From NCBI RefSeq assembly GCF_032248455.1, contig NZ_JAVTTP010000001.1, forward strand, positions 2,044,501-2,108,500: a DNA stretch of 64,000 bases. The letters are read 5' to 3'. The notes below the pieces were generated by a model that made no database searches, was not told where the DNA came from, and saw only the letters and a program-made list of their open reading frames with translations. This stretch comes from Pricia mediterranea (GTDB lineage Bacteria > Bacteroidota > Bacteroidia > Flavobacteriales > Flavobacteriaceae). A program made the position numbers and the translations under genes. Below are positions 1 through 64,000 of this stretch, piece by piece (position 1 is the stretch's first letter; each line of letters opens with the position of its first letter).

Positions 1-1
1 A

Positions 2-1135
2 TTTGAGATCGATTCCATTTCCAATTGTCTGGATTACCATATATTAAAGCGATTGGAGGCGAGCCCTGATAAACGCTACGTCGAGGAAAAGACCGTGGCA
101 GGGGACAATTACCGCGCATCGTACACGTATATAAAGGACAGCAAACTAAAACCGATCGGGATTTTAAACCTGCCCTATTACGAAGACGACTCCTTTAACA
201 ACATGGAGCTCAGAGAGTTTTTGATGCGTCTCGGAGCCGTTTATTTCTTGATGTTGCTAATCGCTATTGGTCTGGCCTATTTTATCTCGACCTATATTAC
301 CCGCTCGTTACAGACCATCTCCGAAAGGCTCGACAAAACCGACCTGACCAAGAGCAATCAAAAGATAGTGATTGAAAATCCCAGTGAAGAAATCAAAAAA
401 CTGGTGGATTCGTACAATGCGATGATCGATGAGCTCGAACACAGTGCGGCCAAGCTCGCCCGCAGCGAGCGCGAGCAAGCTTGGCGCGAAATGGCCAAGC
501 AGGTAGCCCATGAAATCAAGAACCCCCTGACCCCGATGCGGTTGAGCGTGCAGAGCTTCGAAAATAAATTCGATCCCAAAGACCCCGACATTAAAAAAAA
601 GGTGGCCGAGTATTCCAAGACCCTGATCCAACAGATCGATACCATGAGCAGTATTGCTTCGGCTTTTTCCAGTTTTGCCGAAATGCCCGCTCAACAGAAC
701 GAAACCCTAAATGTGGTACATATCGTCAAACTGGCATTGGATATCTTTAACGAAGAATATATTCATTTTATCAGCGAGGAAGAAGAACTGATTGCCAAAC
801 TCGACCGCACCCAGCTGATCCGGGTGGTTACCAACCTGGTCAAAAACGCCATTCAAGCCGTGCCCGAAGTAGATGCACCCCGGATTTTAGTCTCTGTGGT
901 CGCCGATGGCGATTTTATCAAAATAGGTGTAGCGGATAACGGAATCGGCATTGAGGACAACTACACCGAAAAAGTTTTCGAACCCAAATTCACCACCAAA
1001 TCCAGCGGGATGGGCCTGGGTCTCGGAATGGTCAAAACTATCGTGGAAACCTATAAAGGCAGTATCGATTTCACCTCGAAGCCGGGAAAAGGAACGGTCT
1101 TTACAGTGCGGTTTCCCAGGGAAAACAGTGAATGA
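2..1135 (+). CDS. NtrY-like sensor histidine kinase, 3' part (5' end outside window)
   Basis: Membrane sensor histidine kinase. The frame is open to the window edge, so the N-terminal sensor part is missing; the TTG at 53 is not a real start. Numbering from 53, there is a membrane segment at about 59-81, a HAMP-like linker at about 82-137, an H box with His153 (VAHEIKNPLTP, the NtrY-like form), an N box at Asn265, a G1 box DNGIG at 295-299 and a G2 box GLGLG at 321-325. All ATP-binding boxes are intact, so the kinase core should be active. No response regulator lies next to it within the window. The signal sensed cannot be told from this part. Family call is firm, specific role unknown. Confidence 0.93.
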   Translation, partial: FEIDSISNCLDYHILKRLEASPDKRYVEEKTVAGDNYRASYTYIKDSKLKPIGILNLPYYEDDSFNNMELREFLMRLGAVYFLMLLIAIGLAYFISTYITRSLQTISERLDKTDLTKSNQKIVIENPSEEIKKLVDSYNAMIDELEHSAAKLARSEREQAWREMAKQVAHEIKNPLTPMRLSVQSFENKFDPKDPDIKKKVAEYSKTLIQQIDTMSSIASAFSSFAEMPAQQNETLNVVHIVKLALDIFNEEYIHFISEEEELIAKLDRTQLIRVVTNLVKNAIQAVPEVDAPRILVSVVADGDFIKIGVADNGIGIEDNYTEKVFEPKFTTKSSGMGLGLGMVKTIVETYKGSIDFTSKPGKGTVFTVRFPRENSE

Positions 1136-1564
1136 CGCATGCTGCGGTTTGTTGAGCCCTACAACCAGTGCCTTATGGGTTTATCTAATATTTTGTGATT
1201 CTCCTATTTTGATCTAAGTTTACCGTGGATACCTTGAGAACACTAACTCAATTCAGTCTTAAAATATAAAATGCTTGTCCGTTTTAAAACCTAAACCTGA
1301 CGCAGACTCTAAGATAGGGGACTAAAAAATCTCGAAAAATCGACCTATTTTGTGTGAAAATCAACGGTCTTATGTCCTAGGTCCAACAGTCTCATCTATC
1401 AACACGATGATTACCGGTCAATTATTTTTTACATAAACTTACTAACCAATAAACCCATAAACTGGCCAATTATTAGTCAAAGTTCGAAATCCCGCGACTC
1501 GGGCCGGGTAAGGGACTTACGTCTTTTAAGATGTTTTAAGCGGACAGGTATTAAACAAAAAAAC
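1136..1564. other. Gene-free stretch with dispersed repeat copy A
   Basis: These 429 bases lie between the kinase and the enoyl-CoA hydratase. The middle holds copy A of the dispersed repeat. The rest is AT-rich and I see no convincing coding frame, terminator hairpin or TAnnTTTG box close to the next start. Confidence 0.6.
1270..1403 (+). repeat. Dispersed degenerate repeat, copy A
   Basis: Shares blocks in the same order with 11797-11945 and 16988-17150. First comes a CTTGTCC-TTTT-AAACCTAAA block, then a GACTAAA-TTTTGAAAA-like block followed by CC-ATTTT, then a tail of GTCYTA-like units of 7-8 bp (GGTCTTAT, GTCCTAG, GTCCAAC). Divergence between copies is high, so the edges are approximate. 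Confidence 0.6.
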
Positions 1565-2344
1565 ATGAAATACAACAATCTTCTTGTCGAAACAAAGAAT
1601 CCAATCGGTATAATCACCGTGAGTCGCCCCAGTAAGCTCAATGCCTTAAACCGGGAGACCATCGCGGAACTGCACAATGCTTTTAAGGCGCTCGAGTCGG
1701 ACCGGGAGATCAAGGTCATCATCTTGACCGGTAGCGGGGAAAAGGCCTTCGTGGCGGGCGCGGATATTTCAGAATTTGCCGACTTCTCGGAAGAGGAAGG
1801 CGTCCGACTGGCCGCCGAGGGACAAAAAAAGTTGTTCGATTTTGTAGAAAACTTGTCCAAACCGGTGGTCGCCGCAGTGAACGGCTTCGCTTTGGGCGGG
1901 GGACTCGAACTGGCCATGGCCTGCCATTTTCGCGTGGCCAGTGACAATGCCCGAATGGGACTTCCGGAGGTGTCGCTAGGCCTGATTCCCGGATACGGCG
2001 GAACCCAGCGCCTACCTCAGCTTATCGGAAAGGGAAGGGCGATGGAAATGATTTTGACCGCCGGCATGATCGATGCGAAAAAAGCCCTAACCTACGGTTT
2101 AGTGAACCACGTGGTCTCTCCCGAAAGTCTGCTTTCCTTTTGCGAGGATTTGGCCGGCAACATATCGAAAAACTCCCCAGTGGCGATAGACCATGCAATA
2201 AAATCAATAAATATTGGTTTTAAGAATACCGAAGGCTACGCTGCTGAAATCGAAGCATTTGGTACATGTTTCGGAACCGCCGATTTTAAAGAAGGTACTA
2301 CGGCGTTCTTGAACAAGCGCAAAGCCGATTTCCCGGGGGAATAA
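1565..2344 (+). CDS. Enoyl-CoA hydratase/isomerase family protein (crotonase fold)
   Basis: Cytosolic crotonase-superfamily enzyme of 259 residues, the usual length for short-chain enoyl-CoA hydratase. It adds water to trans-2-enoyl-CoA in fatty-acid or amino-acid breakdown. Both catalytic acids of true hydratases are present: Glu115 in GGGLELA and Glu135 in LPEVSLGLIPG. The oxyanion-hole segments AGADI and FALGGG are also intact. It stands alone on the plus strand with no other beta-oxidation gene beside it, so the substrate is open. ATG 1565 follows an A-rich stretch and is the natural start. Confidence 0.92.
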   Translation: MKYNNLLVETKNPIGIITVSRPSKLNALNRETIAELHNAFKALESDREIKVIILTGSGEKAFVAGADISEFADFSEEEGVRLAAEGQKKLFDFVENLSKPVVAAVNGFALGGGLELAMACHFRVASDNARMGLPEVSLGLIPGYGGTQRLPQLIGKGRAMEMILTAGMIDAKKALTYGLVNHVVSPESLLSFCEDLAGNISKNSPVAIDHAIKSINIGFKNTEGYAAEIEAFGTCFGTADFKEGTTAFLNKRKADFPGE

Positions 2345-2469
2345 ACAGATCTCGCCAACGTACCGGCTATCCTAAACCGCTTGCGTTTGGCATGCTTTTT
2401 ATGGAACAGACCGCCGGTGACGGCGAACGGGCGTTGGCATTTGATAACCCATCCCAATACAACCTACTT

Positions 2470-4020
2470 ATGAACATTTCACAGGGCATGGCCGCCCTAC
2501 TCTTTTTGACCGCGCTACAGCTTTGCCGAGCACAGGACATCCCCGTATCCTATGAGCTTGGCGAGAATTATTCCGATAGGTACAAGTACTCTACCCTGCT
2601 CACCAGTGACCGTACGTCCGCAGACGAGACCGTATTCGTGCGTACGTACTATAGTGGATATCCTCTTCGTCCCAAGGGTCATTTTATCGAAATCTACGAT
2701 GCGGAAATGAACTTGGCACGGGACTACAATTACAAATATGCCGGGAACCATATGATCGATGGTTTTGTAAAAAACGGACAGCTCTACCTGTTGGAACTGA
2801 CCTATAGTACCAACCAAGAAGCGTATCAATATGTAGTACATCAAAGTCCACTGCACGAGTTTAGGTTTACCGAACGCCTGCTACTTTCCGTTCCCTCGAA
2901 AGAAGTCGCCAATCCGTTGGCCGTGAGCAAGTACAACCGAAGTTTTGGCAACGGCTTCTCGACCGCGGTCCATTTCGACAAGGGCCGGTCGGCTTTTGCC
3001 ATTACGGTCCAGCACCGAGAACGACGGAACGACAAATACCATGTCTATCTCTTCGGAACGGATTTAAAACAGCAGTTTGCCTATGACTTTACGACTGAAA
3101 TTGCCGATAAGAATTATGCCTTCGAGAGTATCGAGGTATCGAAAGACCTAAAGACACTCTACCTGACGGGAAAAGTTTTCTTCAAAAAACGTCGGTTCGA
3201 AGCCAATGAAAGAAGATTCCGATACGAACTTGTCAAAATAGATAATGGAGGGCATCGTACCCAGCAATTCGACGATTCCGGTAGATTTCCTGAATCCTTA
3301 AAGCCCGTGCTTTCGGATCGGGAGCTTAAAATTGTCGGTTTTTATGCAGACCGAAAATCCAAGCGGTACAACGGACTGGCCTATTTTAGGATGGATACCA
3401 ATTCGCTGGACATCACGGACCGAAAGTACAATCCGTTTTCAGATCGGTTTATGATGGATAAGTTCGGCCGTGAAGTCGACACCGAACTCAAGAATCTGGT
3501 TTTCAAGGATGTGCATATTACGGCCGACAACGGAATACTGTTCAGTGCCGAAGAGTATTATATGACCCAAGGAAGGGATATCTCCGGAGGGGGCACCCAG
3601 ATTACCGACCGGTATCATTATAACGACATCGTAATCGCCAAGTTGAATGCGTCCGGGGCAATGGAATGGGCACGGAACATCAATAAGGCCGAGGTGACGC
3701 AAGGCGATGCATCCTACGCATCGTACGCCGCCTATGGCGTCGCCGACCAGATGTACTTCTTTATTAATTCCGGGGAAAACCCACAGACGATGAGCAAAGA
3801 ACGTATCCTATTCAAACAAGGCTACAGCCGCAACCCGAACATGTTTGTCATCAAGGTCGACGGCGAGGGTAACTTATCCCACAAAAAATTGATAGACGAC
3901 AAAGAGATACGCCTGCCTATCATGGTCTCGCGGCCGTTGATCGACACATCCTCCGACAACCTCCTTTTTTATGCAAAGCGCGGTAAGAGAAAACAGCTGG
4001 TGCGGGTCTTGGTCAATTAA
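2470..4020 (+). CDS. Secreted protein of unknown function
   Basis: I do not recognise the family. The open frame begins at 2392, but an ATG at 2470 starts a good signal peptide (hydrophobic core ending in CRAQ), giving a protein of 516 residues; the extra upstream residues are not signal-like. The mature part has many short Tyr/Arg/Asp-rich beta-like segments and a stretch near the middle (DIVIAKLNASGAMEWARNI) that resembles the blades of secreted beta-propeller proteins in Bacteroidota. A propeller fold is inference only. No partner gene is adjacent: the radical SAM gene downstream is 190 bases away. Confidence 0.75.
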   Translation: MNISQGMAALLFLTALQLCRAQDIPVSYELGENYSDRYKYSTLLTSDRTSADETVFVRTYYSGYPLRPKGHFIEIYDAEMNLARDYNYKYAGNHMIDGFVKNGQLYLLELTYSTNQEAYQYVVHQSPLHEFRFTERLLLSVPSKEVANPLAVSKYNRSFGNGFSTAVHFDKGRSAFAITVQHRERRNDKYHVYLFGTDLKQQFAYDFTTEIADKNYAFESIEVSKDLKTLYLTGKVFFKKRRFEANERRFRYELVKIDNGGHRTQQFDDSGRFPESLKPVLSDRELKIVGFYADRKSKRYNGLAYFRMDTNSLDITDRKYNPFSDRFMMDKFGREVDTELKNLVFKDVHITADNGILFSAEEYYMTQGRDISGGGTQITDRYHYNDIVIAKLNASGAMEWARNINKAEVTQGDASYASYAAYGVADQMYFFINSGENPQTMSKERILFKQGYSRNPNMFVIKVDGEGNLSHKKLIDDKEIRLPIMVSRPLIDTSSDNLLFYAKRGKRKQLVRVLVN

Positions 4021-4186
4021 CTGTCGTTTGGCGCCAGCAAAGTAGAATCGGAAATATTTCATTGCCCATATTTCTCCATTGTCCGCCTTAATTCCCAACG
4101 ATTGTGTGGTATGCCGTACTGATTTTTTGAGCTAATGGAAATTCAATCTTCGAAGGCAAGAACTTTTTTTAAATGGAATAATTCCG

Positions 4187-4194
4187 TATTTTTG
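4187..4194 (+). promoter_or_regulatory. -7 promoter box TATTTTTG upstream of radical SAM gene
   Basis: Matches the Bacteroidota TAnnTTTG element and ends 16 bases before the TTG at 4211. It supports that unusual start codon. No clear -33 TTTG partner was seen. Confidence 0.5.
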
Positions 4195-4210
4195 GAAAAA
4201 ATCCATTTTA

Positions 4211-5278
4211 TTGAGTTTGAAGCGCCATTTTAAGGGCCGCGGCGCCCAGCAGAACACTCCAAATCGATTCCTTGAGAACAGCCATGAGATCCGGGACGAT
4301 TTTTTGGAATTTTGCCGTCTCGAAGGAGAGGAAGCGGACAGCAATAGAACCCAATATATCCCTATTTTTCCGAAGACCATCGTCAATACCGTCACGAGTC
4401 CCGATGTGGGAATGGAGTATTCCATGAATCCCTACCAGGGCTGCGAGCACGGCTGTATTTACTGTTACGCGCGTAACACCCACGAATACTGGGGGTACAG
4501 TCCCGGTCTGGATTTCGAAAGGAAGATATTGGTCAAAAAAGCGGCGGCGGACTTGCTACAGGCCAAACTCAGGTCGAAGCGCTGGAAGGCCAAAACCATC
4601 GTACTATCCGGTAACACCGACTGCTACCAACCAGTGGAAAGAAAATTCGGGATTACCCGCGCCTGTCTAGAAGTTTTCCTGAAATACAGACATCCCGTGG
4701 GCATGATTACCAAAAATTCGTTGATCCTAAGGGACCTCGATATCCTAAAAGAGCTGGCAAAGGACCGGCTGGTCGGGGTCAACATATCGGTCACCTCGTT
4801 ATCGGAAGAAACAAGACGTATTCTTGAACCGCGTACAGCCAGCATCAAAAAACGGCTGGAAACCATCCGGATATTATCCGAGAACAATATTCCTGTCAAT
4901 GCGATGTTGGCCCCTATCATTCCGGGCATCAACAGCCATGAGATTATGGACTTGGCAAAGGCCGTTTCCGATAACGGAGCCCGTTCCTTTGCCTTTACCG
5001 TGGTTCGTTTAAATGGGGCGCTCGGCGGTATTTTCACCGATTGGATAAAGAAGACGCTGCCAGATAGGGCCGATAAAGTACTGCATCAGATACAGGAATG
5101 CCACGGCGGCAGTCTCAACGATAGCAGATTCGGGATCCGTAGTCGTGGGGAAGGCCAAATTGCCGCACAAATACATGATCTGGTGCGCTTGGCCAAAAGT
5201 ACTTATTTTAAGGACAAAAAGTTTCCGGTCCTAAACCATGAACAAACGTATAAAGACGGACAGTTAAGGTTGTTCTAA
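4211..5278 (+). CDS. PA0069-family radical SAM protein
   Basis: Radical SAM protein of 355 residues related to spore photoproduct lyase-like proteins. The 4Fe-4S motif CxxxCxxC is at Cys78, Cys82 and Cys85 in a GCEHGCIYCYAR context, as in the PA0069 group, and the N-terminal KGRGAQ-NRF signature is present. The function of the group is not established; repair or RNA/protein modification has been guessed from the fold. The start is a TTG at 4211: no in-frame ATG precedes the conserved KGRGAQ motif and a promoter box sits just upstream. Monocistronic as far as can be seen. Confidence 0.88.
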   Translation: MSLKRHFKGRGAQQNTPNRFLENSHEIRDDFLEFCRLEGEEADSNRTQYIPIFPKTIVNTVTSPDVGMEYSMNPYQGCEHGCIYCYARNTHEYWGYSPGLDFERKILVKKAAADLLQAKLRSKRWKAKTIVLSGNTDCYQPVERKFGITRACLEVFLKYRHPVGMITKNSLILRDLDILKELAKDRLVGVNISVTSLSEETRRILEPRTASIKKRLETIRILSENNIPVNAMLAPIIPGINSHEIMDLAKAVSDNGARSFAFTVVRLNGALGGIFTDWIKKTLPDRADKVLHQIQECHGGSLNDSRFGIRSRGEGQIAAQIHDLVRLAKSTYFKDKKFPVLNHEQTYKDGQLRLF

Positions 5279-5381
5279 AGGATGTGCTGCTATCCCGATG
5301 ACATCGATTGGAGATGTATGGCGCGGGATACCAAGTCCGTTTCCGGCGTTCGGCCAAAAAAAATATGCAATCGATATGATG

Positions 5382-6077
5382 CTACTCTTTTCGGGTATCG
5401 GTAGGTAGGGCCAAGGGGTTCCATTCCTTAAAGAACTGTTGCAGGAAATCCATCATATACCAATGACGATGTTCGGCCAGCTTTTTTCCGGTTTCGGTAT
5501 TCATTTGATCTTTTAGGAGCAGTAGTTTTTCGTAGAAATGATTGATGGTCGGGGCAGTACTGTTCTTATATTCTTCCTTGGTCATTTTCAGGTTGGGGGC
5601 GATTTCAGGGTTGTATATTTCTCGATTCTTAAAACCCCCGTAGTTGAAGGCACGGGCGATACCGATGGCTCCCATGGCGTCTAAACGATCGGCGTCTTGC
5701 ACCACGAAAAGCTCCTTCGACCGCAACTTGCGTCCCCGCTTCTTTTGTAGACTGTTTTTGAACGACATATTCTTGATAATCTTCACAACATGTGTGATGG
5801 TCTTTTTCTTGACCCTCAGTTCCTTCAAAAAGTTTTCCGCCAAGGCGGGCCCGATGGCTTCATCGCCGTTATTGAACTTGGCATCCGCAATATCGTGGAG
5901 CAAGGCGGCCAGGCTCACGGTCAGCACATCTACTTTTTCATCCTTGGCGATAAACAACGTATTCTTGAATACCCGTTGCACGTGGAACCAATCGTGCCCG
6001 CCTTCGGCCCCTGCCAAGGTTTCCTTAACGAAGGCAATGGTCCGCTCCACAATCTCGCTGTCGCTCATTTTAGGCAT
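5382..6077 (-). CDS. HD-domain metal-dependent phosphohydrolase
   Basis: Cytosolic HD-superfamily hydrolase of 231 residues (YedJ-like). Metal ligands expected of the family are visible: His28 (GGHDWFH), the His61-Asp62 doublet in LLHDIAD, and a downstream Asp in QDADRLDAMGA. The likely substrate is a nucleotide or other phosphorylated small molecule, not determined. ATG 6077 lies inside the end of the acyltransferase gene (8-base overlap, minus strand), so the two are co-transcribed and probably translationally coupled. A second ATG at 6068 would also fit. Confidence 0.88.
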   Translation of the reverse strand: MPKMSDSEIVERTIAFVKETLAGAEGGHDWFHVQRVFKNTLFIAKDEKVDVLTVSLAALLHDIADAKFNNGDEAIGPALAENFLKELRVKKKTITHVVKIIKNMSFKNSLQKKRGRKLRSKELFVVQDADRLDAMGAIGIARAFNYGGFKNREIYNPEIAPNLKMTKEEYKNSTAPTINHFYEKLLLLKDQMNTETGKKLAEHRHWYMMDFLQQFFKEWNPLALPTDTRKE

Positions 6078-6840
6078 GGGTCCCGTTTTTTATCGTTGAT
6101 GTTGTTTTAAAAGATGTTACGCAAGAAACTACCGCTTTTTCGGTGGATGCGATGACCTCATCAAGGTTATCCGTGATTTCGATGGGCCGGTGTACTGTAA
6201 AGTTGATATGGTTCCCGATACCCTTGGGAAATTTACCGTAGCGCAGCATCTTCCAAGAGTTATCGATACTTATCGGCACCACGAGGGCCGTCGGCGCGTT
6301 CTTCATCAATATCTTAAGTCCCGTCGCCTTAAACGGTTTAGGATGCCCGGTCCGGCTACGTGTGCCTTCGGGAAATATGACGGCGCTGCGACCGTGCTTT
6401 TCGATATATCGTCCCAATTTTGCAATTTCCACTAGGGCCTGCCGGCTATCCTTGCGGTCTATTAGAACCGAGCCCCCGTGTCTCAGGTTATACGAAACGC
6501 TGGGTATTCCCCGGCCCAATTCGGTCTTACTTACAAATTTGGGATGCCAATTACGCATGAACCAGATTATGGGCGGAATATCGTGCATGCTCTGATGGTT
6601 GGGCACGATGATCAAGGCGCGGTTCACAGGAATACCGTGGGGATTATCAAAAGTGTAAGTGGTGCCTAGGATGTGGGTACACCGCATAAGGCATAGATTC
6701 AGCACCGCGACACTTTTACGATGTGCCTCGTAGCCAAAAAAGTTGTAGCACACCCATTGCACTGGATGAAACACCAACAAGGTAAGACCGAAAGCGATCA
6801 GGTAAAGTAGGGTCAAGGGATATGCCAATAACTTCTGCAT
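6070..6840 (-). CDS. plsC: 1-acyl-sn-glycerol-3-phosphate acyltransferase family protein
   Basis: Membrane-associated lysophospholipid acyltransferase of 256 residues. The catalytic NHX4D box is His82-Asp87 (NHQSMHD) and the phosphate-binding FPEGTRS box is at 156-162. A hydrophobic N-terminal segment (about 5-25) anchors it in the inner membrane. The family makes phosphatidic acid from lysophosphatidic acid, though Bacteroidota carry several paralogues, including aminolipid acyltransferases, so plsC is the nearest name rather than proof. First gene of a two-gene unit with the HD hydrolase. The promoter box leaves only 4 bases before ATG 6840. Confidence 0.85.
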   Translation of the reverse strand: MQKLLAYPLTLLYLIAFGLTLLVFHPVQWVCYNFFGYEAHRKSVAVLNLCLMRCTHILGTTYTFDNPHGIPVNRALIIVPNHQSMHDIPPIIWFMRNWHPKFVSKTELGRGIPSVSYNLRHGGSVLIDRKDSRQALVEIAKLGRYIEKHGRSAVIFPEGTRSRTGHPKPFKATGLKILMKNAPTALVVPISIDNSWKMLRYGKFPKGIGNHINFTVHRPIEITDNLDEVIASTEKAVVSCVTSFKTTSTIKNGTHA

Positions 6841-6844
6841 GCTA

Positions 6845-6852
6845 CAAAAATA
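6845..6852 (-). promoter_or_regulatory. -7 box TATTTTTG 4 nt before plsC ATG (leaderless)
   Basis: On the minus strand the order is TATTTTTG, TAGC, ATG. With normal spacing from box to transcription start, the mRNA would begin at the A of the start codon. Confidence 0.6.
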
Positions 6853-7062
6853 AGGTACTGAAAATGTTTATGGAAGGAAAAAAGGGGGATTAGCCCCTTG
6901 AGACGGCCTTTAACCGATACCAAATTCCGGGGCAATCGGGTCAGCCGCGCCAATACAGGATGCGAAACACCGAATTGCCCGAAGGGATGTTGTCAATAAA
7001 CTAATACGCCAACATATTTGTGGTATAAGGTCTTTTCCTGAGCGGCAAGGAGAATGTAAGGC

Positions 7063-7097
7063 AAAAAAAAAGACCGTCTGCTTGAGAAACGGTCTTT
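7063..7097 (-). terminator. Rho-independent terminator of the bacilliredoxin gene
   Basis: Stem AAAGACCGT (7069-7077) pairs with ACGGTCTTT (7089-7097). Read on the minus strand it is followed by an unbroken T run (7071 to 7063). It lies about 70 bases after the bacilliredoxin stop. Confidence 0.9.
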
Positions 7098-7167
7098 CAA
7101 TATGCCTATTCGCCTCCCCTACATAGGTTTCGACGTAAGTCAGGGGAAAGGTGAAAATGGTTTGAGC

Positions 7168-7578
7168 TTAGCAAAACTCGTTATACGCACCGGTCAGGTT
7201 TTCGGCGATCATTTCTGCCGGCCGGCCCTCGATGTGATGGCGTTCGATCATATGCACCAACTCCCCATCCTTGAACAAGGCGATGCTGGGTGAAGACGGG
7301 GGAAAGGGAACCATCAGGTCCCGTGCCGCTTTGACCGCCTCGACATCGACCCCGGCAAAAACCGTTACGGTATGGTCCGGCCTTTTAGCGTTATGTAGGC
7401 TTAATTTTGCGGCAGGACGTGCATTGGCGGCAGCGCAGCCACAGACCGAATTGACAACGACCAAAGTCGTGCCTGGTTTATTTATCGCATTTTCGACCGC
7501 TGCGGCCGTATATAACTCCTCAAACCCGGCTGAAGCCAAGTCCTCTCTCATAGGTTGTACTAATTCTGCGGGATACAT
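7168..7578 (-). CDS. BrxA/BrxB-family bacilliredoxin (YphP/DUF1094)
   Basis: Thioredoxin-fold disulfide reductase of 136 residues with the family CGC motif at Cys46-Gly47-Cys48 (NSVCGCAAANARPA). In Firmicutes these enzymes remove bacillithiol from S-thiolated proteins; flavobacteria also carry the family, and some make bacillithiol. Cytosolic and single-gene: a promoter box lies 26 bases upstream of ATG 7578 and a strong terminator follows the stop. Family certain; in vivo thiol partner inferred. Confidence 0.92.
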   Translation of the reverse strand: MYPAELVQPMREDLASAGFEELYTAAAVENAINKPGTTLVVVNSVCGCAAANARPAAKLSLHNAKRPDHTVTVFAGVDVEAVKAARDLMVPFPPSSPSIALFKDGELVHMIERHHIEGRPAEMIAENLTGAYNEFC

Positions 7579-7604
7579 AGTTCTGTAATTTTAAATTTGG
7601 AAAG

Positions 7605-7612
7605 CAAAGATA
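7605..7612 (-). promoter_or_regulatory. -7 box TATCTTTG of the bacilliredoxin gene
   Basis: Perfect TAnnTTTG on the minus strand, 26 bases before ATG 7578, giving a short normal leader. Confidence 0.65.
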
Positions 7613-7943
7613 CGGAATTAGTCGTGTTTTACGGGGAGACTTAACGTTTCGTTGCGAAAACGAATGAGAACAGTGTCCTTTTTCTTCCGACAGGGATACC
7701 CCCCCCCTAAAATCGATGAACCTACGAAGCATTCCCTTTGACCCCTTAAGCGAAGTTGTGCACTCGATTCGCGACCGACAGCCTGCCGCAACGGTTTAGT
7801 TGCGCTCCTCGGACAGCGTTTCGAGTAGACCGCAATCGTTGCAGCGCCGATATCATCGGTACTGCCGCCACCGTAGTTCGAGATTATTGGATTACCGGAA
7901 ATGCCCCCTGTTTTTCTCTGCCTTACTTTTACTTCTCTTTCAG
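7613..7943. other. Gene-free stretch between divergent promoters
   Basis: Separates the divergent bacilliredoxin and TerB/DnaJ genes. It contains a run of nine C at 7699-7707. Reading frames here have composition unlike neighbouring genes and no family match, so I call nothing coding. Confidence 0.5.
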
Positions 7944-7951
7944 TACCTTTG
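7944..7951 (+). promoter_or_regulatory. -7 box TACCTTTG of the TerB/DnaJ gene
   Basis: Perfect TAnnTTTG ending 18 bases before ATG 7970. It decides the start: the longer frame opening at 7901 would begin upstream of the promoter box. Confidence 0.7.
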
Positions 7952-7969
7952 CCCAAATTTTGGAACAAC

Positions 7970-8707
7970 ATGATTAAATGGTTCGCGGCCATCGTAGGAT
8001 ATTACTTTTTTCGGTTTCCCGGAGCGATTCTCGGGTTTTTAGTGGGGAGCTTCATCGATAATTTAAGTCGTAAGGGCGGCGGGGCACAGACCATGTTCGA
8101 CGACATGACCAGACAGAGTGTCTCCCCCGCGGATTTCGAATTGAACCTACTTTCGCTCTGTTCGCTTGTCATCAAGGCAGACGGACAGGTAAGTCAGCGT
8201 GAAATGGACTACGTGCGCCAATACTTTCTCAGCACATATGGCAAGGACAAGGCCAACGCCATTTTCAGAACATTTAACGAGGTTGTCAAAAAACGGGAAA
8301 TTTCGGCCCGACGGATCTGTTCTTTCCTCAATCAACGGACCCGCTATGAGGTCCGCCTCCAATTATTACACTTTCTTTTCGGAATCGCACAGGCTGACGG
8401 GGCGGTCAGTAATGCCGAAATCGGGAAAATAAAGGAGATTGCAGGGTACCTACGGGTCGGGGCGCGCGATTTCGAGAGTATTATGGCGATGTTCGTCAAA
8501 TCGGCCGACAATGCTTACAAAATCCTTGAAATCGAAAAAACGGCTTCCGATGAGGAGGTAAAAAAAGCCTATCGCAACATGGCCAAAAAATACCATCCCG
8601 ACCGGGTCAATACCCAAAATGAAGCCATCAAACAAGGTGCAGAAGAAAAATTCAAGGAAGTGCAAAAGGCCTACGAGGAAATTCAAGCTGAACGTGGCAT
8701 CGGATAA
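7970..8707 (+). CDS. DjlA-like membrane-anchored TerB/J-domain co-chaperone
   Basis: Inner-membrane co-chaperone of 245 residues from ATG 7970. A glycine-rich membrane segment lies at about 5-30 ([19 protein letters not shown]). It is followed by a TerB-like helical domain (about 55-175) and a C-terminal J domain with the HPD motif at 209-211. This is the order of DjlA-type proteins, which recruit DnaK to the cytoplasmic face of the membrane. The start is set by the promoter box at 7944-7951. The HupE/UreJ gene follows 22 bases later and may be in the same transcript. Confidence 0.9.
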
Positions 8708-8729
8708 GCAAACAATATAAACAAGCCAC

Positions 8730-9317
8730 ATGAATGATTTGCCGTTCTATGTAAAGCTGGGCCTGGAACACGTTCTAGATCTAAGCGCTTACGACCACAT
8801 TCTGTTCCTAACCGCCCTATCCTTGCCATTTACCTTTAAAAGTTGGAAAAAGGTGGTCGTGCTCGCCACGGTCTTTACCATAACCCATTGTATTTCATTG
8901 GCCTTAAGCTCCTATAACCTGATCGTTATGGATGTAGGGCTTATCGAGTTTTCGATACCCGTTACCATCTTGATGACCGCCGTACTAAACCTTTTATACG
9001 TAAAATCGGGCAAAAAAAGCAGCAATATTTGGCTTCATGCGCTCGCCACGGCCTTTTTCGGATTAATTCATGGGTTTGGGTTCAGTAATTATTTCAAAAT
9101 GCTTGTGGCCGAAGTAGAAGATAAGGCACCCCCCTTATTGGGTTTTGCCGCTGGCATTGAAATTTCCCAGATAATCATTGTTCTCTCCGTATTGTTTATC
9201 TCACAGCTCATAACTTCGTTTATTAAAATAAGGCACAATGCTTTTATATCGGTGTTTTCTATCCTGATTATTCTTTTGACCCTACCCATGATGATGGAAA
9301 CATTTCCATTTGTCTAA
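8730..9317 (+). CDS. HupE/UreJ-family membrane protein
   Basis: Integral membrane protein of 195 residues with about six hydrophobic segments, beginning with a conserved GLEHVLDLSAYDHILFL stretch. The HxxD-like histidines (LEHVLD, YDHILF, HCISL, IHGFGFS) are typical of HupE/UreJ proteins, which carry nickel or cobalt in hydrogenase/urease contexts. Neither hydrogenase nor urease genes lie here, so metal transport is family knowledge, not shown locally. Probably co-transcribed with the upstream TerB/J gene. Confidence 0.85.
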   Translation: MNDLPFYVKLGLEHVLDLSAYDHILFLTALSLPFTFKSWKKVVVLATVFTITHCISLALSSYNLIVMDVGLIEFSIPVTILMTAVLNLLYVKSGKKSSNIWLHALATAFFGLIHGFGFSNYFKMLVAEVEDKAPPLLGFAAGIEISQIIIVLSVLFISQLITSFIKIRHNAFISVFSILIILLTLPMMMETFPFV

Positions 9318-9406
9318 TTCTCACGTCGATTTTCACGTAAAATTAACCCCATATTATTGTGAGCTAGAACCAAAGCAACTACCTTAGTACTCTTTCCCGT
9401 AACGGA

Positions 9407-9850
9407 ATGAGAGAAAGTAAACAAGAAAAATACGATAAGGCTTACTTGCGCATGGCCAAGGAATGGGGCAAGCTTTCTTATTGTGAACGTCGACAAGTAG
9501 GTGCCATTATCGTAAAGGATAGGATGATCATTTCCGATGGATACAATGGCACTCCCACCGGATTCGAAAATTTTTGTGAGGACGACTTGGGATATACCAA
9601 ATGGTACGTTTTGCACGCTGAGGCCAATGCAATCAGCAAAGTAGCCGCCTCCACCCAGTCTTGCCAAAGCGCCACGCTTTACATCACATTATCGCCATGT
9701 CGGGAATGTAGCAAACTGATTCATCAATCCGGAATAAACCGAGTGGTATATCAAACAGCTTATAAGGATGGGTCAGGACTAACCTTTCTTAAGCGGGCAG
9801 GAGTCGAATTGGTGCACCTGCCGGAAATCGAGTCTTCCGCATTGCGGTAA
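9407..9850 (+). CDS. dCMP deaminase family protein
   Basis: Zinc deaminase of 147 residues converting dCMP to dUMP in pyrimidine nucleotide synthesis. The catalytic zinc motif His70-Ala-Glu72 and the Pro97-Cys98-x2-Cys101 pair are intact, and the substrate loop ISDGYNGTPTGFENFCED matches ComEB/dCMP deaminases. Cytosolic. ATG 9407 gives a normal N-terminus for the family. The C-terminal protease gene starts 44 bases downstream, so the two may form one unit. Confidence 0.93.
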   Translation: MRESKQEKYDKAYLRMAKEWGKLSYCERRQVGAIIVKDRMIISDGYNGTPTGFENFCEDDLGYTKWYVLHAEANAISKVAASTQSCQSATLYITLSPCRECSKLIHQSGINRVVYQTAYKDGSGLTFLKRAGVELVHLPEIESSALR

Positions 9851-9894
9851 GTCAAGGGATAATCGAAAGTCGTGATCAACTACGCCTAAAACCT

Positions 9895-11520
9895 ATGAAA
9901 CGAAAATATAGCTATTTGTGGCCTACGATTATTGCCGCTGCGATGGCATTGGGCATTTTTGTAGGAGGCAAATTACATTTCAACGACGCCCCAGAAAGGT
10001 TTTTTACCTCAAACTCAAAGAAAGATAAACTCAATCGTTTAATCGATTTTATCGACTATGAATATGTAGATGATGTGGACACCGACAGCATCGTAGACCT
10101 CACGGTCAACCAGATATTGGAAAAATTAGATCCGCATTCCGTATATATTCCCAAAGAAGAACTGGAAAGAGTCAGCGAGAACATGAAAGGGGATTTTGTA
10201 GGAATCGGCATCAATTTTTACCCTTACAAAGACACCATTGCAGTGATACGTGCCATCCCCAAAGGTCCCAGTTCCCGCAACGGGATCAAGGCCGGAGATC
10301 GTATTCTCATGGCCGATAAGGACACCCTTTTTGGCAAAAATTTTGCTAGTCAGGCCATTGTGAACAAACTAAAAGGCAAGAAAGGCAGTTCGGTAAAACT
10401 CAAAGTTTATCGTAAGAATGACGATAGAACCTTTAACGTCAACATCAAGCGCGAGGTTATACCCATTAAAAGTGTGGAATCCTATTATATGATGACCGAT
10501 GATATGGGCTACATCAAAATCAATCGATTTGCGGAATCTACTTATAAAGAATTTAAGTCCGCCCTACGCTCCCTGCAGAAACGCGGTGCAGAAAAGCTTA
10601 CTTTAGACCTTCGCGACAATCCGGGAGGTTATCTTGGGGTAGCCGAAAAATTGGCCGATGAATTTTTGCAGGATGACAAACTCATTCTTTACACCAAAAA
10701 CAAGAGGGGGAAAATTGATAAAATTCACGCTACGGAAAAGGGAAGTTTTGAAAATAAACCGGTCTACGTTCTGATTAACGAGCGTTCGGCCTCGGCAAGC
10801 GAAATTATTGCGGGTGCCCTGCAGGACAACGATATTGGCACAATTGTGGGGCGTCGTTCTTTCGGAAAGGGACTCGTGCAGCGAGAAATGGAGCTGGGCG
10901 ATGGTTCCGCAGTACGACTGACCGTGTCCAGATACTATACGCCGACCGGCCGTAGTATTCAAAAACCTTATAGCAATGGGACTAAAGATTATTATAGGGC
11001 CTTCACCGACCGGTATCACAACGGGGAAATGCTTTCCGTCGATAGCATCAAGGTCGCGGACTCCTTAAAGTTTACGACTCCAAAGGGGAAGGTGGTCTAT
11101 GGCGGGGGCGGTATTATTCCAGACGTTTTTGTACCGATTGGTTCAAATGAAGAGGAAGCCGTAGAAAGTATGGACAGCTACGGATGGCTCTCCTATTTCA
11201 TCTTTGAACATTTGGACGGGAATAGAGATCAATATGCGGACTATTCTGAGCAGAGATTTGTTACGGATTTCTCCGTTGACGACATTCTCTTCCAGAATTT
11301 TGTTGATTACTCCCTACAACGGAACCTGAAAATGGATTTCTATGATTATGAGAAATCTTTGAAAGTGTACCTAAAGGCGGCTTTGGCCGAGCAACTTTTT
11401 AACGCCAACGTCCACGCCAAGATTAAAGGTTCGGAAGACGCCATGCTCAAGAAAGTACTAGACTTGGACAAGCCCGTCGTCAGACAACGCGATGCCGAAG
11501 CTATCGGGGCACACAATTAG
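9895..11520 (+). CDS. S41-family C-terminal processing protease (CtpA-like)
   Basis: Periplasmic serine protease of 541 residues. An N-terminal membrane anchor/signal (about 8-26) is followed by a PDZ domain (about 95-185, with FVGIGI and GIKAGDRI) and the S41 catalytic domain. The nucleophile serine lies in ERSASASE (297-303), with the general-base Lys325 in GKGLVQ and the DNPGG turn at 241-245. Such tail-specific proteases cut the C-termini of envelope proteins. It faces a small membrane-protein gene tail to tail, with only 4 bases between stops. Confidence 0.94.
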   Translation: MKRKYSYLWPTIIAAAMALGIFVGGKLHFNDAPERFFTSNSKKDKLNRLIDFIDYEYVDDVDTDSIVDLTVNQILEKLDPHSVYIPKEELERVSENMKGDFVGIGINFYPYKDTIAVIRAIPKGPSSRNGIKAGDRILMADKDTLFGKNFASQAIVNKLKGKKGSSVKLKVYRKNDDRTFNVNIKREVIPIKSVESYYMMTDDMGYIKINRFAESTYKEFKSALRSLQKRGAEKLTLDLRDNPGGYLGVAEKLADEFLQDDKLILYTKNKRGKIDKIHATEKGSFENKPVYVLINERSASASEIIAGALQDNDIGTIVGRRSFGKGLVQREMELGDGSAVRLTVSRYYTPTGRSIQKPYSNGTKDYYRAFTDRYHNGEMLSVDSIKVADSLKFTTPKGKVVYGGGGIIPDVFVPIGSNEEEAVESMDSYGWLSYFIFEHLDGNRDQYADYSEQRFVTDFSVDDILFQNFVDYSLQRNLKMDFYDYEKSLKVYLKAALAEQLFNANVHAKIKGSEDAMLKKVLDLDKPVVRQRDAEAIGAHN

Positions 11521-11524
11521 CAAG

Positions 11525-11728
11525 CTACTTCCCATCGACTCTTCGCTGAATTTTTTTGCTCACCCTAAAGATGAGCAGTAGGGCGATAGCACAGAGCGGA
11601 GCAACGATGCCGATTAACGCAATAACGCTATCCCCCTGAAACGGATTTTGAAAATCTACCATCGTAACGTTGAAAGCAATCAGCGCCAAAGCCAAAACTA
11701 TTAGAATTATGTTGAGCGTTCTGTTCAT
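11525..11728 (-). CDS. Small two-segment membrane protein, unknown function
   Basis: A 67-residue protein with two strong membrane segments (about 6-24 and 36-55), a short acidic/aromatic loop between them and a basic C-terminus (RVSKKIQRRVDGK), which predicts an N-in, C-in hairpin. ATG start. The composition is coding-like and the frame ends exactly at the neighbouring protease's stop. No named family recognised. Confidence 0.7.
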   Translation of the reverse strand: MNRTLNIILIVLALALIAFNVTMVDFQNPFQGDSVIALIGIVAPLCAIALLLIFRVSKKIQRRVDGK

Positions 11729-12032
11729 CTTTTGATTCTTGATTTTGTAATTATGGCTTAGAAAGCTGTTTTAAATTATATCATTTGTTTTTTTAAACTT
11801 ATCCATTTTGAAACCTAAACCCGATGTAAAACGCTGTTAATTAAGTCAAAGGACTAAATATTTTGAAAAGCGCCGCATTTGATGGGAAAGCCAAAGGTCT
11901 TAATTCCTAACGCCCTATGTCACATTCATCGATTAGGTAATTGGCGGACAACCACTGATTTTTTGCAACCCCTTCTGCGCATTTCAAAACAGTTTCTAAT
12001 TTTAATTTCTCCCCGCATGGAAAAATCCAGTG
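11729..12032. other. Gene-free stretch with dispersed repeat copy B
   Basis: About 300 bases between the small membrane-protein gene and the end of the MarC gene. Repeat copy B fills its middle; nothing else is recognised. Confidence 0.5.
11797..11945 (+). repeat. Dispersed degenerate repeat, copy B
   Basis: Carries ATCCATTTTGAAACCTAAAC, then GGACTAAATATTTTGAAAAG with CGCATTT, then AAAGGTCTTA and a heptad-like tail (TTCCTAAC, GCCCTAT, GTCACAT). The block order is the same as copies A and C. Confidence 0.6.
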
Positions 12033-12620
12033 CTAGAACAACTGATTAATATTCGTCGCAAACAATTTTACCGCTATGGCCAACAAAATGACCCCAAAAA
12101 CCTTACGGATAACACTTAGCCCGTTTTTACCCAACACCTTCTCGATTTTTTTAGAGGACTTCAGTACTAAATATACAAAGATAGTATTTGCGACAATGGC
12201 TATGATAATATTCTCTACTTGGAACTCCGCACGAAGCGATAAAATGGCTGTCAAGGTACCCGCACCGGCTATTAAGGGAAAGGCGATTGGTACTATCGAG
12301 GCGCTCTCCGCCTCTTCATCACGGTAGAGAGTTACCCCTAAGATCATCTCAATGGCCAAGAAAAAGATTACGAAAGCCCCTGCCACTGCAAAGGAGTTCA
12401 CGTCTATCCCAATCAAATTTAGGATTTCCTCGCCAACAAATAAAAATGCCACCATGATAACGGCAGATACCACCGAAGCTTTTTCCGATTCGATATGTCC
12501 GACCTTCTGCCGCAGCCCTATTATGATCGGGATGCTTCCCAGTATATCGATGACCGCAAACAGAACCATGGTCGCCGTAGCTATTTCCCGAAAATCAAAA
12601 TTAAATTTCATATCCATCAT
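12033..12620 (-). CDS. MarC-family integral membrane protein
   Basis: Membrane protein of 195 residues with about six hydrophobic helices and the MarC-family segments IDILGSIPII and FPLIAGAGT. The family was named from the mar locus, but its transport role is unproven. Three ATGs lie close together (12620, 12617, 12611); any could be used. The nearest minus-strand TAnnTTTG-like box is more than 100 bases upstream, so the promoter is uncertain. Confidence 0.9.
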   Translation of the reverse strand: MMDMKFNFDFREIATATMVLFAVIDILGSIPIIIGLRQKVGHIESEKASVVSAVIMVAFLFVGEEILNLIGIDVNSFAVAGAFVIFFLAIEMILGVTLYRDEEAESASIVPIAFPLIAGAGTLTAILSLRAEFQVENIIIAIVANTIFVYLVLKSSKKIEKVLGKNGLSVIRKVFGVILLAIAVKLFATNINQLF

Positions 12621-12836
12621 TGATAACTATAAGTATTAAACCTCAGGGGAAAACTAGGTACAGTTTTTCCAGGGCAACGCTCTTGGGAGGTATTAAACCC
12701 ATTAAAATAAAAGCGGACGGCACCCGTTGCACTAGAAAGTTAAAAATCGTGCAAAACTAAGATTATTTCTATGGATTTCCGATTATCCACCAGAAATATC
12801 TCTCCGTACAATGCATTAATCAATCTTCTTAAAACG

Positions 12837-12844
12837 TATTTTTG
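12837..12844 (+). promoter_or_regulatory. -7 box TATTTTTG of the DUF3109 gene
   Basis: Perfect TAnnTTTG ending 20 bases before ATG 12865. Confidence 0.65.
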
Positions 12845-12864
12845 TATCCTCTAAAAAGCCTACG

Positions 12865-13431
12865 ATGTTCCAGCTTGGAAAAAGTATAGTATCCGAAGAT
12901 ATTATCCAAAAAGATTTCGTCTGCAACCTTAGTGCATGTAAGGGGGCATGTTGTATCGATGGTAGCGCGGGAGCTCCTGTCGAGGACAGTGAGACGGATA
13001 TTCTAGTGGATATTTACTCCGAGGTCAAACCGTTTTTAAGGCAAGAGGGCATCGATGCTATCGAAGAACAAGGTGCCTTTGTCAAGGGGGAGGATGGGGA
13101 ATGGGAAACCCCGTTGGTCAACGGTAGTGAATGCGCCTACGTGACTTTTTCCGATAACGGGACTGCGAAGTGCGGAATCGAGGAGGCCTATGAGCAAGGG
13201 GCCATTGCATGGAAAAAGCCGGTCTCTTGCCATCTCTATCCGGTTCGAGTAAAGGAATACTCCGAGCTAACGGCAGTAAACTACCACAAGTGGCATATCT
13301 GTGACCCGGCATGTGCCTTGGGGACTGAGCTGCAAGTGCCGATTTACAAGTTCGTGAAAGAAGCGCTAATCCGTAAGTTCGGCACCGATTGGTATGAAGA
13401 ATTGGAACAGGTCGCAGAAGAACTTGTATGA
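12865..13431 (+). CDS. DUF3109 family protein, cysteine-rich
   Basis: A 188-residue soluble protein. The N-terminal CNLSACKGACC cluster and later cysteines (SECAYV, AKCGIEEAYE, VSCHLYPVR, HICDPACALG) match the DUF3109/YkgJ-type cysteine pattern and suggest a bound metal or Fe-S cluster. Biochemical role unknown. Own promoter box 20 bases upstream. Confidence 0.85.
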   Translation: MFQLGKSIVSEDIIQKDFVCNLSACKGACCIDGSAGAPVEDSETDILVDIYSEVKPFLRQEGIDAIEEQGAFVKGEDGEWETPLVNGSECAYVTFSDNGTAKCGIEEAYEQGAIAWKKPVSCHLYPVRVKEYSELTAVNYHKWHICDPACALGTELQVPIYKFVKEALIRKFGTDWYEELEQVAEELV

Positions 13432-13623
13432 TGCAGCATGCTCATTAATAGCCAAAATAACATTCCAATATTAAGCTTCAAGGGCCGGGCCGCAAAAGCG
13501 GCGCGAACAAAATTGGGATTAACCCATGATGGTTAGTGCGTAAGGGTGCCACGACCTTTCCAGCCATTCGACCAACCCTTTCCTCAATTTTTTTGCGAAT
13601 TGTTCCATGACATTGGGAGTGTT

Positions 13624-15600
13624 TCAAGTTGTAGGCAGATGTATCACGACCTTGGTGCCACTAGCCTCGCCTCGATCGTCGTAGAGATCTACAATTTCAA
13701 GATAAAACGGATTTTGATACTCCTTGGCGAAATTGGCCAAGCGCTCCCGCGTGATGTCGATGCCCACGGAGTTGCGTTTAAGCACCTTGTTGCGTTTCAA
13801 TTTTTCGGCCGCTGTCCTACCGATTCCATTATCAATAATGGCAATGTTTATATATCCTTTTCTGTCGCTTGAGAGATGCACATTAATATTCTTTTCACCC
13901 TGCTTACTCGACAATCCGTGCCACAGGGCGTTTTCTAGAAAAGGCTGTAAAATCAGGGACGGAATCCGGACGGTATGGGTATCAATATGCTCATCGACAT
14001 GAATGTTGAAATTGATTTCATTCGAAAAACGAATGTTCTCTATAATCATATAAAGTTCCACGGTTTCCAGCTCCTCGGCCAAGGGTATCTCGCGCACCGA
14101 AGATGCCTCTAGGATCTTACGCACGAGTTTTGAAAATTTGTTGAGATAGTGCACCGCGTTTTTCTGCTCGTTATTAATAATATACAGTTTGATGGAGTTG
14201 AGCGAATTGAACAGAAAATGCGGATTCATTTGGCTACGGAGCATGCTCTGTTCCAAGGTCAGTACTTTCTTTTCGTTCTTAAGTTGATACTGCCGGTATA
14301 GAATGTAGAAAATACCGGCTAACAAGGCTAAGGCGATACCGCTGATCAGCAAGGTGGTACGAGTGGTACGCAGTTCCATTTGGTACATCTTGTTCTCTTG
14401 CGCCAGCAATTCCATTTCGTTCTGGGCTTTCTGGGTGTTGTATCGAAAGAGTACGTCGTTTACATAGCGTACCGTTCCCTCGCTCAGGATTTCTTCTTCG
14501 ATACTGTCTGCTTCCACTTTGAAACCAAGTGCCTTTTTAAAGTCCCCCTTTTTTTCGAACAGTTGGGACAAGAGATGTTTAGCCCGGGCCGAACTGGCCC
14601 GCAAATCCGAATTTTGAGCTAATTCAAGGCCCTGAAGCATGTTTTTTTCAGCTTTATCGTATTGGCCCAGTTGCATCTGGCCCCATCCTAAGTCTATATA
14701 CACGGGGGCTACCAAAAATCCATCACCCAGATGATCTGCCACCGGAAGGGTCTGATCCAGTAATGTAATAGCTTGCTCTGTCCTGTTCTGTTTCAAGTAA
14801 ATGCGTGCGATGCTGGTATTGCAGATTACCCGGCCCATGTCATTATCGATTTCATCATTATAGGCATATGAAATTTGGTATCGCTCTAAAGCCTGATCGA
14901 GTTCACCTTGGTCTTCAAGGCTCTTCCCGATATTTTGCTGGTTGACCGCTAGCCCGAGTGTATTTCCAAGTTCCGCTTCGAGCTGCAGTGATCTTTCGAA
15001 GTAGTCGATCGCCTCATCGTGCTGTTCGAGCATGGCATATAGGTTGCCGATGCCGTTCAATGATACATTGATGCTCCGCTTTAAGCTGCTGGAAGGATTT
15101 TTAACGGATTGTGCCAATTCAAGTGCTCTTTGGTGGAAGTCCATGGCCATGCGAATGGAGGATATTCTGCGGTAGACCACCCCAAGGTTGTTCAGACTAT
15201 ACACCCTAAGCTCAAGGTTGTCGGCCTTTTCGGCAACGGCCTGAGCCTCTCGGTGGAGGGTAACAGCATCAATATATCTTGAGATGTTGCGATAGGCCCT
15301 ACCGAGTTCGTTAAGCGCATAAGATTGTCCGGCCGCGTATTGGTTGATGGCTGAGGTATTGGCCATATGGCGCATCATCAGGGTGTCCGCTCTATTCGGA
15401 CCTAATATTCGATGGATGTCGGAAAAGCCGGTCGGTTTGGCCTGGACCAAACTATCCACCGTTTCCAGAAACGCATCAGGCAAGGATTGGGAATAACTTC
15501 CGATAGAAACAAATAAAAAACCAAGACAAGCACCAAGTTGCGCGATAGGCAGAAACGAAGTACGGGGGAAGGCTACGTTAATAAATAGGTGGAATCGCAT
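13624..15600 (-). CDS. TPR-containing LytS-type sensor histidine kinase
   Basis: Membrane kinase of 658 residues. Domains in order: signal peptide (about 18-38, ending SYSQ), periplasmic tetratricopeptide repeats (about 75-370), coiled segment, membrane helix (about 410-432), His_kinase domain with His461 in NPHFLFNSLN, and ATPase with N557 (ENALWHG) and DNGIG at 590-594. This is the Bacteroidota TPR-LytS layout that partners LytTR regulators. The regulator gene ends 10 bases upstream, so the pair is one operon. The stimulus is unknown; TPR domains often sense envelope or protein partners. Confidence 0.93.
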   Translation of the reverse strand: MRFHLFINVAFPRTSFLPIAQLGACLGFLFVSIGSYSQSLPDAFLETVDSLVQAKPTGFSDIHRILGPNRADTLMMRHMANTSAINQYAAGQSYALNELGRAYRNISRYIDAVTLHREAQAVAEKADNLELRVYSLNNLGVVYRRISSIRMAMDFHQRALELAQSVKNPSSSLKRSINVSLNGIGNLYAMLEQHDEAIDYFERSLQLEAELGNTLGLAVNQQNIGKSLEDQGELDQALERYQISYAYNDEIDNDMGRVICNTSIARIYLKQNRTEQAITLLDQTLPVADHLGDGFLVAPVYIDLGWGQMQLGQYDKAEKNMLQGLELAQNSDLRASSARAKHLLSQLFEKKGDFKKALGFKVEADSIEEEILSEGTVRYVNDVLFRYNTQKAQNEMELLAQENKMYQMELRTTRTTLLISGIALALLAGIFYILYRQYQLKNEKKVLTLEQSMLRSQMNPHFLFNSLNSIKLYIINNEQKNAVHYLNKFSKLVRKILEASSVREIPLAEELETVELYMIIENIRFSNEINFNIHVDEHIDTHTVRIPSLILQPFLENALWHGLSSKQGEKNINVHLSSDRKGYINIAIIDNGIGRTAAEKLKRNKVLKRNSVGIDITRERLANFAKEYQNPFYLEIVDLYDDRGEASGTKVVIHLPTT

Positions 15601-15610
15601 GTAATCAAGG

Positions 15611-16345
15611 CTACAACATATCTAAAAATCCTGATTTCTTTTGTCGGGACACGGGAATTTTGTGGTTGGACTGTAAAACGACATAACCATCGGTCTTTAG
15701 AAACTCCTTAATTTTGCCAAGATTGATTATATAGGAATTGTGTATTCTGAAAAAAGAATCTTCCGGCAAAATTTCATTAACCTCCTTCAACTTTTTGGTC
15801 AGCACCATTTTACTGCCATCCGCCAAAAAAATGGTACTATAATTACCGTCAGACTCAGCATAGAGTACGTCATCGCTCTCTAAAAAGACCAGCTTTCCGT
15901 CAGTATTGAAGGTTATCTTCTTGTGCTTGGCGTTGGCATTAAAGTTCATTAAAATTTTTTCGAGCCTTTCCGCCGTAAAGTTCTTGGCATTGTATTTCCT
16001 TATCTTGACAATGGTCTCCCTAAGATCATCGGCGTCTATAGGCTTTAAAAGATAGTCGATGGCTTCGTTCTTCAAGGCCTTAATGGCATATTGATTATAA
16101 GCGGTGGTGATGACTACCGGGAAATTCTTGTTCGTCAACTTTTTAATAAACTGGAACCCGTCCATTGTCGGCATTTCAATATCCAGGAAAAGGCAGTCCG
16201 GGGTATTCTTTTCCAAATATTCCAAAGCTGCAAAGGGATCCGTAAAGGAGGCCTTGACTTCTATTTCATCGCTGAAGTTAGTCAATTCCCAGGTCAAGCT
16301 CTGTAGGGCCTTTTTCTCATCGTCAACGATTACGGCTTCTAACAT
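15611..16345 (-). CDS. LytTR-family response regulator
   Basis: Response regulator of 244 residues from ATG 16345; the frame opens 18 codons earlier, but MLEAVIVDDE is the usual receiver start. The receiver domain has the acidic pair Asp8-Asp9, phospho-acceptor Asp55 (FLDIEMPTMDG), Thr80/81 and Lys101. A LytTR DNA-binding domain occupies about 141-240. It is first in the operon with the TPR kinase and should be phosphorylated by it. Targets cannot be named. Confidence 0.93.
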   Translation of the reverse strand: MLEAVIVDDEKKALQSLTWELTNFSDEIEVKASFTDPFAALEYLEKNTPDCLFLDIEMPTMDGFQFIKKLTNKNFPVVITTAYNQYAIKALKNEAIDYLLKPIDADDLRETIVKIRKYNAKNFTAERLEKILMNFNANAKHKKITFNTDGKLVFLESDDVLYAESDGNYSTIFLADGSKMVLTKKLKEVNEILPEDSFFRIHNSYIINLGKIKEFLKTDGYVVLQSNHKIPVSRQKKSGFLDML

Positions 16346-16938
16346 CTTCTCATGTTTTAGATTAAGATTCTCCAGCTCATGGTTCGAAAACCCATTCAAA
16401 ATTATGTTTATAAACGACTATAAGACTGTCTTGAGTGGTGTGATTAGAATTTTTTAAGGTCATTTATAAAGCGGTTTTAGGCAAAATCCTATAACATAGC
16501 CATAGCATCGGTCTAAGATTTTAATGGGACCGGTAGCAGAAGGTCAACGAATTGGCCTTGGGCAGAGAAGCTAGCGAATGCATGAGCCTGTAAAAAGGGA
16601 CATAAATAATTGAAATACTTCAAAACAGCTTCCAAGCAATAGGTTCTAAGTTACTCAAATATAACTCGATATTCTCGAAGCTAAACGGCAAATGTGCAAA
16701 TGGTAGTATTCAACGTACCGTCGGCGTAAAATACCGTCTTTTTGGATAGAAAATGAATTTAACAGTTTTCACAACAGCTATTGGCCTTTTCACAACAAAT
16801 ATTTACCGTTCGTCGAATACTGGCTTACTTTCACTTTGTATTTGAAAATTAGTGCTTTGCCGATGGCAAGGCACTGGAAGTAAAGTTTGACTTATAACTG
16901 ACTGTGTAACCAAACTTGACCAACCATTCTTTAAAGGA
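16346..16938. other. Gene-free stretch upstream of the LytTR regulator
   Basis: About 590 bases with no convincing frame. It should contain the promoter of the regulator/kinase operon, but no minus-strand TAnnTTTG box close to ATG 16345 was found. Confidence 0.4.
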
Positions 16939-16965
16939 AAAGCCCTCCTGACCGGAGGGCTTTTC
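16939..16965 (-). terminator. Hairpin, probable (bidirectional) terminator
   Basis: Perfect 11-bp stem AAAAGCCCTCC (16939-16949) and GGAGGGCTTTT (16955-16965) with loop TGACC. The A/T tracts inside the stem suit either strand. The nearest gene that could use it is DUF3078 on the minus strand, with repeat copy C between. Confidence 0.65.
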
Positions 16966-16987
16966 AATTTCGCAACTTTCCAAATAG

Positions 16988-17150
16988 AATGCTTGTCCAT
17001 TTCGAAACCTAAATCGAAGTGGGAGTGTATGATTTAGGACAAACAACTAAAATTTCTTGAAAAGGCCGTCCATTTTATAGAAAAGTCGCCAGTCTAAAGT
17101 CTTACGTTCTACCGTCTAGTAACGTATTAAAGGTTTAGGTGAATAGGCAG
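16988..17150 (+). repeat. Dispersed degenerate repeat, copy C
   Basis: Contains ATGCTTGTCCATTTCGAAAC then CTAAAT, later ACTAAAATTTCTTGAAAAGG with CGTCCATTTTAT, and a tail AGTCTAA-AGTCTTAC-GTTCTAC-CGTCTAG. The first block nearly equals that of copy A (ATGCTTGTCCGTTTTAAAAC). Confidence 0.6.
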
Positions 17151-17193
17151 GCGGACACGCTTTTCAAATAGGCACGTTTTAGCCGCGCTAAAA

Positions 17194-18126
17194 CTAAAAG
17201 GCATAATTCAGTCCGAATAGCCAATAGGTCTGAAGATCATTGTCGGTGTTTTCGAAAGTTGGTTCCGGTATCGGTAGCGGCTCTTGGGCCAAGGCATTGG
17301 CCAATGATTCTTGATGGTTGCCTCTTAGACCGAATTCGAAACCGAGTCCGATTCCTTTCCAAATGGTATAGCCCAAGGAATTTACCCAGGTGAAGTTAGA
17401 ATAGTTCGAACTTTTATAACTTTGGAAGGTCGAGAAGTTGGACTTAACGTTCAGCTTACCGAACTTTCTGGTATAATCGGCCACGATTTTGGCACCTGCC
17501 GAGGACTCATAGATATTTTCAGTATCCGTAAACACAAAGTTGTAGTTCAGGGGATGCATGACGACGACCAAATTTTCGATAGGTGTCCAAGTTGCACCTA
17601 CACCTAAATCGAGGTAGCCCGGATCGTTGAAATTGTTGATGATCGAAGTGCGGTATTCCCCCAGGGCGGAGATGGCGAAATTTTCGCTCAGTTTGTATCC
17701 GTAGAGCGAGGTGAGGGTAAAGACGTCCGTGGTGCCCTCGAAGTCTTCGCTGTCGGTTTCGATATCCTTATTGTCCAATTTCACCCACTGCAGGTTGACA
17801 TTTCCAGAATTCTTCCAAAAAAACTTCTCGCGATCGAGGTTGGCAAATCCGTTTACGGTGACCCCGATGTTACCCGATGAATTATTGGGCACCCCTTGGG
17901 AATACCAATTGTTAAAACTCGAAATATTGGCACCAATGGTACCGAAGGCCCCTATTTTCCATCCCGGAAAGGTGTCAATTTGATTTTGCAGTTCATCTAC
18001 CCTACCCTGAATGGCGTTAATAGAATCTTTTTTTGCCGCTTTTTCAGCCTTTAGGTCTTCCAGGGTCTGTGCCGAACCTACAACCATTGTAAAAAAGGCT
18101 AAAGAAGTAAGTAAAACTTTTTCCAT
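17194..18126 (-). CDS. DUF3078 domain-containing outer-membrane-like protein
   Basis: A 310-residue exported protein. A signal peptide (to about residue 19, ending GSAQ) is followed by a short coiled-coil (about 20-52, LEDLKAEKAAKKDSI) and a beta-strand-rich body that ends in aromatic ...FGLNYAF, typical of an outer-membrane barrel. It matches DUF3078. Function unknown. Although last in line after the suf genes, it has its own promoter box 26 bases before ATG 18126 and may be expressed independently. Confidence 0.9.
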   Translation of the reverse strand: MEKVLLTSLAFFTMVVGSAQTLEDLKAEKAAKKDSINAIQGRVDELQNQIDTFPGWKIGAFGTIGANISSFNNWYSQGVPNNSSGNIGVTVNGFANLDREKFFWKNSGNVNLQWVKLDNKDIETDSEDFEGTTDVFTLTSLYGYKLSENFAISALGEYRTSIINNFNDPGYLDLGVGATWTPIENLVVVMHPLNYNFVFTDTENIYESSAGAKIVADYTRKFGKLNVKSNFSTFQSYKSSNYSNFTWVNSLGYTIWKGIGLGFEFGLRGNHQESLANALAQEPLPIPEPTFENTDNDLQTYWLFGLNYAF

Positions 18127-18152
18127 TTATAAGTGTTTTGAATTTAAGCGCA

Positions 18153-18160
18153 CAAAACTA
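18153..18160 (-). promoter_or_regulatory. -7 box TAGTTTTG of the DUF3078 gene
   Basis: Perfect TAnnTTTG on the minus strand, 26 bases before ATG 18126. Confidence 0.6.
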
Positions 18161-18228
18161 CGACATTACCATTAACAAACCAATAAAACCTAAAGTAATT
18201 AAGGGTATAAATATCTGATTATCAGGCT

Positions 18229-18735
18229 TTACTTTCTTTTAAAGAGAGGAACTGAAGAGCAAGCTTCGCCGTACATAAGCGATTTGACGTTCGATTGTAA
18301 TTTCTGGGCTATCATCAAATAGGCGTTGGACGGCACGGGTTTATTCGTACAACCCTTTATAATCACTAAACGGTCTTCAAATTCGGATATATCAAGACGT
18401 TCAATGACCGATTGGTATAGCGAGGTCTCGAGCTGTTCGAGGTTGCCTTGAACGATTTTTGAGGCATAGGGCTGCAACTTCGTGGCCACGAGCATATAGG
18501 CCCATCCGGGTACGATGGCGTCCGAAGAGCAATGCAGCGCTACAAAGGCGTCTTGGTACTGTGACCAATCGTGTTTCTCCATTTCTTTTCTGAACTCCTT
18601 TTCCCTAAGGATAAATCCCTCGTACAGCCAATCCTTGATGTCCAAGAGGATTCGTTGTCCTTCGGGATAGTAATCCTCCAGATTGAAGGTAACAAGTTTG
18701 CTTTGGGCAACTCTGTTCAATATAGGTTCGGACAT
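18229..18735 (-). CDS. DUF2480 family protein
   Basis: Soluble 168-residue protein of the DUF2480 family, which is found next to suf genes in flavobacteria. It contains two cysteines in conserved-looking contexts (LHCSSDAIVPGWAY, IKGCTNKPVPSNAY), and the repeated P-x-x-AY pattern suggests two related halves. Role in Fe-S assembly is inferred only from position. Confidence 0.88.
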   Translation of the reverse strand: MSEPILNRVAQSKLVTFNLEDYYPEGQRILLDIKDWLYEGFILREKEFRKEMEKHDWSQYQDAFVALHCSSDAIVPGWAYMLVATKLQPYASKIVQGNLEQLETSLYQSVIERLDISEFEDRLVIIKGCTNKPVPSNAYLMIAQKLQSNVKSLMYGEACSSVPLFKRK

Positions 18736-18890
18736 TTCGTTTTAGTTTGAATTTTGAAAAAACTTTTGGCTTCCGGAAATCCGACAAGAGTCCCCAGAGC
18801 AAGATCACAAGGCATTTAAAGGGAAGTACGTTCCCCAGATTCACCGCACGCGACAAGGGGAATTTGATACAATTGAGGCAAATGGGATAC

Positions 18891-19220
18891 TTAGAGCATT
18901 CCCAATTCCAATTTGGCTTCCTCACTCATCAAATCTTGGCTCCAAGGTGGATCGAAAGTCATTTCTACTTCGGCGTCCTTGACCACATCCAAGGATTTTA
19001 CCCGCTCTTCCACCTCGGCAGGCAGCGATTCGGCCACCGGGCAGTTGGGGGAGGTCAGGGTCATAAGAATCTTCACCTCGTTGTCTTCGTTTACAAAAAC
19101 ATCATAAATCAATCCCAGTTCATAAATATCCACTGGAATTTCAGGATCGTATATGGTTTTTAGAACTGTGACAATTTTTTCGCCAAGTTCTTGTGTCTCG
19201 ATTGTTGTTTCTTCGCTCAT
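18891..19220 (-). CDS. sufT: SUF-system DUF59/MIP18-family assembly protein
   Basis: A 109-residue MIP18/PaaD-like protein (ETQELGEKIVTVLKTIYDPE, then LTSPNCPVAESLPAEVEERV). The family helps deliver Fe-S clusters to target enzymes. The invariant Asp-Pro-Glu turn and the Cys in SPNCPVA are present. It lies between sufE and DUF2480 on the minus strand, the usual flavobacterial place. The name sufT is by family and context. Confidence 0.9.
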   Translation of the reverse strand: MSEETTIETQELGEKIVTVLKTIYDPEIPVDIYELGLIYDVFVNEDNEVKILMTLTSPNCPVAESLPAEVEERVKSLDVVKDAEVEMTFDPPWSQDLMSEEAKLELGML

Positions 19221-19314
19221 TTTGAAAAAGTTTATATAGTTAACAAGGGTGCGGAGTTTACGAGAGACATATCAACTCATAAATTAGGCCATAAGGCCGA
19301 AATAAACCCACAAA

Positions 19315-19746
19315 CTAATTTAGCTGTGTCTGATAGGCCACCGCGTATAATTTTAACTGTTTGATCATACTGACCAGACCATTTGCCCTATTGGGAGACA
19401 AATGCTCCTTCAGCCCGATATCGTCAATGAACTGGGTGTCTGCCTCGATAATATCCTGGGGCTTTTGATCGCTGAAAGCCCGCACCAGAATCGCAATAAT
19501 ACCTTTTGTTATAATAGCATCACTATCCGCTGTAAACACAAGCTTATCATCTTCCAGTTCGGCGTGTACCCAAACCTTGCTCTGACACCCCTTTATAATA
19601 TTATCTTCGGTCTTATATTTCTCTTCGATCAACGGTAGGGATTTGCCCAGATCGATCATGTATTCGTACCGCTGCATCCAATCATCGAACATGGAAAACT
19701 CATCGACGATTTGCTGCTGTATTTCCTTGATTTCCATTCCGTTCAT
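19315..19746 (-). CDS. sufE: SufE-family cysteine desulfurase sulfur acceptor
   Basis: A 143-residue SufE. It takes persulfide sulfur from SufS and passes it to the SufBCD scaffold. The acceptor cysteine is Cys54 in IIKGCQSKVW. The N-terminal half matches the family (EFSMFDDWMQRYEYMIDLGK). A promoter box leaves just 5 bases before ATG 19746; ATG 19737 (MEIKEIQ) is the alternative start. It lies 211 bases downstream of sufS, so it may be transcribed separately. Confidence 0.95.
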   Translation of the reverse strand: MNGMEIKEIQQQIVDEFSMFDDWMQRYEYMIDLGKSLPLIEEKYKTEDNIIKGCQSKVWVHAELEDDKLVFTADSDAIITKGIIAILVRAFSDQKPQDIIEADTQFIDDIGLKEHLSPNRANGLVSMIKQLKLYAVAYQTQLN

Positions 19747-19751
19747 TTATG

Positions 19752-19759
19752 CAAAAATA
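19752..19759 (-). promoter_or_regulatory. -7 box TATTTTTG 5 nt before sufE ATG (leaderless)
   Basis: Minus strand reads TATTTTTG, CATAA, ATG. Predicts an internal promoter inside the suf cluster with essentially no leader. Confidence 0.6.
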
Positions 19760-19957
19760 CGATAAGTCGGGCTGCATGTCAAAGGTTTATGAAAGCTTTG
19801 CGATAACAGAACATAGATTTGAATAAGTATGTCAAAAATTGTCGATTACCCGTCAGCCTTCAACAAGTAAGACGGAAAAATACCTGCGGCCGGAATTTCA
19901 GGAATCCAATTTTCCAAGTATTTCCTTAATGGTTTTGCCTTTGTATCGGGCCGGAAA

Positions 19958-21184
19958 CTATTTGAGCATCGCTACGGCCCTTTTTAGTCCTTTTACCAAT
20001 ACATCGACCTCTTCCTTTGTATTATAAAAACAAAAGCTGGCCCGTACCGTTCCGGGAACCTTGTAGAAATCCATTACCGGTTGAGCGCAATGATGGCCGG
20101 TACGGACAGCAATTCCCAATTTATCGAGAATGCTCCCGATGTCGTAGGGGTGGATTCCCTCCACATTGAAGGATATCACGGACGTCTTATTCTTAGCGGT
20201 ACCGTAAATCTTGAGATTATCAATTTCCAACAACTTTTGGGTGGCGTATTCCAAAATTTCATGTTCATACGCTGCGATGGCCTCAAAACCAATGGCGTTC
20301 ATATAATCCAACGCAGCACCGAAAGCGATTCCGCCACAGATGTTGGGCGTACCGGCTTCGAATTTATGGGGCAGGCCCGCGTAGGTGGTTTTTTCAAAAG
20401 TAACCTCGGCGATCATTTCACCTCCGCCCTGATATGGGGGCAATTTATTGAGCCAATCCTCTTTTCCATAAAGCACGCCGACCCCGGTAGGTCCACACAT
20501 TTTATGGGCGGATACCGTATAGAAATCAACATCAAGCTCCTGAACATCGGCCTTGACGTGTGGGGCAGCCTGGGCACCATCAATCAGTACTGCAGCTCCT
20601 ACCTTGTGCGCCTTGCGGATGATTTGCTCAATGGGATTTATAGTGCCCAAAGCATTTGAAATATGGTTGCAAAATACCAGTTTGGTGTTTTTGGAAAGCA
20701 AGGCATCGTATTGATCCATCAGCAATTCCCCCTCTATATTCATCGGAATTACCTTTAGAAGCGCCCCGGTCCGTTCGGACAGCATTTGTAAGGGCACGAT
20801 ATTGGAGTGGTGCTCCATGGCGGAAACCAATATCTCGTCTCCTTCTTCCAGGAATTCGGTAAACCCGTTTGCGACAAGGTTGATGGCATCGGTCGTACCG
20901 GATGTGAAAATTATTTCTTGGGCCTTTTCCGCGTTGAAATGCTGTTGAATCGTATGCCGTGCCTCCTCATATTTGTCCGTAGCCTCTTGCGAAAGCGCAT
21001 GAACGCCCCTATGGATGTTGGCGTTGTAGTTGGAGTAGTAATCCACTATCGCATCGATGACCTGTTTCGGGGTCTGCGAAGTGGCGGCGTTATCGAGATA
21101 GACCAAGGGCTCTCCATTAACCTTTCGGTTAAGGATGGGGAAGTCTTTTCGGATTTTTTGGATGTTTAATCTAGTAGTCTTCAT
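19958..21184 (-). CDS. sufS: SufS cysteine desulfurase
   Basis: PLP-dependent group II cysteine desulfurase, 408 residues from ATG 21184. The PLP lysine is Lys228 (VSAHKMCGPTG) and the persulfide cysteine is Cys366 (RTGHHCAQPV). The frame can be extended to a TTG at 21193, but that codon lies inside the promoter box, so ATG 21184 is chosen. It supplies sulfur to SufE/SufBCD. Upstream lies a dead barrel gene instead of the usual close junction to sufD. Confidence 0.96.
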   Translation of the reverse strand: MKTTRLNIQKIRKDFPILNRKVNGEPLVYLDNAATSQTPKQVIDAIVDYYSNYNANIHRGVHALSQEATDKYEEARHTIQQHFNAEKAQEIIFTSGTTDAINLVANGFTEFLEEGDEILVSAMEHHSNIVPLQMLSERTGALLKVIPMNIEGELLMDQYDALLSKNTKLVFCNHISNALGTINPIEQIIRKAHKVGAAVLIDGAQAAPHVKADVQELDVDFYTVSAHKMCGPTGVGVLYGKEDWLNKLPPYQGGGEMIAEVTFEKTTYAGLPHKFEAGTPNICGGIAFGAALDYMNAIGFEAIAAYEHEILEYATQKLLEIDNLKIYGTAKNKTSVISFNVEGIHPYDIGSILDKLGIAVRTGHHCAQPVMDFYKVPGTVRASFCFYNTKEEVDVLVKGLKRAVAMLK

Positions 21185-21190
21185 AGTACG

Positions 21191-21198
21191 CAAAGATA
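21191..21198 (-). promoter_or_regulatory. -7 box TATCTTTG 6 nt before sufS ATG (leaderless)
   Basis: Minus strand reads TATCTTTG, CGTACT, ATG. It rules out the TTG at 21193 as start and predicts independent transcription of sufS downstream of the pseudogene. Confidence 0.6.
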
Positions 21199-21241
21199 TT
21201 GAGTAAACTTTTAATCGCAGAGAGGATGTCAGTTGTTTTCT

Positions 21242-21786
21242 TTAAGGGAAAAAGTATCCCAAAGATAGTTGAAGGACTCGATGGAAATTTTGCAATTTTG
21301 CGATTTCTCCCTTATAAATATCCCGGAGGCTGTGATAGTAGTCAAGTCGAAAGGAGATTCGTTCATCTAGATTGTAGCCCACTCCCAATAACGCCCCGTA
21401 ATCAAGTCTAAAATCTCCGGAATACGAGTTTCTTGGTTCGACCGCTACAGGAGAGTGCTTAAGTTTACTTACCGAATTGATTAAGAAAGAAATTTACGGA
21501 CCTATCTGCAAGTTCAAATTCCGGTCGAAATGAAAGCTGAACCCTAGGGGTATTGCCAGATAGTTGAACCGTTGAGTTGATTTCAAATACATATCACTCA
21601 TGCCGGGATTTTCAAGGTTAGGTCGGGCATTCTCTGAATACTCGAAAACGAACCCTATTGAGCTATACAACAGTTCGGGATTGATAGACAGCCTATTTCC
21701 TATCGGGATTTCCGCAAAACCTCCAAAATGATATCCGAACCTTGGAGAATTGGTTTCGGTCAAATACCCCTTCTCTTGAAAATTTT
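21242..21786 (-). pseudogene. Broken outer-membrane beta-barrel (porin/PorT-like) gene
   Basis: The minus-strand frame from about 21786 to 21242 encodes the core and C-terminus of a PorT-type barrel (GYHFGGFAEIPIGNRLSINP, later DERISFRLDYYHS, ending QLSLGYFFP). One in-frame TAA at 21494-21496 interrupts LQIGP-x-ISFLIN; CAA (Gln) is the likely ancestor. The frame continues unbroken for 83 codons after that stop. The signal peptide and first strands are absent because the frame runs straight into the end of sufD. Not functional as it stands. Confidence 0.85.
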
Positions 21787-23104
21787 TTAAAGCTCAAACC
21801 CCAAATTAACTCCCAATTTCTCGGCGATCAACTTATTGATCCGGACCTTCAGTTCCGGAATGCGGACGCTGGCGAGTACGTTATTTGCAAAGGCATACAT
21901 CATGAGGGCCCGTGCTTCCTTTTTAGGGATACCCCGGGTCTGGAGGTAGAAAAGCGCCTCCTTGTCCAACTGGCCAATGGTACAACCGTGGGAACATTTT
22001 ACGTCGTCGGCAAAAATCTCAAGTTGGGGCTTGGAGTTGATGGTAGCCTTGTCGCTCATCAGCACATTGTTGTTCTGTTGAAAGGCATCGGTCTTTTGGG
22101 CAATTTTATCGACCACGATCTTCCCATTGAAAACTCCGGTGGAATTCTCTCCGTAGATGCCCTTATAATCTTGATGGCTTTCACAATTGGGCTGTTTGTG
22201 GTGTACTAAGGTATGGTGATCCACGTGCTGCTTCTCTCCCAAGATGGTCACCCCTTTCATGGTAGAATCGATGTATTCCCCGTTTTGATAGAAATTCAAG
22301 TTGTTCCGGGTCAGTTTTCCGCCGAAACAGAAACTGTGGATTTTCACAACACTCTTGTCCTTTTGATCGATATAGGTGTTGTCGATCAGATTAGCGTTAG
22401 CGGTATCATTTTGGATTTTATAATAATCGACAATGGCGCTTTTATCCGCGAAAATCTCCGTTACCGAGTTGGTCAAGACCTCATTGGATGTCAGGCTCTG
22501 GTGTCTTTCGATAACCTGAAGCTCGGCGTTCTCTTCGACGACGATCAGGTTCCTGGGCTGTAGCATCAGGGAAGCCTCGTTTCCGGTGGCGAAATGTATG
22601 ATTTCCACCGGTTTTTTTTGGCATTTTGTTCTTGGGGATGTAAATATAGGCCCCTTCCCTACTGAACGCCGTGTTCAAACTGGTAAGGGACTCGTCTTTT
22701 GAAGCGACCTTGTTGAAATAGACATCGATGACCGGTTTATACATCGGCTTGGTCAAGGCTGCACTCATCAGGCAGATATCAACGCCGTCATGCGTAGTTT
22801 CGGACAGGTAGGAACTGTAGATACCATCGACAAAAACAATCTTATAGGTATCTATCTCATGAATGAAATACTGCTTCACGTCTTTGTACTCCAAGGTGTT
22901 CTCTTCCCTCGGGAAAATACTGAAATCGATTTTTTGAAGACTGTTCAAGGAGGTGTACTTCCACTCTTCCTGTTTTTTGGAAGGAAAGCCTTTCGCTTCG
23001 AAATTTTTCATAGCCTGGGTACGTACGTCGTGCACCGAATGCTCGACGTCGACATTGCCCTCAAAGGCCATAAACGATGATATTAACTTGTCTCTTAAAT
23101 CCAT
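21787..23104 (-). CDS. sufD: SufD scaffold protein, interrupted by +1 frameshift in A8 run
   Basis: Component of the SufBC2D Fe-S scaffold. Residues 1-164 are read in one frame from ATG 23104 (ending IYIPKNKMPKK). The remainder (PVEIIHFATGNEASLM to KLGVNLGFEL) continues in another frame. The switch falls at a run of eight A (minus strand, 22612-22619); seven A would restore a normal 438-residue SufD. Uncorrected, translation runs into a 43-residue basic tail. Because SufD is normally required, a sequencing error or slippage-corrected expression is more likely than loss. Confidence 0.9.
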
Positions 23105-23113
23105 ACTTTGATT

Positions 23114-23155
23114 AGTATTGAGTAATGAGTATTAAGTTGTCAGTACTAGGTAGTG
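23114..23155 (-). repeat. Degenerate heptad repeat between sufC and sufD
   Basis: Six consecutive 7-bp units on the plus strand: AGTATTG, AGTAATG, AGTATTA, AGTTGTC, AGTACTA, GGTAGTG. Phase is kept throughout. Confidence 0.7.
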
Positions 23156-23198
23156 TTGCCAAAATTGCATTGGACCGCAAACCGACAGTCCGTTAATA

Positions 23199-23951
23199 CT
23201 ATATTGCGATTTCTTCTTTAAGCCAGTCGTAACCCCTCTCTTCAAGTTTCAAGGCCAGGTCTTTCCCGCCGGATTTCACAATTTTGCCGTCTAGGATGAC
23301 ATGCACGAAATCGGGAACGATATATTCCAATAACCGTTGGTAATGGGTAATGACAATGGTCGCCCTGTCGTCGCTTCGCAGCTTGTTCACCCCGTTGGCC
23401 ACAATCCGCAGTGCATCGATATCGAGTCCGGAGTCGGTTTCGTCTAAGATAGAGAGCGTGGGCTCCATCATGGCCATCTGAAAAATTTCGTTCCGTTTTT
23501 TCTCTCCTCCAGAAAAGCCATCGTTGATAGATCGGGAAAGAAACTTTCTGTCGATATCCAACAGTTCCGATTTTTCACGGATAAGCTTTAGCATCTCACT
23601 GGCCGGCATGTCTTCTTGGCCCCTGGCCTTTCGGGATTCGTTGATGGCGGTCTTCATAAAATTGGTGACCGATACCCCGGGTATTTCCACCGGATACTGA
23701 AAGGAAAGGAAAATGCCTTTATGGGCCCGCTCTTCGGGCGACATATCGTCTAATTCCTCGCCCTTGTATTCAATCGTACCTTGGTTCACCTCAAAGTCTT
23801 CCTTACCGGCGATTACCGAGGCCAAGGTGCTTTTCCCAGATCCATTGGGACCCATGACGGCGTGTACTTCGCCCGCATTGATTTCAAGGTTGACTCCCTT
23901 TAATATCTTTTTCCCTTCTACGCTTGCGTGTAGGTTCTTTATCTTTAACAT
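23199..23951 (-). CDS. sufC: SufC Fe-S assembly ATPase
   Basis: ABC-type ATPase of 250 residues that powers the SufBCD scaffold in the cytosol. The Walker A is GPNGSGKS at 34-41, the signature is FSGGEKKRNEIFQ, and the Walker B/D-loop region is SILDETDSGLD, the SufC form. Full normal length. Lies between sufB and sufD with repeat-bearing spacers on both sides. Confidence 0.97.
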   Translation of the reverse strand: MLKIKNLHASVEGKKILKGVNLEINAGEVHAVMGPNGSGKSTLASVIAGKEDFEVNQGTIEYKGEELDDMSPEERAHKGIFLSFQYPVEIPGVSVTNFMKTAINESRKARGQEDMPASEMLKLIREKSELLDIDRKFLSRSINDGFSGGEKKRNEIFQMAMMEPTLSILDETDSGLDIDALRIVANGVNKLRSDDRATIVITHYQRLLEYIVPDFVHVILDGKIVKSGGKDLALKLEERGYDWLKEEIAI

Positions 23952-24013
23952 GTTATTTATTTACGTGATTTTTAAAATTGAATCAAACCTGCTACTCTAG
24001 TCCCGTTTCCGAA

Positions 24014-24041
24014 CATCCGTCATCCGTCATCCGTCATCCGT
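24014..24041 (-). repeat. Perfect heptad repeat between sufB and sufC
   Basis: Four exact tandem copies of CATCCGT (ACGGATG on the coding strand) in the 100-base spacer. Confidence 0.95.
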
Positions 24042-24052
24042 CAAATGCAAAC

Positions 24053-25498
24053 CTATCCTACGGAACCTTCCAAACTGATTTCGAGCAACTTTTGCGCTTC
24101 CACGGCAAATTCCATGGGCAGCTTGTTCAATACCTCTTTACTAAAGCCATTGACAATGAGAGCAATCGCTTTTTCAGTGTCGATTCCCCGCTGGTTGCAG
24201 TAGAAAATTTGGTCCTCCCCGATCTTACTGGTCGTGGCCTCGTGTTCAATCATCGCGGTCCGGTTCTTGGCCTCGATATACGGGAAGGTATGCGCCCCAC
24301 AATCATTGCCCATTAGAAGAGAATCACACTGCGAGAAGTTTCGTGCGTTTTCGGCTCGGCTGTTGACCTGCACCAGTCCACGGTAACTGTTTTGGGATTT
24401 TCCTGCGGATATCCCTTTGGATATAATGGTACTTCGGGTGTTTTTGCCCAAATGCACCATCTTGGTGCCCGTATCGGCCTGCTGGAAATTATTGGTCACG
24501 GCGATGGAATAAAATTCCCCGATGGAGTTGTCCCCTTTCAGAATACAGGATGGATACTTCCAGGTCACCGCAGAACCTGTCTCGACTTGCGTCCAGGAAA
24601 TTTTAGCGTTTTTTTCGCACATCCCCCTTTTGGTTACGAAGTTATAGACCCCGCCCTTGCCTTCCTTATTACCGGGGAACCAGTTCTGTACCGTTGAGTA
24701 TTTAATTTCGGCATCGTCCAACGCGATCAGCTCGACCACTGCGGCATGCAGTTGGTTCTCATCGCGAGAGGGCGCCGTACATCCTTCCAAGTAACTGACA
24801 TAACTTCCGGGCTCCGCGATGACCAATGTTCTTTCGAACTGGCCCGTTCCAGCTTGATTGATCCGGAAATAGGTGGAAAGCTCCATAGGGCAGCGTACCC
24901 CTTTCGGAATGTAGCAAAAGCTGCCGTCGGAAAAGACGGCGGAATTCAAGGCTGCATAAAAGTTGTCCCTTTTCGGGACTACCGACCCGATATATTTCTT
25001 GACCAGTTCCGGATGTTCCCTGATGGCCTCCGAAATGGAGCAGAAGATGATTCCTTTTTCCGCCAAGGTCTTTTTGAAGCTCGTGGCAACGGATACGGAA
25101 TCCATAACGACATCGACTGCCACCCCGGCCAATTTCTTTTGTTCATCTATCGAAATACCCAGACGTTTGAAAGTATCGAGCAACTCAGGATCTACGTCAT
25201 CCAGGCTGTCGTACTTGGGTTTGCTATTCGGTGCGGAGTAGTACGAAATCGCCTGAAAATCGGGTTTCTCATAATGCACATTGGCCCACTCGGGCTCCTC
25301 CATCTCCTTCCAATATTTGAAAGCCTCCAAACGCCAAAGTGTCATCCACTCCGGCTCTTCCTTCTTTTTAGAGATGGCTATAACGACCTCTTCGGTTAGC
25401 CCTGGAGGAAAGGTGTCGGACTCGATATCCGTATAAAACCCGTATTCGTACTCTTGGGTTTCCAGTTCTTTTTTAAGTTCTTCTTCTGTGTATGCCAT
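24053..25498 (-). CDS. sufB: SufB Fe-S scaffold protein
   Basis: Core subunit of the SufBC2D complex, 481 residues, the family's usual length. Conserved parts include [39 protein letters not shown] and the C-terminal region [18 protein letters not shown]. Clusters are built between SufB and SufD using sulfur from SufSE. Second gene of the cluster, after sufA. Confidence 0.98.
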
Positions 25499-25532
25499 GG
25501 TTTAGTCTGTCAAATTTTTGAAGTGCAAATGA

Positions 25533-25558
25533 AACAATGGTTATATCGATCCATTGTT
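25533..25558. repeat. Inverted repeat between sufA and sufB
   Basis: AACAATGG (25533-25540) and CCATTGTT (25551-25558) with a 10-base loop, followed by more CATTGTT-like words (TTACATTACTGCATTGTTA). No T run follows. It could be a processing or attenuation hairpin, or another form of the spacer repeats. Confidence 0.6.
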
Positions 25559-25572
25559 ACATTACTGCATTG

Positions 25573-25902
25573 TTAAAGGGAAAAACTCTCCCCGCATCCG
25601 CAAGTTCGTTGAGCATTAGGATTGTTGAAGACAAAGCCCTTACCGTTCAGCCCGCCTGAATATTCCAAGGTGGTGCCAACCAAGTATAAAAAGCTTTTTT
25701 TGTCTATCAGGATACGAACGTCGTTATCCTCGAAAAGCTTGTCAGAGCCCTCGACCTTGTTATCAAATCTGAGCTCATAACTCAATCCGCTGCAACCCCC
25801 GCTCTTGACCCCGACGCGTACGTAATCTTTTGTAGCGTCGTAACCTTCTTCCGTCATCAGGCTCACCACCCGCTTTTTTGCTGTTTCGGAAACTTGAATC
25901 AT
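25573..25902 (-). CDS. sufA: HesB/IscA/SufA-family iron-sulfur carrier
   Basis: A-type carrier of 109 residues. The three cluster-binding cysteines are Cys37 (SGGCSGLSY), Cys101 and Cys103 (CGCGESF). It heads the suf cluster on the minus strand with a promoter box 29 bases upstream and probably hands assembled clusters to apo-proteins. sufA is chosen by context; erpA/iscA would describe the same fold. Confidence 0.94.
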   Translation of the reverse strand: MIQVSETAKKRVVSLMTEEGYDATKDYVRVGVKSGGCSGLSYELRFDNKVEGSDKLFEDNDVRILIDKKSFLYLVGTTLEYSGGLNGKGFVFNNPNAQRTCGCGESFSL

Positions 25903-25931
25903 AGTTCTTTCATATTACTTATAATACGGGA

Positions 25932-25939
25932 CAAATATA
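25932..25939 (-). promoter_or_regulatory. -7 box TATATTTG of the suf cluster
   Basis: Perfect TAnnTTTG, 29 bases before sufA ATG; likely main promoter of sufA-B-C-D. I saw no -33 TTTG partner and no recognisable IscR/SufR operator. Confidence 0.6.
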
Positions 25940-26129
25940 AGCTATTACGAAGGCATGACCATGCCCGCTAACAATATTATAACGAATAGTCATATTAAGG
26001 AATTCTATAGTCGACGCATGGCGGATTGTCCGCACTATGGCGTAGGGTACAGCAATTATTTTGTTGGGATTTAAAAATATTTCATTTAACTTGTCCCCTA
26101 CTTCAGTACTTCACAAACCAAATATCATT

Positions 26130-27593
26130 ATGTCAAAAAAGAAAATGAGCAAGGAGACTGCTGGCCGGTCCCGTAGAAATTTCGTAAAAAACTCTGGTCT
26201 TGCAGCCGCCGGATTTATGATCGTACCCCGCCACGTACTTGGCGGTCCGGGATTTGTGGCCCCCAGCGACACGTTAAACATTGCGGGCATTGGCGTCGGC
26301 GGAAAGGGCAGAAGTGATTTGTCATCCTTTGCCGAAAGTCCGAATGTCAACATTGTTGCGTTATGTGATGTAGATGACCGTCAGGCCGCCGAAGCTAGGG
26401 AGGCATACCCCAAAGCCAAGTATTATCACGATTTCAGGGAAATGCTGGATAAGGAGAAAAACAACATAGACGCCGTTTCCGTATCGACCCCGGATCACAA
26501 CCATGCCCCGGCAGCCTATAAGGCTATGGAAATGGGGAAGCACGTTTACGTTCAAAAACCGCTTACGCATGATATCTGGGAGGCCCGGATGCTTACCGAG
26601 GCGGCCAAAAAATTCAAGGTGGTCACCCAAATGGGAAATCAGGGCGGATCCGGGGACGGGGTGCGCAAAATGAAGGAAATTTATGAGGCAGGATTGATCG
26701 GGGACGTACATACCGTACACTGCTGGACCAATCGGCCCATCTGGCCCCAAGCTTTGGAAACCCCGACTAAAAAAGATAAAATACCGAAAGGTTTAAACTG
26801 GGATTTGTGGTTGGGAACTGCTGAGCAGCGGGATTACAACGATGCCTACCTACCCTTCGATTGGCGTGGCTGGTCCGACTTCGGCACAGGGGCCCTTGGC
26901 GATATGGCCTGTCATATTATGGACCCGGTATATAGAATTCTCCCGATTCTATACCCCACTACGGTAGAATGCAGTGTATCCGATGCCTTTAAGGGAAAAT
27001 TCGAGACCGCCGACTACCCGAAGAGTTTTCCGAACTCAAGTACGATATACCTGAAATATCCGAGGACGGATGGGCAGGGCAGTGTCGATGTGAGCTGGAT
27101 GGACGGGGGATTGCGTCCCGCTAGACCCGACGAACTGGGCGACGACGAGGCCTTCGGAAACTGGGATGGCGGCGTATTATTTATCGGTACCAATGGAAAA
27201 TTGCTGGCGGACTGCTACGGTGAGAACCCACGCTTACTACCTTTGACCCTTAACGAACAGATCAACGTAAAAGAGACCATCCCGCGGGTACCTGAAGGCC
27301 ACTATTTGCAGTGGGTCAACGCCTGTATGGCAGGCTACGGCAATGCGGAGACCAGTTCTTCCTTTGATTATGCCGGTCCATTTACCGAAAGCATACTGAT
27401 CGGTAACCTGGCATTGAAATCCTACTTCGAAGTCGATCCCAGCGCTGAAAACAAAAGCTTCTGGGGCGGTGGCAAGCAGTTCTGGGGCAGAAAGCGCCTT
27501 CAGTGGGATGCCGACAACATGAAAATCACCAATTTCGAACCCGCCAATAAATACGTGAAGCGTACGTACAGAGACGGATATTCGGTAGGATAA
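26130..27593 (+). CDS. Gfo/Idh/MocA-family oxidoreductase with Tat signal
   Basis: NAD(P)-dependent oxidoreductase of 487 residues from ATG 26130; a longer frame from 26061 would bury the signal. The twin-arginine motif SRRNFVK (about 14-20) plus a hydrophobic run predicts Tat export. The Rossmann fold starts at NIAGIGVGGKGRSDL, and the family's EKP-type motif appears as VQKPLTHDIWEA, so the catalytic Lys is kept. Such exported members of Bacteroidota act on sugars or cyclitols. The substrate is not known. Ends at a strong terminator. Confidence 0.9.
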   Translation: MSKKKMSKETAGRSRRNFVKNSGLAAAGFMIVPRHVLGGPGFVAPSDTLNIAGIGVGGKGRSDLSSFAESPNVNIVALCDVDDRQAAEAREAYPKAKYYHDFREMLDKEKNNIDAVSVSTPDHNHAPAAYKAMEMGKHVYVQKPLTHDIWEARMLTEAAKKFKVVTQMGNQGGSGDGVRKMKEIYEAGLIGDVHTVHCWTNRPIWPQALETPTKKDKIPKGLNWDLWLGTAEQRDYNDAYLPFDWRGWSDFGTGALGDMACHIMDPVYRILPILYPTTVECSVSDAFKGKFETADYPKSFPNSSTIYLKYPRTDGQGSVDVSWMDGGLRPARPDELGDDEAFGNWDGGVLFIGTNGKLLADCYGENPRLLPLTLNEQINVKETIPRVPEGHYLQWVNACMAGYGNAETSSSFDYAGPFTESILIGNLALKSYFEVDPSAENKSFWGGGKQFWGRKRLQWDADNMKITNFEPANKYVKRTYRDGYSVG

Positions 27594-27650
27594 TAATTTC
27601 TTTCGCTTTTCCCCACTAAGGAAAACCAGTTTTTATTGTCTAAACTACTT

Positions 27651-27682
27651 AAAACTGGAGCATGCCCGCTCCAGTTTTTTTT
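27651..27682 (+). terminator. Rho-independent terminator after the Gfo/Idh/MocA gene
   Basis: Stem AAAACTGGAGC (27651-27661) and GCTCCAGTTTT (27668-27678), six-base loop, eight T in a row at 27675-27682. Confidence 0.92.
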
Positions 27683-27708
27683 GTCCAATACCCGAAACGA
27701 AATTATAT

Positions 27709-27735
27709 AGGAAGCACACCGTGTGCTCCTTTTTA
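27709..27735 (+). terminator. Second, tandem terminator-like hairpin
   Basis: AGGAAGCACAC with GTGTGCTCCT and a T5 run, 26 bases after the first terminator. One bulge and a very tight loop make it weaker. Confidence 0.55.
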
Positions 27736-27808
27736 TGGTATCGTCGTCCTTTGCCGAAACCAATAGGGATGCGGGCGCCGATCAGCGAAAAATATGGGAA
27801 AATAGCCT

Positions 27809-27816
27809 TACTTTTG
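27809..27816 (+). promoter_or_regulatory. -7 box TACTTTTG 4 nt before thiL ATG (leaderless)
   Basis: Order TACTTTTG, CACC, ATG. Predicts a transcript starting at the start codon. Confidence 0.65.
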
Positions 27817-27820
27817 CACC

Positions 27821-28876
27821 ATGTTAGAAGACAAGAACCAAGAACGTACCGCGCTCGAGGAAATGGGTGAATTCGCATTGATCGACCACTTGACCCAAAA
27901 TTTCCCGGTTTCGCGCGAATCCACGTTAAAAGCTATCGGCGATGATGCCGCCGTACTTGATTTCAAGGATAAAAAAACAATCGTTACTACTGATATGCTC
28001 GTTGAGGGCGTGCACTTCGACCTGAGTTATATGCCGCTGAAGCATTTGGGCTACAAGGCAGTCATGGCCAACCTTTCCGATGTCTATGCCATGAACGCCA
28101 CCGCCACCCAGATCGCGGTTTCGGTTGCGGTTTCGAACCGATTTCCCCTAGAAGCCCTAGAGGAATTTTATGCGGGAATCGCCTTGGCCTGCCAAATTTT
28201 CAAGGTAGACCTCATCGGGGGAGATACGACCTCATCGACTACTGGAATGCTGATTAGCATCACCGCCCTTGGGGAGGCCCAAGAAGACGATATCGTGTAC
28301 CGCAGCGGCGCCAAGCCCAACGACCTTTTGGTCGTCAGCGGCGATCTGGGAGGTGCCTACATGGGATTACAGGTGCTAGAACGTGAAAAGGAAGTCTTTA
28401 AGGTGAACCCCAACTCCCAACCCGACCTCTCGCCCTATTCCTATATCGTAGAACGACAATTGAAGCCAGAGGCCCGAAAGGATATCGTCGAACTGTTTAA
28501 AAAACTGGAAGTGAGGCCCACGGCGATGATCGATATCAGCGACGGCCTGTCCTCCGAAATCCTGCATCTCTGTAAAAACAGTGAGGTGGGCTGTAACCTT
28601 TTCGAGGAAAAGATTCCTTTGGACCCAACCGTAATAACTGCGTGCGAGGAATTTAAAATCGATAGTACCTTGGTCGCTTTGAGTGGCGGGGAAGATTATG
28701 AACTCTTGTGCACCATCGATCAAAAGGATTTCGATAAGATAAAAGGTAATCCTAATTTGAGCATTATAGGTCATATGACCGATAATGCCGAAGGAGCGCA
28801 TATGGTTACCCGTGCGAATGCCAAGATACCCCTGAAGGCGCAGGGGTGGACTTCTTTTGACGCCTCGTCACAATGA
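27821..28876 (+). CDS. thiL: Thiamine-monophosphate kinase
   Basis: ATP-dependent kinase of 351 residues making thiamine diphosphate, last step of vitamin B1 synthesis. The N-terminal MLEDKNQERTALEEMGEFAL and the metal/nucleotide motifs AIGDDAAVLDF, TTDMLVEGVHFD and IGGDTTSS are intact, as is the C-terminal SGGEDYELL. ATG 27821 matches family starts although only 4 bases follow the promoter box. The next gene overlaps by 4 bases (ATGA), so the hydrolase is translationally coupled. Confidence 0.97.
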   Translation: MLEDKNQERTALEEMGEFALIDHLTQNFPVSRESTLKAIGDDAAVLDFKDKKTIVTTDMLVEGVHFDLSYMPLKHLGYKAVMANLSDVYAMNATATQIAVSVAVSNRFPLEALEEFYAGIALACQIFKVDLIGGDTTSSTTGMLISITALGEAQEDDIVYRSGAKPNDLLVVSGDLGGAYMGLQVLEREKEVFKVNPNSQPDLSPYSYIVERQLKPEARKDIVELFKKLEVRPTAMIDISDGLSSEILHLCKNSEVGCNLFEEKIPLDPTVITACEEFKIDSTLVALSGGEDYELLCTIDQKDFDKIKGNPNLSIIGHMTDNAEGAHMVTRANAKIPLKAQGWTSFDASSQ

Positions 28877-29898
28877 GACGAATTGTTGCGTTACGGAGAA
28901 TTGCCTCCGTCGGGTCAGTGGTGCTGCTCGGCGTCGCGCTTTTCGCCTGTGTTTCGGTTCCGAAAATAGATAAGGAATCAAAAAACACCATCAAGAGGGT
29001 CATGAAGCAGCCTCCACCCCAGCTTGTTTCCGGCCAGATCGGGTTTGCCAACTCGCAAGGCTGGGAGGTTTGGTACGAAAGCATCAACCCCAAAGATACC
29101 GATAAAGGCACAGTAGTTCTGATAATGGGTGCTGCCAACGATGCATTAAGCTGGCCCTTGGATTTTATCTCCGTATTTACGCATGCCGGGTATCGGGTAG
29201 TTCGTTATGATCACCGTGGTACCGGCCTTACCACCTCGAAGAAGGGATGGGACCGAAAAGACCCGTACACCCTTTCGGACATGGCCCGAGACCCGCTCGT
29301 TATTTTGGACACCCTCGGAATAGAAAAAGCACATTTCGTGGGTGCTTCTATGGGAGGAATGATTGCACAGTTGGTAGCCATTGAACATCCGGAGCGGACC
29401 CTGAGTCTGACTTCCATTATGTCATCGGCCAACATTTTCGATGATACCCTGTCTCAAACGGATCCGGAAATCCTTCCCAAGATGATCAGCGCCGTGGTAA
29501 AGCATGGGATTCTAAGTGGCAAAAAGGGAAAAATCAAGCTGCAGCTCGTCCACAAGAAAATCTTGATGGGAGATGCAACTGGCAATATTGCGGTAGAACC
29601 CCTTGCCGAAGCGGCATTTTACAACCTAACCGAACGAAATGGGTATCGTTTTAAGACCGGCAGGCACCATCAAAAGGCGATAGCGCAGTCCGGTTCAAGA
29701 TATGATGCGCTGGCCCAACTGCGTATTCCCGTCTTGGTAGTCCATGGAAAACAAGATCCTGTCATCCCCATCGCACACGGCGAAAAAATGGCCGAGACCG
29801 TTCCCGATGCCGACAGCCTTTGGTTGAACAACATGGGTCACGACCTGCCGGAAACGCTATTGGATACCATCGCGAAAAGGATTATCAAGAATTTTTAA
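28873..29898 (+). CDS. Lipoprotein alpha/beta hydrolase
   Basis: A 341-residue alpha/beta-hydrolase with an N-terminal lipoprotein-like signal (GVALFAC, Cys26). The nucleophile elbow is GASMGG with Ser159, the oxyanion region LIMGAANDALSW is present, and the terminal catalytic His is in NNMGHDLPE. The start ATG overlaps the thiL stop (ATGA). The 3' end overlaps aminopeptidase P by 14 bases, tail to tail. Substrate unknown; ester or lactone hydrolysis is the family default. Confidence 0.88.
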   Translation: MRRIVALRRIASVGSVVLLGVALFACVSVPKIDKESKNTIKRVMKQPPPQLVSGQIGFANSQGWEVWYESINPKDTDKGTVVLIMGAANDALSWPLDFISVFTHAGYRVVRYDHRGTGLTTSKKGWDRKDPYTLSDMARDPLVILDTLGIEKAHFVGASMGGMIAQLVAIEHPERTLSLTSIMSSANIFDDTLSQTDPEILPKMISAVVKHGILSGKKGKIKLQLVHKKILMGDATGNIAVEPLAEAAFYNLTERNGYRFKTGRHHQKAIAQSGSRYDALAQLRIPVLVVHGKQDPVIPIAHGEKMAETVPDADSLWLNNMGHDLPETLLDTIAKRIIKNF

Positions 29899-31276
29899 GC
29901 GCTTCAATAGCCTCCGGTGTTTTTGCTAGGGCTTTACCAAGTAGTTTGCTTCCGGATGCCGTGATAGCAAAATCTTCTTCGATTCGTATTCCCCCAAAAT
30001 CCTTCATTTTCTCCACGGCATCGTAGTTTACAAAATCGTCAAACCTGCCTTCCGCCCGCCAGGCGTCGATCAAAAAGGGATTAAAATAGAGTCCGGGTTC
30101 CACGGTGACCACAAAGCCTTCTTGCAGGGCCTTGCCCAAACGCAAAGATTGGAGGCCGAATTCGGTACTTTTCGTTAGTTCCGGTGTATATCCCACGTAC
30201 TGTTCCCCCAGATTTTCCATGTCGTGGATATCCAAGCCCATCATATGTCCTAGGCCGCACTGAAAGAACAGGGTATGCGCTCCGGCAGCGACGGCGTCGT
30301 CGGCATTGCCTTTCATCAGGCCGATCTGCGTCAAGCCCTCCACCAATTTTGTGGAGGCCAATAGGTGTAGGTCTTTGAACATCACCCCCGGTTCGAGGCC
30401 GGAAACGGCCGTGTTATGGGCATCCAGAACGATATCATATACGTTTCTTTGCAGGTCGCTGAACCGTTCGCCGGCGGGAAAAGTACGGGTCATGTCACCC
30501 GTGTAGCCCATCGTATTTTCAGCCCCACAATCGCAGAGCACCAGATCACCTTTTTCGAGTCTATTTTGCGTGGGGTGGTTGTGCAGATACTGCCCGTTTA
30601 TGGTCAAAATGATGGGGAAGGCGATATTTCCGCCCGCACCGATGGCTATGGATTGCAGCTCGCCGGCAATTTCCAGTTCGGTTCTTCCGGGCCGGGAGTT
30701 TTTAATGGCATGCGTATGCATGGCAACCGTAGTGTCCACCGCCTTGCCGATTTCACGGAGCTCTTCATCGGACTTGATCTCCCGTTGGGCGACGACGGCC
30801 TTGATCAGATCTACGGATGCGCTCGTCGCTATTTCAGAGTGTCGCATGCCAAGAAGTTCGGCCAGTTGCAAGGTAAGAGCTGCGCGATACGGGGGCAAAA
30901 AGTGTATCTTTTGCCCTTGTTGTCTTCGTTTTGTCACATAGGTTTCAAGTTCCCTCAAAGGTCTGACCATTGTAATCCCCGATTTTTCCGCTAGCTCGAC
31001 CATAGGCTCCGCTGCCCCGGTCCACACCATCTCCTCGGGGGTGGCATCGTCGCCGAAAAGGATGTCGCGATCCTTGTCGATATCGATCAGAACCCACAAA
31101 TCGGAAACGCAATTGATACCCGTGTAGTACAGAAACGTACTATCCTGCATAAAGGGATACCAGTTGTCCGCATAGTTCATCGGACTTTCGCTGTTGCCCG
31201 GCATAAGCACCAATCCCGTTTTTAGGGTCCTTTTGAGGTGCATGCGTCTGTTCAGATAAGTTTTTGAAGAAAACAT
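29885..31276 (-). CDS. Xaa-Pro aminopeptidase P family protein (M24B)
   Basis: Metallopeptidase of 463 residues that removes N-terminal residues before proline. Visible M24 metal ligands: Asp in DCGAENTMGYTGDMTRTF (two Asp), His in CGLGHMMGLDIHD, Glu in TVEPGLYF and Glu in GGIRIEEDFAIT. An aminopeptidase-P N-terminal domain occupies about the first 170 residues. Cytosolic, no signal peptide. Convergent with the hydrolase. Confidence 0.94.
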   Translation of the reverse strand: MFSSKTYLNRRMHLKRTLKTGLVLMPGNSESPMNYADNWYPFMQDSTFLYYTGINCVSDLWVLIDIDKDRDILFGDDATPEEMVWTGAAEPMVELAEKSGITMVRPLRELETYVTKRRQQGQKIHFLPPYRAALTLQLAELLGMRHSEIATSASVDLIKAVVAQREIKSDEELREIGKAVDTTVAMHTHAIKNSRPGRTELEIAGELQSIAIGAGGNIAFPIILTINGQYLHNHPTQNRLEKGDLVLCDCGAENTMGYTGDMTRTFPAGERFSDLQRNVYDIVLDAHNTAVSGLEPGVMFKDLHLLASTKLVEGLTQIGLMKGNADDAVAAGAHTLFFQCGLGHMMGLDIHDMENLGEQYVGYTPELTKSTEFGLQSLRLGKALQEGFVVTVEPGLYFNPFLIDAWRAEGRFDDFVNYDAVEKMKDFGGIRIEEDFAITASGSKLLGKALAKTPEAIEALKNS

Positions 31277-31462
31277 AAAATAATTTTATTGATATGTTGT
31301 TTTTGTCGACCTATGGCGTTCCGTGTACCAAATAATGCGATTTAGCCCTGAAGTCTGAAAACGACTGGTAAACTTTTAGATGGCTATCAGGTTTTACATT
31401 ATGCTTTTGCGTGGCCATTACAGCAACCTTCTTGGCATTATACGATCTGATAATCATTTCGG

Positions 31463-32551
31463 TCAATCAAGTGGAAGTGGCATTCCCTGCATTTTGGCAT
31501 CACCTCGTGTTAGCGAAAGCGTTTCTAAAACAGTAGGGGCAATCTGGAGAGTGTACAACTGCTCTTCTTTCGAAACCTCACCTTTTGGGGCAACGTCTTT
31601 TCCGAAGAGTATCATCCAGACACTTCCGGCGCCCTTTACGTCGCTCCCATGGCCCGTCCATGTTCTCAAGGGCTCCGTGCCCCGGCCGTGATCGGTGGTG
31701 ATGATAAAAAGGGTGTTATCTTTATAAAAAGGATCGTTTTGGGTAAAGTCCCACAACTGCTTGATCATGGCGTCGGTGGTCTTTGCCGATTGTAGATAGG
31801 CACTGTAATCCCCATCGTGGGCGAAATCGTCGGTTTCCCCGTAAGCGATGTAAATAAGTGCCGGATGATCCTTTTTCATCTTCTCCAATGCGTAATAATG
31901 GGTAAAGGCATCTAGCCGTACGGAACCCCAGGGACTCGGAACCTTCGGTTGCAGTTCGTTCAGGAACTTTTCCCGCTCGCTTAGATTATCGCCTTGGGCC
32001 AGTTCAAAGCCGGCATTGACCGGCACGCCCGAACGCTCTTCATTGACGATGTAGGGAAACACGTCCCAACTTCCGAAAGCGGCTACCTTTCCCTTGTATT
32101 TTGGATCGTTGTTGGCGATTTCAAGAATGGTCGTATTCGGATTGGGTATTTTATCGTTGCTGTCGATGCGGGCATCATCCGCTTTCCCGGTCAAAATCTC
32201 ATTGTATCCCGGGTAGGAAAACCACATTGTATTGGTCAGGTCGACCTTGCTACCCAGCGTCCGATTGCCATGGATTTGCCCCATTTCGGCGACATTCGTC
32301 CAAATAAAAGGCATTAACGCTTCCCGACGTTCACTGACACCTTCTTTCCAGAATTCATCCTTGAGCCCCGTCGTGTCGTTGACGTATTCTTTGTTCGCCA
32401 CCAATAGCGGGTCGGCTCCCGTAAAGAGCTCTTGCCAGCGTAGACCATCTAAAGTAATCAATACGACCTTGGGATTATCGTTCTCCTGCGCCTTGGCCGA
32501 AAATCCGGATATTAGGGCACAGTTTATTAAAATCATTAGTGTTTTTTTCAT
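31463..32551 (-). CDS. Alkaline phosphatase superfamily / phosphodiesterase-like protein
   Basis: Exported protein of 362 residues with a signal peptide (to about residue 22, ending SAKAQ). It has the AlkP-superfamily core: VVLITLDGLRWQEL with the metal Asp, a nucleophile region near FSYPGYNEILTGK, ETDDFAHDGD with Asp/His ligands and TTDHGRG. Closest to type I phosphodiesterase/nucleotide pyrophosphatase or sulfatase-like members. Periplasmic. Substrate uncertain. Confidence 0.87.
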   Translation of the reverse strand: MKKTLMILINCALISGFSAKAQENDNPKVVLITLDGLRWQELFTGADPLLVANKEYVNDTTGLKDEFWKEGVSERREALMPFIWTNVAEMGQIHGNRTLGSKVDLTNTMWFSYPGYNEILTGKADDARIDSNDKIPNPNTTILEIANNDPKYKGKVAAFGSWDVFPYIVNEERSGVPVNAGFELAQGDNLSEREKFLNELQPKVPSPWGSVRLDAFTHYYALEKMKKDHPALIYIAYGETDDFAHDGDYSAYLQSAKTTDAMIKQLWDFTQNDPFYKDNTLFIITTDHGRGTEPLRTWTGHGSDVKGAGSVWMILFGKDVAPKGEVSKEEQLYTLQIAPTVLETLSLTRGDAKMQGMPLPLD

Positions 32552-32853
32552 TTGCTTTTTTTATTGCCTGTCAGTCACAGGCTTCATTTTTCTTAGGTAA
32601 GCCCTTTCCAAAATGCGTTCAGGCGGGTGTAGTTCGGAGATTTAAGCGGTTTTATTGGGATACAATCGCTGTCAGGAAAGAAAGATATTCAATTGGCGAC
32701 GAAAAATCATCTGATTTCATCGAAAAAGGCCTTTTTCTGGAAAATATCGCTTCCTGACGGTGCAGGCGCCATTACTCTCTACAGGATCAAATCACCTATC
32801 AGGGCGTGACGCATCTGTCGAGATCCAACGACATCTTTGGGCGGTCATCCCAT

Positions 32854-32883
32854 AAAAAAAACCACCATTATAACGGTGGTTTT
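32854..32883 (-). terminator. Rho-independent terminator of tRNA-Ala
   Basis: AAAACCACC (32858-32866) pairs with GGTGGTTTT (32875-32883). On the minus strand it ends in a T run (32860 to 32854), just 4 bases after the tRNA. Confidence 0.9.
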
Positions 32884-32885
32884 CT

Positions 32886-32960
<75 letters not shown>

Positions 32961-33004
32961 GTGCAATCGTTATATGTTAAAGACCGGGCAGGGAAGACGA
33001 CCTT

Positions 33005-33020
33005 CCCGAAGCCTTTCGGG
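33005..33020. repeat. Small inverted repeat abutting the tRNA fragment
   Basis: CCCGAA (33005-33010), loop GCCT, TTCGGG (33015-33020). It ends one base before the duplicated tRNA segment and resembles the palindrome at 56034-56049. Confidence 0.5.
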
Positions 33021-33021
33021 A

Positions 33022-33047
33022 CGCTCTAGCCAGCTGAGCTAATCCCC
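33022..33047 (-). pseudogene. Truncated tRNA-Ala copy (5' half only)
   Basis: 26 bases identical to 32934-32959, i.e. the acceptor 5' strand, D arm and start of the anticodon stem of tRNA-Ala. The rest of a tRNA is absent. It is 88 bases away in the same orientation, on the upstream side of the intact gene. Confidence 0.85.
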
Positions 33048-33232
33048 AAAAATCGGACTGCAAAGAAACTACTTTTTATGAAAGTATCAAAATACTTCTT
33101 TAAGTTATTGTAGCAACTCTAAAATATCTTTACTGGAGCTCAAGAATCAAAAGTTGGGCAATGTCATCTCTCCAGTGCCGTGATCCCCCTTTTCATAGCT
33201 ACAAGTTGGTGCTTCGATAGATTCCGTATATC

Positions 33233-34576
33233 TTGCCGCCCTTGAAAACACCGATAAACTTCAAGGCCATTAACCGATTGGCGATTCCCGCGACCATTGC
33301 GGGCATTGCCGAGCCGCTATTGTCCATCACCGATACGGCCATTGTCGGCAATATTCCCGTTGACGGGGTAGAATCCCTGGCCGCGGCGGGTATCGTCGGG
33401 TCGTTTCTTTCCATGCTGATCTGGGTCTTGGGGCAGACCCGTAGTGCCATATCCGCCATTATTTCACAGTATCTAGGAGCCGGACGGATCGAGGAGGTTA
33501 AGACGCTACCCGCACAGGCCATTTTTTTGAATATTTCGCTGGCCGTACTGGTTTTGCTGTCCACCATTTATATTGTCGAAGATATTTTCAGGCTGTTCAA
33601 CGCTTCCGGAAAGATTTTGGAGTATTGCGTCTCCTACTATTCCATTCGGGTCTGGGGCTTCCCGTTGACCCTGTTCGTATTCGCCGTAATGGGTATTTTC
33701 AGGGGATTACAGAACACCTACTATCCCATGCTCATTGCCATAACCGGGGCAGTGCTCAATATCGGTCTCGACTTTCTGTTGGTCTATGGAGTCGAAGGAT
33801 GGATTCCCGCTCTCTACCTCGACGGCGCCGCATGGGCCAGCCTGATCGCCCAGGGCAGCATGGCCGTTATGGCGTTCTTACTCCTCTACCTGAAGACGGA
33901 TATCAGCTTGAAGCTGCGCCTCCCCATCAACCCCGAACTGAGGCGGCTGATCGGTATGAGCCTTAACCTTTTCGTCAGGACCATTGCCTTGAATGTCGCC
34001 ATGCTGCTGGCGGTGCGGGAGGCTACGGATATGGGTCCGAAGTATATCGGTGCCCATACGATTGCGATCAATCTGTGGCTGTTTTCGTCCTTTTTTATCG
34101 ATGGATACGGCGCGGCGGCCAATATCATGGGAGGACGGCTTTTGGGCGCGAGGGCCTATGACGATTTATGGATGCTGGCCAAAAGAATCTCCGGCTATGG
34201 GGTCGTGGTCAGTCTTGTATTGATGGGGAGCGCGTTCTTGTTCTACTATCCGATTGGAAATATTTTCTCTAACGAGACGGTCGTGCTCGAGACCTTCTAT
34301 GCCGTATTCTTTATCTTGATATTGGGATTGCCCATCAACACTGTGGCATTTGTACTGGATGGACTTTTCAAGGGATTGGGAGAAATGAAATATTTAAGGA
34401 ATACTTTGCTCGCGGCCACTTTTTTGGGCTTTATTCCGACGCTCTATCTCGGAAAGTATCTGGACTGGAAGCTTTACGGTATTTGGATGGCCTTTACCGT
34501 TTGGATGCTCATCCGGGGTGGTGCCTTGGTCTGGAAATTCAGGAAGAAGTTTCGGCCGTTGCTGCAAAACGCTTAA
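33233..34576 (+). CDS. MATE-family efflux transporter
   Basis: Membrane antiporter of 447 residues with about 12 hydrophobic helices. The N-terminal INRLAIPATIAGIAEPLLSITDTAIVG and the later AAWASLIAQG match DinF-type MATE proteins, which expel drugs or metabolites using Na+ or H+. There is no ATG before the conserved region. TTG 33233 or TTG 33242 must be the start, and a box-like TATATCTTG just upstream favours the second. Confidence 0.92.
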   Translation: MPPLKTPINFKAINRLAIPATIAGIAEPLLSITDTAIVGNIPVDGVESLAAAGIVGSFLSMLIWVLGQTRSAISAIISQYLGAGRIEEVKTLPAQAIFLNISLAVLVLLSTIYIVEDIFRLFNASGKILEYCVSYYSIRVWGFPLTLFVFAVMGIFRGLQNTYYPMLIAITGAVLNIGLDFLLVYGVEGWIPALYLDGAAWASLIAQGSMAVMAFLLLYLKTDISLKLRLPINPELRRLIGMSLNLFVRTIALNVAMLLAVREATDMGPKYIGAHTIAINLWLFSSFFIDGYGAAANIMGGRLLGARAYDDLWMLAKRISGYGVVVSLVLMGSAFLFYYPIGNIFSNETVVLETFYAVFFILILGLPINTVAFVLDGLFKGLGEMKYLRNTLLAATFLGFIPTLYLGKYLDWKLYGIWMAFTVWMLIRGGALVWKFRKKFRPLLQNA

Positions 34577-34596
34577 ATTTGGATGGTATAGTAGGA

Positions 34597-34670
34597 GGTC
34601 TCGACTGCGCCTGTCTTGTATACTTTGACTGCGCTCGGCATAAACTTAATTCGTAAGACTCGACCTGACA
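34597..34670. repeat. TCGA-rich dispersed repeat, copy 1
   Basis: Holds GGTCTCGACTGCGCCTGTC, then ACTTTGACTGCGCTCGGCAT with AAACT, and ends CTCGACCTGACA. The same words, partly inverted, occur at 55801-55920. This type of repeat (AGGTCGA-GCAGTCGAGACC) is widespread in Bacteroidota spacers. Confidence 0.75.
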
Positions 34671-34690
34671 GCAAGTTATAACTCGATCCA

Positions 34691-35458
34691 ATGCAAGCAG
34701 ACAGACAGAACGGAAGCCTTTATACCAGTATCAACGGCAAGGTCGCGACGGTGGAATTCGGACATCCTGCCGGGAATTCTTTCACGCTGGAAATGCTGAA
34801 CAGGTTCGCCGACAAAATCCACAAGCTGTCCGAAAATGATGCCATCACGATCATCGTACTCAAATCGGAAGGCGACCGGGCCTTTTGCGGCGGGGCGTCT
34901 TTCGACGAACTGACGGCAATTTCAAACCTCGAAGAAGGCAAGGTCTTTTTTAGCGGCTTTGCAAATGTCATCAACGCCATGCGAAAATGTACCAAACCCA
35001 TTGTGGCAAGGGTGCAGGGCAAGACCGTCGGCGGGGGTGTAGGGCTGGCCGCCGCCTGCGACTATGTTTTCGCAGCCGAGGCGGCATCCATCCGCTTATC
35101 GGAGCTTTCCATCGGCATTGCGCCCTTGGTCATCGCACCCGCCGTTGCCCGAAAAATCGGTGCGGCTGCACTGTCCGAGATGTCCCTCTCCCCCAAAGAG
35201 TGGAAAAGTGCCTACTGGGCACAGGATAAGGGACTCTTTTCCAAGGTTTTCGACGACCTCAAGGAACTGGAGAAGGAACTGGATTTCTTTGCGGACCAGT
35301 TATCCAAATACAACCCAGATGCCTTGGCCCAATGGAAAAATGTGCTTTGGGAAGGCACTTCAGATTGGGATAGTCTACTGACAGAACGTGCCGCCGTTAC
35401 GGGAAAGCTGGTCCTCTCCGAATTCACGAAAAACGCCTTGACAAAATTCAAAAAGTAG
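34691..35458 (+). CDS. Enoyl-CoA hydratase/isomerase family protein (divergent)
   Basis: Crotonase-fold protein of 255 residues. The oxyanion segment GGGVG is at 114-118 and the second catalytic acid, Glu138 (LSELSIGIAP), is kept. The first hydratase Glu is Gly118 here, so simple hydration by the two-Glu mechanism is unlikely; methylglutaconyl-CoA hydratase-like, isomerase or lyase activity is possible. Alone on the plus strand. Its stop codon is the first base pair of a structured inverted repeat. Confidence 0.88.
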   Translation: MQADRQNGSLYTSINGKVATVEFGHPAGNSFTLEMLNRFADKIHKLSENDAITIIVLKSEGDRAFCGGASFDELTAISNLEEGKVFFSGFANVINAMRKCTKPIVARVQGKTVGGGVGLAAACDYVFAAEAASIRLSELSIGIAPLVIAPAVARKIGAAALSEMSLSPKEWKSAYWAQDKGLFSKVFDDLKELEKELDFFADQLSKYNPDALAQWKNVLWEGTSDWDSLLTERAAVTGKLVLSEFTKNALTKFKK

Positions 35459-35503
35459 CGTCTCCCGTTAGAAAAGGAGGCAAAACCAGCTAACACGAGA
35501 CGC
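35458..35503 (+). repeat. Structured inverted repeat at the 3' end of the crotonase gene
   Basis: GCGTCTC (35458-35464) pairs with GAGACGC (35497-35503) and GTTAG (35467-35471) with CTAAC (35490-35494), separated by 2x2 mismatches. The 18-base loop contains AGGAGG. No T run follows, so it is not a classic terminator. Confidence 0.75.
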
Positions 35504-35614
35504 AGTACTAAATACAATGCATACTGGAGAGCAAGTATGTCTTAAGTCCGACGTTCTTCAGTCGTAAGTCAAAATCGTCGAACCTCATAAAAATAATCAC
35601 AAAGCCCCCTAATT

Positions 35615-35710
35615 ATGGATGGGAATATCATTTTTCTACTGCTTGCGGTCATCGTGATCGCTATTTACATTTTCAACCGCTGGCGCGGGAACAAAATGCA
35701 CGGCAAGTAG
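35615..35710 (+). CDS. Small single-pass membrane protein (31 residues)
   Basis: ATG 35615 opens a 31-residue frame MDGNIIFLLLAVIVIAIYIF followed by NRWRGNKMHGK and TAG. One clean membrane helix (about 5-20) and a basic tail make an N-out or N-in single-pass peptide. It ends 13 bases from the convergent glycosylase stop. Too short for routine gene callers. The strong helix plus positive tail supports it, but conservation is untested. Confidence 0.6.
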   Translation: MDGNIIFLLLAVIVIAIYIFNRWRGNKMHGK

Positions 35711-35723
35711 AAGCGAAATCTTG

Positions 35724-36506
35724 CTAAAGCCCTTGCCATGCGGGAGAGAAATAGGTCGTACGCCCCCCTACCTTTATTTTCTGTATTTCATCTCCAGTAT
35801 GATAGCAGGTCGCGCCCTCTTTCCTAAAATGCATCAAAAAATTCTCCGGAAAATCGCTGTAATGGGCGTCGTGCTCTATGGCGGTCTCGATGACTTTTTT
35901 CATGGCGTCGAATACGGCCTCGATATCCTCGTCGGACATGTCCCCCACCTTTTTCTCAGGATGGATTTTAGCCTGGTACAGGATTTCGTCGGCCATCCAA
36001 TTCCCTACTCCGGCGGCCACGCCCTGATCCATCAAGATTTTCTTGACGTGCGTTTTACGGTTGCTTAAGGATGCTTTAAAATCCTCCAACGACAGGTCGC
36101 GAGCGTCATCGCTCAACCCACGGTCGTTTTTGAAAGATTCGATGGAATCGGCAAGGTCCCACCATCCGAACTTTCGTTTGTTTTCGAAGGCCAGATGGAA
36201 CCCGTTTTCGAACGTGATTTCGATATGCCCGAATTTCGACCGGTCCGCTTTATCTTTGTAGTAGTTGGGGCGACCGGTCATCCCGAAATGCATGACGAGC
36301 GCTTTGGGCCCGGTGGTGCGAAGAAACAGATATTTACCGATACGCCTCGTTTCGGTAAACGCTTCGCCCAACAGGTATTTCTCAAAATCCGACTTAGGCA
36401 TTTTAAGCAATTTTGTGTCGCGACAGTCGAAAGCCGTAATGTTTTTGTGCAGCGACGTGCTGTCGATATAGACTTTATACCCGTGTACTTCGGGAAGTTC
36501 TGGCAT
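35724..36506 (-). CDS. Fpg/Nei-family DNA glycosylase lacking zinc-finger cysteines
   Basis: Base-excision repair glycosylase/AP lyase of 260 residues. The catalytic N-terminus is Pro2-Glu3 (MPELPEV) and the H2TH-type region (LMDQGVAAGVGNWMADEIL) is intact, with Lys and Asn expected for lyase action. The C-terminal finger keeps the loop IKVGGRTTYFSPAWQ, but only one of the four zinc cysteines remains (ATCYHTGDE). This resembles the zincless fingers of NEIL1-like enzymes. Whether it prefers oxidised purines (Fpg) or pyrimidines (Nei) cannot be decided. Confidence 0.92.
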   Translation of the reverse strand: MPELPEVHGYKVYIDSTSLHKNITAFDCRDTKLLKMPKSDFEKYLLGEAFTETRRIGKYLFLRTTGPKALVMHFGMTGRPNYYKDKADRSKFGHIEITFENGFHLAFENKRKFGWWDLADSIESFKNDRGLSDDARDLSLEDFKASLSNRKTHVKKILMDQGVAAGVGNWMADEILYQAKIHPEKKVGDMSDEDIEAVFDAMKKVIETAIEHDAHYSDFPENFLMHFRKEGATCYHTGDEIQKIKVGGRTTYFSPAWQGL

Positions 36507-36744
36507 TGTGTATTTGTTAAGAGATTTGTTCTGGCAATGTTGTTGATGCTGTATGCGCGGGATTTTACCTCACCGAACTTTACGAAAATAATATAATTTT
36601 TCAAGGATTCATTTGGAATAATCGTCGCTAAGCGCCTTTCAAATTATCGGTATTGAACATTTATCAGCGCATCCTAAAATCAAGTAGAAGCTAAAACGTT
36701 TTAACTTACACCTTGGGAAGAAAGCCTTGTAAAAAATCGCAACG

Positions 36745-37323
36745 ATGAAAATAAACAGATTATTAACAAACATCTGCTCGGATGACCTATCCACCAGCAA
36801 AAACTTCTACACCAAGTTGTTCGACTTGGAGGTGGATTACGACAGCGATTGGTTCGTTCATTTGACCTCGAAAGAAAAACGACTCGAACCCGGTATCATC
36901 GACCGTGCCCCTGATAAAATCGAAACATACCCTATTCCAATACATCCCAAAACAATGACCCGCGAAACCAACTCCTACTATCTCCACCAAGAAGAACCCA
37001 ACAAAAGTTGTCTGCTGGCCCTGCGTAAAATCATTCTGGAAATGGACGAGAAGGTTACCGAGACCCGTAAATATGGCATGCCCTGCTTCTGTTACCGAAA
37101 AAAGATGTTCTGCTATCTGTGGACGGATAAAAAAACGAAAGAACCTTACATTCTATTTGTGGAAGGCAACCATCTAGACCATTCCGATCTGGAACGGGGA
37201 AACCGTTCGCGGATGAAGATTTTTCGGGTCGACCCGAAAAAAGATCTACCGCTGGAAGCTATTGAGCTGTTGTTAAACAAGGCCTTGAATCTATATAGAA
37301 ACGGGACGATTAAAATTAAATAG
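36745..37323 (+). CDS. Chimeric VOC (partial) / DUF1801 protein
   Basis: A 192-residue frame. Residues 1-54 look like the first half of a glyoxalase/VOC domain (MKINRLLTNICSDDLSTSKN, WFVHLTSKEK, PGIIDR). From about residue 78 to the end it is a DUF1801/YdhG-like domain (SCLLALRKIILEMDEKV, KYGMPCFCYRKKMFCYLW). The second VOC half is missing. A deletion that joined two neighbouring genes in frame explains it best. Only the DUF1801 part is likely to fold. No promoter box seen. Confidence 0.75.
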   Translation: MKINRLLTNICSDDLSTSKNFYTKLFDLEVDYDSDWFVHLTSKEKRLEPGIIDRAPDKIETYPIPIHPKTMTRETNSYYLHQEEPNKSCLLALRKIILEMDEKVTETRKYGMPCFCYRKKMFCYLWTDKKTKEPYILFVEGNHLDHSDLERGNRSRMKIFRVDPKKDLPLEAIELLLNKALNLYRNGTIKIK

Positions 37324-37601
37324 GAGATTAATGCGACATTGCCCGACAATCGGCTCCGGACGGATGAACCGCAATCTCGATACTTTGGATTACGGTGCTA
37401 CGTAAAGAATGACCCTAGCCTACGAGGTATAAAGGCAATTGTAAGTTTCGTAATAATGGACTTTAACCTTATCCATATCTCAATGTTGCCATCGATGGAT
37501 TAGCGCCCGGATCGTTGCAAATCGAGACGTTTTTCGTCGTTATACTACAGGACATACAAATCTTGTTAGAGGTTTGGCAACAATCGCCCACTGCCCATCC
37601 C

Positions 37602-38144
37602 ATGAAAGCTATTATCTGCCCGAAATACGGCCCTCCCGAAGAATTGCAGCTCGCTGAGGTTCCTAAACCCGTTCCAAAGCCTCGTGAGGTTTTGGTCAAA
37701 ATCTATGCCACCGCCATCAGCGATTACGACTGGAGTATGGTTCGGGGTAGGCCCTACCTCTATCGCCTGCTTTTCGGTATTACCAAGCCAAAAAAACCCA
37801 TTTCTGGCATGGAACTGGCCGGAACCGTCGAAGCCGTGGGCAAAAATGTTTCCGCTTTCCAAACAGGCGATGCAGTATACGGCGATACATCGGAAACCGG
37901 TTTTGGAACTTTCGCCGAATATGCCTGTGTTGACGCCAAATCCCTTGCCCATAAGCCGAACGGGATGACTTTCGCGGCCGCCGCCGCCATTCCGCACGCG
38001 GCCATGTTGGCCGTTCGAGGGCTTATCGACGTGGGCGAGATCCAACCCAACCAGTAGATTCTGATCAATGGTGCGGGCGGTGGCGTGGGCACTCTTGCGC
38101 TTCAAATCGCCAAACACTACGATATCTACAAATTCTTTCCGTAA
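37602..38144 (+). pseudogene. Broken MDR-family (zinc-type alcohol dehydrogenase/quinone oxidoreductase) gene
   Basis: ATG 37602 starts a good MDR N-terminal domain (MKAIICPKYG, GMELAGTVEAVGKNVSAFQ, GDAVYGD). A TAG at 38055-38057 replaces the Lys normally found before ILINGAGGGVGTLALQIAKH. The frame then continues to a stop at 38142, where the protein is cut off just after the first Rossmann strand/helix. About half of the normal length is lost. An upstream frame extension to 37515 is ignored. Confidence 0.85.
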
Positions 38145-38167
38145 TCCACTTCGATTTTCAAAATCGT

Positions 38168-38175
38168 TACCTTTG
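38168..38175 (+). promoter_or_regulatory. -7 box TACCTTTG of queD
   Basis: Perfect TAnnTTTG ending 17 bases before ATG 38193. Confidence 0.65.
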
Positions 38176-38192
38176 CCCTACAAAAATGCAGT

Positions 38193-38642
38193 ATGGGCAA
38201 AATTCGTATCACCAAACAGTTTAATTTCGAGACCGGGCACGCGCTGTACGGTTATGACGGCAAGTGTCGCAACGTGCACGGACACAGTTACAAACTTTCC
38301 GTGACAGTCATCGGTACGCCGATTACGGATAACTCGCACGTAAAATTGGGCATGGTCATCGACTTCGGCGACCTGAAAAAAATCGTGAAGGAAGAAATTG
38401 TCGATAAGCTCGATCACGCCACGGTCTTTAACAAGAACACGCCGCATGTCGAACTGGCAAAAGAACTGATGCAGCGAGAACATCAGGTCATCTTGGCCGA
38501 TTATCAGCCGACCAGCGAAAACATGGTCATCGATTTTGCGGCAAAGATCAAGAAGAGATTGCCGAAAAATATTCAACTCTATTCCCTAAAGTTGCAGGAG
38601 ACCGAAACGTCGTACGCGGAGTGGTTTGCGGCCGACAACTAG
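38193..38642 (+). CDS. queD: 6-carboxy-tetrahydropterin synthase family protein
   Basis: PTPS/QueD enzyme of 149 residues. The zinc histidines are His16, His29 and His31, with the catalytic Cys25 in the CxxxHGH motif typical of QueD. It turns dihydroneopterin triphosphate into 6-carboxytetrahydropterin, an early step to queuosine tRNA modification. A C-terminal ETETSYAEW carries the substrate-binding Glu. No other queuosine genes are in the window. Own promoter. Confidence 0.94.
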   Translation: MGKIRITKQFNFETGHALYGYDGKCRNVHGHSYKLSVTVIGTPITDNSHVKLGMVIDFGDLKKIVKEEIVDKLDHATVFNKNTPHVELAKELMQREHQVILADYQPTSENMVIDFAAKIKKRLPKNIQLYSLKLQETETSYAEWFAADN

Positions 38643-38804
38643 GCGATTTAAGAAACACGTCCTCCGAACGCCCAAGTTAAAACTTCCTTGTGATTTTTAG
38701 TAGCCTTTATTATATCGATTGCGCTTAATCCTGTGTTTATTCACCGAAATTGACTCCTTTACGCATCCATGACATAGAATGGTAGTAGCCCTGTCGGATT
38801 TTCC

Positions 38805-38812
38805 TATCTTTA
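38805..38812 (+). promoter_or_regulatory. -7 box TATCTTTA 6 nt before lpxH ATG (leaderless)
   Basis: Order TATCTTTA, CCCTTA, ATG. One base off TAnnTTTG at the last position. Confidence 0.55.
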
Positions 38813-38818
38813 CCCTTA

Positions 38819-39586
38819 ATGACGACCATCAGCATTCCCGAAGGAAAAAAAGTATATTTTGCCAGTGACAACCACTTGGGAGCCCCCACGCCCGCGCAAA
38901 GCCTGCCCCGGGAAAAAAAGTTCGTGGCATGGCTGGATACTATAAAGAAAGATGCTGCGGCCCTGTTTTTACTGGGCGATCTTTTCGATTTTTGGTTCGA
39001 GTATTCAACAGTCGTACCAAAAGGTTTTACCCGGACCTTGGGCAAGCTGGCGGAAATCTCCGATTCGGGTATCCCTATCTACTACTTCGTGGGCAACCAT
39101 GACCTCTGGATGCACGGCTATTTTGAGGATGAACTCAACATCCCGGTGTTCCACGGACCCCAAGAGTTCGAGATGAACGGGATATCTTTTTTTGTAGGTC
39201 ATGGCGACGGACTCGGACCGCACGATAAGGGCTACAAACGGATGAAGAAACTGTTTACCAATCCCGTTGCCAAATGGTTCTTCAGATGGCTGCATCCCGA
39301 TATTGGGGTTCGCTTGGCACAGTACTTTTCCGTCAAGAACAAACTGATTTCGGGTGACGATGATGCCAAATTCCTGGGAGAGGAGAAGGAATGGTTGGTA
39401 CAATACGCGAAACGTAAATTGGAAACCCGACACTACGACTATTTTGTTTTCGGCCATCGCCACCTTCCCCTGAATATCGCTCTTAACGAAAAATCGAAAT
39501 ACCTCAACCTTGGGGATTGGATTCACTATTTTACCTATGCCGTCTTTGACGGGGAAGCATTAAGCCTCAAGGAATACAAAGATTGA
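38819..39586 (+). CDS. lpxH: UDP-2,3-diacylglucosamine diphosphatase
   Basis: Calcineurin-like metallophosphoesterase of 255 residues at the inner membrane in lipid A synthesis; it cleaves UDP-diacylglucosamine to lipid X. Metal motifs appear in the right order: ASDNHLG, GDLFDFWFE, GNHD, GHGDGLGP and GHRHLP. The GDLFDFWFEY segment and overall length fit LpxH rather than other phosphoesterases. A promoter box sits 6 bases upstream of ATG 38819. Confidence 0.93.
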   Translation: MTTISIPEGKKVYFASDNHLGAPTPAQSLPREKKFVAWLDTIKKDAAALFLLGDLFDFWFEYSTVVPKGFTRTLGKLAEISDSGIPIYYFVGNHDLWMHGYFEDELNIPVFHGPQEFEMNGISFFVGHGDGLGPHDKGYKRMKKLFTNPVAKWFFRWLHPDIGVRLAQYFSVKNKLISGDDDAKFLGEEKEWLVQYAKRKLETRHYDYFVFGHRHLPLNIALNEKSKYLNLGDWIHYFTYAVFDGEALSLKEYKD

Positions 39587-39632
39587 TTCGAGAACCTACC
39601 CCGTCTTCTCTTAAAACAAAAATGGCGAATGG

Positions 39633-39676
39633 CTCAAAACCTTCCTTTCATTGGATGGGATTGAATGGGTTTTGAG
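39633..39676. terminator. Long hairpin between convergent lpxH and MFS genes
   Basis: CTCAAAACC (39633-39641) and GGTTTTGAG (39668-39676) pair perfectly, with CATT/AATG inside. It lies between two stops, so it could end transcription from both sides, but it lacks a T run. Confidence 0.5.
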
Positions 39677-39703
39677 AACAACTCCGTAGGCATAAGGGGA
39701 ACT

Positions 39704-40963
39704 TCAATCTTCCGCTTCGTGCGCTTTCACGTCATCCTGTAAGTCCAGATTCCTAAAAGTCGGGGAGACCCAGGCCGTAATTCCCACGGTCAACAAGGTC
39801 ATGGTGCCTCCGAAAACCACTGCGGCTACCGTTCCCAGTAGCTTGGCGGCCACTCCACTTTCGAAAGCGCCCAACTCGTTTGAGGACCCTACGAACATCG
39901 AATTGACGGAGGCCACTCGCCCCCTCATGTTGTCCGGCGTTTTTAATTGTAAAATAGTTTGGCGGATGATCATGGAGATACCATCGACCCCTCCGCTCAA
40001 GAACAGAGCGGCCACCGACAGCCAAAACGAGGTCGATAGCCCGAATACAATGATACAGATCCCGAAACCAAAGACGGCCAGCAATAATTTCTTGCCCGCG
40101 TTCTTGTGTAACGGAAATCGGGTGGAACCGAACATCATCAAAGCAGCACCCACCGCCGGAGCGGCCCGCAATACGCCGAATCCCTCCGCACCGACGTGCA
40201 ATATGTCTTGGGCGTAGATCGGTAGGAGCGCCACGGCCCCTCCGAAAAGTACGGCAATCATATCCAAGGTCAACGCCCCAAAAATGGCTTTTGTACCAAA
40301 AACGAACTTGAGGCCCTCGCGCAAACTCTGAAAAACCGGCTCCCCAATCTTTGGGTTGAGAATCGGCTTTCTCGAGATCTGGGAGAGAAAAATCAGGGCG
40401 AACACCGAAAATCCGAAGATTACGCACATGGACCAGTGTACCCCGATCCAGCTAATGGAAAAACCTGCCAAGGCGGGTCCCAGCACTCCTGCCAATTGCC
40501 AGGTAGTACTGCTCCAGGTTGCCGCGTTCGGATATATTCTTTTGGGAACGATCAAGGCGATCAGCGAGAAGATGGTCGGCCCGAGAAAGGCACGCACAAT
40601 TCCCCCTAAAAACACCAAAAAGTAGATTCCATAGAGTACCTGCTGCGTTTCCCATTCCGCCAATACGGAGGGGAGGCTCAGGGCAAAAAGTCCGAAACTG
40701 ATTATCGAAAAACCGAGGATGCACTTGATCAACAGGTTACGTTTTTCCTTTTGATCGACGATATGCCCGGCAAACAGCGCCGTAGATACTGCGGGTATAA
40801 CTTCCATCAACCCTATAATCCCCAGTGACAGAGGGTCTTTGGTCATCGAATAGACCTGCCATTCTATAACGATAAACTGCATGGACCATGCAAAGACCAT
40901 GGAAAAACGAACGATAAGAAATATATTGAACTCCTTAAAACGGAGCGCGGCGTACGGATCCAT
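39704..40963 (-). CDS. MFS transporter
   Basis: Major facilitator protein of 419 residues with about 12 helices, of the enterobactin-exporter/tetracycline-like EntS group (LNAxFGSS-type motif as VNSMFVGSSNELGAFESG, start region ALRFKEFNIFLIVRFSMVFAWSMQ). It probably exports a small molecule. ATG 40963 lies one base after the recJ stop, so it is translated from the recJ message. A link to DNA repair is not implied. Confidence 0.9.
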   Translation of the reverse strand: MDPYAALRFKEFNIFLIVRFSMVFAWSMQFIVIEWQVYSMTKDPLSLGIIGLMEVIPAVSTALFAGHIVDQKEKRNLLIKCILGFSIISFGLFALSLPSVLAEWETQQVLYGIYFLVFLGGIVRAFLGPTIFSLIALIVPKRIYPNAATWSSTTWQLAGVLGPALAGFSISWIGVHWSMCVIFGFSVFALIFLSQISRKPILNPKIGEPVFQSLREGLKFVFGTKAIFGALTLDMIAVLFGGAVALLPIYAQDILHVGAEGFGVLRAAPAVGAALMMFGSTRFPLHKNAGKKLLLAVFGFGICIIVFGLSTSFWLSVAALFLSGGVDGISMIIRQTILQLKTPDNMRGRVASVNSMFVGSSNELGAFESGVAAKLLGTVAAVVFGGTMTLLTVGITAWVSPTFRNLDLQDDVKAHEAED

Positions 40964-40964
40964 A

Positions 40965-42656
40965 TTAGCGTATGTCTTTCAGCTTTAATTGAAGGCTGAC
41001 GTGGCCCTGCCATTCGTTTTCTTCCAACGAAAAAACGGCGTCGAACGGCTTTCTTCCCGTAACTGTCGCTAATTTGTGCCCCAGGTTAAAACCGATGGCC
41101 CCTACAGGACCTCTACCTTTTTGCACGATGGACAGCTTGAGATGCTTGCCCCCATCCCCGACATTTTTTGCGTATCCCGTATCCTGAAGGCGTTCGGCCA
41201 TAAATACCGGCATTCGGTTTTTAGGTCCGAACGGGGCGAACTGTTTCATGATCCGAAACAGTTTTGGGGTGATTTGACGGAATTGGATTTGCGCATCCAC
41301 CGAAATTTCGGGAGTGAGCAAATGCGGGTCGATGCTCTCGGATACTACTTCCTCGAACTTATTCTTGAAGGCCTCGAACTGTTCTTCGAGCAAGGTCAGA
41401 CCCGCTGCATACTTGTGGCCCCCGAACTGTTCGATGCTCTCGGCGCATCCCTCTAGGGCATTATAGACATCGAACCCTTTGACCGAACGGGCTGACGCGG
41501 CCAATTTATCTCCGCTTTTGGTAAAGACCAAGGTAGGCCTGTAGTAGGTTTCCGTCAAGCGGGAGGCCACGATGCCGATGACCCCTTTATGCCATGATTC
41601 ATGGTAAACGACGGAAGTAAAGCGCTCCTCTTCCTTGTTTTCCCGTATCTGTAATAAGGCTTGCTCGGTAATGTCCCGGTCCAGTCCTCTACGATCGAAA
41701 TTAAACTTTTCGATTTTGGCGGCTAAGTCCCTGGCCTTGACCAGATCCGTTTCCGTCAGCAAGTTTACGGCGTGCTGCCCGTGCTCCATCCGCCCGGCGG
41801 CGTTAATCCGGGGGGCTATGATAAAGACAACATCGGTCAGGGTGAACTGCTGTTTTTTTTTGGTCTGCTCGATGATGGCCCTTAAGCCTTTGCGGGGAGC
41901 TGTATTGATAACTTGAAGTCCGAAATAGGCCAACACCCGGTTTTCTCCGCTTATCGGAACGATATCCGCCCCTATCGCGGTTGCCACCAGATCGAGATAG
42001 GGAACTAGGTCGTCAATAGTCTGCCCGCGGTGTGATGCCAAGGCCTGTACTAGTTTGAACCCGACCCCACAACCACACAACTCCTCGTACGGATATTGAC
42101 AATCCTTTCGCTTCGGATTCAAAACAGCGACGGCTTCGGGCAAACGCGCCCCCGGTCGGTGGTGATCGCAGACAATAAAGTCAATCTCTTTTTTTCTGGC
42201 ATAATCTATTTGATCAAGAGCCTTGGTTCCGCAGTCCAACGCAACAATAACCGTGAAACCATTGTCTTCCGCGAAATCGACACCTTTAAAAGAAACTCCG
42301 TACCCTTCAGTATATCTATCGGGGATATAGGTCGCAACATTCGGATAATAAGATAAAAGGTAAGATGATAGCAGGGCTACGGAAGTCGTACCATCGACAT
42401 CATAATCGCCATACACCAATATATTCTCGTGGTTTGCAATCGCCGTTCTTACGCGCTCGACGGCCACGTCCATATCCCTCATCAAAAACGGATCGTGCAA
42501 GTCTGATAATTGGGGCCGGAAGAATTTTTTGGCATGTTCATAAGTCTTTACACCGCGTTGTATCAACAACTGAGCGATGAGCCCGTCAACGTTCAGGGCT
42601 TTAGAAAGCTGGTCGATTTGGTATTGTTCGGGTTTGGCCTTGATGGTCCAGCGCAT
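40965..42656 (-). CDS. recJ: Single-stranded-DNA-specific exonuclease RecJ
   Basis: 5'-3' ssDNA exonuclease of 563 residues in recombination and mismatch repair. DHH-superfamily motifs are present in order: LVYGDYDVDGTTSVAL, VALDCGTKALDQI, FIVCDHHRPG and APRINAAGRMEHGQ, then the DHHA1 region with GGHKYAAGLT and a C-terminal OB-like part. Normal length. First gene of a unit with the MFS transporter. Confidence 0.97.
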   Translation of the reverse strand: MRWTIKAKPEQYQIDQLSKALNVDGLIAQLLIQRGVKTYEHAKKFFRPQLSDLHDPFLMRDMDVAVERVRTAIANHENILVYGDYDVDGTTSVALLSSYLLSYYPNVATYIPDRYTEGYGVSFKGVDFAEDNGFTVIVALDCGTKALDQIDYARKKEIDFIVCDHHRPGARLPEAVAVLNPKRKDCQYPYEELCGCGVGFKLVQALASHRGQTIDDLVPYLDLVATAIGADIVPISGENRVLAYFGLQVINTAPRKGLRAIIEQTKKKQQFTLTDVVFIIAPRINAAGRMEHGQHAVNLLTETDLVKARDLAAKIEKFNFDRRGLDRDITEQALLQIRENKEEERFTSVVYHESWHKGVIGIVASRLTETYYRPTLVFTKSGDKLAASARSVKGFDVYNALEGCAESIEQFGGHKYAAGLTLLEEQFEAFKNKFEEVVSESIDPHLLTPEISVDAQIQFRQITPKLFRIMKQFAPFGPKNRMPVFMAERLQDTGYAKNVGDGGKHLKLSIVQKGRGPVGAIGFNLGHKLATVTGRKPFDAVFSLEENEWQGHVSLQLKLKDIR

Positions 42657-42802
42657 TTTCTATAGAGTTCGATATCGGTGAGTAATCATTGCGGCCAGTG
42701 TAGTCCGCAAGTTGACAAGATGCAGCGGCACTGGCCAAATGGAGGTGCAACGAGTTCTTTTTTCGCATAAGCTAAGGCGGTAATTGAAGCCTGCCAAAAT
42801 CT

Positions 42803-43231
42803 TTATTTGTCGTGAAACACCGTTTTGATTTCCATTTCGGCAAACCGCCGGAACATTTCCATCACGCCACAGTATTTTTCCACCGAAAGGTCCACCGCCC
42901 GTTGCAATTTTTTTTCATCAAGATCGCTGCCGTGAAAATGGTACTCGACCACTACTTTATCATAGAATTTCGGATGTACATCGGTGAGATCGGCAATGGT
43001 CTCGATGTGGAAATCATCGACGTCCAATTTCATCTTTTTAATAAGTCCCGCGATATCCAGGGCGGAACAACCTGCCAACCCGGATAGCATGAGTGCTTTG
43101 GGGCGAAACCCCTTGCCTTCGCCACCGTCATCGGGACCCGCATCGATCTTTAGGTCCAATCCCGAGGGATTAGTGCTCTCAAAGACCATATTACCAAGCC
43201 ATTTGGTAGTAACGTGATTTTTTTCGGACAT
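42803..43231 (-). CDS. OsmC-family peroxiredoxin-like protein
   Basis: A 142-residue OsmC/Ohr-superfamily protein from ATG 43231. A longer frame from 43267 would start upstream of the promoter box. The two redox cysteines are in SGLAGCSALDIAG and VEKYCGVMEMF. The family reduces organic hydroperoxides with a bound thiol. Cytosolic, monocistronic. Confidence 0.92.
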   Translation of the reverse strand: MSEKNHVTTKWLGNMVFESTNPSGLDLKIDAGPDDGGEGKGFRPKALMLSGLAGCSALDIAGLIKKMKLDVDDFHIETIADLTDVHPKFYDKVVVEYHFHGSDLDEKKLQRAVDLSVEKYCGVMEMFRRFAEMEIKTVFHDK

Positions 43232-43253
43232 AGTTTTTAGTTCTTGTGAAGGA

Positions 43254-43261
43254 TAAATGTA
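43254..43261 (-). promoter_or_regulatory. -7 box TACATTTA of the OsmC gene
   Basis: TAnnTTTA on the minus strand, 22 bases before ATG 43231; it fixes the start choice. Confidence 0.55.
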
Positions 43262-43320
43262 CAACAAATAGATGCCCTAAAAAACTTGGGGCGGGAATGC
43301 CCGAAATTTGCGTAGAATAG

Positions 43321-43992
43321 CTATTTCTTCCCTCCGACCACCACCACAATCTCTCCTTTCGGGGGTTTATCGGAATAGTGCCGCAATACCTCTTCGGCAC
43401 TACCCCGGACCGTTTCTTCGTACAGTTTGCTCAGCTCACGGGAAACCGAAACGGGCCGATCGGCACCAAAATAGCTCACAAAGTCGATAAGGGTCTTGAG
43501 CAGTTTGTAGGGAGATTCGTAAAAGACCATCGTACGGTTTTCCTCGGCCAAAATCTTCAAGCGCGTTTGTCGCCCTTTTTTAGGAGGAAGAAATCCCTCG
43601 AAGACGAACCTGTCGTTGGGAAGTGCGCTATTGACCAAGGCGGGAACGAAAGCCGTAGCCCCCGGAAGGCAATCTACCTCGATCCCTCGGTCCACACAGG
43701 CGCGGGTCAAAAGAAACCCTGGATCTGAAATTGCCGGGGTACCGGCATCGGAAATTAGGGCCATGGTCTCCCCGGCCTGTATGCGTTTGACGACAGCATC
43801 TACTGTCTTATGCTCGTTGTGCATGTGATGGGGCTGCATCGGGGTGACAATCTCATAATGTTGTAACAGCTTTCCGCTGGTGCGAGTATCCTCGGCCAAA
43901 ATAACATCCACTTCCTTTAATATCCGCAGGGATCGAAAGGTCATATCCTCCAAATTGCCGATTGGGGTCGGAATCAAATACAATTTTCCCAT
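43321..43992 (-). CDS. rsmI: 16S rRNA (cytidine(1402)-2'-O)-methyltransferase
   Basis: SAM-dependent tetrapyrrole-methylase-fold enzyme of 223 residues from ATG 43992 (MGKLYLIPTPIGNLEDMTFR); a TTG four codons upstream is not needed. Family motifs: AEDTRTSGKLL, ALISDAGTPAISDPG, CLPGATAFVPALV, FYESPYKLLKTL. It methylates the ribose of C1402 in 16S rRNA. The next gene upstream (44057-44746) reads the same way and may share a transcript. Confidence 0.96.
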   Translation of the reverse strand: MGKLYLIPTPIGNLEDMTFRSLRILKEVDVILAEDTRTSGKLLQHYEIVTPMQPHHMHNEHKTVDAVVKRIQAGETMALISDAGTPAISDPGFLLTRACVDRGIEVDCLPGATAFVPALVNSALPNDRFVFEGFLPPKKGRQTRLKILAEENRTMVFYESPYKLLKTLIDFVSYFGADRPVSVSRELSKLYEETVRGSAEEVLRHYSDKPPKGEIVVVVGGKK

Positions 43993-44056
43993 TCGTAAAG
44001 GCAAGAGACCGGAAATCGTTCACACGAATTCCGGCCATTTTTTAAATTCCGTGCGT

Positions 44057-44746
44057 CTACGAGAACCTACGCTCTATCAGAAGCATAAAACGCTCCGCGT
44101 ACTCCTCTTTGCCCGCCCAATGATTGTAGTCGGGTTTGACCATGTTTTCGATGAAAGATACCGAGCGCTCATGACTATCGATGGTATTCAATTGCGAAAG
44201 CACTCTGTTATAATCTTCCATACTGCCGCCGAAAAGATGTTTCACGAAAGCCAAACGGTTGTTCAAATCGACTTTTAGTCGCTTGCCCGAGATGTTCTTA
44301 CCTGACGGCCCGGTCAGGACCTCCCTTTTGACAGGAGCCTCTTTTTGGGGCATAAATAGTTCCTTGTCGTTCTTCATATAGTCCGGCTTGGACAGAAATT
44401 CTGCCAACATCTCATCGACCTGGGGATCCGCGGGCATCTCGGAAACCATGTCTTTGATCGTATCTATTCCGGGTATCATAATATCCTCATCATGCGGATT
44501 GCTTTCCGGCACGGATGAATTTTCATTTAACACCGCATTCGCTATTTTCTCGAACTTGGCGGCAACGACGCTTTTGGATACATCGATTTCCATATGGTTC
44601 AGCTTGTCCTCTATAAATCGTAAAACAGCTAATTTTTCGTAAAGTTCTTTGGCCGCCTCGTAAAGCTCCCCTATATCGTTCTTGTCGTGGGACGTAATGA
44701 TATCGGCGGATAACTTCCTCAATTCTTCTTTTAACTTTTTCTTCAT
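44057..44746 (-). CDS. Uncharacterised cytosolic protein
   Basis: A 229-residue protein without signal peptide or membrane segment. The N-terminal third is a charged helix (KKKLKEELRKLSADIITSH, ELYEAAKELYEKLAVLRFIE), the middle is acidic and probably disordered, and the C-terminal third is compact (RLAFVKHLFGGSMEDYNRVL, AERFMLLIERRF). This looks like a conserved flavobacterial protein often found beside tdk/rsmI, but I know no function. Codon use matches its neighbours. Confidence 0.75.
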   Translation of the reverse strand: MKKKLKEELRKLSADIITSHDKNDIGELYEAAKELYEKLAVLRFIEDKLNHMEIDVSKSVVAAKFEKIANAVLNENSSVPESNPHDEDIMIPGIDTIKDMVSEMPADPQVDEMLAEFLSKPDYMKNDKELFMPQKEAPVKREVLTGPSGKNISGKRLKVDLNNRLAFVKHLFGGSMEDYNRVLSQLNTIDSHERSVSFIENMVKPDYNHWAGKEEYAERFMLLIERRFS

Positions 44747-44782
44747 CGCTCTTTTTTTTTGGTATCCGTAAATCGGTATGTC

Positions 44783-44790
44783 TATCTTTG
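44783..44790 (+). promoter_or_regulatory. -7 box TATCTTTG of tdk-alr
   Basis: Perfect TAnnTTTG, 60 bases before tdk ATG 44851; predicts a leader of about 50 bases. Confidence 0.6.
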
Positions 44791-44850
44791 TTGGCCTTAA
44801 CCCTATATATCAATAACGGAAAACCCCGCATTTTCGTCTAAAATTACAAA

Positions 44851-45495
44851 ATGTTTCTCGAAAACACGGTCAACCCCAAAGAACAATTCGGTTGGATCGA
44901 AGTCATCTCCGGTTCTATGTTCTCCGGGAAGACCGAAGAGCTTATCCGCAGATTGAAGCGCGCCCAATTCGCCAAACAAAAGGTCGAGATCTTCACGCCA
45001 ATGGTCGATACCCGGTATGAAAGGGACAGAGTAATCTCGCACGATGCCAATGAGATACGTTCCACTGCTGTCCCCAGCGCCACCAAAATCCGCACATTGG
45101 GCGCTACTTGTGACGTTGTCGGCATCGACGAGGCCCAGTTTTTCGATACTGAAATCGTCACCGTCTGCAACGACTTGGCCAACAAAGGTATTCGGGTGGT
45201 AGTCGCCGGTCTTGATATGGATTACAAGGGAAATCCATTTGGCCCCATGCCGGCCCTGATGGCAACCGCAGAATATGTAACCAAAGTGCACGCCGTCTGT
45301 ACCCGAACCGGTAACCTGGCTCATTATAGCTATAGAAAATCGAACATCGACGATCTGGTACTGCTGGGCGAGACCGAAGCTTACGAACCCTTGAGCCGGG
45401 GAGCGTTCTATAAGGCCATGCTTGAGGAAAGACTTGGAAAAATGACCGTGGATATAGAGGATGTCAGCGCCAACATAAAGAAACCCGATGCCTAA
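44851..45495 (+). CDS. tdk: Thymidine kinase
   Basis: Type II thymidine kinase of 214 residues in dTMP salvage. Walker A GSMFSGKTEELIRR, the DEAQFF motif (GIDEAQFFDTEI) and GLDMDYKGNPFGP are intact. The zinc ribbon is degenerate: only the first Cys of CxxC remains (AVCTRTGNLAHYSYRK) and the C-terminal cysteine pair is absent. alr begins 8 bases before its stop, so the two are coupled. Confidence 0.95.
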   Translation: MFLENTVNPKEQFGWIEVISGSMFSGKTEELIRRLKRAQFAKQKVEIFTPMVDTRYERDRVISHDANEIRSTAVPSATKIRTLGATCDVVGIDEAQFFDTEIVTVCNDLANKGIRVVVAGLDMDYKGNPFGPMPALMATAEYVTKVHAVCTRTGNLAHYSYRKSNIDDLVLLGETEAYEPLSRGAFYKAMLEERLGKMTVDIEDVSANIKKPDA

Positions 45496-46594
45496 AGCGA
45501 CCGAGACCGTTCTTGAAATCGACCTGCGGGCCTTAGAACACAATTACCGGTATTTAAAAGGAAGGCTAAGACCGGAAACCCGATTTTTAGGGGTAGTAAA
45601 GGCCTTTGCCTATGGAAGTGACTCGGTCGCGATCGCCAAAAAACTGGAAGCCCTAGGGGCGGACTACCTTGCCGTTGCCTACGCCAAAGAAGGAATGGTA
45701 CTTCGGGATGCCGGTATCCGAACTCGGATTTTAGTACTGCATCCTTTACCGATCAGCTTCGATGCCATTATCGAGCACGGTATGGAGCCAAGCCTGTATT
45801 CCCGTAAAATTTTAAGGGAATTTCTGGAAGCCGCGAAAAGGAAATCCCAAACGGACTATCCCATACATCTCAAGTTCAATACAGGGCTCAATCGAATAGG
45901 GTTTACAGGTCATGACGTAGATTTTATTGTCCAACACCTAAATGCCAGGGAGGAGGTTGGGGTAGTTTCCTATTTTTCGCATTTGGCGGCCTCCGAAGAC
46001 CTGAACCAACGCGATTTTACACAAAAACAGATCGCCATCTTTGAAGGAATATCCCTGGAAATCAATAAAAAGTTGGATGCCCGGCCTTTCCGACATTTGT
46101 TGAACACCTCGGGTATTATCAATTACCATGAATACCAGTACGATATGGTCCGTAGCGGAATCGGCCTTTACGGATTCGGCAACAGTCCCAAAATCGATGT
46201 CCAGCTCCGGCCCGTGGCCACCCTGAAAACCGTGATTTCCCAGATACACCGAATTGAATCCGGGGAAAGCGTTAGCTATAATCGGGGGTATATCGCCACT
46301 TCGCCCCGGTTGATCGCGACCCTACCCATCGGCCATGCGGACGGAATCGGCAGGCAATACGGCAAGGGGAAAGCCCATGTTACCATCCAAGGGAAAAAAG
46401 CGCCCATTGTAGGAAATGTGTGCATGGACATGATTATGGTAGATGTAACCGGCATCGATTGCAGAGAGGGCGACCAGGTCATCGTTTTCGGAGGCCATCA
46501 TACCGCGCAATCATTCGCAAAGGATGCCGCTACTATCTCCTACGAGATTTTAACTGCAATCTCCCAACGGGTAAAACGGGTCGTTCTCACGTAA
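45488..46594 (+). CDS. alr: Alanine racemase
   Basis: PLP-dependent racemase of 368 residues making D-alanine for peptidoglycan. The PLP lysine is Lys38 (GVVKAFAYGSD), the opposite-face tyrosine lies in SVSYNRGYIA, and GNVCMDMIMVDV forms the C-terminal catalytic region. Starts inside tdk (8-base overlap). Confidence 0.96.
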   Translation: MPKATETVLEIDLRALEHNYRYLKGRLRPETRFLGVVKAFAYGSDSVAIAKKLEALGADYLAVAYAKEGMVLRDAGIRTRILVLHPLPISFDAIIEHGMEPSLYSRKILREFLEAAKRKSQTDYPIHLKFNTGLNRIGFTGHDVDFIVQHLNAREEVGVVSYFSHLAASEDLNQRDFTQKQIAIFEGISLEINKKLDARPFRHLLNTSGIINYHEYQYDMVRSGIGLYGFGNSPKIDVQLRPVATLKTVISQIHRIESGESVSYNRGYIATSPRLIATLPIGHADGIGRQYGKGKAHVTIQGKKAPIVGNVCMDMIMVDVTGIDCREGDQVIVFGGHHTAQSFAKDAATISYEILTAISQRVKRVVLT

Positions 46595-46682
46595 CAAATG
46601 TCTGCCGAGATCTCGCATTACTTCCTTTTATTCACTACTTTGCGGCAGTTTAAACAATCAATCCTTTAAAAAATCAAAAACC

Positions 46683-47096
46683 ATGTGGAAAGAATTTAAG
46701 AATTTTATCATGACCGGCAACGTCATTGATCTGGCAGTCGCCGTAATCCTGGCAGGTGCCGTGGGACTTGTTGTCAACGGATTCGTAAATGACATCATGA
46801 TGCCCGTTGTCGGCTATTTTGCAGGGGGAATGGATTTCTCGGAGATGAAAGTAGTTTTGTCCGAAGCCATCGTCGCCGCCGACGGAACCGTGGAAAAACC
46901 AGAAAGTGCCGTTCGTTATGGAGCTTGGGTCAATTCGATCATCAATCTGATTATCGTCGGGTTCGTGCTATTCATGATCGTGAGGTCGTACAATAAGGTG
47001 CGCGAGCCGGAGCCAGAGCCCAAAGCCGCGCCTAAAGGTCCGACCACCGAAGAATTGCTTATTGAAATCCGCGATGAATTGAAAAAGCAAAATTAA
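46683..47096 (+). CDS. mscL: Large-conductance mechanosensitive channel
   Basis: A 137-residue MscL. It has an N-terminal amphipathic helix (MWKEFKNFIMTGNVIDLAVAV), TM1 with the gate residues AVILAGAVGLVVNGFVND, TM2 (SIINLIIVGFVLFMIV) and a charged C-terminal bundle helix. Releases solutes on osmotic down-shock. Possibly read through from tdk-alr; ends at a terminator. Confidence 0.97.
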   Translation: MWKEFKNFIMTGNVIDLAVAVILAGAVGLVVNGFVNDIMMPVVGYFAGGMDFSEMKVVLSEAIVAADGTVEKPESAVRYGAWVNSIINLIIVGFVLFMIVRSYNKVREPEPEPKAAPKGPTTEELLIEIRDELKKQN

Positions 47097-47154
47097 CCGC
47101 ATACGTGTTCCGCGTTTTACCGGGACAACACCGCTACATCATGCACTAATATTT

Positions 47155-47196
47155 AATCGCCTGTAGGACTTCGCAAGTTCTTTGGGCGATTTTTTT
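47155..47196 (+). terminator. Rho-independent terminator after mscL
   Basis: Outer stem AATCGCC (47155-47161) with GGCGATT (47185-47191), inner stem GGACTT/AAGTTC, then T6. Confidence 0.9.
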
Positions 47197-47486
47197 ATAG
47201 GAACCTGTTGTTGAAAATAGGCCATTTGCCTTAACATTCAGAGCGGTAGGTGCCAGCGATTAATGGGGGCAAATTGTGAACTTTTGGAGATATAACTGAC
47301 TGAATGATAAGCTAATGGAGTCCTCCACCATAAGCTAGGCTATTTCACCCTTACAGGGCCTCAATGGCTTTCGCATGGAAAGTTTGGCCACCTGAGTCCT
47401 GACTCCTCGAACAATGAAGTGTAATCCCGTCCCTTTGTTGTAAAAACAACATTTTGTTATATTCCTCTGCTTTTAAACCTAATTGC
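47197..47486. other. Gene-free stretch upstream of asd
   Basis: No credible frame. Contains a small GTTGT-aaa-ACAAC hairpin near 47438-47450. Nothing else recognised before the asd promoter. Confidence 0.4.
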
Positions 47487-47517
47487 TTGCCCAATAGTAA
47501 GCATTGAATTACATTTG
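47487..47517 (+). promoter_or_regulatory. Two-part promoter of asd (TTG-N20-TACATTTG)
   Basis: -33 TTG at 47487-47489 and -7 TACATTTG at 47510-47517 with 20 bases between, the best match in the window to the Bacteroidota TTTG-N19/21-TAnnTTTG consensus. ATG follows 20 bases later. Confidence 0.75.
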
Positions 47518-47537
47518 TTCCTTAAAATTCGATTCAG

Positions 47538-48527
47538 ATGAAAGTAGCTGTTGTTGGGGCCACCGGAATGGTTGGTGAAGTGATGCTAAGGGTATTGGCC
47601 GAGCGTAAATTTCCGATTACAGACCTGCTCTTGGTCGCCTCGGAACGTTCTGTGGGCAAAAAACTATCGTATAGAGACAAAGATTACATCATAATAGGTT
47701 TGTCGGATGCCGTAGCGGCACGCCCCGATATTGCCATTTTTTCTGCCGGTGGGGACACGTCTTTGGAATGGGCACCCAAATTCGCGGACGCGGGTACTAC
47801 GGTCATCGATAACAGTTCCGCTTGGCGGATGGATCCGGACAAAAAATTGGTGGTTCCCGAAATCAACGCATCCACCTTGACCAAAATGGATAAAATTATC
47901 GCCAACCCCAATTGCTCTACCATTCAATTGGTCATGGCCTTGGCTCCCCTACATTACAAATACAAGATGAAGCGGGCCATCGTCTCAACATACCAATCGG
48001 TATCAGGAACAGGGGTGAAAGCCGTTATTCAGCTGGATAACGAGACGGCCGGCGTACAGGGAGAAATGGCCTATCCGTACCCAATCAACCGCAATGCGCT
48101 GCCGCATTGCGATGTTTTTATGGAAAACGGATATACCAAGGAAGAAATGAAACTCGCCCGCGAACCCCAAAAGATATTGGACGACCGCAGCTTTTCTATC
48201 AGTGCTACCGCCGTACGCATTCCAACCTCCGGGGGTCACTCGGAGTCGGTCAACGTAGAGTTCCATCATGATTTTGACCTCAATGAGGTCCGTCAAATAC
48301 TGAACGACACCCCCGGGGTAACGGTTCAGGACAATCCCGATACCAACACTTACCCCATGCCCATCTACGCGCATGACAAAGATGAGGTATTCGTAGGCCG
48401 CATCCGCCGCGATGAATCCAATCGCAACACCCTGAACATGTGGATCGTATCTGACAACCTTCGCAAAGGAGCGGCTACCAATGCGGTTCAGATAGCGGAA
48501 TACTTGGTAAAAAACAAGTTGGTTTAA
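47538..48527 (+). CDS. asd: Aspartate-semialdehyde dehydrogenase
   Basis: NADPH enzyme of 329 residues reducing aspartyl phosphate to the semialdehyde for lysine, methionine and threonine synthesis. The Rossmann motif VVGATGMVG is at 5-13, the nucleophile is Cys126 (NPNCSTIQL), and the substrate/His region IPTSGGHSESVNVEF is present. Normal length, own promoter. Confidence 0.97.
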   Translation: MKVAVVGATGMVGEVMLRVLAERKFPITDLLLVASERSVGKKLSYRDKDYIIIGLSDAVAARPDIAIFSAGGDTSLEWAPKFADAGTTVIDNSSAWRMDPDKKLVVPEINASTLTKMDKIIANPNCSTIQLVMALAPLHYKYKMKRAIVSTYQSVSGTGVKAVIQLDNETAGVQGEMAYPYPINRNALPHCDVFMENGYTKEEMKLAREPQKILDDRSFSISATAVRIPTSGGHSESVNVEFHHDFDLNEVRQILNDTPGVTVQDNPDTNTYPMPIYAHDKDEVFVGRIRRDESNRNTLNMWIVSDNLRKGAATNAVQIAEYLVKNKLV

Positions 48528-48565
48528 GGCACAGTTTCCCATTGAAATTTTTTAGTCCACACCAG

Positions 48566-48615
48566 TACGGACACGGCGTGAAGCAACTTCGCACCACCGT
48601 ACCCATGTGTCCGTA
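48566..48615 (+). repeat. Long inverted repeat after asd
   Basis: TACGGACAC (48566-48574) and GTGTCCGTA (48607-48615) form a perfect 9-bp stem. Inside, GTGAAG and CTTCGCAC can form a second stem. No T run. Confidence 0.65.
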
Positions 48616-48702
48616 ATACGACATAGTCCGACCTAGAAAGTGCGTCACTACTCTATTTTCTAAATATTCGGTTAAAATCTTCCTGCCTCCGTGGGGTATT
48701 GC

Positions 48703-48710
48703 TAATTTTA
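48703..48710 (+). promoter_or_regulatory. -7 box TAATTTTA of the prolyl oligopeptidase gene
   Basis: TAnnTTTA ending 18 bases before ATG 48729. Confidence 0.5.
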
Positions 48711-48728
48711 GCGCTTTAATTCATCGAA

Positions 48729-50885
48729 ATGAAAAAATTAATTGTTGTGGCTGCCATGGCCAACCTGCTTATGGCCTGTCAATCCGAATCCCAAAAACAG
48801 AACATCGCAGTGAACTATCCCGATACCAAAAGAGTCGATTCCACGGATACTTATTTCGATACCGAAGTAAAAGACCCCTACCGCTGGCTCGAAGACGACC
48901 GAAGTGCGCAAACCGAAGCCTGGGTCAAGGCCGAAAACGAAGTGACTTTCGGTTATCTGGAAGAGATTCCCTTTCGCGATGCCCTGAGAAATCGGTTGGA
49001 AAAGCTCTGGAATTATGAGAAACTGGGCTCCCCCTTCAAGGAGGGGGATTACACCTACTTTTACAAAAACGACGGCCTGCAGGATCAATACGTCGTGTAC
49101 AGACAAAAGAACGACGCGGCCCCGGAAGTGTTTTTAGATCCGAACACCTTTTCCGATGACGGAACCACCTCCCTTGCAGGCCTGAGCTTTACCAAAGACG
49201 GATCCTTGGCCGGATACTTAATTTCCGAGGGCGGCAGCGATTGGCGCAAGGCCATCGTTATTGACACCGAAACCAAGGAGATTGTCGAAGATACCCTGAC
49301 CGACATCAAATTCAGCGGGTTGGCATGGAAAGGCAACGAGGGTTTTTACTATTCCAGCTACGACAAGCCCGAAGGCAGCGAACTCTCGACGAAGACAGAC
49401 CGGCACAAGTTATATTTTCACAAGCTGGGCACCTCACAACAAGAAGACCGATTGGTATATGGGGGTGGTCCCGACGAGAAGCACCGGTATATTGGGGCTT
49501 CCGTGAGCGAAGACCAACGTTATCTGACCCTTTCCGCGGCCACCTCGACCTCGGGGAATAAATTGTTCATTCAAGACCTGCAAGACCCGAACGGACAACT
49601 CGTTCCCATTGTTGGGGATACGGATTCGGACAACTACCTCATCGATAACGTCGGTTCGAAACTTTATATCGTCACAAACCGCGACGCGCCGAACAAAAAA
49701 ATAGTTACGGTCGATGCCGCGGAGCCCTCACCTGACAACTGGAAGGATTTTATCCCGGAAACCGAAAACGTGCTTGCCCCGAGTACCGGGGGCGGCTACT
49801 TTTTTACGGAATATATGGTCGATGCCGTATCCAAGGTGATGCAATATGATTATGAGGGCAAGATGATCCGGGAAATAAAGCTTCCTGGGGTCGGTAGCGC
49901 ATCCGGATTTGGGGGCAAGAAAGAGGATACGGAGTTCTATTTCTATTTCACCAATTATATCACTCCGGGATCATCCTACAAATACAATGTGAAGAGCGGC
50001 GAATACGAGCTTTACTGGAAACCGGATATCGATTTTAATCCTGATGAATACGAGTCGAAGCAGGTATTTTATACCTCGAAGGACGGAACGAAAATCCCCA
50101 TGATCATCACCCACAAAAAGGGATTGGAGCTGAACGGTAAAAACCCCACCCTCTTGTACGCCTATGGAGGATTTAACATCAGCATCACTCCCTCTTTCAG
50201 TATAGCCAACACCGTTTGGATGGAGCAGGGCGGTATCTATGCCGTACCCAACATCCGTGGCGGAGGCGAATACGGTAAAAAATGGCATGAGGAGGGCATC
50301 AAAATGAAGAAACAAAACGTTTTTGATGACTTTATCGCCGCAGCCGAATACCTGATAGAAAACAACTATACGACATCGGATTATTTAGCGATTCGCGGTG
50401 GAAGTAACGGCGGGCTCTTAGTGGGGGCAACGATGACGCAACGACCCGATTTGATGCAAGTAGCGCTCCCCGCGGTCGGGGTGATGGACATGCTGCGCTA
50501 TCACACCTTTACGGCCGGGGCTGGCTGGGCCTACGACTACGGTACAGTGGAAGATAGCCAGGAAATGTTCCACTACCTCAAAGGCTATTCCCCCGTGCAC
50601 AATATTGAGGCAGGTACCGAGTACCCCGCCACGCTTATCACCACCGGCGACCACGACGACCGGGTCGTACCCGCCCACAGTTTTAAGTTTGCGGCCGAGC
50701 TGCAGCACAAACAGACAGGCGACAACCCTGTTTTGATTCGTATCGAGACGAACGCCGGTCACGGGGCCGGGACCCCGGTAAGCAAGACCATCGAGCAGTA
50801 TGCTGACATCTTCGGGTTTACTTTTTACAATATGGGATTCGGGGAATTGCCGAACCAGTCGATATTGAAAAAGTTCAAAGATTAA
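48729..50885 (+). CDS. Prolyl oligopeptidase family protein (S9A), lipoprotein
   Basis: Serine peptidase of 718 residues with lipoprotein signal LLMAC (Cys17), so it is probably anchored at the envelope. A seven-bladed beta-propeller (about 70-430) is followed by the hydrolase domain. Nucleophile Ser559 (RGGSNGG), Asp in GDHDDRVVP and His in NAGHGAG complete the triad. It cuts short peptides after proline. The N-terminal [20 protein letters not shown] matches the family. Confidence 0.95.
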
Positions 50886-50967
50886 TTTTTTGAACATCGA
50901 TATTTTGGCGGAAAATACGTTTCTTACGGGATGGATTTTTTATAGTCCCAAAAACGTGCAGCTGTAA

Positions 50968-51954
50968 ATGTTACACCTAGACCATGTTTCGTTTTCCTAT
51001 GCCGACGGTGTACCCGTATTGGAGAACATCGATTTCAAGGTGGCCAAAGGGGAACATGTTTCGATTATCGGAGAAAGCGGCTGTGGTAAAAGTACGCTCT
51101 TAAAAATTGTGTATGGTCTGTTGCACATCGAAATCGGCGAGGTACATTGGAACAACGTCCAGGTCATGGGGCCTTCCTACAATCTGGTGCCCGGGGAGCC
51201 CAACATGAAGTACCTCTCCCAAGAGTTTGATCTGATGCCCTACACCACGGTCAAGGAGAACGTCGGCGAGTTTCTCTCCGTTTTTGAACCCGAAGAAATG
51301 CAGTTTCGTATCCAAGAGCTCTTGGACATGTTGCAGATGACCGACTTCGCCGACACCAAGGTTAGACATCTCAGCGGAGGGCAGCAACAAAGGGTGGCCC
51401 TTGCCCGGGTGCTGGCCCAAGAGCCCGAGGTCTTGTTATTGGATGAACCTTTCAGCCACATCGACAACTTTCGAAAGAACCAATTGCGCAGAAATCTGTT
51501 CGGTTATTTAAAGCGTAAAAATATTACCATACTAACCGCCACCCACGACCCCTTGGACATCTTGCCCTTTGCTGACCGGATCATGGTGTTAAGGGACAGG
51601 AATATCATTGCAACGGATACTCCCAAAAAACTTTACGAACACCCCAAAGACCTGTATATCGCCTCCATGTTCGGGGAAGCAAACAAAATACCCGTCAACA
51701 TCGTAAAATCATATGCCGACACCAAACGCAGAATTATCGTATACGCCCATGAATTCAAGGTTTCAGATCAATCGGGACTCGAGGTAATTGTGAAAGAGGC
51801 CTTTTATATGGGACATCACTACATGATTGTCGCGGCCTATGAGGGACAGGATGTTTATTTTCACCACCATAGTCCCTTCGACAGCGGGAAGGTCGTTTTT
51901 CTGAACGTTTCCATCGAGACCCTTAACCAAAGAATCCCGGATATTTTATCATGA
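50968..51954 (+). CDS. ABC transporter ATP-binding protein
   Basis: ATPase subunit of 328 residues. Walker A GESGCGKS at 35-42, Q-loop YLSQEFDLMPY, signature LSGGQQQRVALARVLAQ, Walker B EVLLLDEPFSHID and H-loop TATHDP are intact. About 90 residues beyond the ATPase core form a TOBE-like extension, as in spermidine/sulfate-type importers. No permease or binding protein gene is near, so its partners lie elsewhere and the substrate is unknown. Confidence 0.93.
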   Translation: MLHLDHVSFSYADGVPVLENIDFKVAKGEHVSIIGESGCGKSTLLKIVYGLLHIEIGEVHWNNVQVMGPSYNLVPGEPNMKYLSQEFDLMPYTTVKENVGEFLSVFEPEEMQFRIQELLDMLQMTDFADTKVRHLSGGQQQRVALARVLAQEPEVLLLDEPFSHIDNFRKNQLRRNLFGYLKRKNITILTATHDPLDILPFADRIMVLRDRNIIATDTPKKLYEHPKDLYIASMFGEANKIPVNIVKSYADTKRRIIVYAHEFKVSDQSGLEVIVKEAFYMGHHYMIVAAYEGQDVYFHHHSPFDSGKVVFLNVSIETLNQRIPDILS

Positions 51955-51958
51955 AACG

Positions 51959-52018
51959 AGCATGAACAAATTTGAAAAATTTGTTCACCAAAGGTGATGT
52001 TTAAAATTTTTCATGCGA
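51959..52018. repeat. Nested inverted repeats between ABC ATPase gene and arfB
   Basis: An outer imperfect pair (GCATGAACAAATTTGAAA against the complement of TTTAAAATTTTTCATGC) encloses a perfect 9-bp hairpin GAACAAATT/AATTTGTTC (51964-51972, 51978-51986) and a small CACC-aaa-GGTG hairpin. The outer and inner forms exclude each other. Confidence 0.6.
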
Positions 52019-52090
52019 GAGCGCAGCGGTTACATACGTTCTCAATTTTTTAATTAGCTTATCTCTAAATAATTAAAAACATTTAAATGT

Positions 52091-52495
52091 ATGAAAAAGA
52101 AGACAGCCCTTCAGGAACTGGAGTTTAAGGCGGTCAGGAGCGGTGGGGCCGGTGGACAGCACGTGAATAAGGTGTCCACCAAGATAGAGCTCAGCTTTGA
52201 CGTCGAAAACTCACAGGCCCTTTCCCGAAATCAAAAAGAGCGTCTTTACCGTCAGCTGGGGACTAGGTTGACCAAGGACCACGTACTACACTTGGCTTGC
52301 GAGGAGACCCGAAGCCAACATCGGAACAAAGACCTGGTCATCAAAAGGTTTTTTGAAACGATGCGTGCCGAGCTGCGGGTCCCTAAGGTACGTCAAAGGA
52401 CAAAGCCAAAACGCTCTGCTATAGAAAAACGCCTCAAATCAAAAAAGCGAAACGCCGAAAAGAAGGCGCGACGGCAAAAACCGAAGCGGGAATAA
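52091..52495 (+). CDS. arfB: Alternative ribosome-rescue peptidyl-tRNA hydrolase
   Basis: ArfB/YaeJ protein of 134 residues that frees stalled ribosomes without a stop codon. Catalytic GGQ at 21-23 (RSGGAGGQHVNKVSTK) and the basic C-terminal tail (RRQKPKRE preceded by KKRNAEKKA) that enters the mRNA channel are both present. Confidence 0.95.
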   Translation: MKKKTALQELEFKAVRSGGAGGQHVNKVSTKIELSFDVENSQALSRNQKERLYRQLGTRLTKDHVLHLACEETRSQHRNKDLVIKRFFETMRAELRVPKVRQRTKPKRSAIEKRLKSKKRNAEKKARRQKPKRE

Positions 52496-52516
52496 AACCC
52501 GTATTCTAAAATCAAC

Positions 52517-52524
52517 TACATTTA
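52517..52524 (+). promoter_or_regulatory. -7 box TACATTTA before the OMP-like gene
   Basis: TAnnTTTA, 33 bases before ATG 52558. Confidence 0.4.
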
Positions 52525-52557
52525 TGTGAGGAATTACAACCATAAGCCCTCAGATCC

Positions 52558-53130
52558 ATGAACATAAAAAGGACAACACTGCTCTTACTGTTATTTGGAC
52601 TGAACCTCTCCCTCTACGCCCAGGACACATCGGTCGACAAGTCCATTTTCGGGGTGCAGACAGGAGTCTTGGGATTGTGGATCCACAACGAAAGTAGATT
52701 GGTAGACCAGATTGCCCTACGGAGTGAGATCGGCCTGGATGCAGGCCTTTTCGGGGGTAGCCGTTACTACAACGGCACCGGGTTTTTGTTGATCCCGACC
52801 CTTACTCTCGAACCTCGATGGTACTACAACCTGAATAAAAGGAGCTCTCGATCACGTAACATCGATGCCAATGCAAGTAATTTTGTTTCGCTAAAAACCA
52901 GCTTATTGCCTGATTGGTTCGTGATATCGAACTATGATGATATCCAAGTCATCGATCAAATCACCATTATCCCCACCTGGGGCATCAAACGCAATATCGG
53001 ACCCCGTTTCAACTATGAGGCCGGATTAGGGATCGGGGATCGTTTTGCCTTTGCCAAAAGTGCCGGCTTTGCCGAAAACGAAGGCGAGGCCGCCGCCAAT
53101 CTGCATTTGCGAATCGGATACCGGATTTGA
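52558..53130 (+). CDS. Exported outer-membrane-barrel-like protein, unknown function
   Basis: A 190-residue protein with a signal peptide (hydrophobic 6-20, cleavage after LYAQ). The rest alternates polar and hydrophobic residues with many Gly/Tyr, ending LHLRIGYRI, a typical barrel C-terminus. Probably a small outer-membrane barrel. No family named. It follows arfB at 62 bases with its own possible promoter box. Confidence 0.75.
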   Translation: MNIKRTTLLLLLFGLNLSLYAQDTSVDKSIFGVQTGVLGLWIHNESRLVDQIALRSEIGLDAGLFGGSRYYNGTGFLLIPTLTLEPRWYYNLNKRSSRSRNIDANASNFVSLKTSLLPDWFVISNYDDIQVIDQITIIPTWGIKRNIGPRFNYEAGLGIGDRFAFAKSAGFAENEGEAAANLHLRIGYRI

Positions 53131-53391
53131 GCGTATCGGTGATGGGGTCCCGGGGCGAGAATCTCTGGTTCGGCACCAACAGCTACAATGGCCGGTTTTG
53201 GAGCCTCTTTCTGTTCCGCTCCGGCTCTACCCTGGCCGGAATCCTTCTTGCTGTGTCCAAGAACAACGAGGTCCCCGGTGGGCCAGTATCGCATAGGACG
53301 CATTGATAGGGCGGCTTCTAGCTTGTTGCCCTTCCTTTTTGCGCCCAAATGGATTCCGTTCTCCTGACCGTCGCTTTTGTCGCCCGGTACG
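53131..53391. other. GC-richer gene-free stretch
   Basis: About 260 bases between the OMP-like gene and the end of dinB. Several frames stay open because of base composition, but none shows recognisable protein features. No terminator seen. Confidence 0.4.
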
Positions 53392-54489
53392 CTATAATCC
53401 GAATCTCAGCTGAACCGATACCGATTTTTGGGGCGGTTTGTCTTCGTCCCCTGTATTGAGGTTGGACAGCGAGATGCCCAGTAAACGAACGGAGTTTTGA
53501 AGCTCTTCTTGGTACAGCAGTTGCCGGGCCGTCTCCAAAATCATTTCTTTGGCATCGATAAAATCGGGCAGCGTTTTGCTGCGCGTATTCAGGCTAAAAT
53601 CGCTGTACTTGATTTTCAGGGTCACCGTCTTGCCGGCAATTCCGGACTTCTTAAGCCGCCTTTCGATCTCTTTGGAGATATGCTCCAGGCGTTCGAGCAT
53701 AAAGATTTCGCTGCTGAGGTTTTCATTGAAGGTTCTTTCCGCCCCGACCGACTTTGGAATACGATGGGCCTTTACCTCGCTCATGTGAATCCCACGGACG
53801 ACATCATAATAGTACCTGCCATTTTTTCCAAAGTTTTCGGTCAAGGTTTCCAACGACTTTTTTTTCAGGTCTTTCCCTGTAAAAATGCCCAACCGGTACA
53901 TTTTATCGGCCGTTACCTTCCCCACCCCGTGGAACTTTCGGATTTCGAGCTGTTCAAGAAATGGCAGCACGTCTTCGGGGTCAATCGTTTTTTGTCCGTT
54001 GGGCTTGTTGATGTCACTGGCCACCTTGGCGATAAACTTGTTGATCGAAATCCCGGCGGAGGCGTTGAGTCCCGTTTCCTCCTTGATACGACGACGGATT
54101 AAACGGGCAATTTTGGTAGCCGAGGGGTTTTCCTGTTTATTTTCGGTCACATCAAGATAGGCCTCGTCCAAAGAGAGCGGCTCCACCAAATCGGTAAACT
54201 CATAAAAAATCTCCCGTACCTGTTTCGATATTTCCCGATAGCGGTCGAACCGGGCCTTGACAAATACCAAATCGGGACAGTTCCGTTTGGCAAAAACACT
54301 GCTCATGGCGCTGTGCACCCCGAATTTTCTGGCCTCATAGCTGGCCGCCGCCACCACGCCCCGCTGCGAACTTCCCCCGACCGCAATAGGTTTGCCCCGC
54401 AGATCAGGATTGTCCAATTGTTCTACCGAGGCGTAGAAGGCATCCATATCGACATGAATGATCTTTCGTAAGGGAAAATCTTCCTGCAT
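53392..54489 (-). CDS. dinB: DNA polymerase IV (Y family)
   Basis: Error-prone translesion polymerase of 365 residues. The metal-binding motifs HVDMDAFYASVEQ (Asp14, Asp16) and SLDEAYLDV are intact, followed by the thumb, the HhH region (KFHGVGKVTADKMYRLGI) and the little-finger domain. A C-terminal clamp-binding QxxLF-like motif is near the end (SVQLRFGL). The promoter box is only 4 bases upstream of ATG 54489. Divergent from the NAD(P)-binding protein gene. Confidence 0.96.
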   Translation of the reverse strand: MQEDFPLRKIIHVDMDAFYASVEQLDNPDLRGKPIAVGGSSQRGVVAAASYEARKFGVHSAMSSVFAKRNCPDLVFVKARFDRYREISKQVREIFYEFTDLVEPLSLDEAYLDVTENKQENPSATKIARLIRRRIKEETGLNASAGISINKFIAKVASDINKPNGQKTIDPEDVLPFLEQLEIRKFHGVGKVTADKMYRLGIFTGKDLKKKSLETLTENFGKNGRYYYDVVRGIHMSEVKAHRIPKSVGAERTFNENLSSEIFMLERLEHISKEIERRLKKSGIAGKTVTLKIKYSDFSLNTRSKTLPDFIDAKEMILETARQLLYQEELQNSVRLLGISLSNLNTGDEDKPPQKSVSVQLRFGL

Positions 54490-54493
54490 GTTG

Positions 54494-54501
54494 TAAATTT
54501 A
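54494..54501. promoter_or_regulatory. Palindromic box TAAATTTA between divergent dinB and NAD(P)-binding genes
   Basis: TAAATTTA reads as TAnnTTTA on both strands. It lies 4 bases from dinB ATG (minus) and 17 bases from ATG 54519 (plus), fitting a leaderless start one way and a normal leader the other. Confidence 0.5.
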
Positions 54502-54518
54502 TAACAAGTTTCACAAAA

Positions 54519-55184
54519 ATGAAGACCGCAATCATCTTGGGGGCGACCGGACTGACCGGTGGAAGGCTCCTTCGCCTTTTACTGGAAGACGACCGCTACG
54601 GAACAATAAAACTGTTCTCACGGTCGAGCGTGGCATTTTCCCATCCGAAGATGGAGGAACATCTGGGCGACCTCATGGACATGGAAGGATTTGCCGCCCA
54701 TTTTCACGCCGAGGAACTTTTTTGCTGCATCGGCACTACGAAGTCTAAGACCCCGGATCAAGAAGAATACAAAAATATAGATTACGGATTGCCCGTTCAT
54801 GCCGCCAAACACTGCAAAGAAAACGGGATAGGCACCTTTATCGTAATTTCCGCGCTCGGCGCCAATCCGAAAAGTTCCGTCTTTTACAACAGGGTCAAAG
54901 GGGAAATGGAGGAGGCCGTCCTGGCCGAGAATATTCCCAAAACCCATATACTGCAACCCTCGTTGATCGGGGGCAGGCGAAAAGAAAAACGATGGGGCGA
55001 ATGGATATTCAAGCAACTGATGAAGGTTGCCAATTTCGTTCTGGTCGGATCCCTGGAAAAATACCGGTCCATTCGACCGGAAGCCATCGCCGGAAGCATG
55101 GTATGGCTGGCGAACCACAAGTACGAAAAAAAACGCATTGAATCCGACGAGATAAAATATCTAGCGAAAATACTAAAACGGTAA
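54519..55184 (+). CDS. NAD(P)H-binding atypical SDR protein
   Basis: A 221-residue Rossmann protein (IILGATGLTGGRLLRLL) of the HTATIP2/atypical short-chain dehydrogenase type. The YNRVKGEME segment carries the Tyr-x3-Lys pair (Y-N-R-V-K). Cytosolic; substrate unknown. Divergent from dinB, with the CYTH gene 73 bases downstream. Confidence 0.88.
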   Translation: MKTAIILGATGLTGGRLLRLLLEDDRYGTIKLFSRSSVAFSHPKMEEHLGDLMDMEGFAAHFHAEELFCCIGTTKSKTPDQEEYKNIDYGLPVHAAKHCKENGIGTFIVISALGANPKSSVFYNRVKGEMEEAVLAENIPKTHILQPSLIGGRRKEKRWGEWIFKQLMKVANFVLVGSLEKYRSIRPEAIAGSMVWLANHKYEKKRIESDEIKYLAKILKR

Positions 55185-55232
55185 ACCTCCCTTGAATTCC
55201 TCTTATAACCGCGGTTCCCGGCGGAACTAAAA

Positions 55233-55240
55233 TAAGTTTA
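55233..55240 (+). promoter_or_regulatory. -7 box TAAGTTTA of the CYTH gene
   Basis: TAnnTTTA ending 17 bases before ATG 55258. Confidence 0.45.
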
Positions 55241-55257
55241 ATGCCAATCCATTTCGA

Positions 55258-55731
55258 ATGACTGAAACAGAGCGGAAATTTTTGGTCAAATCCGAAGCGT
55301 ACAAAAAACAGGCCCATACCCGCAAGCGCATTGTACAGGGTTTTCTGAACACCGACCCCCGGCGCACCGTGAGAATAAGGATATACGGGAATACCGCCGT
55401 CCTGACCGTAAAGGGCATGTCGAACGAGACCGGAACCACAAGGTTCGAATGGGAACGGGAAATCGGTCTGAAGGAAGCCCAGGCCCTGCTCGAGCTTTGC
55501 GAGAAGGACATTTTGGAGAAGACCCGCTTTGAAATCCCAGTTGGCGAACATCTTTTTGAAGTGGACGAATTCCACGGTTTGAACAAGGGACTGATTCTTG
55601 CCGAAGTGGAACTGAAACATGAGAACGAGCCCTTCGAAAAACCGGACTGGCTCGGCGAAGAGGTCACCGGGGATGTCAGATACTACAATTCACAACTGAG
55701 CAAACAAGCCTATAAAACCTGGAAGAACTAA
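55258..55731 (+). CDS. CYTH-domain protein (inorganic triphosphatase-like)
   Basis: A 157-residue single-domain CYTH protein. The metal-binding ExExK motif is Glu3-Glu5-Lys7, and basic residues of the tunnel (RIVQGFL, RTVRIRI, LTVKG) are present, as is the acidic strand ILAEVELKHE. The family hydrolyses tripolyphosphate or cyclises ATP; the short bacterial forms are mostly triphosphatases. Confidence 0.93.
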   Translation: MTETERKFLVKSEAYKKQAHTRKRIVQGFLNTDPRRTVRIRIYGNTAVLTVKGMSNETGTTRFEWEREIGLKEAQALLELCEKDILEKTRFEIPVGEHLFEVDEFHGLNKGLILAEVELKHENEPFEKPDWLGEEVTGDVRYYNSQLSKQAYKTWKN

Positions 55732-55800
55732 AGCACTTTGCATTTAAAATACAGAGGCCATTAGAAAGTTGCCCATTAATTACGGTTCACTATCGGAAAT

Positions 55801-55920
55801 TGTCAGGTCGAACGCAGTCGAGACCTACTTTGAACGGACAAATAGTTCCCGACTTTAGTGTATCTTGAGTACTTCGACTCCGTTCAGCATAAACTGTAGT
55901 CGAAAGGCTCGAACGGACAT
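55801..55920. repeat. TCGA-rich dispersed repeat, copy 2
   Basis: Starts TGTCAGGTCGAACGCAGTCG then AGACC, later ACTTCGACTCCGTTCAGCAT with AAACT, ends GGCTCGAACGGACA. Shares its words with 34597-34670, where the first word is inverted. Confidence 0.75.
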
Positions 55921-56033
55921 CCTATAAAATAATAATACTTTGACAGTCGGTTATCTTAATAGGGCTAATTGTATGTGTTTAACTACCGCACTCTATTAAA
56001 ACAAATAAGTTTCTTCAGAAAAGAAATGAACTA

Positions 56034-56049
56034 CCCCGAAGCTTCGGGG
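56034..56049. terminator. Perfect 16-bp palindrome after the RND gene
   Basis: CCCCGAAGCTTCGGGG, able to form a 6-bp hairpin with loop AGCT. It lies 35 bases beyond the RND stop (minus strand). It lacks a long T run, so terminator function is likely but not certain. Confidence 0.5.
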
Positions 56050-56083
56050 CTACAAGAAGCAAGAAACAAGACCTTATCATCTA

Positions 56084-59000
56084 TCATCTTACCTCGACCG
56101 CCTCGGGCACCCCCGTAATCTTTTCCTGCAGCCACTGAAACACGATAAACAGTGTGGGAATGATAAACACCCCCAAGACGGTCCCGATAAGCATGCCCCC
56201 GACGGCTCCCGTCCCGATAGCGTTATTTCCGGCAGCTCCCACTCCGGAAGCTATTACGAGGGGCGTAAGGCCCATTATAAACGCAAAGGATGTCATTAAG
56301 ATCGGTCGTAACCTGGCTTTGGCACCTTCTATCGCGGCCACTGTCAGCGGCATTCCCTGATTTCTTCGTTGAATGGCGAACTCCACGATAAGAATGGCAT
56401 TCTTGGCCAACAGGCCGATGAGCATGATCAGGGCAATCTGAAAGTAGATGTTGTTCTCCAGTCCGGCAAACTTGGTGGTCAGATAGGCTCCTGCGACCCC
56501 CACAGGCAAGGAAAGCAGTACCGAAAAAGGCAAAAGGTAACTTTCGTACTGGGCCGCCAAAAAGAAGTAGGTGAAGACGATACTCAACAGAAAGATAAGG
56601 CCCGCCTGCCCCGAGGAGGCAATTTCTTCCCGGGTAATTCCCGAATAGGCCACATCATAATTATTGGGCAAGGTCTGTGCGGCCACCTCGTTGACCGCGT
56701 TGATGGCGTCTCCCGAGCTATAGCCTTGGGTCGCCGATCCGTTGACGGTAACGGCATTAAAAAGATTGAACCGACTTACGGTCTGGGGACCGTAGACCCG
56801 TTCCAGTGATACAAACTGCGATACGGGCGCCATCTCCCCATTAGTATTACGTACGTACATACTGTTCAGACCTTCTTGGTCCTTCCGGTCGTCGGGCTCT
56901 GCCTGCACGAATACCCTGAACTGTTTCCCGAAACGACTGAAATCGGCAGCATAGAGTCCGCCTATATACCCCTGCAAGGTTCTGAGAATACTACTGATTT
57001 CGACCCCCGCCTCTTTGGCCCTGGGGATATCGATGTCCATCTGCAACTGAGGGAATTCCGTGCTGAAGGAATTCGAAGAAAAGCCGATTTCAGGCCTTTG
57101 GTTCAGCGCTTCGACAAATTCGTTGGCCACATCATCGAGATCTGTCAGTTCGCCATTGCTACGGTCCATCAACTGTAGCTCAAAACCATCGGAGGCTCCG
57201 AATCCTGGGATACTTGGCGGGGTAAAGAATAGGATTTCGGCATCCGATATTCCCGATGTTTTTTGGAACAGCTGCGCGAGGATATTGTCGAGCTGGGTCT
57301 CGTCGGATTCCCTTTGATCAAAATCCTCCAAAATAATAAAGCCCATCCCGTACGAGCTGCCCTGTCCCGAAAAGAAATTTCGGCCACTGATAATCGTAGC
57401 TGTTCTAATTCCCTCGATCGAGCCAATAATATCATAGACCCTTTTATTGACATTGTAGGTACGGTCCATCGACGCGCCCTGAGGTAGTTCGAGGTTCATA
57501 AAGACGACACCCCTGTCCTCAGAAGGCACAAAACCGCTGGGGGTGGTGGTGCTCGCCCACCAGATGGCCCCGGCACAGAGTAGCAATAGCGCGGCGGTAA
57601 TCCATTTGTGTCTGGTCAAAAAACCCAAGGAGCGCACATACTTTTTGGAGGTCGCCTGAAACCCGGCGTTGAACGCATTATAAAAGCGCTGCATAAACCC
57701 CTTTTTCTTAGCCTTTTCGTCGTTAGGCTTTAAAAAGATGGCACATAAGGCCGGACTCAAAGTCAACGCATTCACCGCCGATATGACAATGGCAACGATC
57801 AAGGTCACCCCGAACTGTTCGTAAAACACCCCGGACGGGCCTTGGATAAATGTAATCGGAATAAATACCGCGGCCATGACCAATGTAATCGAAATAATGG
57901 CCCCACTGATTTCGCCCATCGCCGAAACGGTAGCTTCTTTTGCATTGTCATAACCCTCCTCGAGTTTGGCGTGCACCGCCTCGACCACCACAATGGCATC
58001 ATCGACCACGATTCCGATGGCCAGCAACAGGGCAAAAAGGGTCAACAAATTGATGGAATATCCGAACAGCTCCAAAAAGAAAAAGGTGCCGATAATCGAA
58101 ACGGGGACCGCGATCGCGGGAATCAAGGTGGATTTTATATCCTGTAGAAAAACAAAGACCACTAAAAACACCAGCAGGAAAGCTTCGATAAGCGTCGTGC
58201 GCACCTTGTTCATCGAGGCGGTCAAAAACTTGTTGGTATCGTAATTGATCAAATAATCGACTCCCTGCGGAAAATCTTCCTTGAGCTCATCGAGCTTGAC
58301 ATAGATTTCCTCGATGATTTCCTGGGCGTTCGAGCCGGGTGTCTGAAAAACCCCGAAACTGATAGCCGGATTTCCTCTCGAAAGACTGGTAGAGCTATAG
58401 GAAAATGCGTCGAGTTCGATTTTGGCCACATCGCCCAAACGCAGAAACTGTCCATTCCCCATCGATTTGATGATAATGTCCTGATATTCGTTGGCCGTTT
58501 TATACCGCCCCTTATATTTGATAACATATTCAAAGGATTCCCCGGCGTTCTGACCCAAGGATCCCGCCGCGGCCTCCAGACTTTGTTCGCCGATGGCATT
58601 GGCTACATCGGTCGTTGTGACCCCGTAGGATGCCATTTTAACGGGATTCAGCCAAATACGCATCGAATAGTCCTTTGCCCCGAAGACGTTCACGTCGCCG
58701 ACCCCGTTGATCCGCTGAAGCTCAGGGCGGACGTTGATGCTCAAATAGTTCTGGATAAAGGTGTCGTCATAATCGGGATTGGTAGAGTACAATGCAGCGT
58801 ACAAGAGCGCGGAACTCTGGCGTTTTTGGGTAATGACCCCCGAACGGATGACCTCGGCAGGCAACAAGGCATTGGCCCGTGCTACCCGGTTCTGGACATT
58901 TACTGCCGCAATATCGGGGTCGACCCCCTGTTCGAAGTACACGGTGATGCTCGCACTGCCCGAATTACTGGCCGTAGAGGTAATGTAGGTCATGTCTTCT

Positions 59001-59215
59001 ACCCCGTTGATCTGCTCCTCGATGGGCACGATAACACTTTCCAATATTGTTTCGGCATTGGCTCCGGGATAACTTGCGGAGACCTGTACCGTAGGTGGGG
59101 CGATATCGGGGTACTGGGTCACGGGGAGGGTCAAATATCCCAGAACCCCCAATAACACAAGAATAATCGAGATGACCGTAGAAAGTACCGGCCGTTCTAT
59201 AAATGTCCTTAACAT
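56084..59215 (-). CDS. RND efflux pump inner-membrane permease (HAE1/AcrB type)
   Basis: Proton-driven multidrug exporter of 1043 residues. An N-terminal helix (MLRTFIERPVLSTVISIILV) starts the usual 12-helix plan with two large periplasmic loops. The proton-relay Asp pair is in GIVVDDAIVVVEAV, and Lys in LIGLLAKNAILIVEF completes the relay. The adaptor gene ends 6 bases upstream. No TolC-type channel gene follows within the unit. Confidence 0.96.
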   Translation of the reverse strand: MLRTFIERPVLSTVISIILVLLGVLGYLTLPVTQYPDIAPPTVQVSASYPGANAETILESVIVPIEEQINGVEDMTYITSTASNSGSASITVYFEQGVDPDIAAVNVQNRVARANALLPAEVIRSGVITQKRQSSALLYAALYSTNPDYDDTFIQNYLSINVRPELQRINGVGDVNVFGAKDYSMRIWLNPVKMASYGVTTTDVANAIGEQSLEAAAGSLGQNAGESFEYVIKYKGRYKTANEYQDIIIKSMGNGQFLRLGDVAKIELDAFSYSSTSLSRGNPAISFGVFQTPGSNAQEIIEEIYVKLDELKEDFPQGVDYLINYDTNKFLTASMNKVRTTLIEAFLLVFLVVFVFLQDIKSTLIPAIAVPVSIIGTFFFLELFGYSINLLTLFALLLAIGIVVDDAIVVVEAVHAKLEEGYDNAKEATVSAMGEISGAIISITLVMAAVFIPITFIQGPSGVFYEQFGVTLIVAIVISAVNALTLSPALCAIFLKPNDEKAKKKGFMQRFYNAFNAGFQATSKKYVRSLGFLTRHKWITAALLLLCAGAIWWASTTTPSGFVPSEDRGVVFMNLELPQGASMDRTYNVNKRVYDIIGSIEGIRTATIISGRNFFSGQGSSYGMGFIILEDFDQRESDETQLDNILAQLFQKTSGISDAEILFFTPPSIPGFGASDGFELQLMDRSNGELTDLDDVANEFVEALNQRPEIGFSSNSFSTEFPQLQMDIDIPRAKEAGVEISSILRTLQGYIGGLYAADFSRFGKQFRVFVQAEPDDRKDQEGLNSMYVRNTNGEMAPVSQFVSLERVYGPQTVSRFNLFNAVTVNGSATQGYSSGDAINAVNEVAAQTLPNNYDVAYSGITREEIASSGQAGLIFLLSIVFTYFFLAAQYESYLLPFSVLLSLPVGVAGAYLTTKFAGLENNIYFQIALIMLIGLLAKNAILIVEFAIQRRNQGMPLTVAAIEGAKARLRPILMTSFAFIMGLTPLVIASGVGAAGNNAIGTGAVGGMLIGTVLGVFIIPTLFIVFQWLQEKITGVPEAVEVR

Positions 59216-59221
59216 GGCGCG

Positions 59222-60358
59222 TTATTTAAATACGGTATCGAACGAATTGACAATACTGTCCACCGGGGTCGGTTCCGGTTTGATCTTAGTACCCGGCCGC
59301 ACCTTGCCCACCCCGTTGCCCAAGATAGAATCGCCTTTTGCCAGTCCGCCTTGCAACACGTAAAAGGGACTGGCCTGCGCTTTTATCGACAGCGCCGCGG
59401 GTACAAGCGTATCGGCTACGACCTTGTACACATAGGTATTGCCCTGTTGTTCATAGGTAGATAACTCGGGTACGACCAAGGCATCGGTAAACTCTTGGGG
59501 CACTTTAACGGTGCCGCTGCCTCCGTTACGCAAAATACCTTCGGGATTTTCGAAGCGCGCCCGGAAGGAAATGGTGCCCGTTTGAGGGTCGATATCGCCG
59601 GCTATGGTTTCGATGCTTCCTTCTTGACTATATTCATCGCCTGTGGCTAAAATCAATTTTACCTTGGGCAGGTTCTCGATCTTTTCGTCCATATTTTTCC
59701 CCTCGGCTTCCCTGATAAAAGTGATAAAGTTCTTCTCGTTCATCGAAAAGTAGGCGTAGATCGTGCCGACCGACGATACTCGTGTCAGCGGCAATTGGGT
59801 CTGCGTGCTCACCAAAGCTCCTTTTCTGAAATTAATGGAGCCGACGACCCCGTCAACGGGACTCCGAACATTGGCGTAATCGATATTCGCCCCTATCCCT
59901 TGATAAGAACTCTTGGCCTGTTCGAGTCTGGCCTTGGCCGATTCGAGTTGCACGGGACTGATAATATCCTTTTCGACCAAGGGAATCAGCTTGTTTACCT
60001 CCACTTGGGCGGCATTGACGTTCGCCTTGGCCGCGGCGGCATCTTGATCTAAGGTTTGAGTCTCGAGCCGGAACAATATCTGGCCCCGTTTTACCCGCTG
60101 GCCCTCCTCGACCAGTACATCTTGAATATAACCTGAAATTTTAGGGCGCACCTCACTGCTTACATCGCCCTGCAACGTGGTGGGATAGCTATTGAACGTA
60201 CTTACATTACGGGTTTCGACGGCGATTACCGGATAGGGCATCACCTGCTGCCCCTGCCCCCTTTGGCCTGCCTTGCCTTCTTTATCGTTTCCACAGCTAA
60301 AAGCTAGGGAGAGTACCACCAGAACTATAAAAAATCCGGGGAGTCGTTTCGTCATCAT
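59222..60358 (-). CDS. RND efflux membrane-fusion (adaptor) protein, lipoprotein
   Basis: AcrA-type adaptor of 378 residues, with lipoprotein signal SLAFSC (Cys22). Domains in order: lipoyl half, short coiled coil (about 105-165, rich in Ala/Gln/Lys), second lipoyl half (NVRSPVDGVVGSINFRKGAL), beta-barrel and membrane-proximal domain. It links the permease to an outer-membrane channel. First gene of the minus-strand pump operon, with a promoter box 17 bases upstream. Confidence 0.95.
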   Translation of the reverse strand: MMTKRLPGFFIVLVVLSLAFSCGNDKEGKAGQRGQGQQVMPYPVIAVETRNVSTFNSYPTTLQGDVSSEVRPKISGYIQDVLVEEGQRVKRGQILFRLETQTLDQDAAAAKANVNAAQVEVNKLIPLVEKDIISPVQLESAKARLEQAKSSYQGIGANIDYANVRSPVDGVVGSINFRKGALVSTQTQLPLTRVSSVGTIYAYFSMNEKNFITFIREAEGKNMDEKIENLPKVKLILATGDEYSQEGSIETIAGDIDPQTGTISFRARFENPEGILRNGGSGTVKVPQEFTDALVVPELSTYEQQGNTYVYKVVADTLVPAALSIKAQASPFYVLQGGLAKGDSILGNGVGKVRPGTKIKPEPTPVDSIVNSFDTVFK

Positions 60359-60375
60359 GTTTGGTTTAGCGGTTT

Positions 60376-60383
60376 CAAAAATA
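60376..60383 (-). promoter_or_regulatory. -7 box TATTTTTG of the RND operon
   Basis: Perfect TAnnTTTG on the minus strand, 17 bases before ATG 60358. No repressor gene or obvious operator nearby. Confidence 0.65.
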
Positions 60384-60520
60384 CGACCGGAAGACGGGTA
60401 TTTTAGTAGGGTCTTGTTAATTGATCGTTAAAGCATGGGCAGGTATTGCCTGAAGAGGGTCATTTAGCATTTGCCACTTGACTATGGAACCAGGATTTCC
60501 CACATCGAAACCAAGAGGCG

Positions 60521-61540
60521 TTACAGGGCCGAACGGAACTGTTCCAAAAACCGCACATCGTTCTCACTCAGCAACCGAATGTCGGGAATCTGGTGCAGCA
60601 ACAACGCGATACGGTCGATGCCCATGCCAAAGGCGAATCCCGAGTATTTTTCGGAGTCGATACCGCAGTTATCGAGCACATTGGGGTCGACCATTCCACA
60701 GCCCATGATTTCGAGCCATCCGGTGCCCTTCGTCATCCGGTAATCCGTTTCGGTCTCCAATCCCCAATACACATCGACCTCGGCACTGGGTTCGGTAAAG
60801 GGAAAATAGGAGGGGCGCAACCGGATTTTGGACTTCCCGAAAAGCTCGTCGGTAAAGAACTGCAAGGTCTGTTTCAGGTCGGCGAAAGATACATCGGTAT
60901 CGATATACAGCCCTTCCACTTGGTGGAAAAAGCAGTGCGACCGGGACGAAATGGCCTCGTTGCGGTATACCCTTCCGGGGGATATGGTTCGAATGGGCGG
61001 TTTATTGTTCTCCATGTACCGCACCTGCACCGTTGAGGTGTGCGTCCGCAAAAGGATATCGGGATCGGTCTGCACGAAAAAAGTATCCTGCATATCGCGG
61101 GCCGGATGGTGTTCCGGAAGGTTCAAGGCGGTAAAATTATGCCAGTCGTCTTCGATCTCTGGCCCCTCGGATACGTTGAAGCCGATCCTTGAAAAAATCT
61201 CGATAATCTGATTCTTGACAATGGAAATAGGATGCCTGGCACCTAGGGGAATCGGTTCGCCCGGACGGGTAAGGTCTCCGTAAATCGGCTGCTCCGCTCC
61301 TTTGCTCTCCAAGGCTTCCTTCAGGCTATCGACCTTTTCCGCCGCCAAGGTCTTGAGCTGGTTGATGGTTTGGCCGAACTCCTTTTTCCGATCATTGGGC
61401 ACGTTCTTGAATTCCGCAAAAAAATCGTTGAGCAAGCCTTTCTTACTAAGATATTTGATTCGGAAGGCCTCTACCGCCTCCGGGGAATCCGCTTCGAATT
61501 TTTCGACTTCGCCGATATGTTTTTTAAGGGTATCGATCAT
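60521..61540 (-). CDS. pheS: Phenylalanyl-tRNA synthetase alpha subunit
   Basis: Class II synthetase alpha chain of 339 residues. Motif 1 region GARHPISIVKNQI, motif 2 around RTISPGRVYRNEAISSRSHC and motif 3 with GFAFGMGIDRIALL are in place after an N-terminal coiled coil. pheT is not adjacent, so the beta subunit is encoded elsewhere, which is common in Bacteroidota. Promoter box 24 bases upstream. Confidence 0.97.
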   Translation of the reverse strand: MIDTLKKHIGEVEKFEADSPEAVEAFRIKYLSKKGLLNDFFAEFKNVPNDRKKEFGQTINQLKTLAAEKVDSLKEALESKGAEQPIYGDLTRPGEPIPLGARHPISIVKNQIIEIFSRIGFNVSEGPEIEDDWHNFTALNLPEHHPARDMQDTFFVQTDPDILLRTHTSTVQVRYMENNKPPIRTISPGRVYRNEAISSRSHCFFHQVEGLYIDTDVSFADLKQTLQFFTDELFGKSKIRLRPSYFPFTEPSAEVDVYWGLETETDYRMTKGTGWLEIMGCGMVDPNVLDNCGIDSEKYSGFAFGMGIDRIALLLHQIPDIRLLSENDVRFLEQFRSAL

Positions 61541-61564
61541 AATTAATACAGCTGACTAGGTTGG

Positions 61565-61572
61565 CAAATTTA
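61565..61572 (-). promoter_or_regulatory. -7 box TAAATTTG of pheS
   Basis: Perfect TAnnTTTG on the minus strand, 24 bases before ATG 61540. Confidence 0.65.
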
Positions 61573-61896
61573 GGGCTTATCGACAACTTTGGCAAAGTTT
61601 GGAAAACCGTTGAAAAGAATATGTGAACCTTTTTTCAAATATGTCTGTTTTTTAGAGTTGGATAGCTTTGTCAGAAATTATCCCCAATATCCTTTAAATA
61701 TAAATTATCCACCCATGAATCGCGTTTTAGTTAATACAAACAAATGAATCTGTAATCATCCCACCCTTCTTTCAATCAGTTAAATACAGTTTACCTTCCA
61801 AAGAACAAAGCTTTTGAAAATAGTTCTTAAAAAATAATGGACTTCTGAAAACAAATTAACGCTTGATAGGTCTCTCTAGAATAAGGAAAATCCTAG
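61573..61896. other. AT-rich gene-free stretch
   Basis: Clearly more AT-rich than the rest of the window. No frame worth calling. It leads into two decayed frames. Confidence 0.5.
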
Positions 61897-62397
61897 TTTA
61901 TCTTCTTTCGCCTATGTAGTGAGCAATTGGATTTCGATAAGATTCAGGTTGAGTTTCGGTCAAATCCGCAAAGTGCAAGTAAAACTTACCCACAATTATT
62001 GAATGACTATTTTAAATCGAAAGATGCCAATGCTGCCCATCATGAACAAATGACTCGTAGTTTTGTTGGTGATATCGCATCCGCTTTAAAGGCTTATGGT
62101 CAAATTCGAGGATTAAAGCTACCAGATCAAAATGTGACCGATCTTTCTTTGAGAGGTTTAACAACTACTTCAGCACTTTCAAAGTTGTCCAAGCCTGAAA
62201 GAGATAGGGTTCAAAATGTACTCTCTGTAGAACTTTCCGCTTACGACTTAAAGGAAGTAAAAAACCCAATTAGGCAAAAAAGCTGGCTGTTAATCAAGAA
62301 AGTAAATATAAAAAATTTATCGAAAATTATCTATGGTTTTTTATACTCCTGCAATTTTACGCCTGTTCACCAAAAAATTACGGAAGTTTTTTACTGA
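61897..62397 (+). pseudogene. Unrecognised decayed ORF in AT-rich island
   Basis: Open frame without ATG near its start (a TTG at 61927 is the first possible start). Part of it looks protein-like and helical (MTRSFVGDIASALKAYGQIR, LRGLTTTSALSKLSKPERDR), but I know no family. After NPIRQ the frame turns into low-complexity Lys/Ile/Phe text. The next frame (from 62274) takes over sensibly there, so a frameshift in an A6 run near 62275-62280 is likely. Confidence 0.45.
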
Positions 62398-62642
62398 AAC
62401 ATAATGGTGCAAATAAGGTAATTGTATCAGGCTCTCTAATTGACACTCAATTTAACAGAAAGACACCACAGAGTGGGATAGAATTGAATGATTCGGACTA
62501 TCGAGCGGACCAAAATGGAAATTTTAACATTTCGCTTGACCCGGGTATATATTCTTTAACAGCGTTATAAATTAATTTAAAGCCAGTTCTAACCAAAGAA
62601 TTTTCATTGGTAAAAGGAGATTCATTAAAACTAGTTTTATAG
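62274..62642 (+). pseudogene. Decayed lipoprotein with carboxypeptidase-regulatory-like domain
   Basis: In this frame, without any ATG, there is a lipoprotein-like signal (LWFFILLQFYACSPKNYGSF), then VIVSGSLIDTQ, ADQNGNFNISLDPGIYSLTA, an in-frame TAA at 62568-62570, and INLKPVLTKEFSLVKGDSLK up to TAG 62640. The order of strands matches CarboxypepD_reg-like beta-sandwich domains. The loss of start and the internal stop make it non-functional. Confidence 0.6.
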
Positions 62643-62784
62643 GTGAAACCTGATTCCGCCCGGCTTCGGTAATTCTTAAATAAATGGAGTGGTTTAAACT
62701 ATCTCCGTTCACGGAAAGATAAAATCACTTCATGTAAGTTTTCCGAATTCTAGGGAGGTTTTCAATACAATCCGATAATCCAAA

Positions 62785-63420
62785 TCATTTCCGCCCAAAA
62801 TCCGCTGGAATCTCGCCCCAGGCCTTGGTCTCCCATTTCACGATGGGGGTGTTGTAAGAGTTGTTTTTCAGCCAGTCGAGGGCGCGGCGTATGAGGTCGA
62901 ACAGGGCTTTGTTCTTTGGGGTTTCCTTGAGCTTCGTGTTGCAGGTCCGTTTCCGTACCCAGCTCATCGCGGTACGGGAATCGGTGTAGATGATGCGGTC
63001 GCTATTGTTTTGCTTGAGAAAGGCGAGGCCGTGTACCAAGGCCAAAAACTCCCCGATATTGTTGGTGCCCTGTTCAAAAGGCCCTTGACGAAATAGTTTT
63101 TTGCCCGTCTTGGTATCGACTCCCTGATATTCCATCTTCCCGGGGTTTCCGCTGGAGGCGGCATCTACGGAGATGGAATGGTAGTTGGGCGTACCGAATT
63201 TCAGGGCTTGCACCGGGGTAAGCGATGGCTCCCCTTTTTTCTTCCCCTTATATTCCTCATAACTCCCGTTATACGCTTTCTTGGCGGCCGCAAAACTGGG
63301 AAAGGATTTGTACTGCGCGCCCTTGTACCCCGTAATGGCGGCTTTGCAGTCTTTCCATGTATCGTAGATTCCGGGGCGTTTCCCTTTCCACACGGTGTAG
63401 AATTTTTGTTTTTTAGCCAT
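62785..63420 (-). CDS. Ribonuclease H1 with viroplasmin (caulimovirus-type) domain
   Basis: RNA-DNA hybrid nuclease of 211 residues. The N-terminal HBD/viroplasmin domain (FYTVWKGKRPGIYDTWKDCK, FPSFAAAKKAY) occupies about 5-55. The RNase H catalytic acids are Asp in SVDAASSGNPG, Glu in NIGEFLALVHGL and Asp in IIYTDSRTAMSW, with a C-terminal Asp in IPADFGRK. Its DxxAxxGNPG and EFLALVHG forms fit the Bacteroidota type. Cytosolic. Confidence 0.94.
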   Translation of the reverse strand: MAKKQKFYTVWKGKRPGIYDTWKDCKAAITGYKGAQYKSFPSFAAAKKAYNGSYEEYKGKKKGEPSLTPVQALKFGTPNYHSISVDAASSGNPGKMEYQGVDTKTGKKLFRQGPFEQGTNNIGEFLALVHGLAFLKQNNSDRIIYTDSRTAMSWVRKRTCNTKLKETPKNKALFDLIRRALDWLKNNSYNTPIVKWETKAWGEIPADFGRK

Positions 63421-63468
63421 AAAATGAAGTTAATCAAGATTATCGTTCACCCCTTCTTGGGAGGGGTC

Positions 63469-63492
63469 GGAAATACCTTTTTCGGTATTTCC
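63469..63492. repeat. Hairpin between purN and RNase H1 genes
   Basis: GGAAATACC (63469-63477), loop TTTTTC, GGTATTTCC (63484-63492). It lies directly after the purN stop (minus strand). No T run follows, so it may be a weak terminator or processing site. Confidence 0.5.
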
Positions 63493-63499
63493 TGAAGGC

Positions 63500-64000
63500 T
63501 CAGTGCGAAGCCTCTGGGGAAGCTAAAAGCCTTTCGATGACCTTGGGAAAATGTTCATACTCCAAGGCATGGACCTTTTGGGTGATCTGCTCCACATTAT
63601 CATCTTCCGATATCGAGGTTACGGCTTGGTGGATGATGCCCCCTTCGTCATAATTTGCGTTGACGTAATGAATGGTGATGCCGGTTTCGCTATCCCCGTT
63701 CGCCTTTACCGCTTTGTGTACTTTACTACCGTACATGCCCTTACCACCATATTTCGGTAACAAGGCGGGATGGATGTTAATGATTTTATCCGGAAATGCC
63801 TGGATCAGCCTTGAAGGGATTTTCCAAAGGAATCCCGCCAGTACGATCAGGTCGGGATCTATAGCTTTCAAGATGTCGAGCACGCAGTCGCTATCATAAA
63901 AGGAAGTTCTATTGAAATATAGCCCGTTTATTTTCAGTCTATCACATCGCTCCAACACTTTAGCATCCTTTTTATTGCTGAGGACGGCGGAGATTACGAT
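63500..64000 (-). CDS. purN: Phosphoribosylglycinamide formyltransferase, 3' part (start outside window)
   Basis: GAR transformylase of purine synthesis. The frame is open to the window edge (upstream residues IVISAVLSNKKDAKVLERCD), so the true start lies beyond 64000 and the apparent GTG at 63958 is internal. The catalytic Asn-His pair is in INIHPALLPKYGGKG and the Asp in NANYDEGGIIHQ. Only a short N-terminal piece is missing. Confidence 0.95.
   Translation of the reverse strand: MVISAVLSNKKDAKVLERCDRLKINGLYFNRTSFYDSDCVLDILKAIDPDLIVLAGFLWKIPSRLIQAFPDKIINIHPALLPKYGGKGMYGSKVHKAVKANGDSETGITIHYVNANYDEGGIIHQAVTSISEDDNVEQITQKVHALEYEHFPKVIERLLASPEASH

Follow-up and report, generated by a model that had tools for sequence, protein, structure and literature searches.

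Degenerate intergenic repeats of Pricia mediterranea as probable relics of a non-autonomous transposon

Three degenerate sequences on the plus strand of the window, the 64-kb stretch of Pricia mediterranea DNA analysed here, are very probably old, mutated copies of a non-autonomous transposon (MITE) of about 170 bases that was formerly mobile in the chromosome. This reading is based on the inverted repeats that the copies share at their ends, on a 10-bp target duplication, on dispersal between genes on both strands, and on sites that are occupied in one genome and empty in others. The element forms a new family within a well-known class and is not taken for a regulatory RNA. An earlier note on this DNA had described a three-copy repeat at 1270-1403, 11797-11945 and 16988-17150; all three copies were recovered by an independent nhmmer model trained on 38 copies from outside the window (34 from the window's own genome, G000, and four from the congener G003), with E-values of 1.3e-24, 3e-24 and 1.4e-27, respectively. 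The places given were nearly right, while the elements themselves are longer, reaching to about 1425, 11955 and 17162 and ending in inverted repeats. The features are as follows:

1271-1425, plus strand: copy 1 of the element; profile R1 match at 1271-1415, right end decayed, 1425 being an estimate
1271-1281, plus strand: left terminal inverted repeat of copy 1, ATGCTTGTCCG
11785-11794, plus strand: left target-site duplication of copy 2, TTGTTTTTTT; 7 of 10 positions equal to the right one, low complexity
11795-11955, plus strand: copy 2 of the element; length 161, absent in three congeners
11956-11965, plus strand: right target-site duplication of copy 2, TGATTTTTTG
16979-16988, plus strand: left target-site duplication of copy 3, TCCAAATAGA; 8 of 10 positions equal to the right one
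16989-17162, plus strand: copy 3 of the element; length 174, absent in three congeners
17152-17162, minus strand: right terminal inverted repeat of copy 3, CGGACACGCTT on the plus strand; 9 of 11 positions match CGGACAAGCAT
17163-17172, plus strand: right target-site duplication of copy 3, TTCAAATAGG

Profile R1, whose training set includes these three copies, matches them at E 1.9e-27, 1.5e-27 and 4.1e-31, and finds no fourth copy in the window at E<=1; the best match of the independent model in 20 dinucleotide-shuffled windows had an E-value of 0.54. The profile search of the genome and its relatives that the earlier note had proposed gave 44 places in G000 at E<=1e-6 and 54 at E<=1e-3, with four copies in G003, so that the outcome named there as fatal to the repeat, no further copies and scores like those of shuffled sequence, did not occur. 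The plus-strand orientation it reported is true of the window copies and does not extend to the genome, where the 54 places divide into 26 plus and 28 minus; their intergenic location does hold genome-wide, 53 of the 54 overlapping called genes by at most 20% (home-made gene caller). The R1 genome search returned 83 rows, of which 65 places were left once 15 rows that repeated a place on the opposite strand and three weak matches (E above 0.2) had been taken out. Divergence from the consensus ranges from 15 to 35%, with a mean of about 25%, and copies are about 61% identical; alignment A3, made from 41 loci, contains 43 rows, of which 41 are distinct.

Both ends are recognisable in 22 of the 65 places, using a match of at least 7/11 to the terminal repeat on each side, and these copies are 154-175 bp long, too short for a transposase gene. 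The terminal repeats, for which the earlier note had proposed a test, are ATGCTT(A/G)TCCG on the left and CGGACAAGCAT on the right. The exact 11-bp end occurs 19 times in G000 against five for its reversed control, and is not above the reversed control in the congeners G001, G002 and G003. The heptads resembling GTCYTA noticed earlier in the tail are present, and they also occur inverted, as GACNTAR, in the left half; the consensus is an imperfect palindrome over its full length with inverted 7-bp repeats in its arms, and its palindrome score is 42, compared to -3.7 (sd 7.2, maximum 14) in 200 base shuffles.

Flanking sequences of the 22 two-ended copies agree at 53.6% of positions over 10 bp, compared to 37.2% when flanks are re-paired (z 5.57; 0/2000 re-pairings reached this value); among 12 other duplication lengths tried in the range 2-14, the best was 9, with z 2.12. 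The duplication is clear for the set and not in each copy—only 6/22 G000 copies agree at 7/10 or better, where re-pairing expects 2.8%, and the poorest two agree at 1/10 and 2/10. The outermost columns are weak in G000 (9/22 each), and the duplication there may also be 8 bp plus one extra base per end; the four G003 copies favour 10 bp over 8 bp, agreeing at 7, 9, 7 and 5 of 10 positions (at least 7/10 in 3/4).

Alignments of the matching intergenic gaps show that copies 2 and 3 are absent from all three congeners. The gap around copy 2 measures 300-305 bp in the window, compared to 171 bp in G001, 0 bp in G002 and 67 bp in G003; for copy 3 the corresponding values are 222-228 bp and 31, 38 and 37 bp. 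Judged by gap length, the site of copy 1 is empty in G001 and G003, while in G002 the gap of 448 bp is uninformative compared to 438 bp in the window, and R1 has no match there. Taken together, the duplication and the empty sites show that the unit between the terminal repeats moved.

Among 60 genomes, its own included, R1 matched nine at E<=0.01; full-length copies were confined to G000 and G003, the rest being weak or lying over the heptad part. In a survey of 397 genomes of the family (own included), in which the best seven candidates per genome were scored, at least two genomes matched at E<=1e-6 among the matches listed, G000 and G030; the G030 match is confined to the heptad part, and G003 is not among the matches listed. 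The exact pattern has four single matches in wider genome contigs (a Methylococcaceae MAG, a Halieaceae MAG, Paenibacillus and a Chitinophaga MAG), which we read as chance. One copy compared with plasmid sequences and one compared with phage sequences gave no match, and no paper about this repeat was found by title or abstract start.

We consider it virtually out of the question that the likeness is a chance product of AT-rich intergenic DNA. A 21-base pattern with up to three mismatches is indeed not rare by itself, since the four occurrences found are a count that 6/100 shuffles reach; with the full-length model, however, copies and shuffles are more than 20 orders of magnitude apart, and the genome contains 16 matches to an 18-base core with at most one mismatch, compared to 0 for the reversed control. 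One of these core matches (L013) has no further likeness to the family, and four (L001, L008, L009 and L012) retain the left part alone. The second alternative put forward in the earlier note, that structured regulatory RNAs are made from these intergenic places and retained for their hairpin, appears very unlikely to us. Two copies that were folded did give z-scores of -2.3 and -4.5 against shuffles, and the consensus folds at -60.7 kcal/mol, with 72% of cells paired compared to 37-45% for slid partners, although this structure is itself derived from the same consensus; such pairing is accounted for by a palindromic ancestor. The covariation test proposed earlier gave a negative answer: 37 compensatory cells were counted against 43.7 (sd 5.6) in 500 shuffles, 449 of which were as high, and a second test with 1000 shuffles gave 37 against 42.8 (p 0.88). 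Relative to neighbouring genes, the two orientations are about equally frequent (17 ++ and 15 --). The lack of compensatory change, the divergence of about 25% and the absence of a gene-direction preference argue against a conserved RNA, as does the absence of copies 2 and 3 from the corresponding loci of the congeners. Rfam returned nothing but a tRNA at gathering score in the window, and a search of five copies including flanking sequence gave nothing at E<=0.1; among weak matches, the strongest on copy 3 was BTnc231 (23.6 bits of a required 80.4, E 0.023), and four sub-threshold matches with E-values of 0.02-0.9 lie around that copy. On covariation, orientation and distribution we thus reject the structured RNA, and of the two alternatives in the earlier note it is the decayed non-autonomous element, with its inverted repeats, 10-bp duplication, empty sites and dispersal, that stands.

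It could also be argued that the repeat was spread or retained for its DNA itself, for example for GACNTAR arrays to which a nucleoid or regulatory protein binds, and that its transposon-like ends are secondary; we regard this as improbable, if somewhat less so than the RNA. A period of seven is present (autocorrelation 0.321 compared to 0.260 in base shuffles, z 9.9, with distance 1 equally raised), and similar inverted heptads are found in another MITE-like family of this genome, whose GGTTCTACCACGAATGTTG ends are unrelated to ATGCTTRTCCG. Gramella and Aequorivita, two of the five Bacteroidetes with TAACTGA arrays, are likewise Flavobacteriaceae. These arrays resemble the Pricia heptads in being intergenic 7-bp repeats, and in the forward direction they end translation; they differ in their heptamer, in being direct repeats and, in the main genome described, in lying mostly near start codons, whereas the Pricia heptads form inverted transposon arms (PMC4679880). 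Similar heptad stretches are present in other genera of the family. Three consecutive heptads are not commoner than the reversed control, occurring in 11/299 genomes of the family compared to 14/299 for that control, and the unit between the terminal repeats has moved, as its duplication and the empty sites demonstrate. We can speculate, with considerable doubt, that the inverted arms are a shared module captured by unrelated transposon ends, which could serve as a binding array for a common host factor or as an all-frame translation stop on both sides that eases intergenic insertion. Stops in all three frames within 80 nt were found in 28/34 copies from the left (20.5, sd 2.7, in base shuffles) and in 25/34 from the right (18.6, sd 2.9); with an excess of only two to three standard deviations, the stop device was rejected. 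Terminator-like hairpins lie within 70 bp of 7/44 copies compared to 1/329 control points, a control that we distrust, since by our reading some 5 or 6 of the 43 gaps above 50 bp between genes in the window contain one as well; we thus make no claim of a preference for terminators.

As a MITE, the Pricia element falls within the described size range of 50-1000 bp (PMC4596501), typically under 300 bp (PMC9769881). It resembles BrickBuilt of Porphyromonas gingivalis, a Bacteroidota MITE with 19 copies, short terminal inverted repeats, an internal tandem repeat and no transposase remnant; there the tandem repeat is 23 bp, the ends are IS5-family-like and the duplication length varies by copy, compared to inverted 7-bp heptads in both arms, ATGCTTRTCCG ends and 10 bp here, and other P. 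gingivalis MITEs share similar terminal repeats around unrelated interiors (PMC4596501). MITECca01 of Cardinium is likewise a short Bacteroidota MITE (~240 bp) with many copies in a single lineage, but its parent is a resident element of the IS982 family whose ends are similar, while no resident parent was found among the PF01609 loci for the Pricia MITE (PMC9769881). REP palindromes share the many palindromic copies, but are 20-40 bp long, compared to about 170 bp with terminal repeats and target duplication (PMC3733652). A duplication of about 10 bp is like that of the IS4 family (IS231 10-12, ISH8 10, IS4Sa 8-10, IS4 10-13), whose subgroup ends as described (CAT.., CA.., -AATR..) are unmatched by ATGCTT.. 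when read from the boundary that the 10-bp duplication defines (PMC2266710).

None of the 20 DDE_Tnp_1 (PF01609) loci in the four genomes (G000-G003) has these ends, either as an exact end or as a bounding pair, and the ends that these loci do have differ from ATGCTTRTCCG. The MIC231 cassettes of IS231 are also non-autonomous. Locus L101 in G003 has an inverted pair (15/20) with some likeness, but one arm lies inside the neighbouring 399-aa gene, and it is thus not an IS end. A 1.06-kb segment between two inverted copies (G000:C1:2863580-2864641) was considered as an autonomous unit and rejected: it contains a 132-aa HbpS-like gene (PF03928, E 1.2e-40) and no transposase, and we read it as two separate insertions.

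For the MITE, we suggest that a DDE-type transposase encoded elsewhere acted in trans on the 11-bp ends, and perhaps also recognised the subterminal ACCTAAAC and the heptad arms. The burst would now be over, with the mobilising gene lost or diverged, and the copies would since have drifted without detectable selection on the hairpin.

An old and heavily decayed MITE family, ~25% off its consensus, can thus still be recovered, bounded and shown to have once been mobile, despite no Rfam model matching it, and it offers clean material for studying decay in mobile palindromes. If two families with unrelated ends share heptad arms non-accidentally, the question becomes why such arms are favoured.

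The three degenerate repeats of 130-160 bp that the earlier note had described were all recovered in the window, where they can be aligned with one another over their length:

1271 to about 1425, plus strand, copy 1
11795-11955, plus strand, copy 2
16989-17162, plus strand, copy 3

In the 4.57-Mb, three-contig genome of P. mediterranea (G000; the window is C1:2044501-2108500), the 18-base core of the repeat with at most one mismatch has 16 matches, vs 0 for the reversed control. An alignment was made of eleven of them, and R1, a sequence-only profile of 172 positions, was built from nine, among them the three in the window. R1 yields 83 rows for G000 at E<=1. Of these, 15 duplicate a place on the opposite strand and 3 are weak; without them there are 65 places, of which 54 have E<=1e-3 and 44 have E<=1e-6. 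Two or more of the 54 are members of a second family, and some weak places may match through the internal heptads alone, so we estimate the main family at roughly 40-50 copies. Since the R1 training set held the window's copies, the model was rebuilt from 38 copies without them; it recovers all three (E 1.4e-27, 1.3e-24 and 3e-24), while its best match in 20 dinucleotide-shuffled windows has E 0.54. Among the three congeners, R1 at E<=1e-3 finds four copies in G003 (79% complete), one heptad-type match in G002 and none in G001, compared with dozens in G000.

Main-family copies start with ATGCTT(A/G)TCCG and finish with CGGACAAGCAT; the exact end occurs 19 times in G000 vs 5 for the reversed control, and in G001, G002 and G003 it is not commoner than this control. 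The consensus, made from 41 distinct rows (37 from G000, 4 from G003), runs inward from the end through a subterminal ACCTAAACC and GACNTAR heptads (in the left arm GACGTAG GACTGTAA GACTTAG GACAAAG GACTAAA) to a centre with CGGCCCG, followed by the inverted heptads. Autocorrelation at distance 7 is 0.321, whereas base shuffles give 0.260 (z 9.9); smaller peaks lie at 8 and 20 (z 5.4 and 5.1), and the peak at distance 1 equals that at 7. The consensus is palindromic over its whole length (score 42, vs -3.7, sd 7.2, maximum 14, in 200 base shuffles), and its predicted fold is a single long hairpin.

Both ends can be recognised in 22 copies, whose flanks were compared at duplication lengths of 2-14. 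At length 10 the flanks agree at 53.6%, vs 37.2% when re-paired (z 5.57; 0/2000 re-pairings); the second-best length is 9 (z 2.12). The duplication is clear for copy 3 (TCCAAATAGA and TTCAAATAGG); in G000 an identity of at least 7/10 is seen in only 6 of the 22 copies (2.8% expected), two others reach 1/10 and 2/10, and the two outermost columns are weak, so that 8 bp with longer ends is also compatible there. G003, however, favours 10 bp: TATAAATTAT and TATAAATAAT flank one of its copies (9/10), two have 7/10 and the fourth 5/10.

The window's surroundings are syntenic in all three congeners. Measured between shared flanking matches, the gap around copy 3 spans 222-228 bp in the window but 31 bp in G001, 38 bp in G002 and 37 bp in G003, and that around copy 2 spans 300-305 bp vs 171, 0 and 67 bp in the same order; at neither site do the congener alignments contain an element-length insertion or R1 find a copy at E<=1e-3. 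For copy 1, a gap of 144 bp in G001 stands against 435 bp in the window, and one of 210 bp in G003 against 499 bp; in G002 it is 448 vs 438 bp, a length that gives no empty-site signal, and R1 finds no copy there. The reverse case is a G003 copy (L055), whose right flank is matched in G000, G001 and G002 without the element in place. We take transposition of the element as proven by the duplication and the empty sites.

The earlier note had offered two readings, a decayed non-autonomous element or a structured regulatory RNA family; ends, duplication and empty sites bear out the former, while covariation and Rfam speak against the latter. Individual copies have better folds than shuffles, as any palindrome must, and the higher pairing relative to slid versions is no surprise, the structure having been taken from this very consensus. 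Over the 56 pairs of the hairpin, 72.2% of cells are paired vs 72.3% in shuffles, the level of column composition, and 37 pair-keeping cells are changed on both sides vs 43.7 in shuffles (in a separate count, 37 vs 42.8, p 0.88). At gathering score Rfam finds only tRNA in the window, and five copies give no match at E<=0.1; four matches around copy 3 lie far under threshold (best BTnc231, E 0.023). The RNA family is not supported, and the reading as a mobile element holds.

Gene overlap is at most 20% in 53 of the 54 places, using a simple purpose-made codon-usage caller that assigns 76% of the window as coding and may miss genes. Neighbouring genes, in element sense, are oriented ++ 17, -- 15, +- 12 and -+ 6 times (undecided 4); the window's own gaps above 50 bp give -- 16, ++ 14, +- 7 and -+ 6. 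Two inverted copies 790 bp apart (G000:C1:2863580-2864641; L043 1501-2562) enclose a 132-aa HbpS-like gene (PF03928), a potential composite unit. The stretch after copy 1 (window 1421-1515, ..AATAAACCCATAAACTGGCC..) has one other match in G001 and two in G003, and flanks like TAAACCCATAAAC also adjoin other main-family copies. Window 16423-16524, a stretch of ~100 bp that lies upstream of the LytTR regulator gene, has three matches in G001 and another three in G003 (72-78% identity); it is a further dispersed repeat of the genus, apparently non-coding.

The second family in G000, which is MITE-like, has ends GGTTCTACCACGAATGTTG.. and ..ATAACGGTATAACC; with at most 3 mismatches the former occurs 12 times vs 0 in the control, although L213-L215 among these look like chance. 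Its copies with GACNTAR heptads, and an element with main-family-type (ATGCTT) ends, are:

G000:C1:1735734 (L205), heptads in both arms
G000:C1:3973060 (L206), heptads in the left arm only
G000:C1:1036444 (L207), heptads in both arms
G000:C1:1694360 (L208), heptads in both arms
G000:C1 about 2516000 (L155, 1822-2012), 191 bp, ends AATGCTTGTACC / CGGACAAGCATT

The interior of L155 differs from the main family's and has TCGACTGC stretches, which we take to be REP-like. Four further G000 loci (L210, L211, L212, L216) have GGTTCT(A/G)CC ends similar to those of the second family with different interiors, and L210, L212 and L216 carry purine-rich short repeats such as GGAAAGAGCAAGGAAGAAAGACGAA.

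Of 299 Flavobacteriaceae genomes, 11 contain heptad triples and 14 the reversed control, so enrichment of heptads as such is not supported. The 15 matches inspected are short-repeat-rich, intergenic-looking stretches, some partly masked; in other genera, L163, L167 and L161 show several sorts of 7-bp tandem repeat (GACTTAG, GGGTTAT, GAAGTTA etc.), again in intergenic-looking DNA.

Alongside the observed ends, duplication, empty sites and palindrome, a transposase would act on the ends. According to PMC2266710, IS4-family DDE enzymes make target duplications of ~10 bp, but the ends published there differ from the main family's. All 20 PF01609 loci in G000-G003 likewise have other ends. Copies diverge from the consensus by 15-35% (mean 25%) and average 61% pairwise identity, which therefore indicates an old burst. 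The main family is a new MITE family, and apparently an extinct one.
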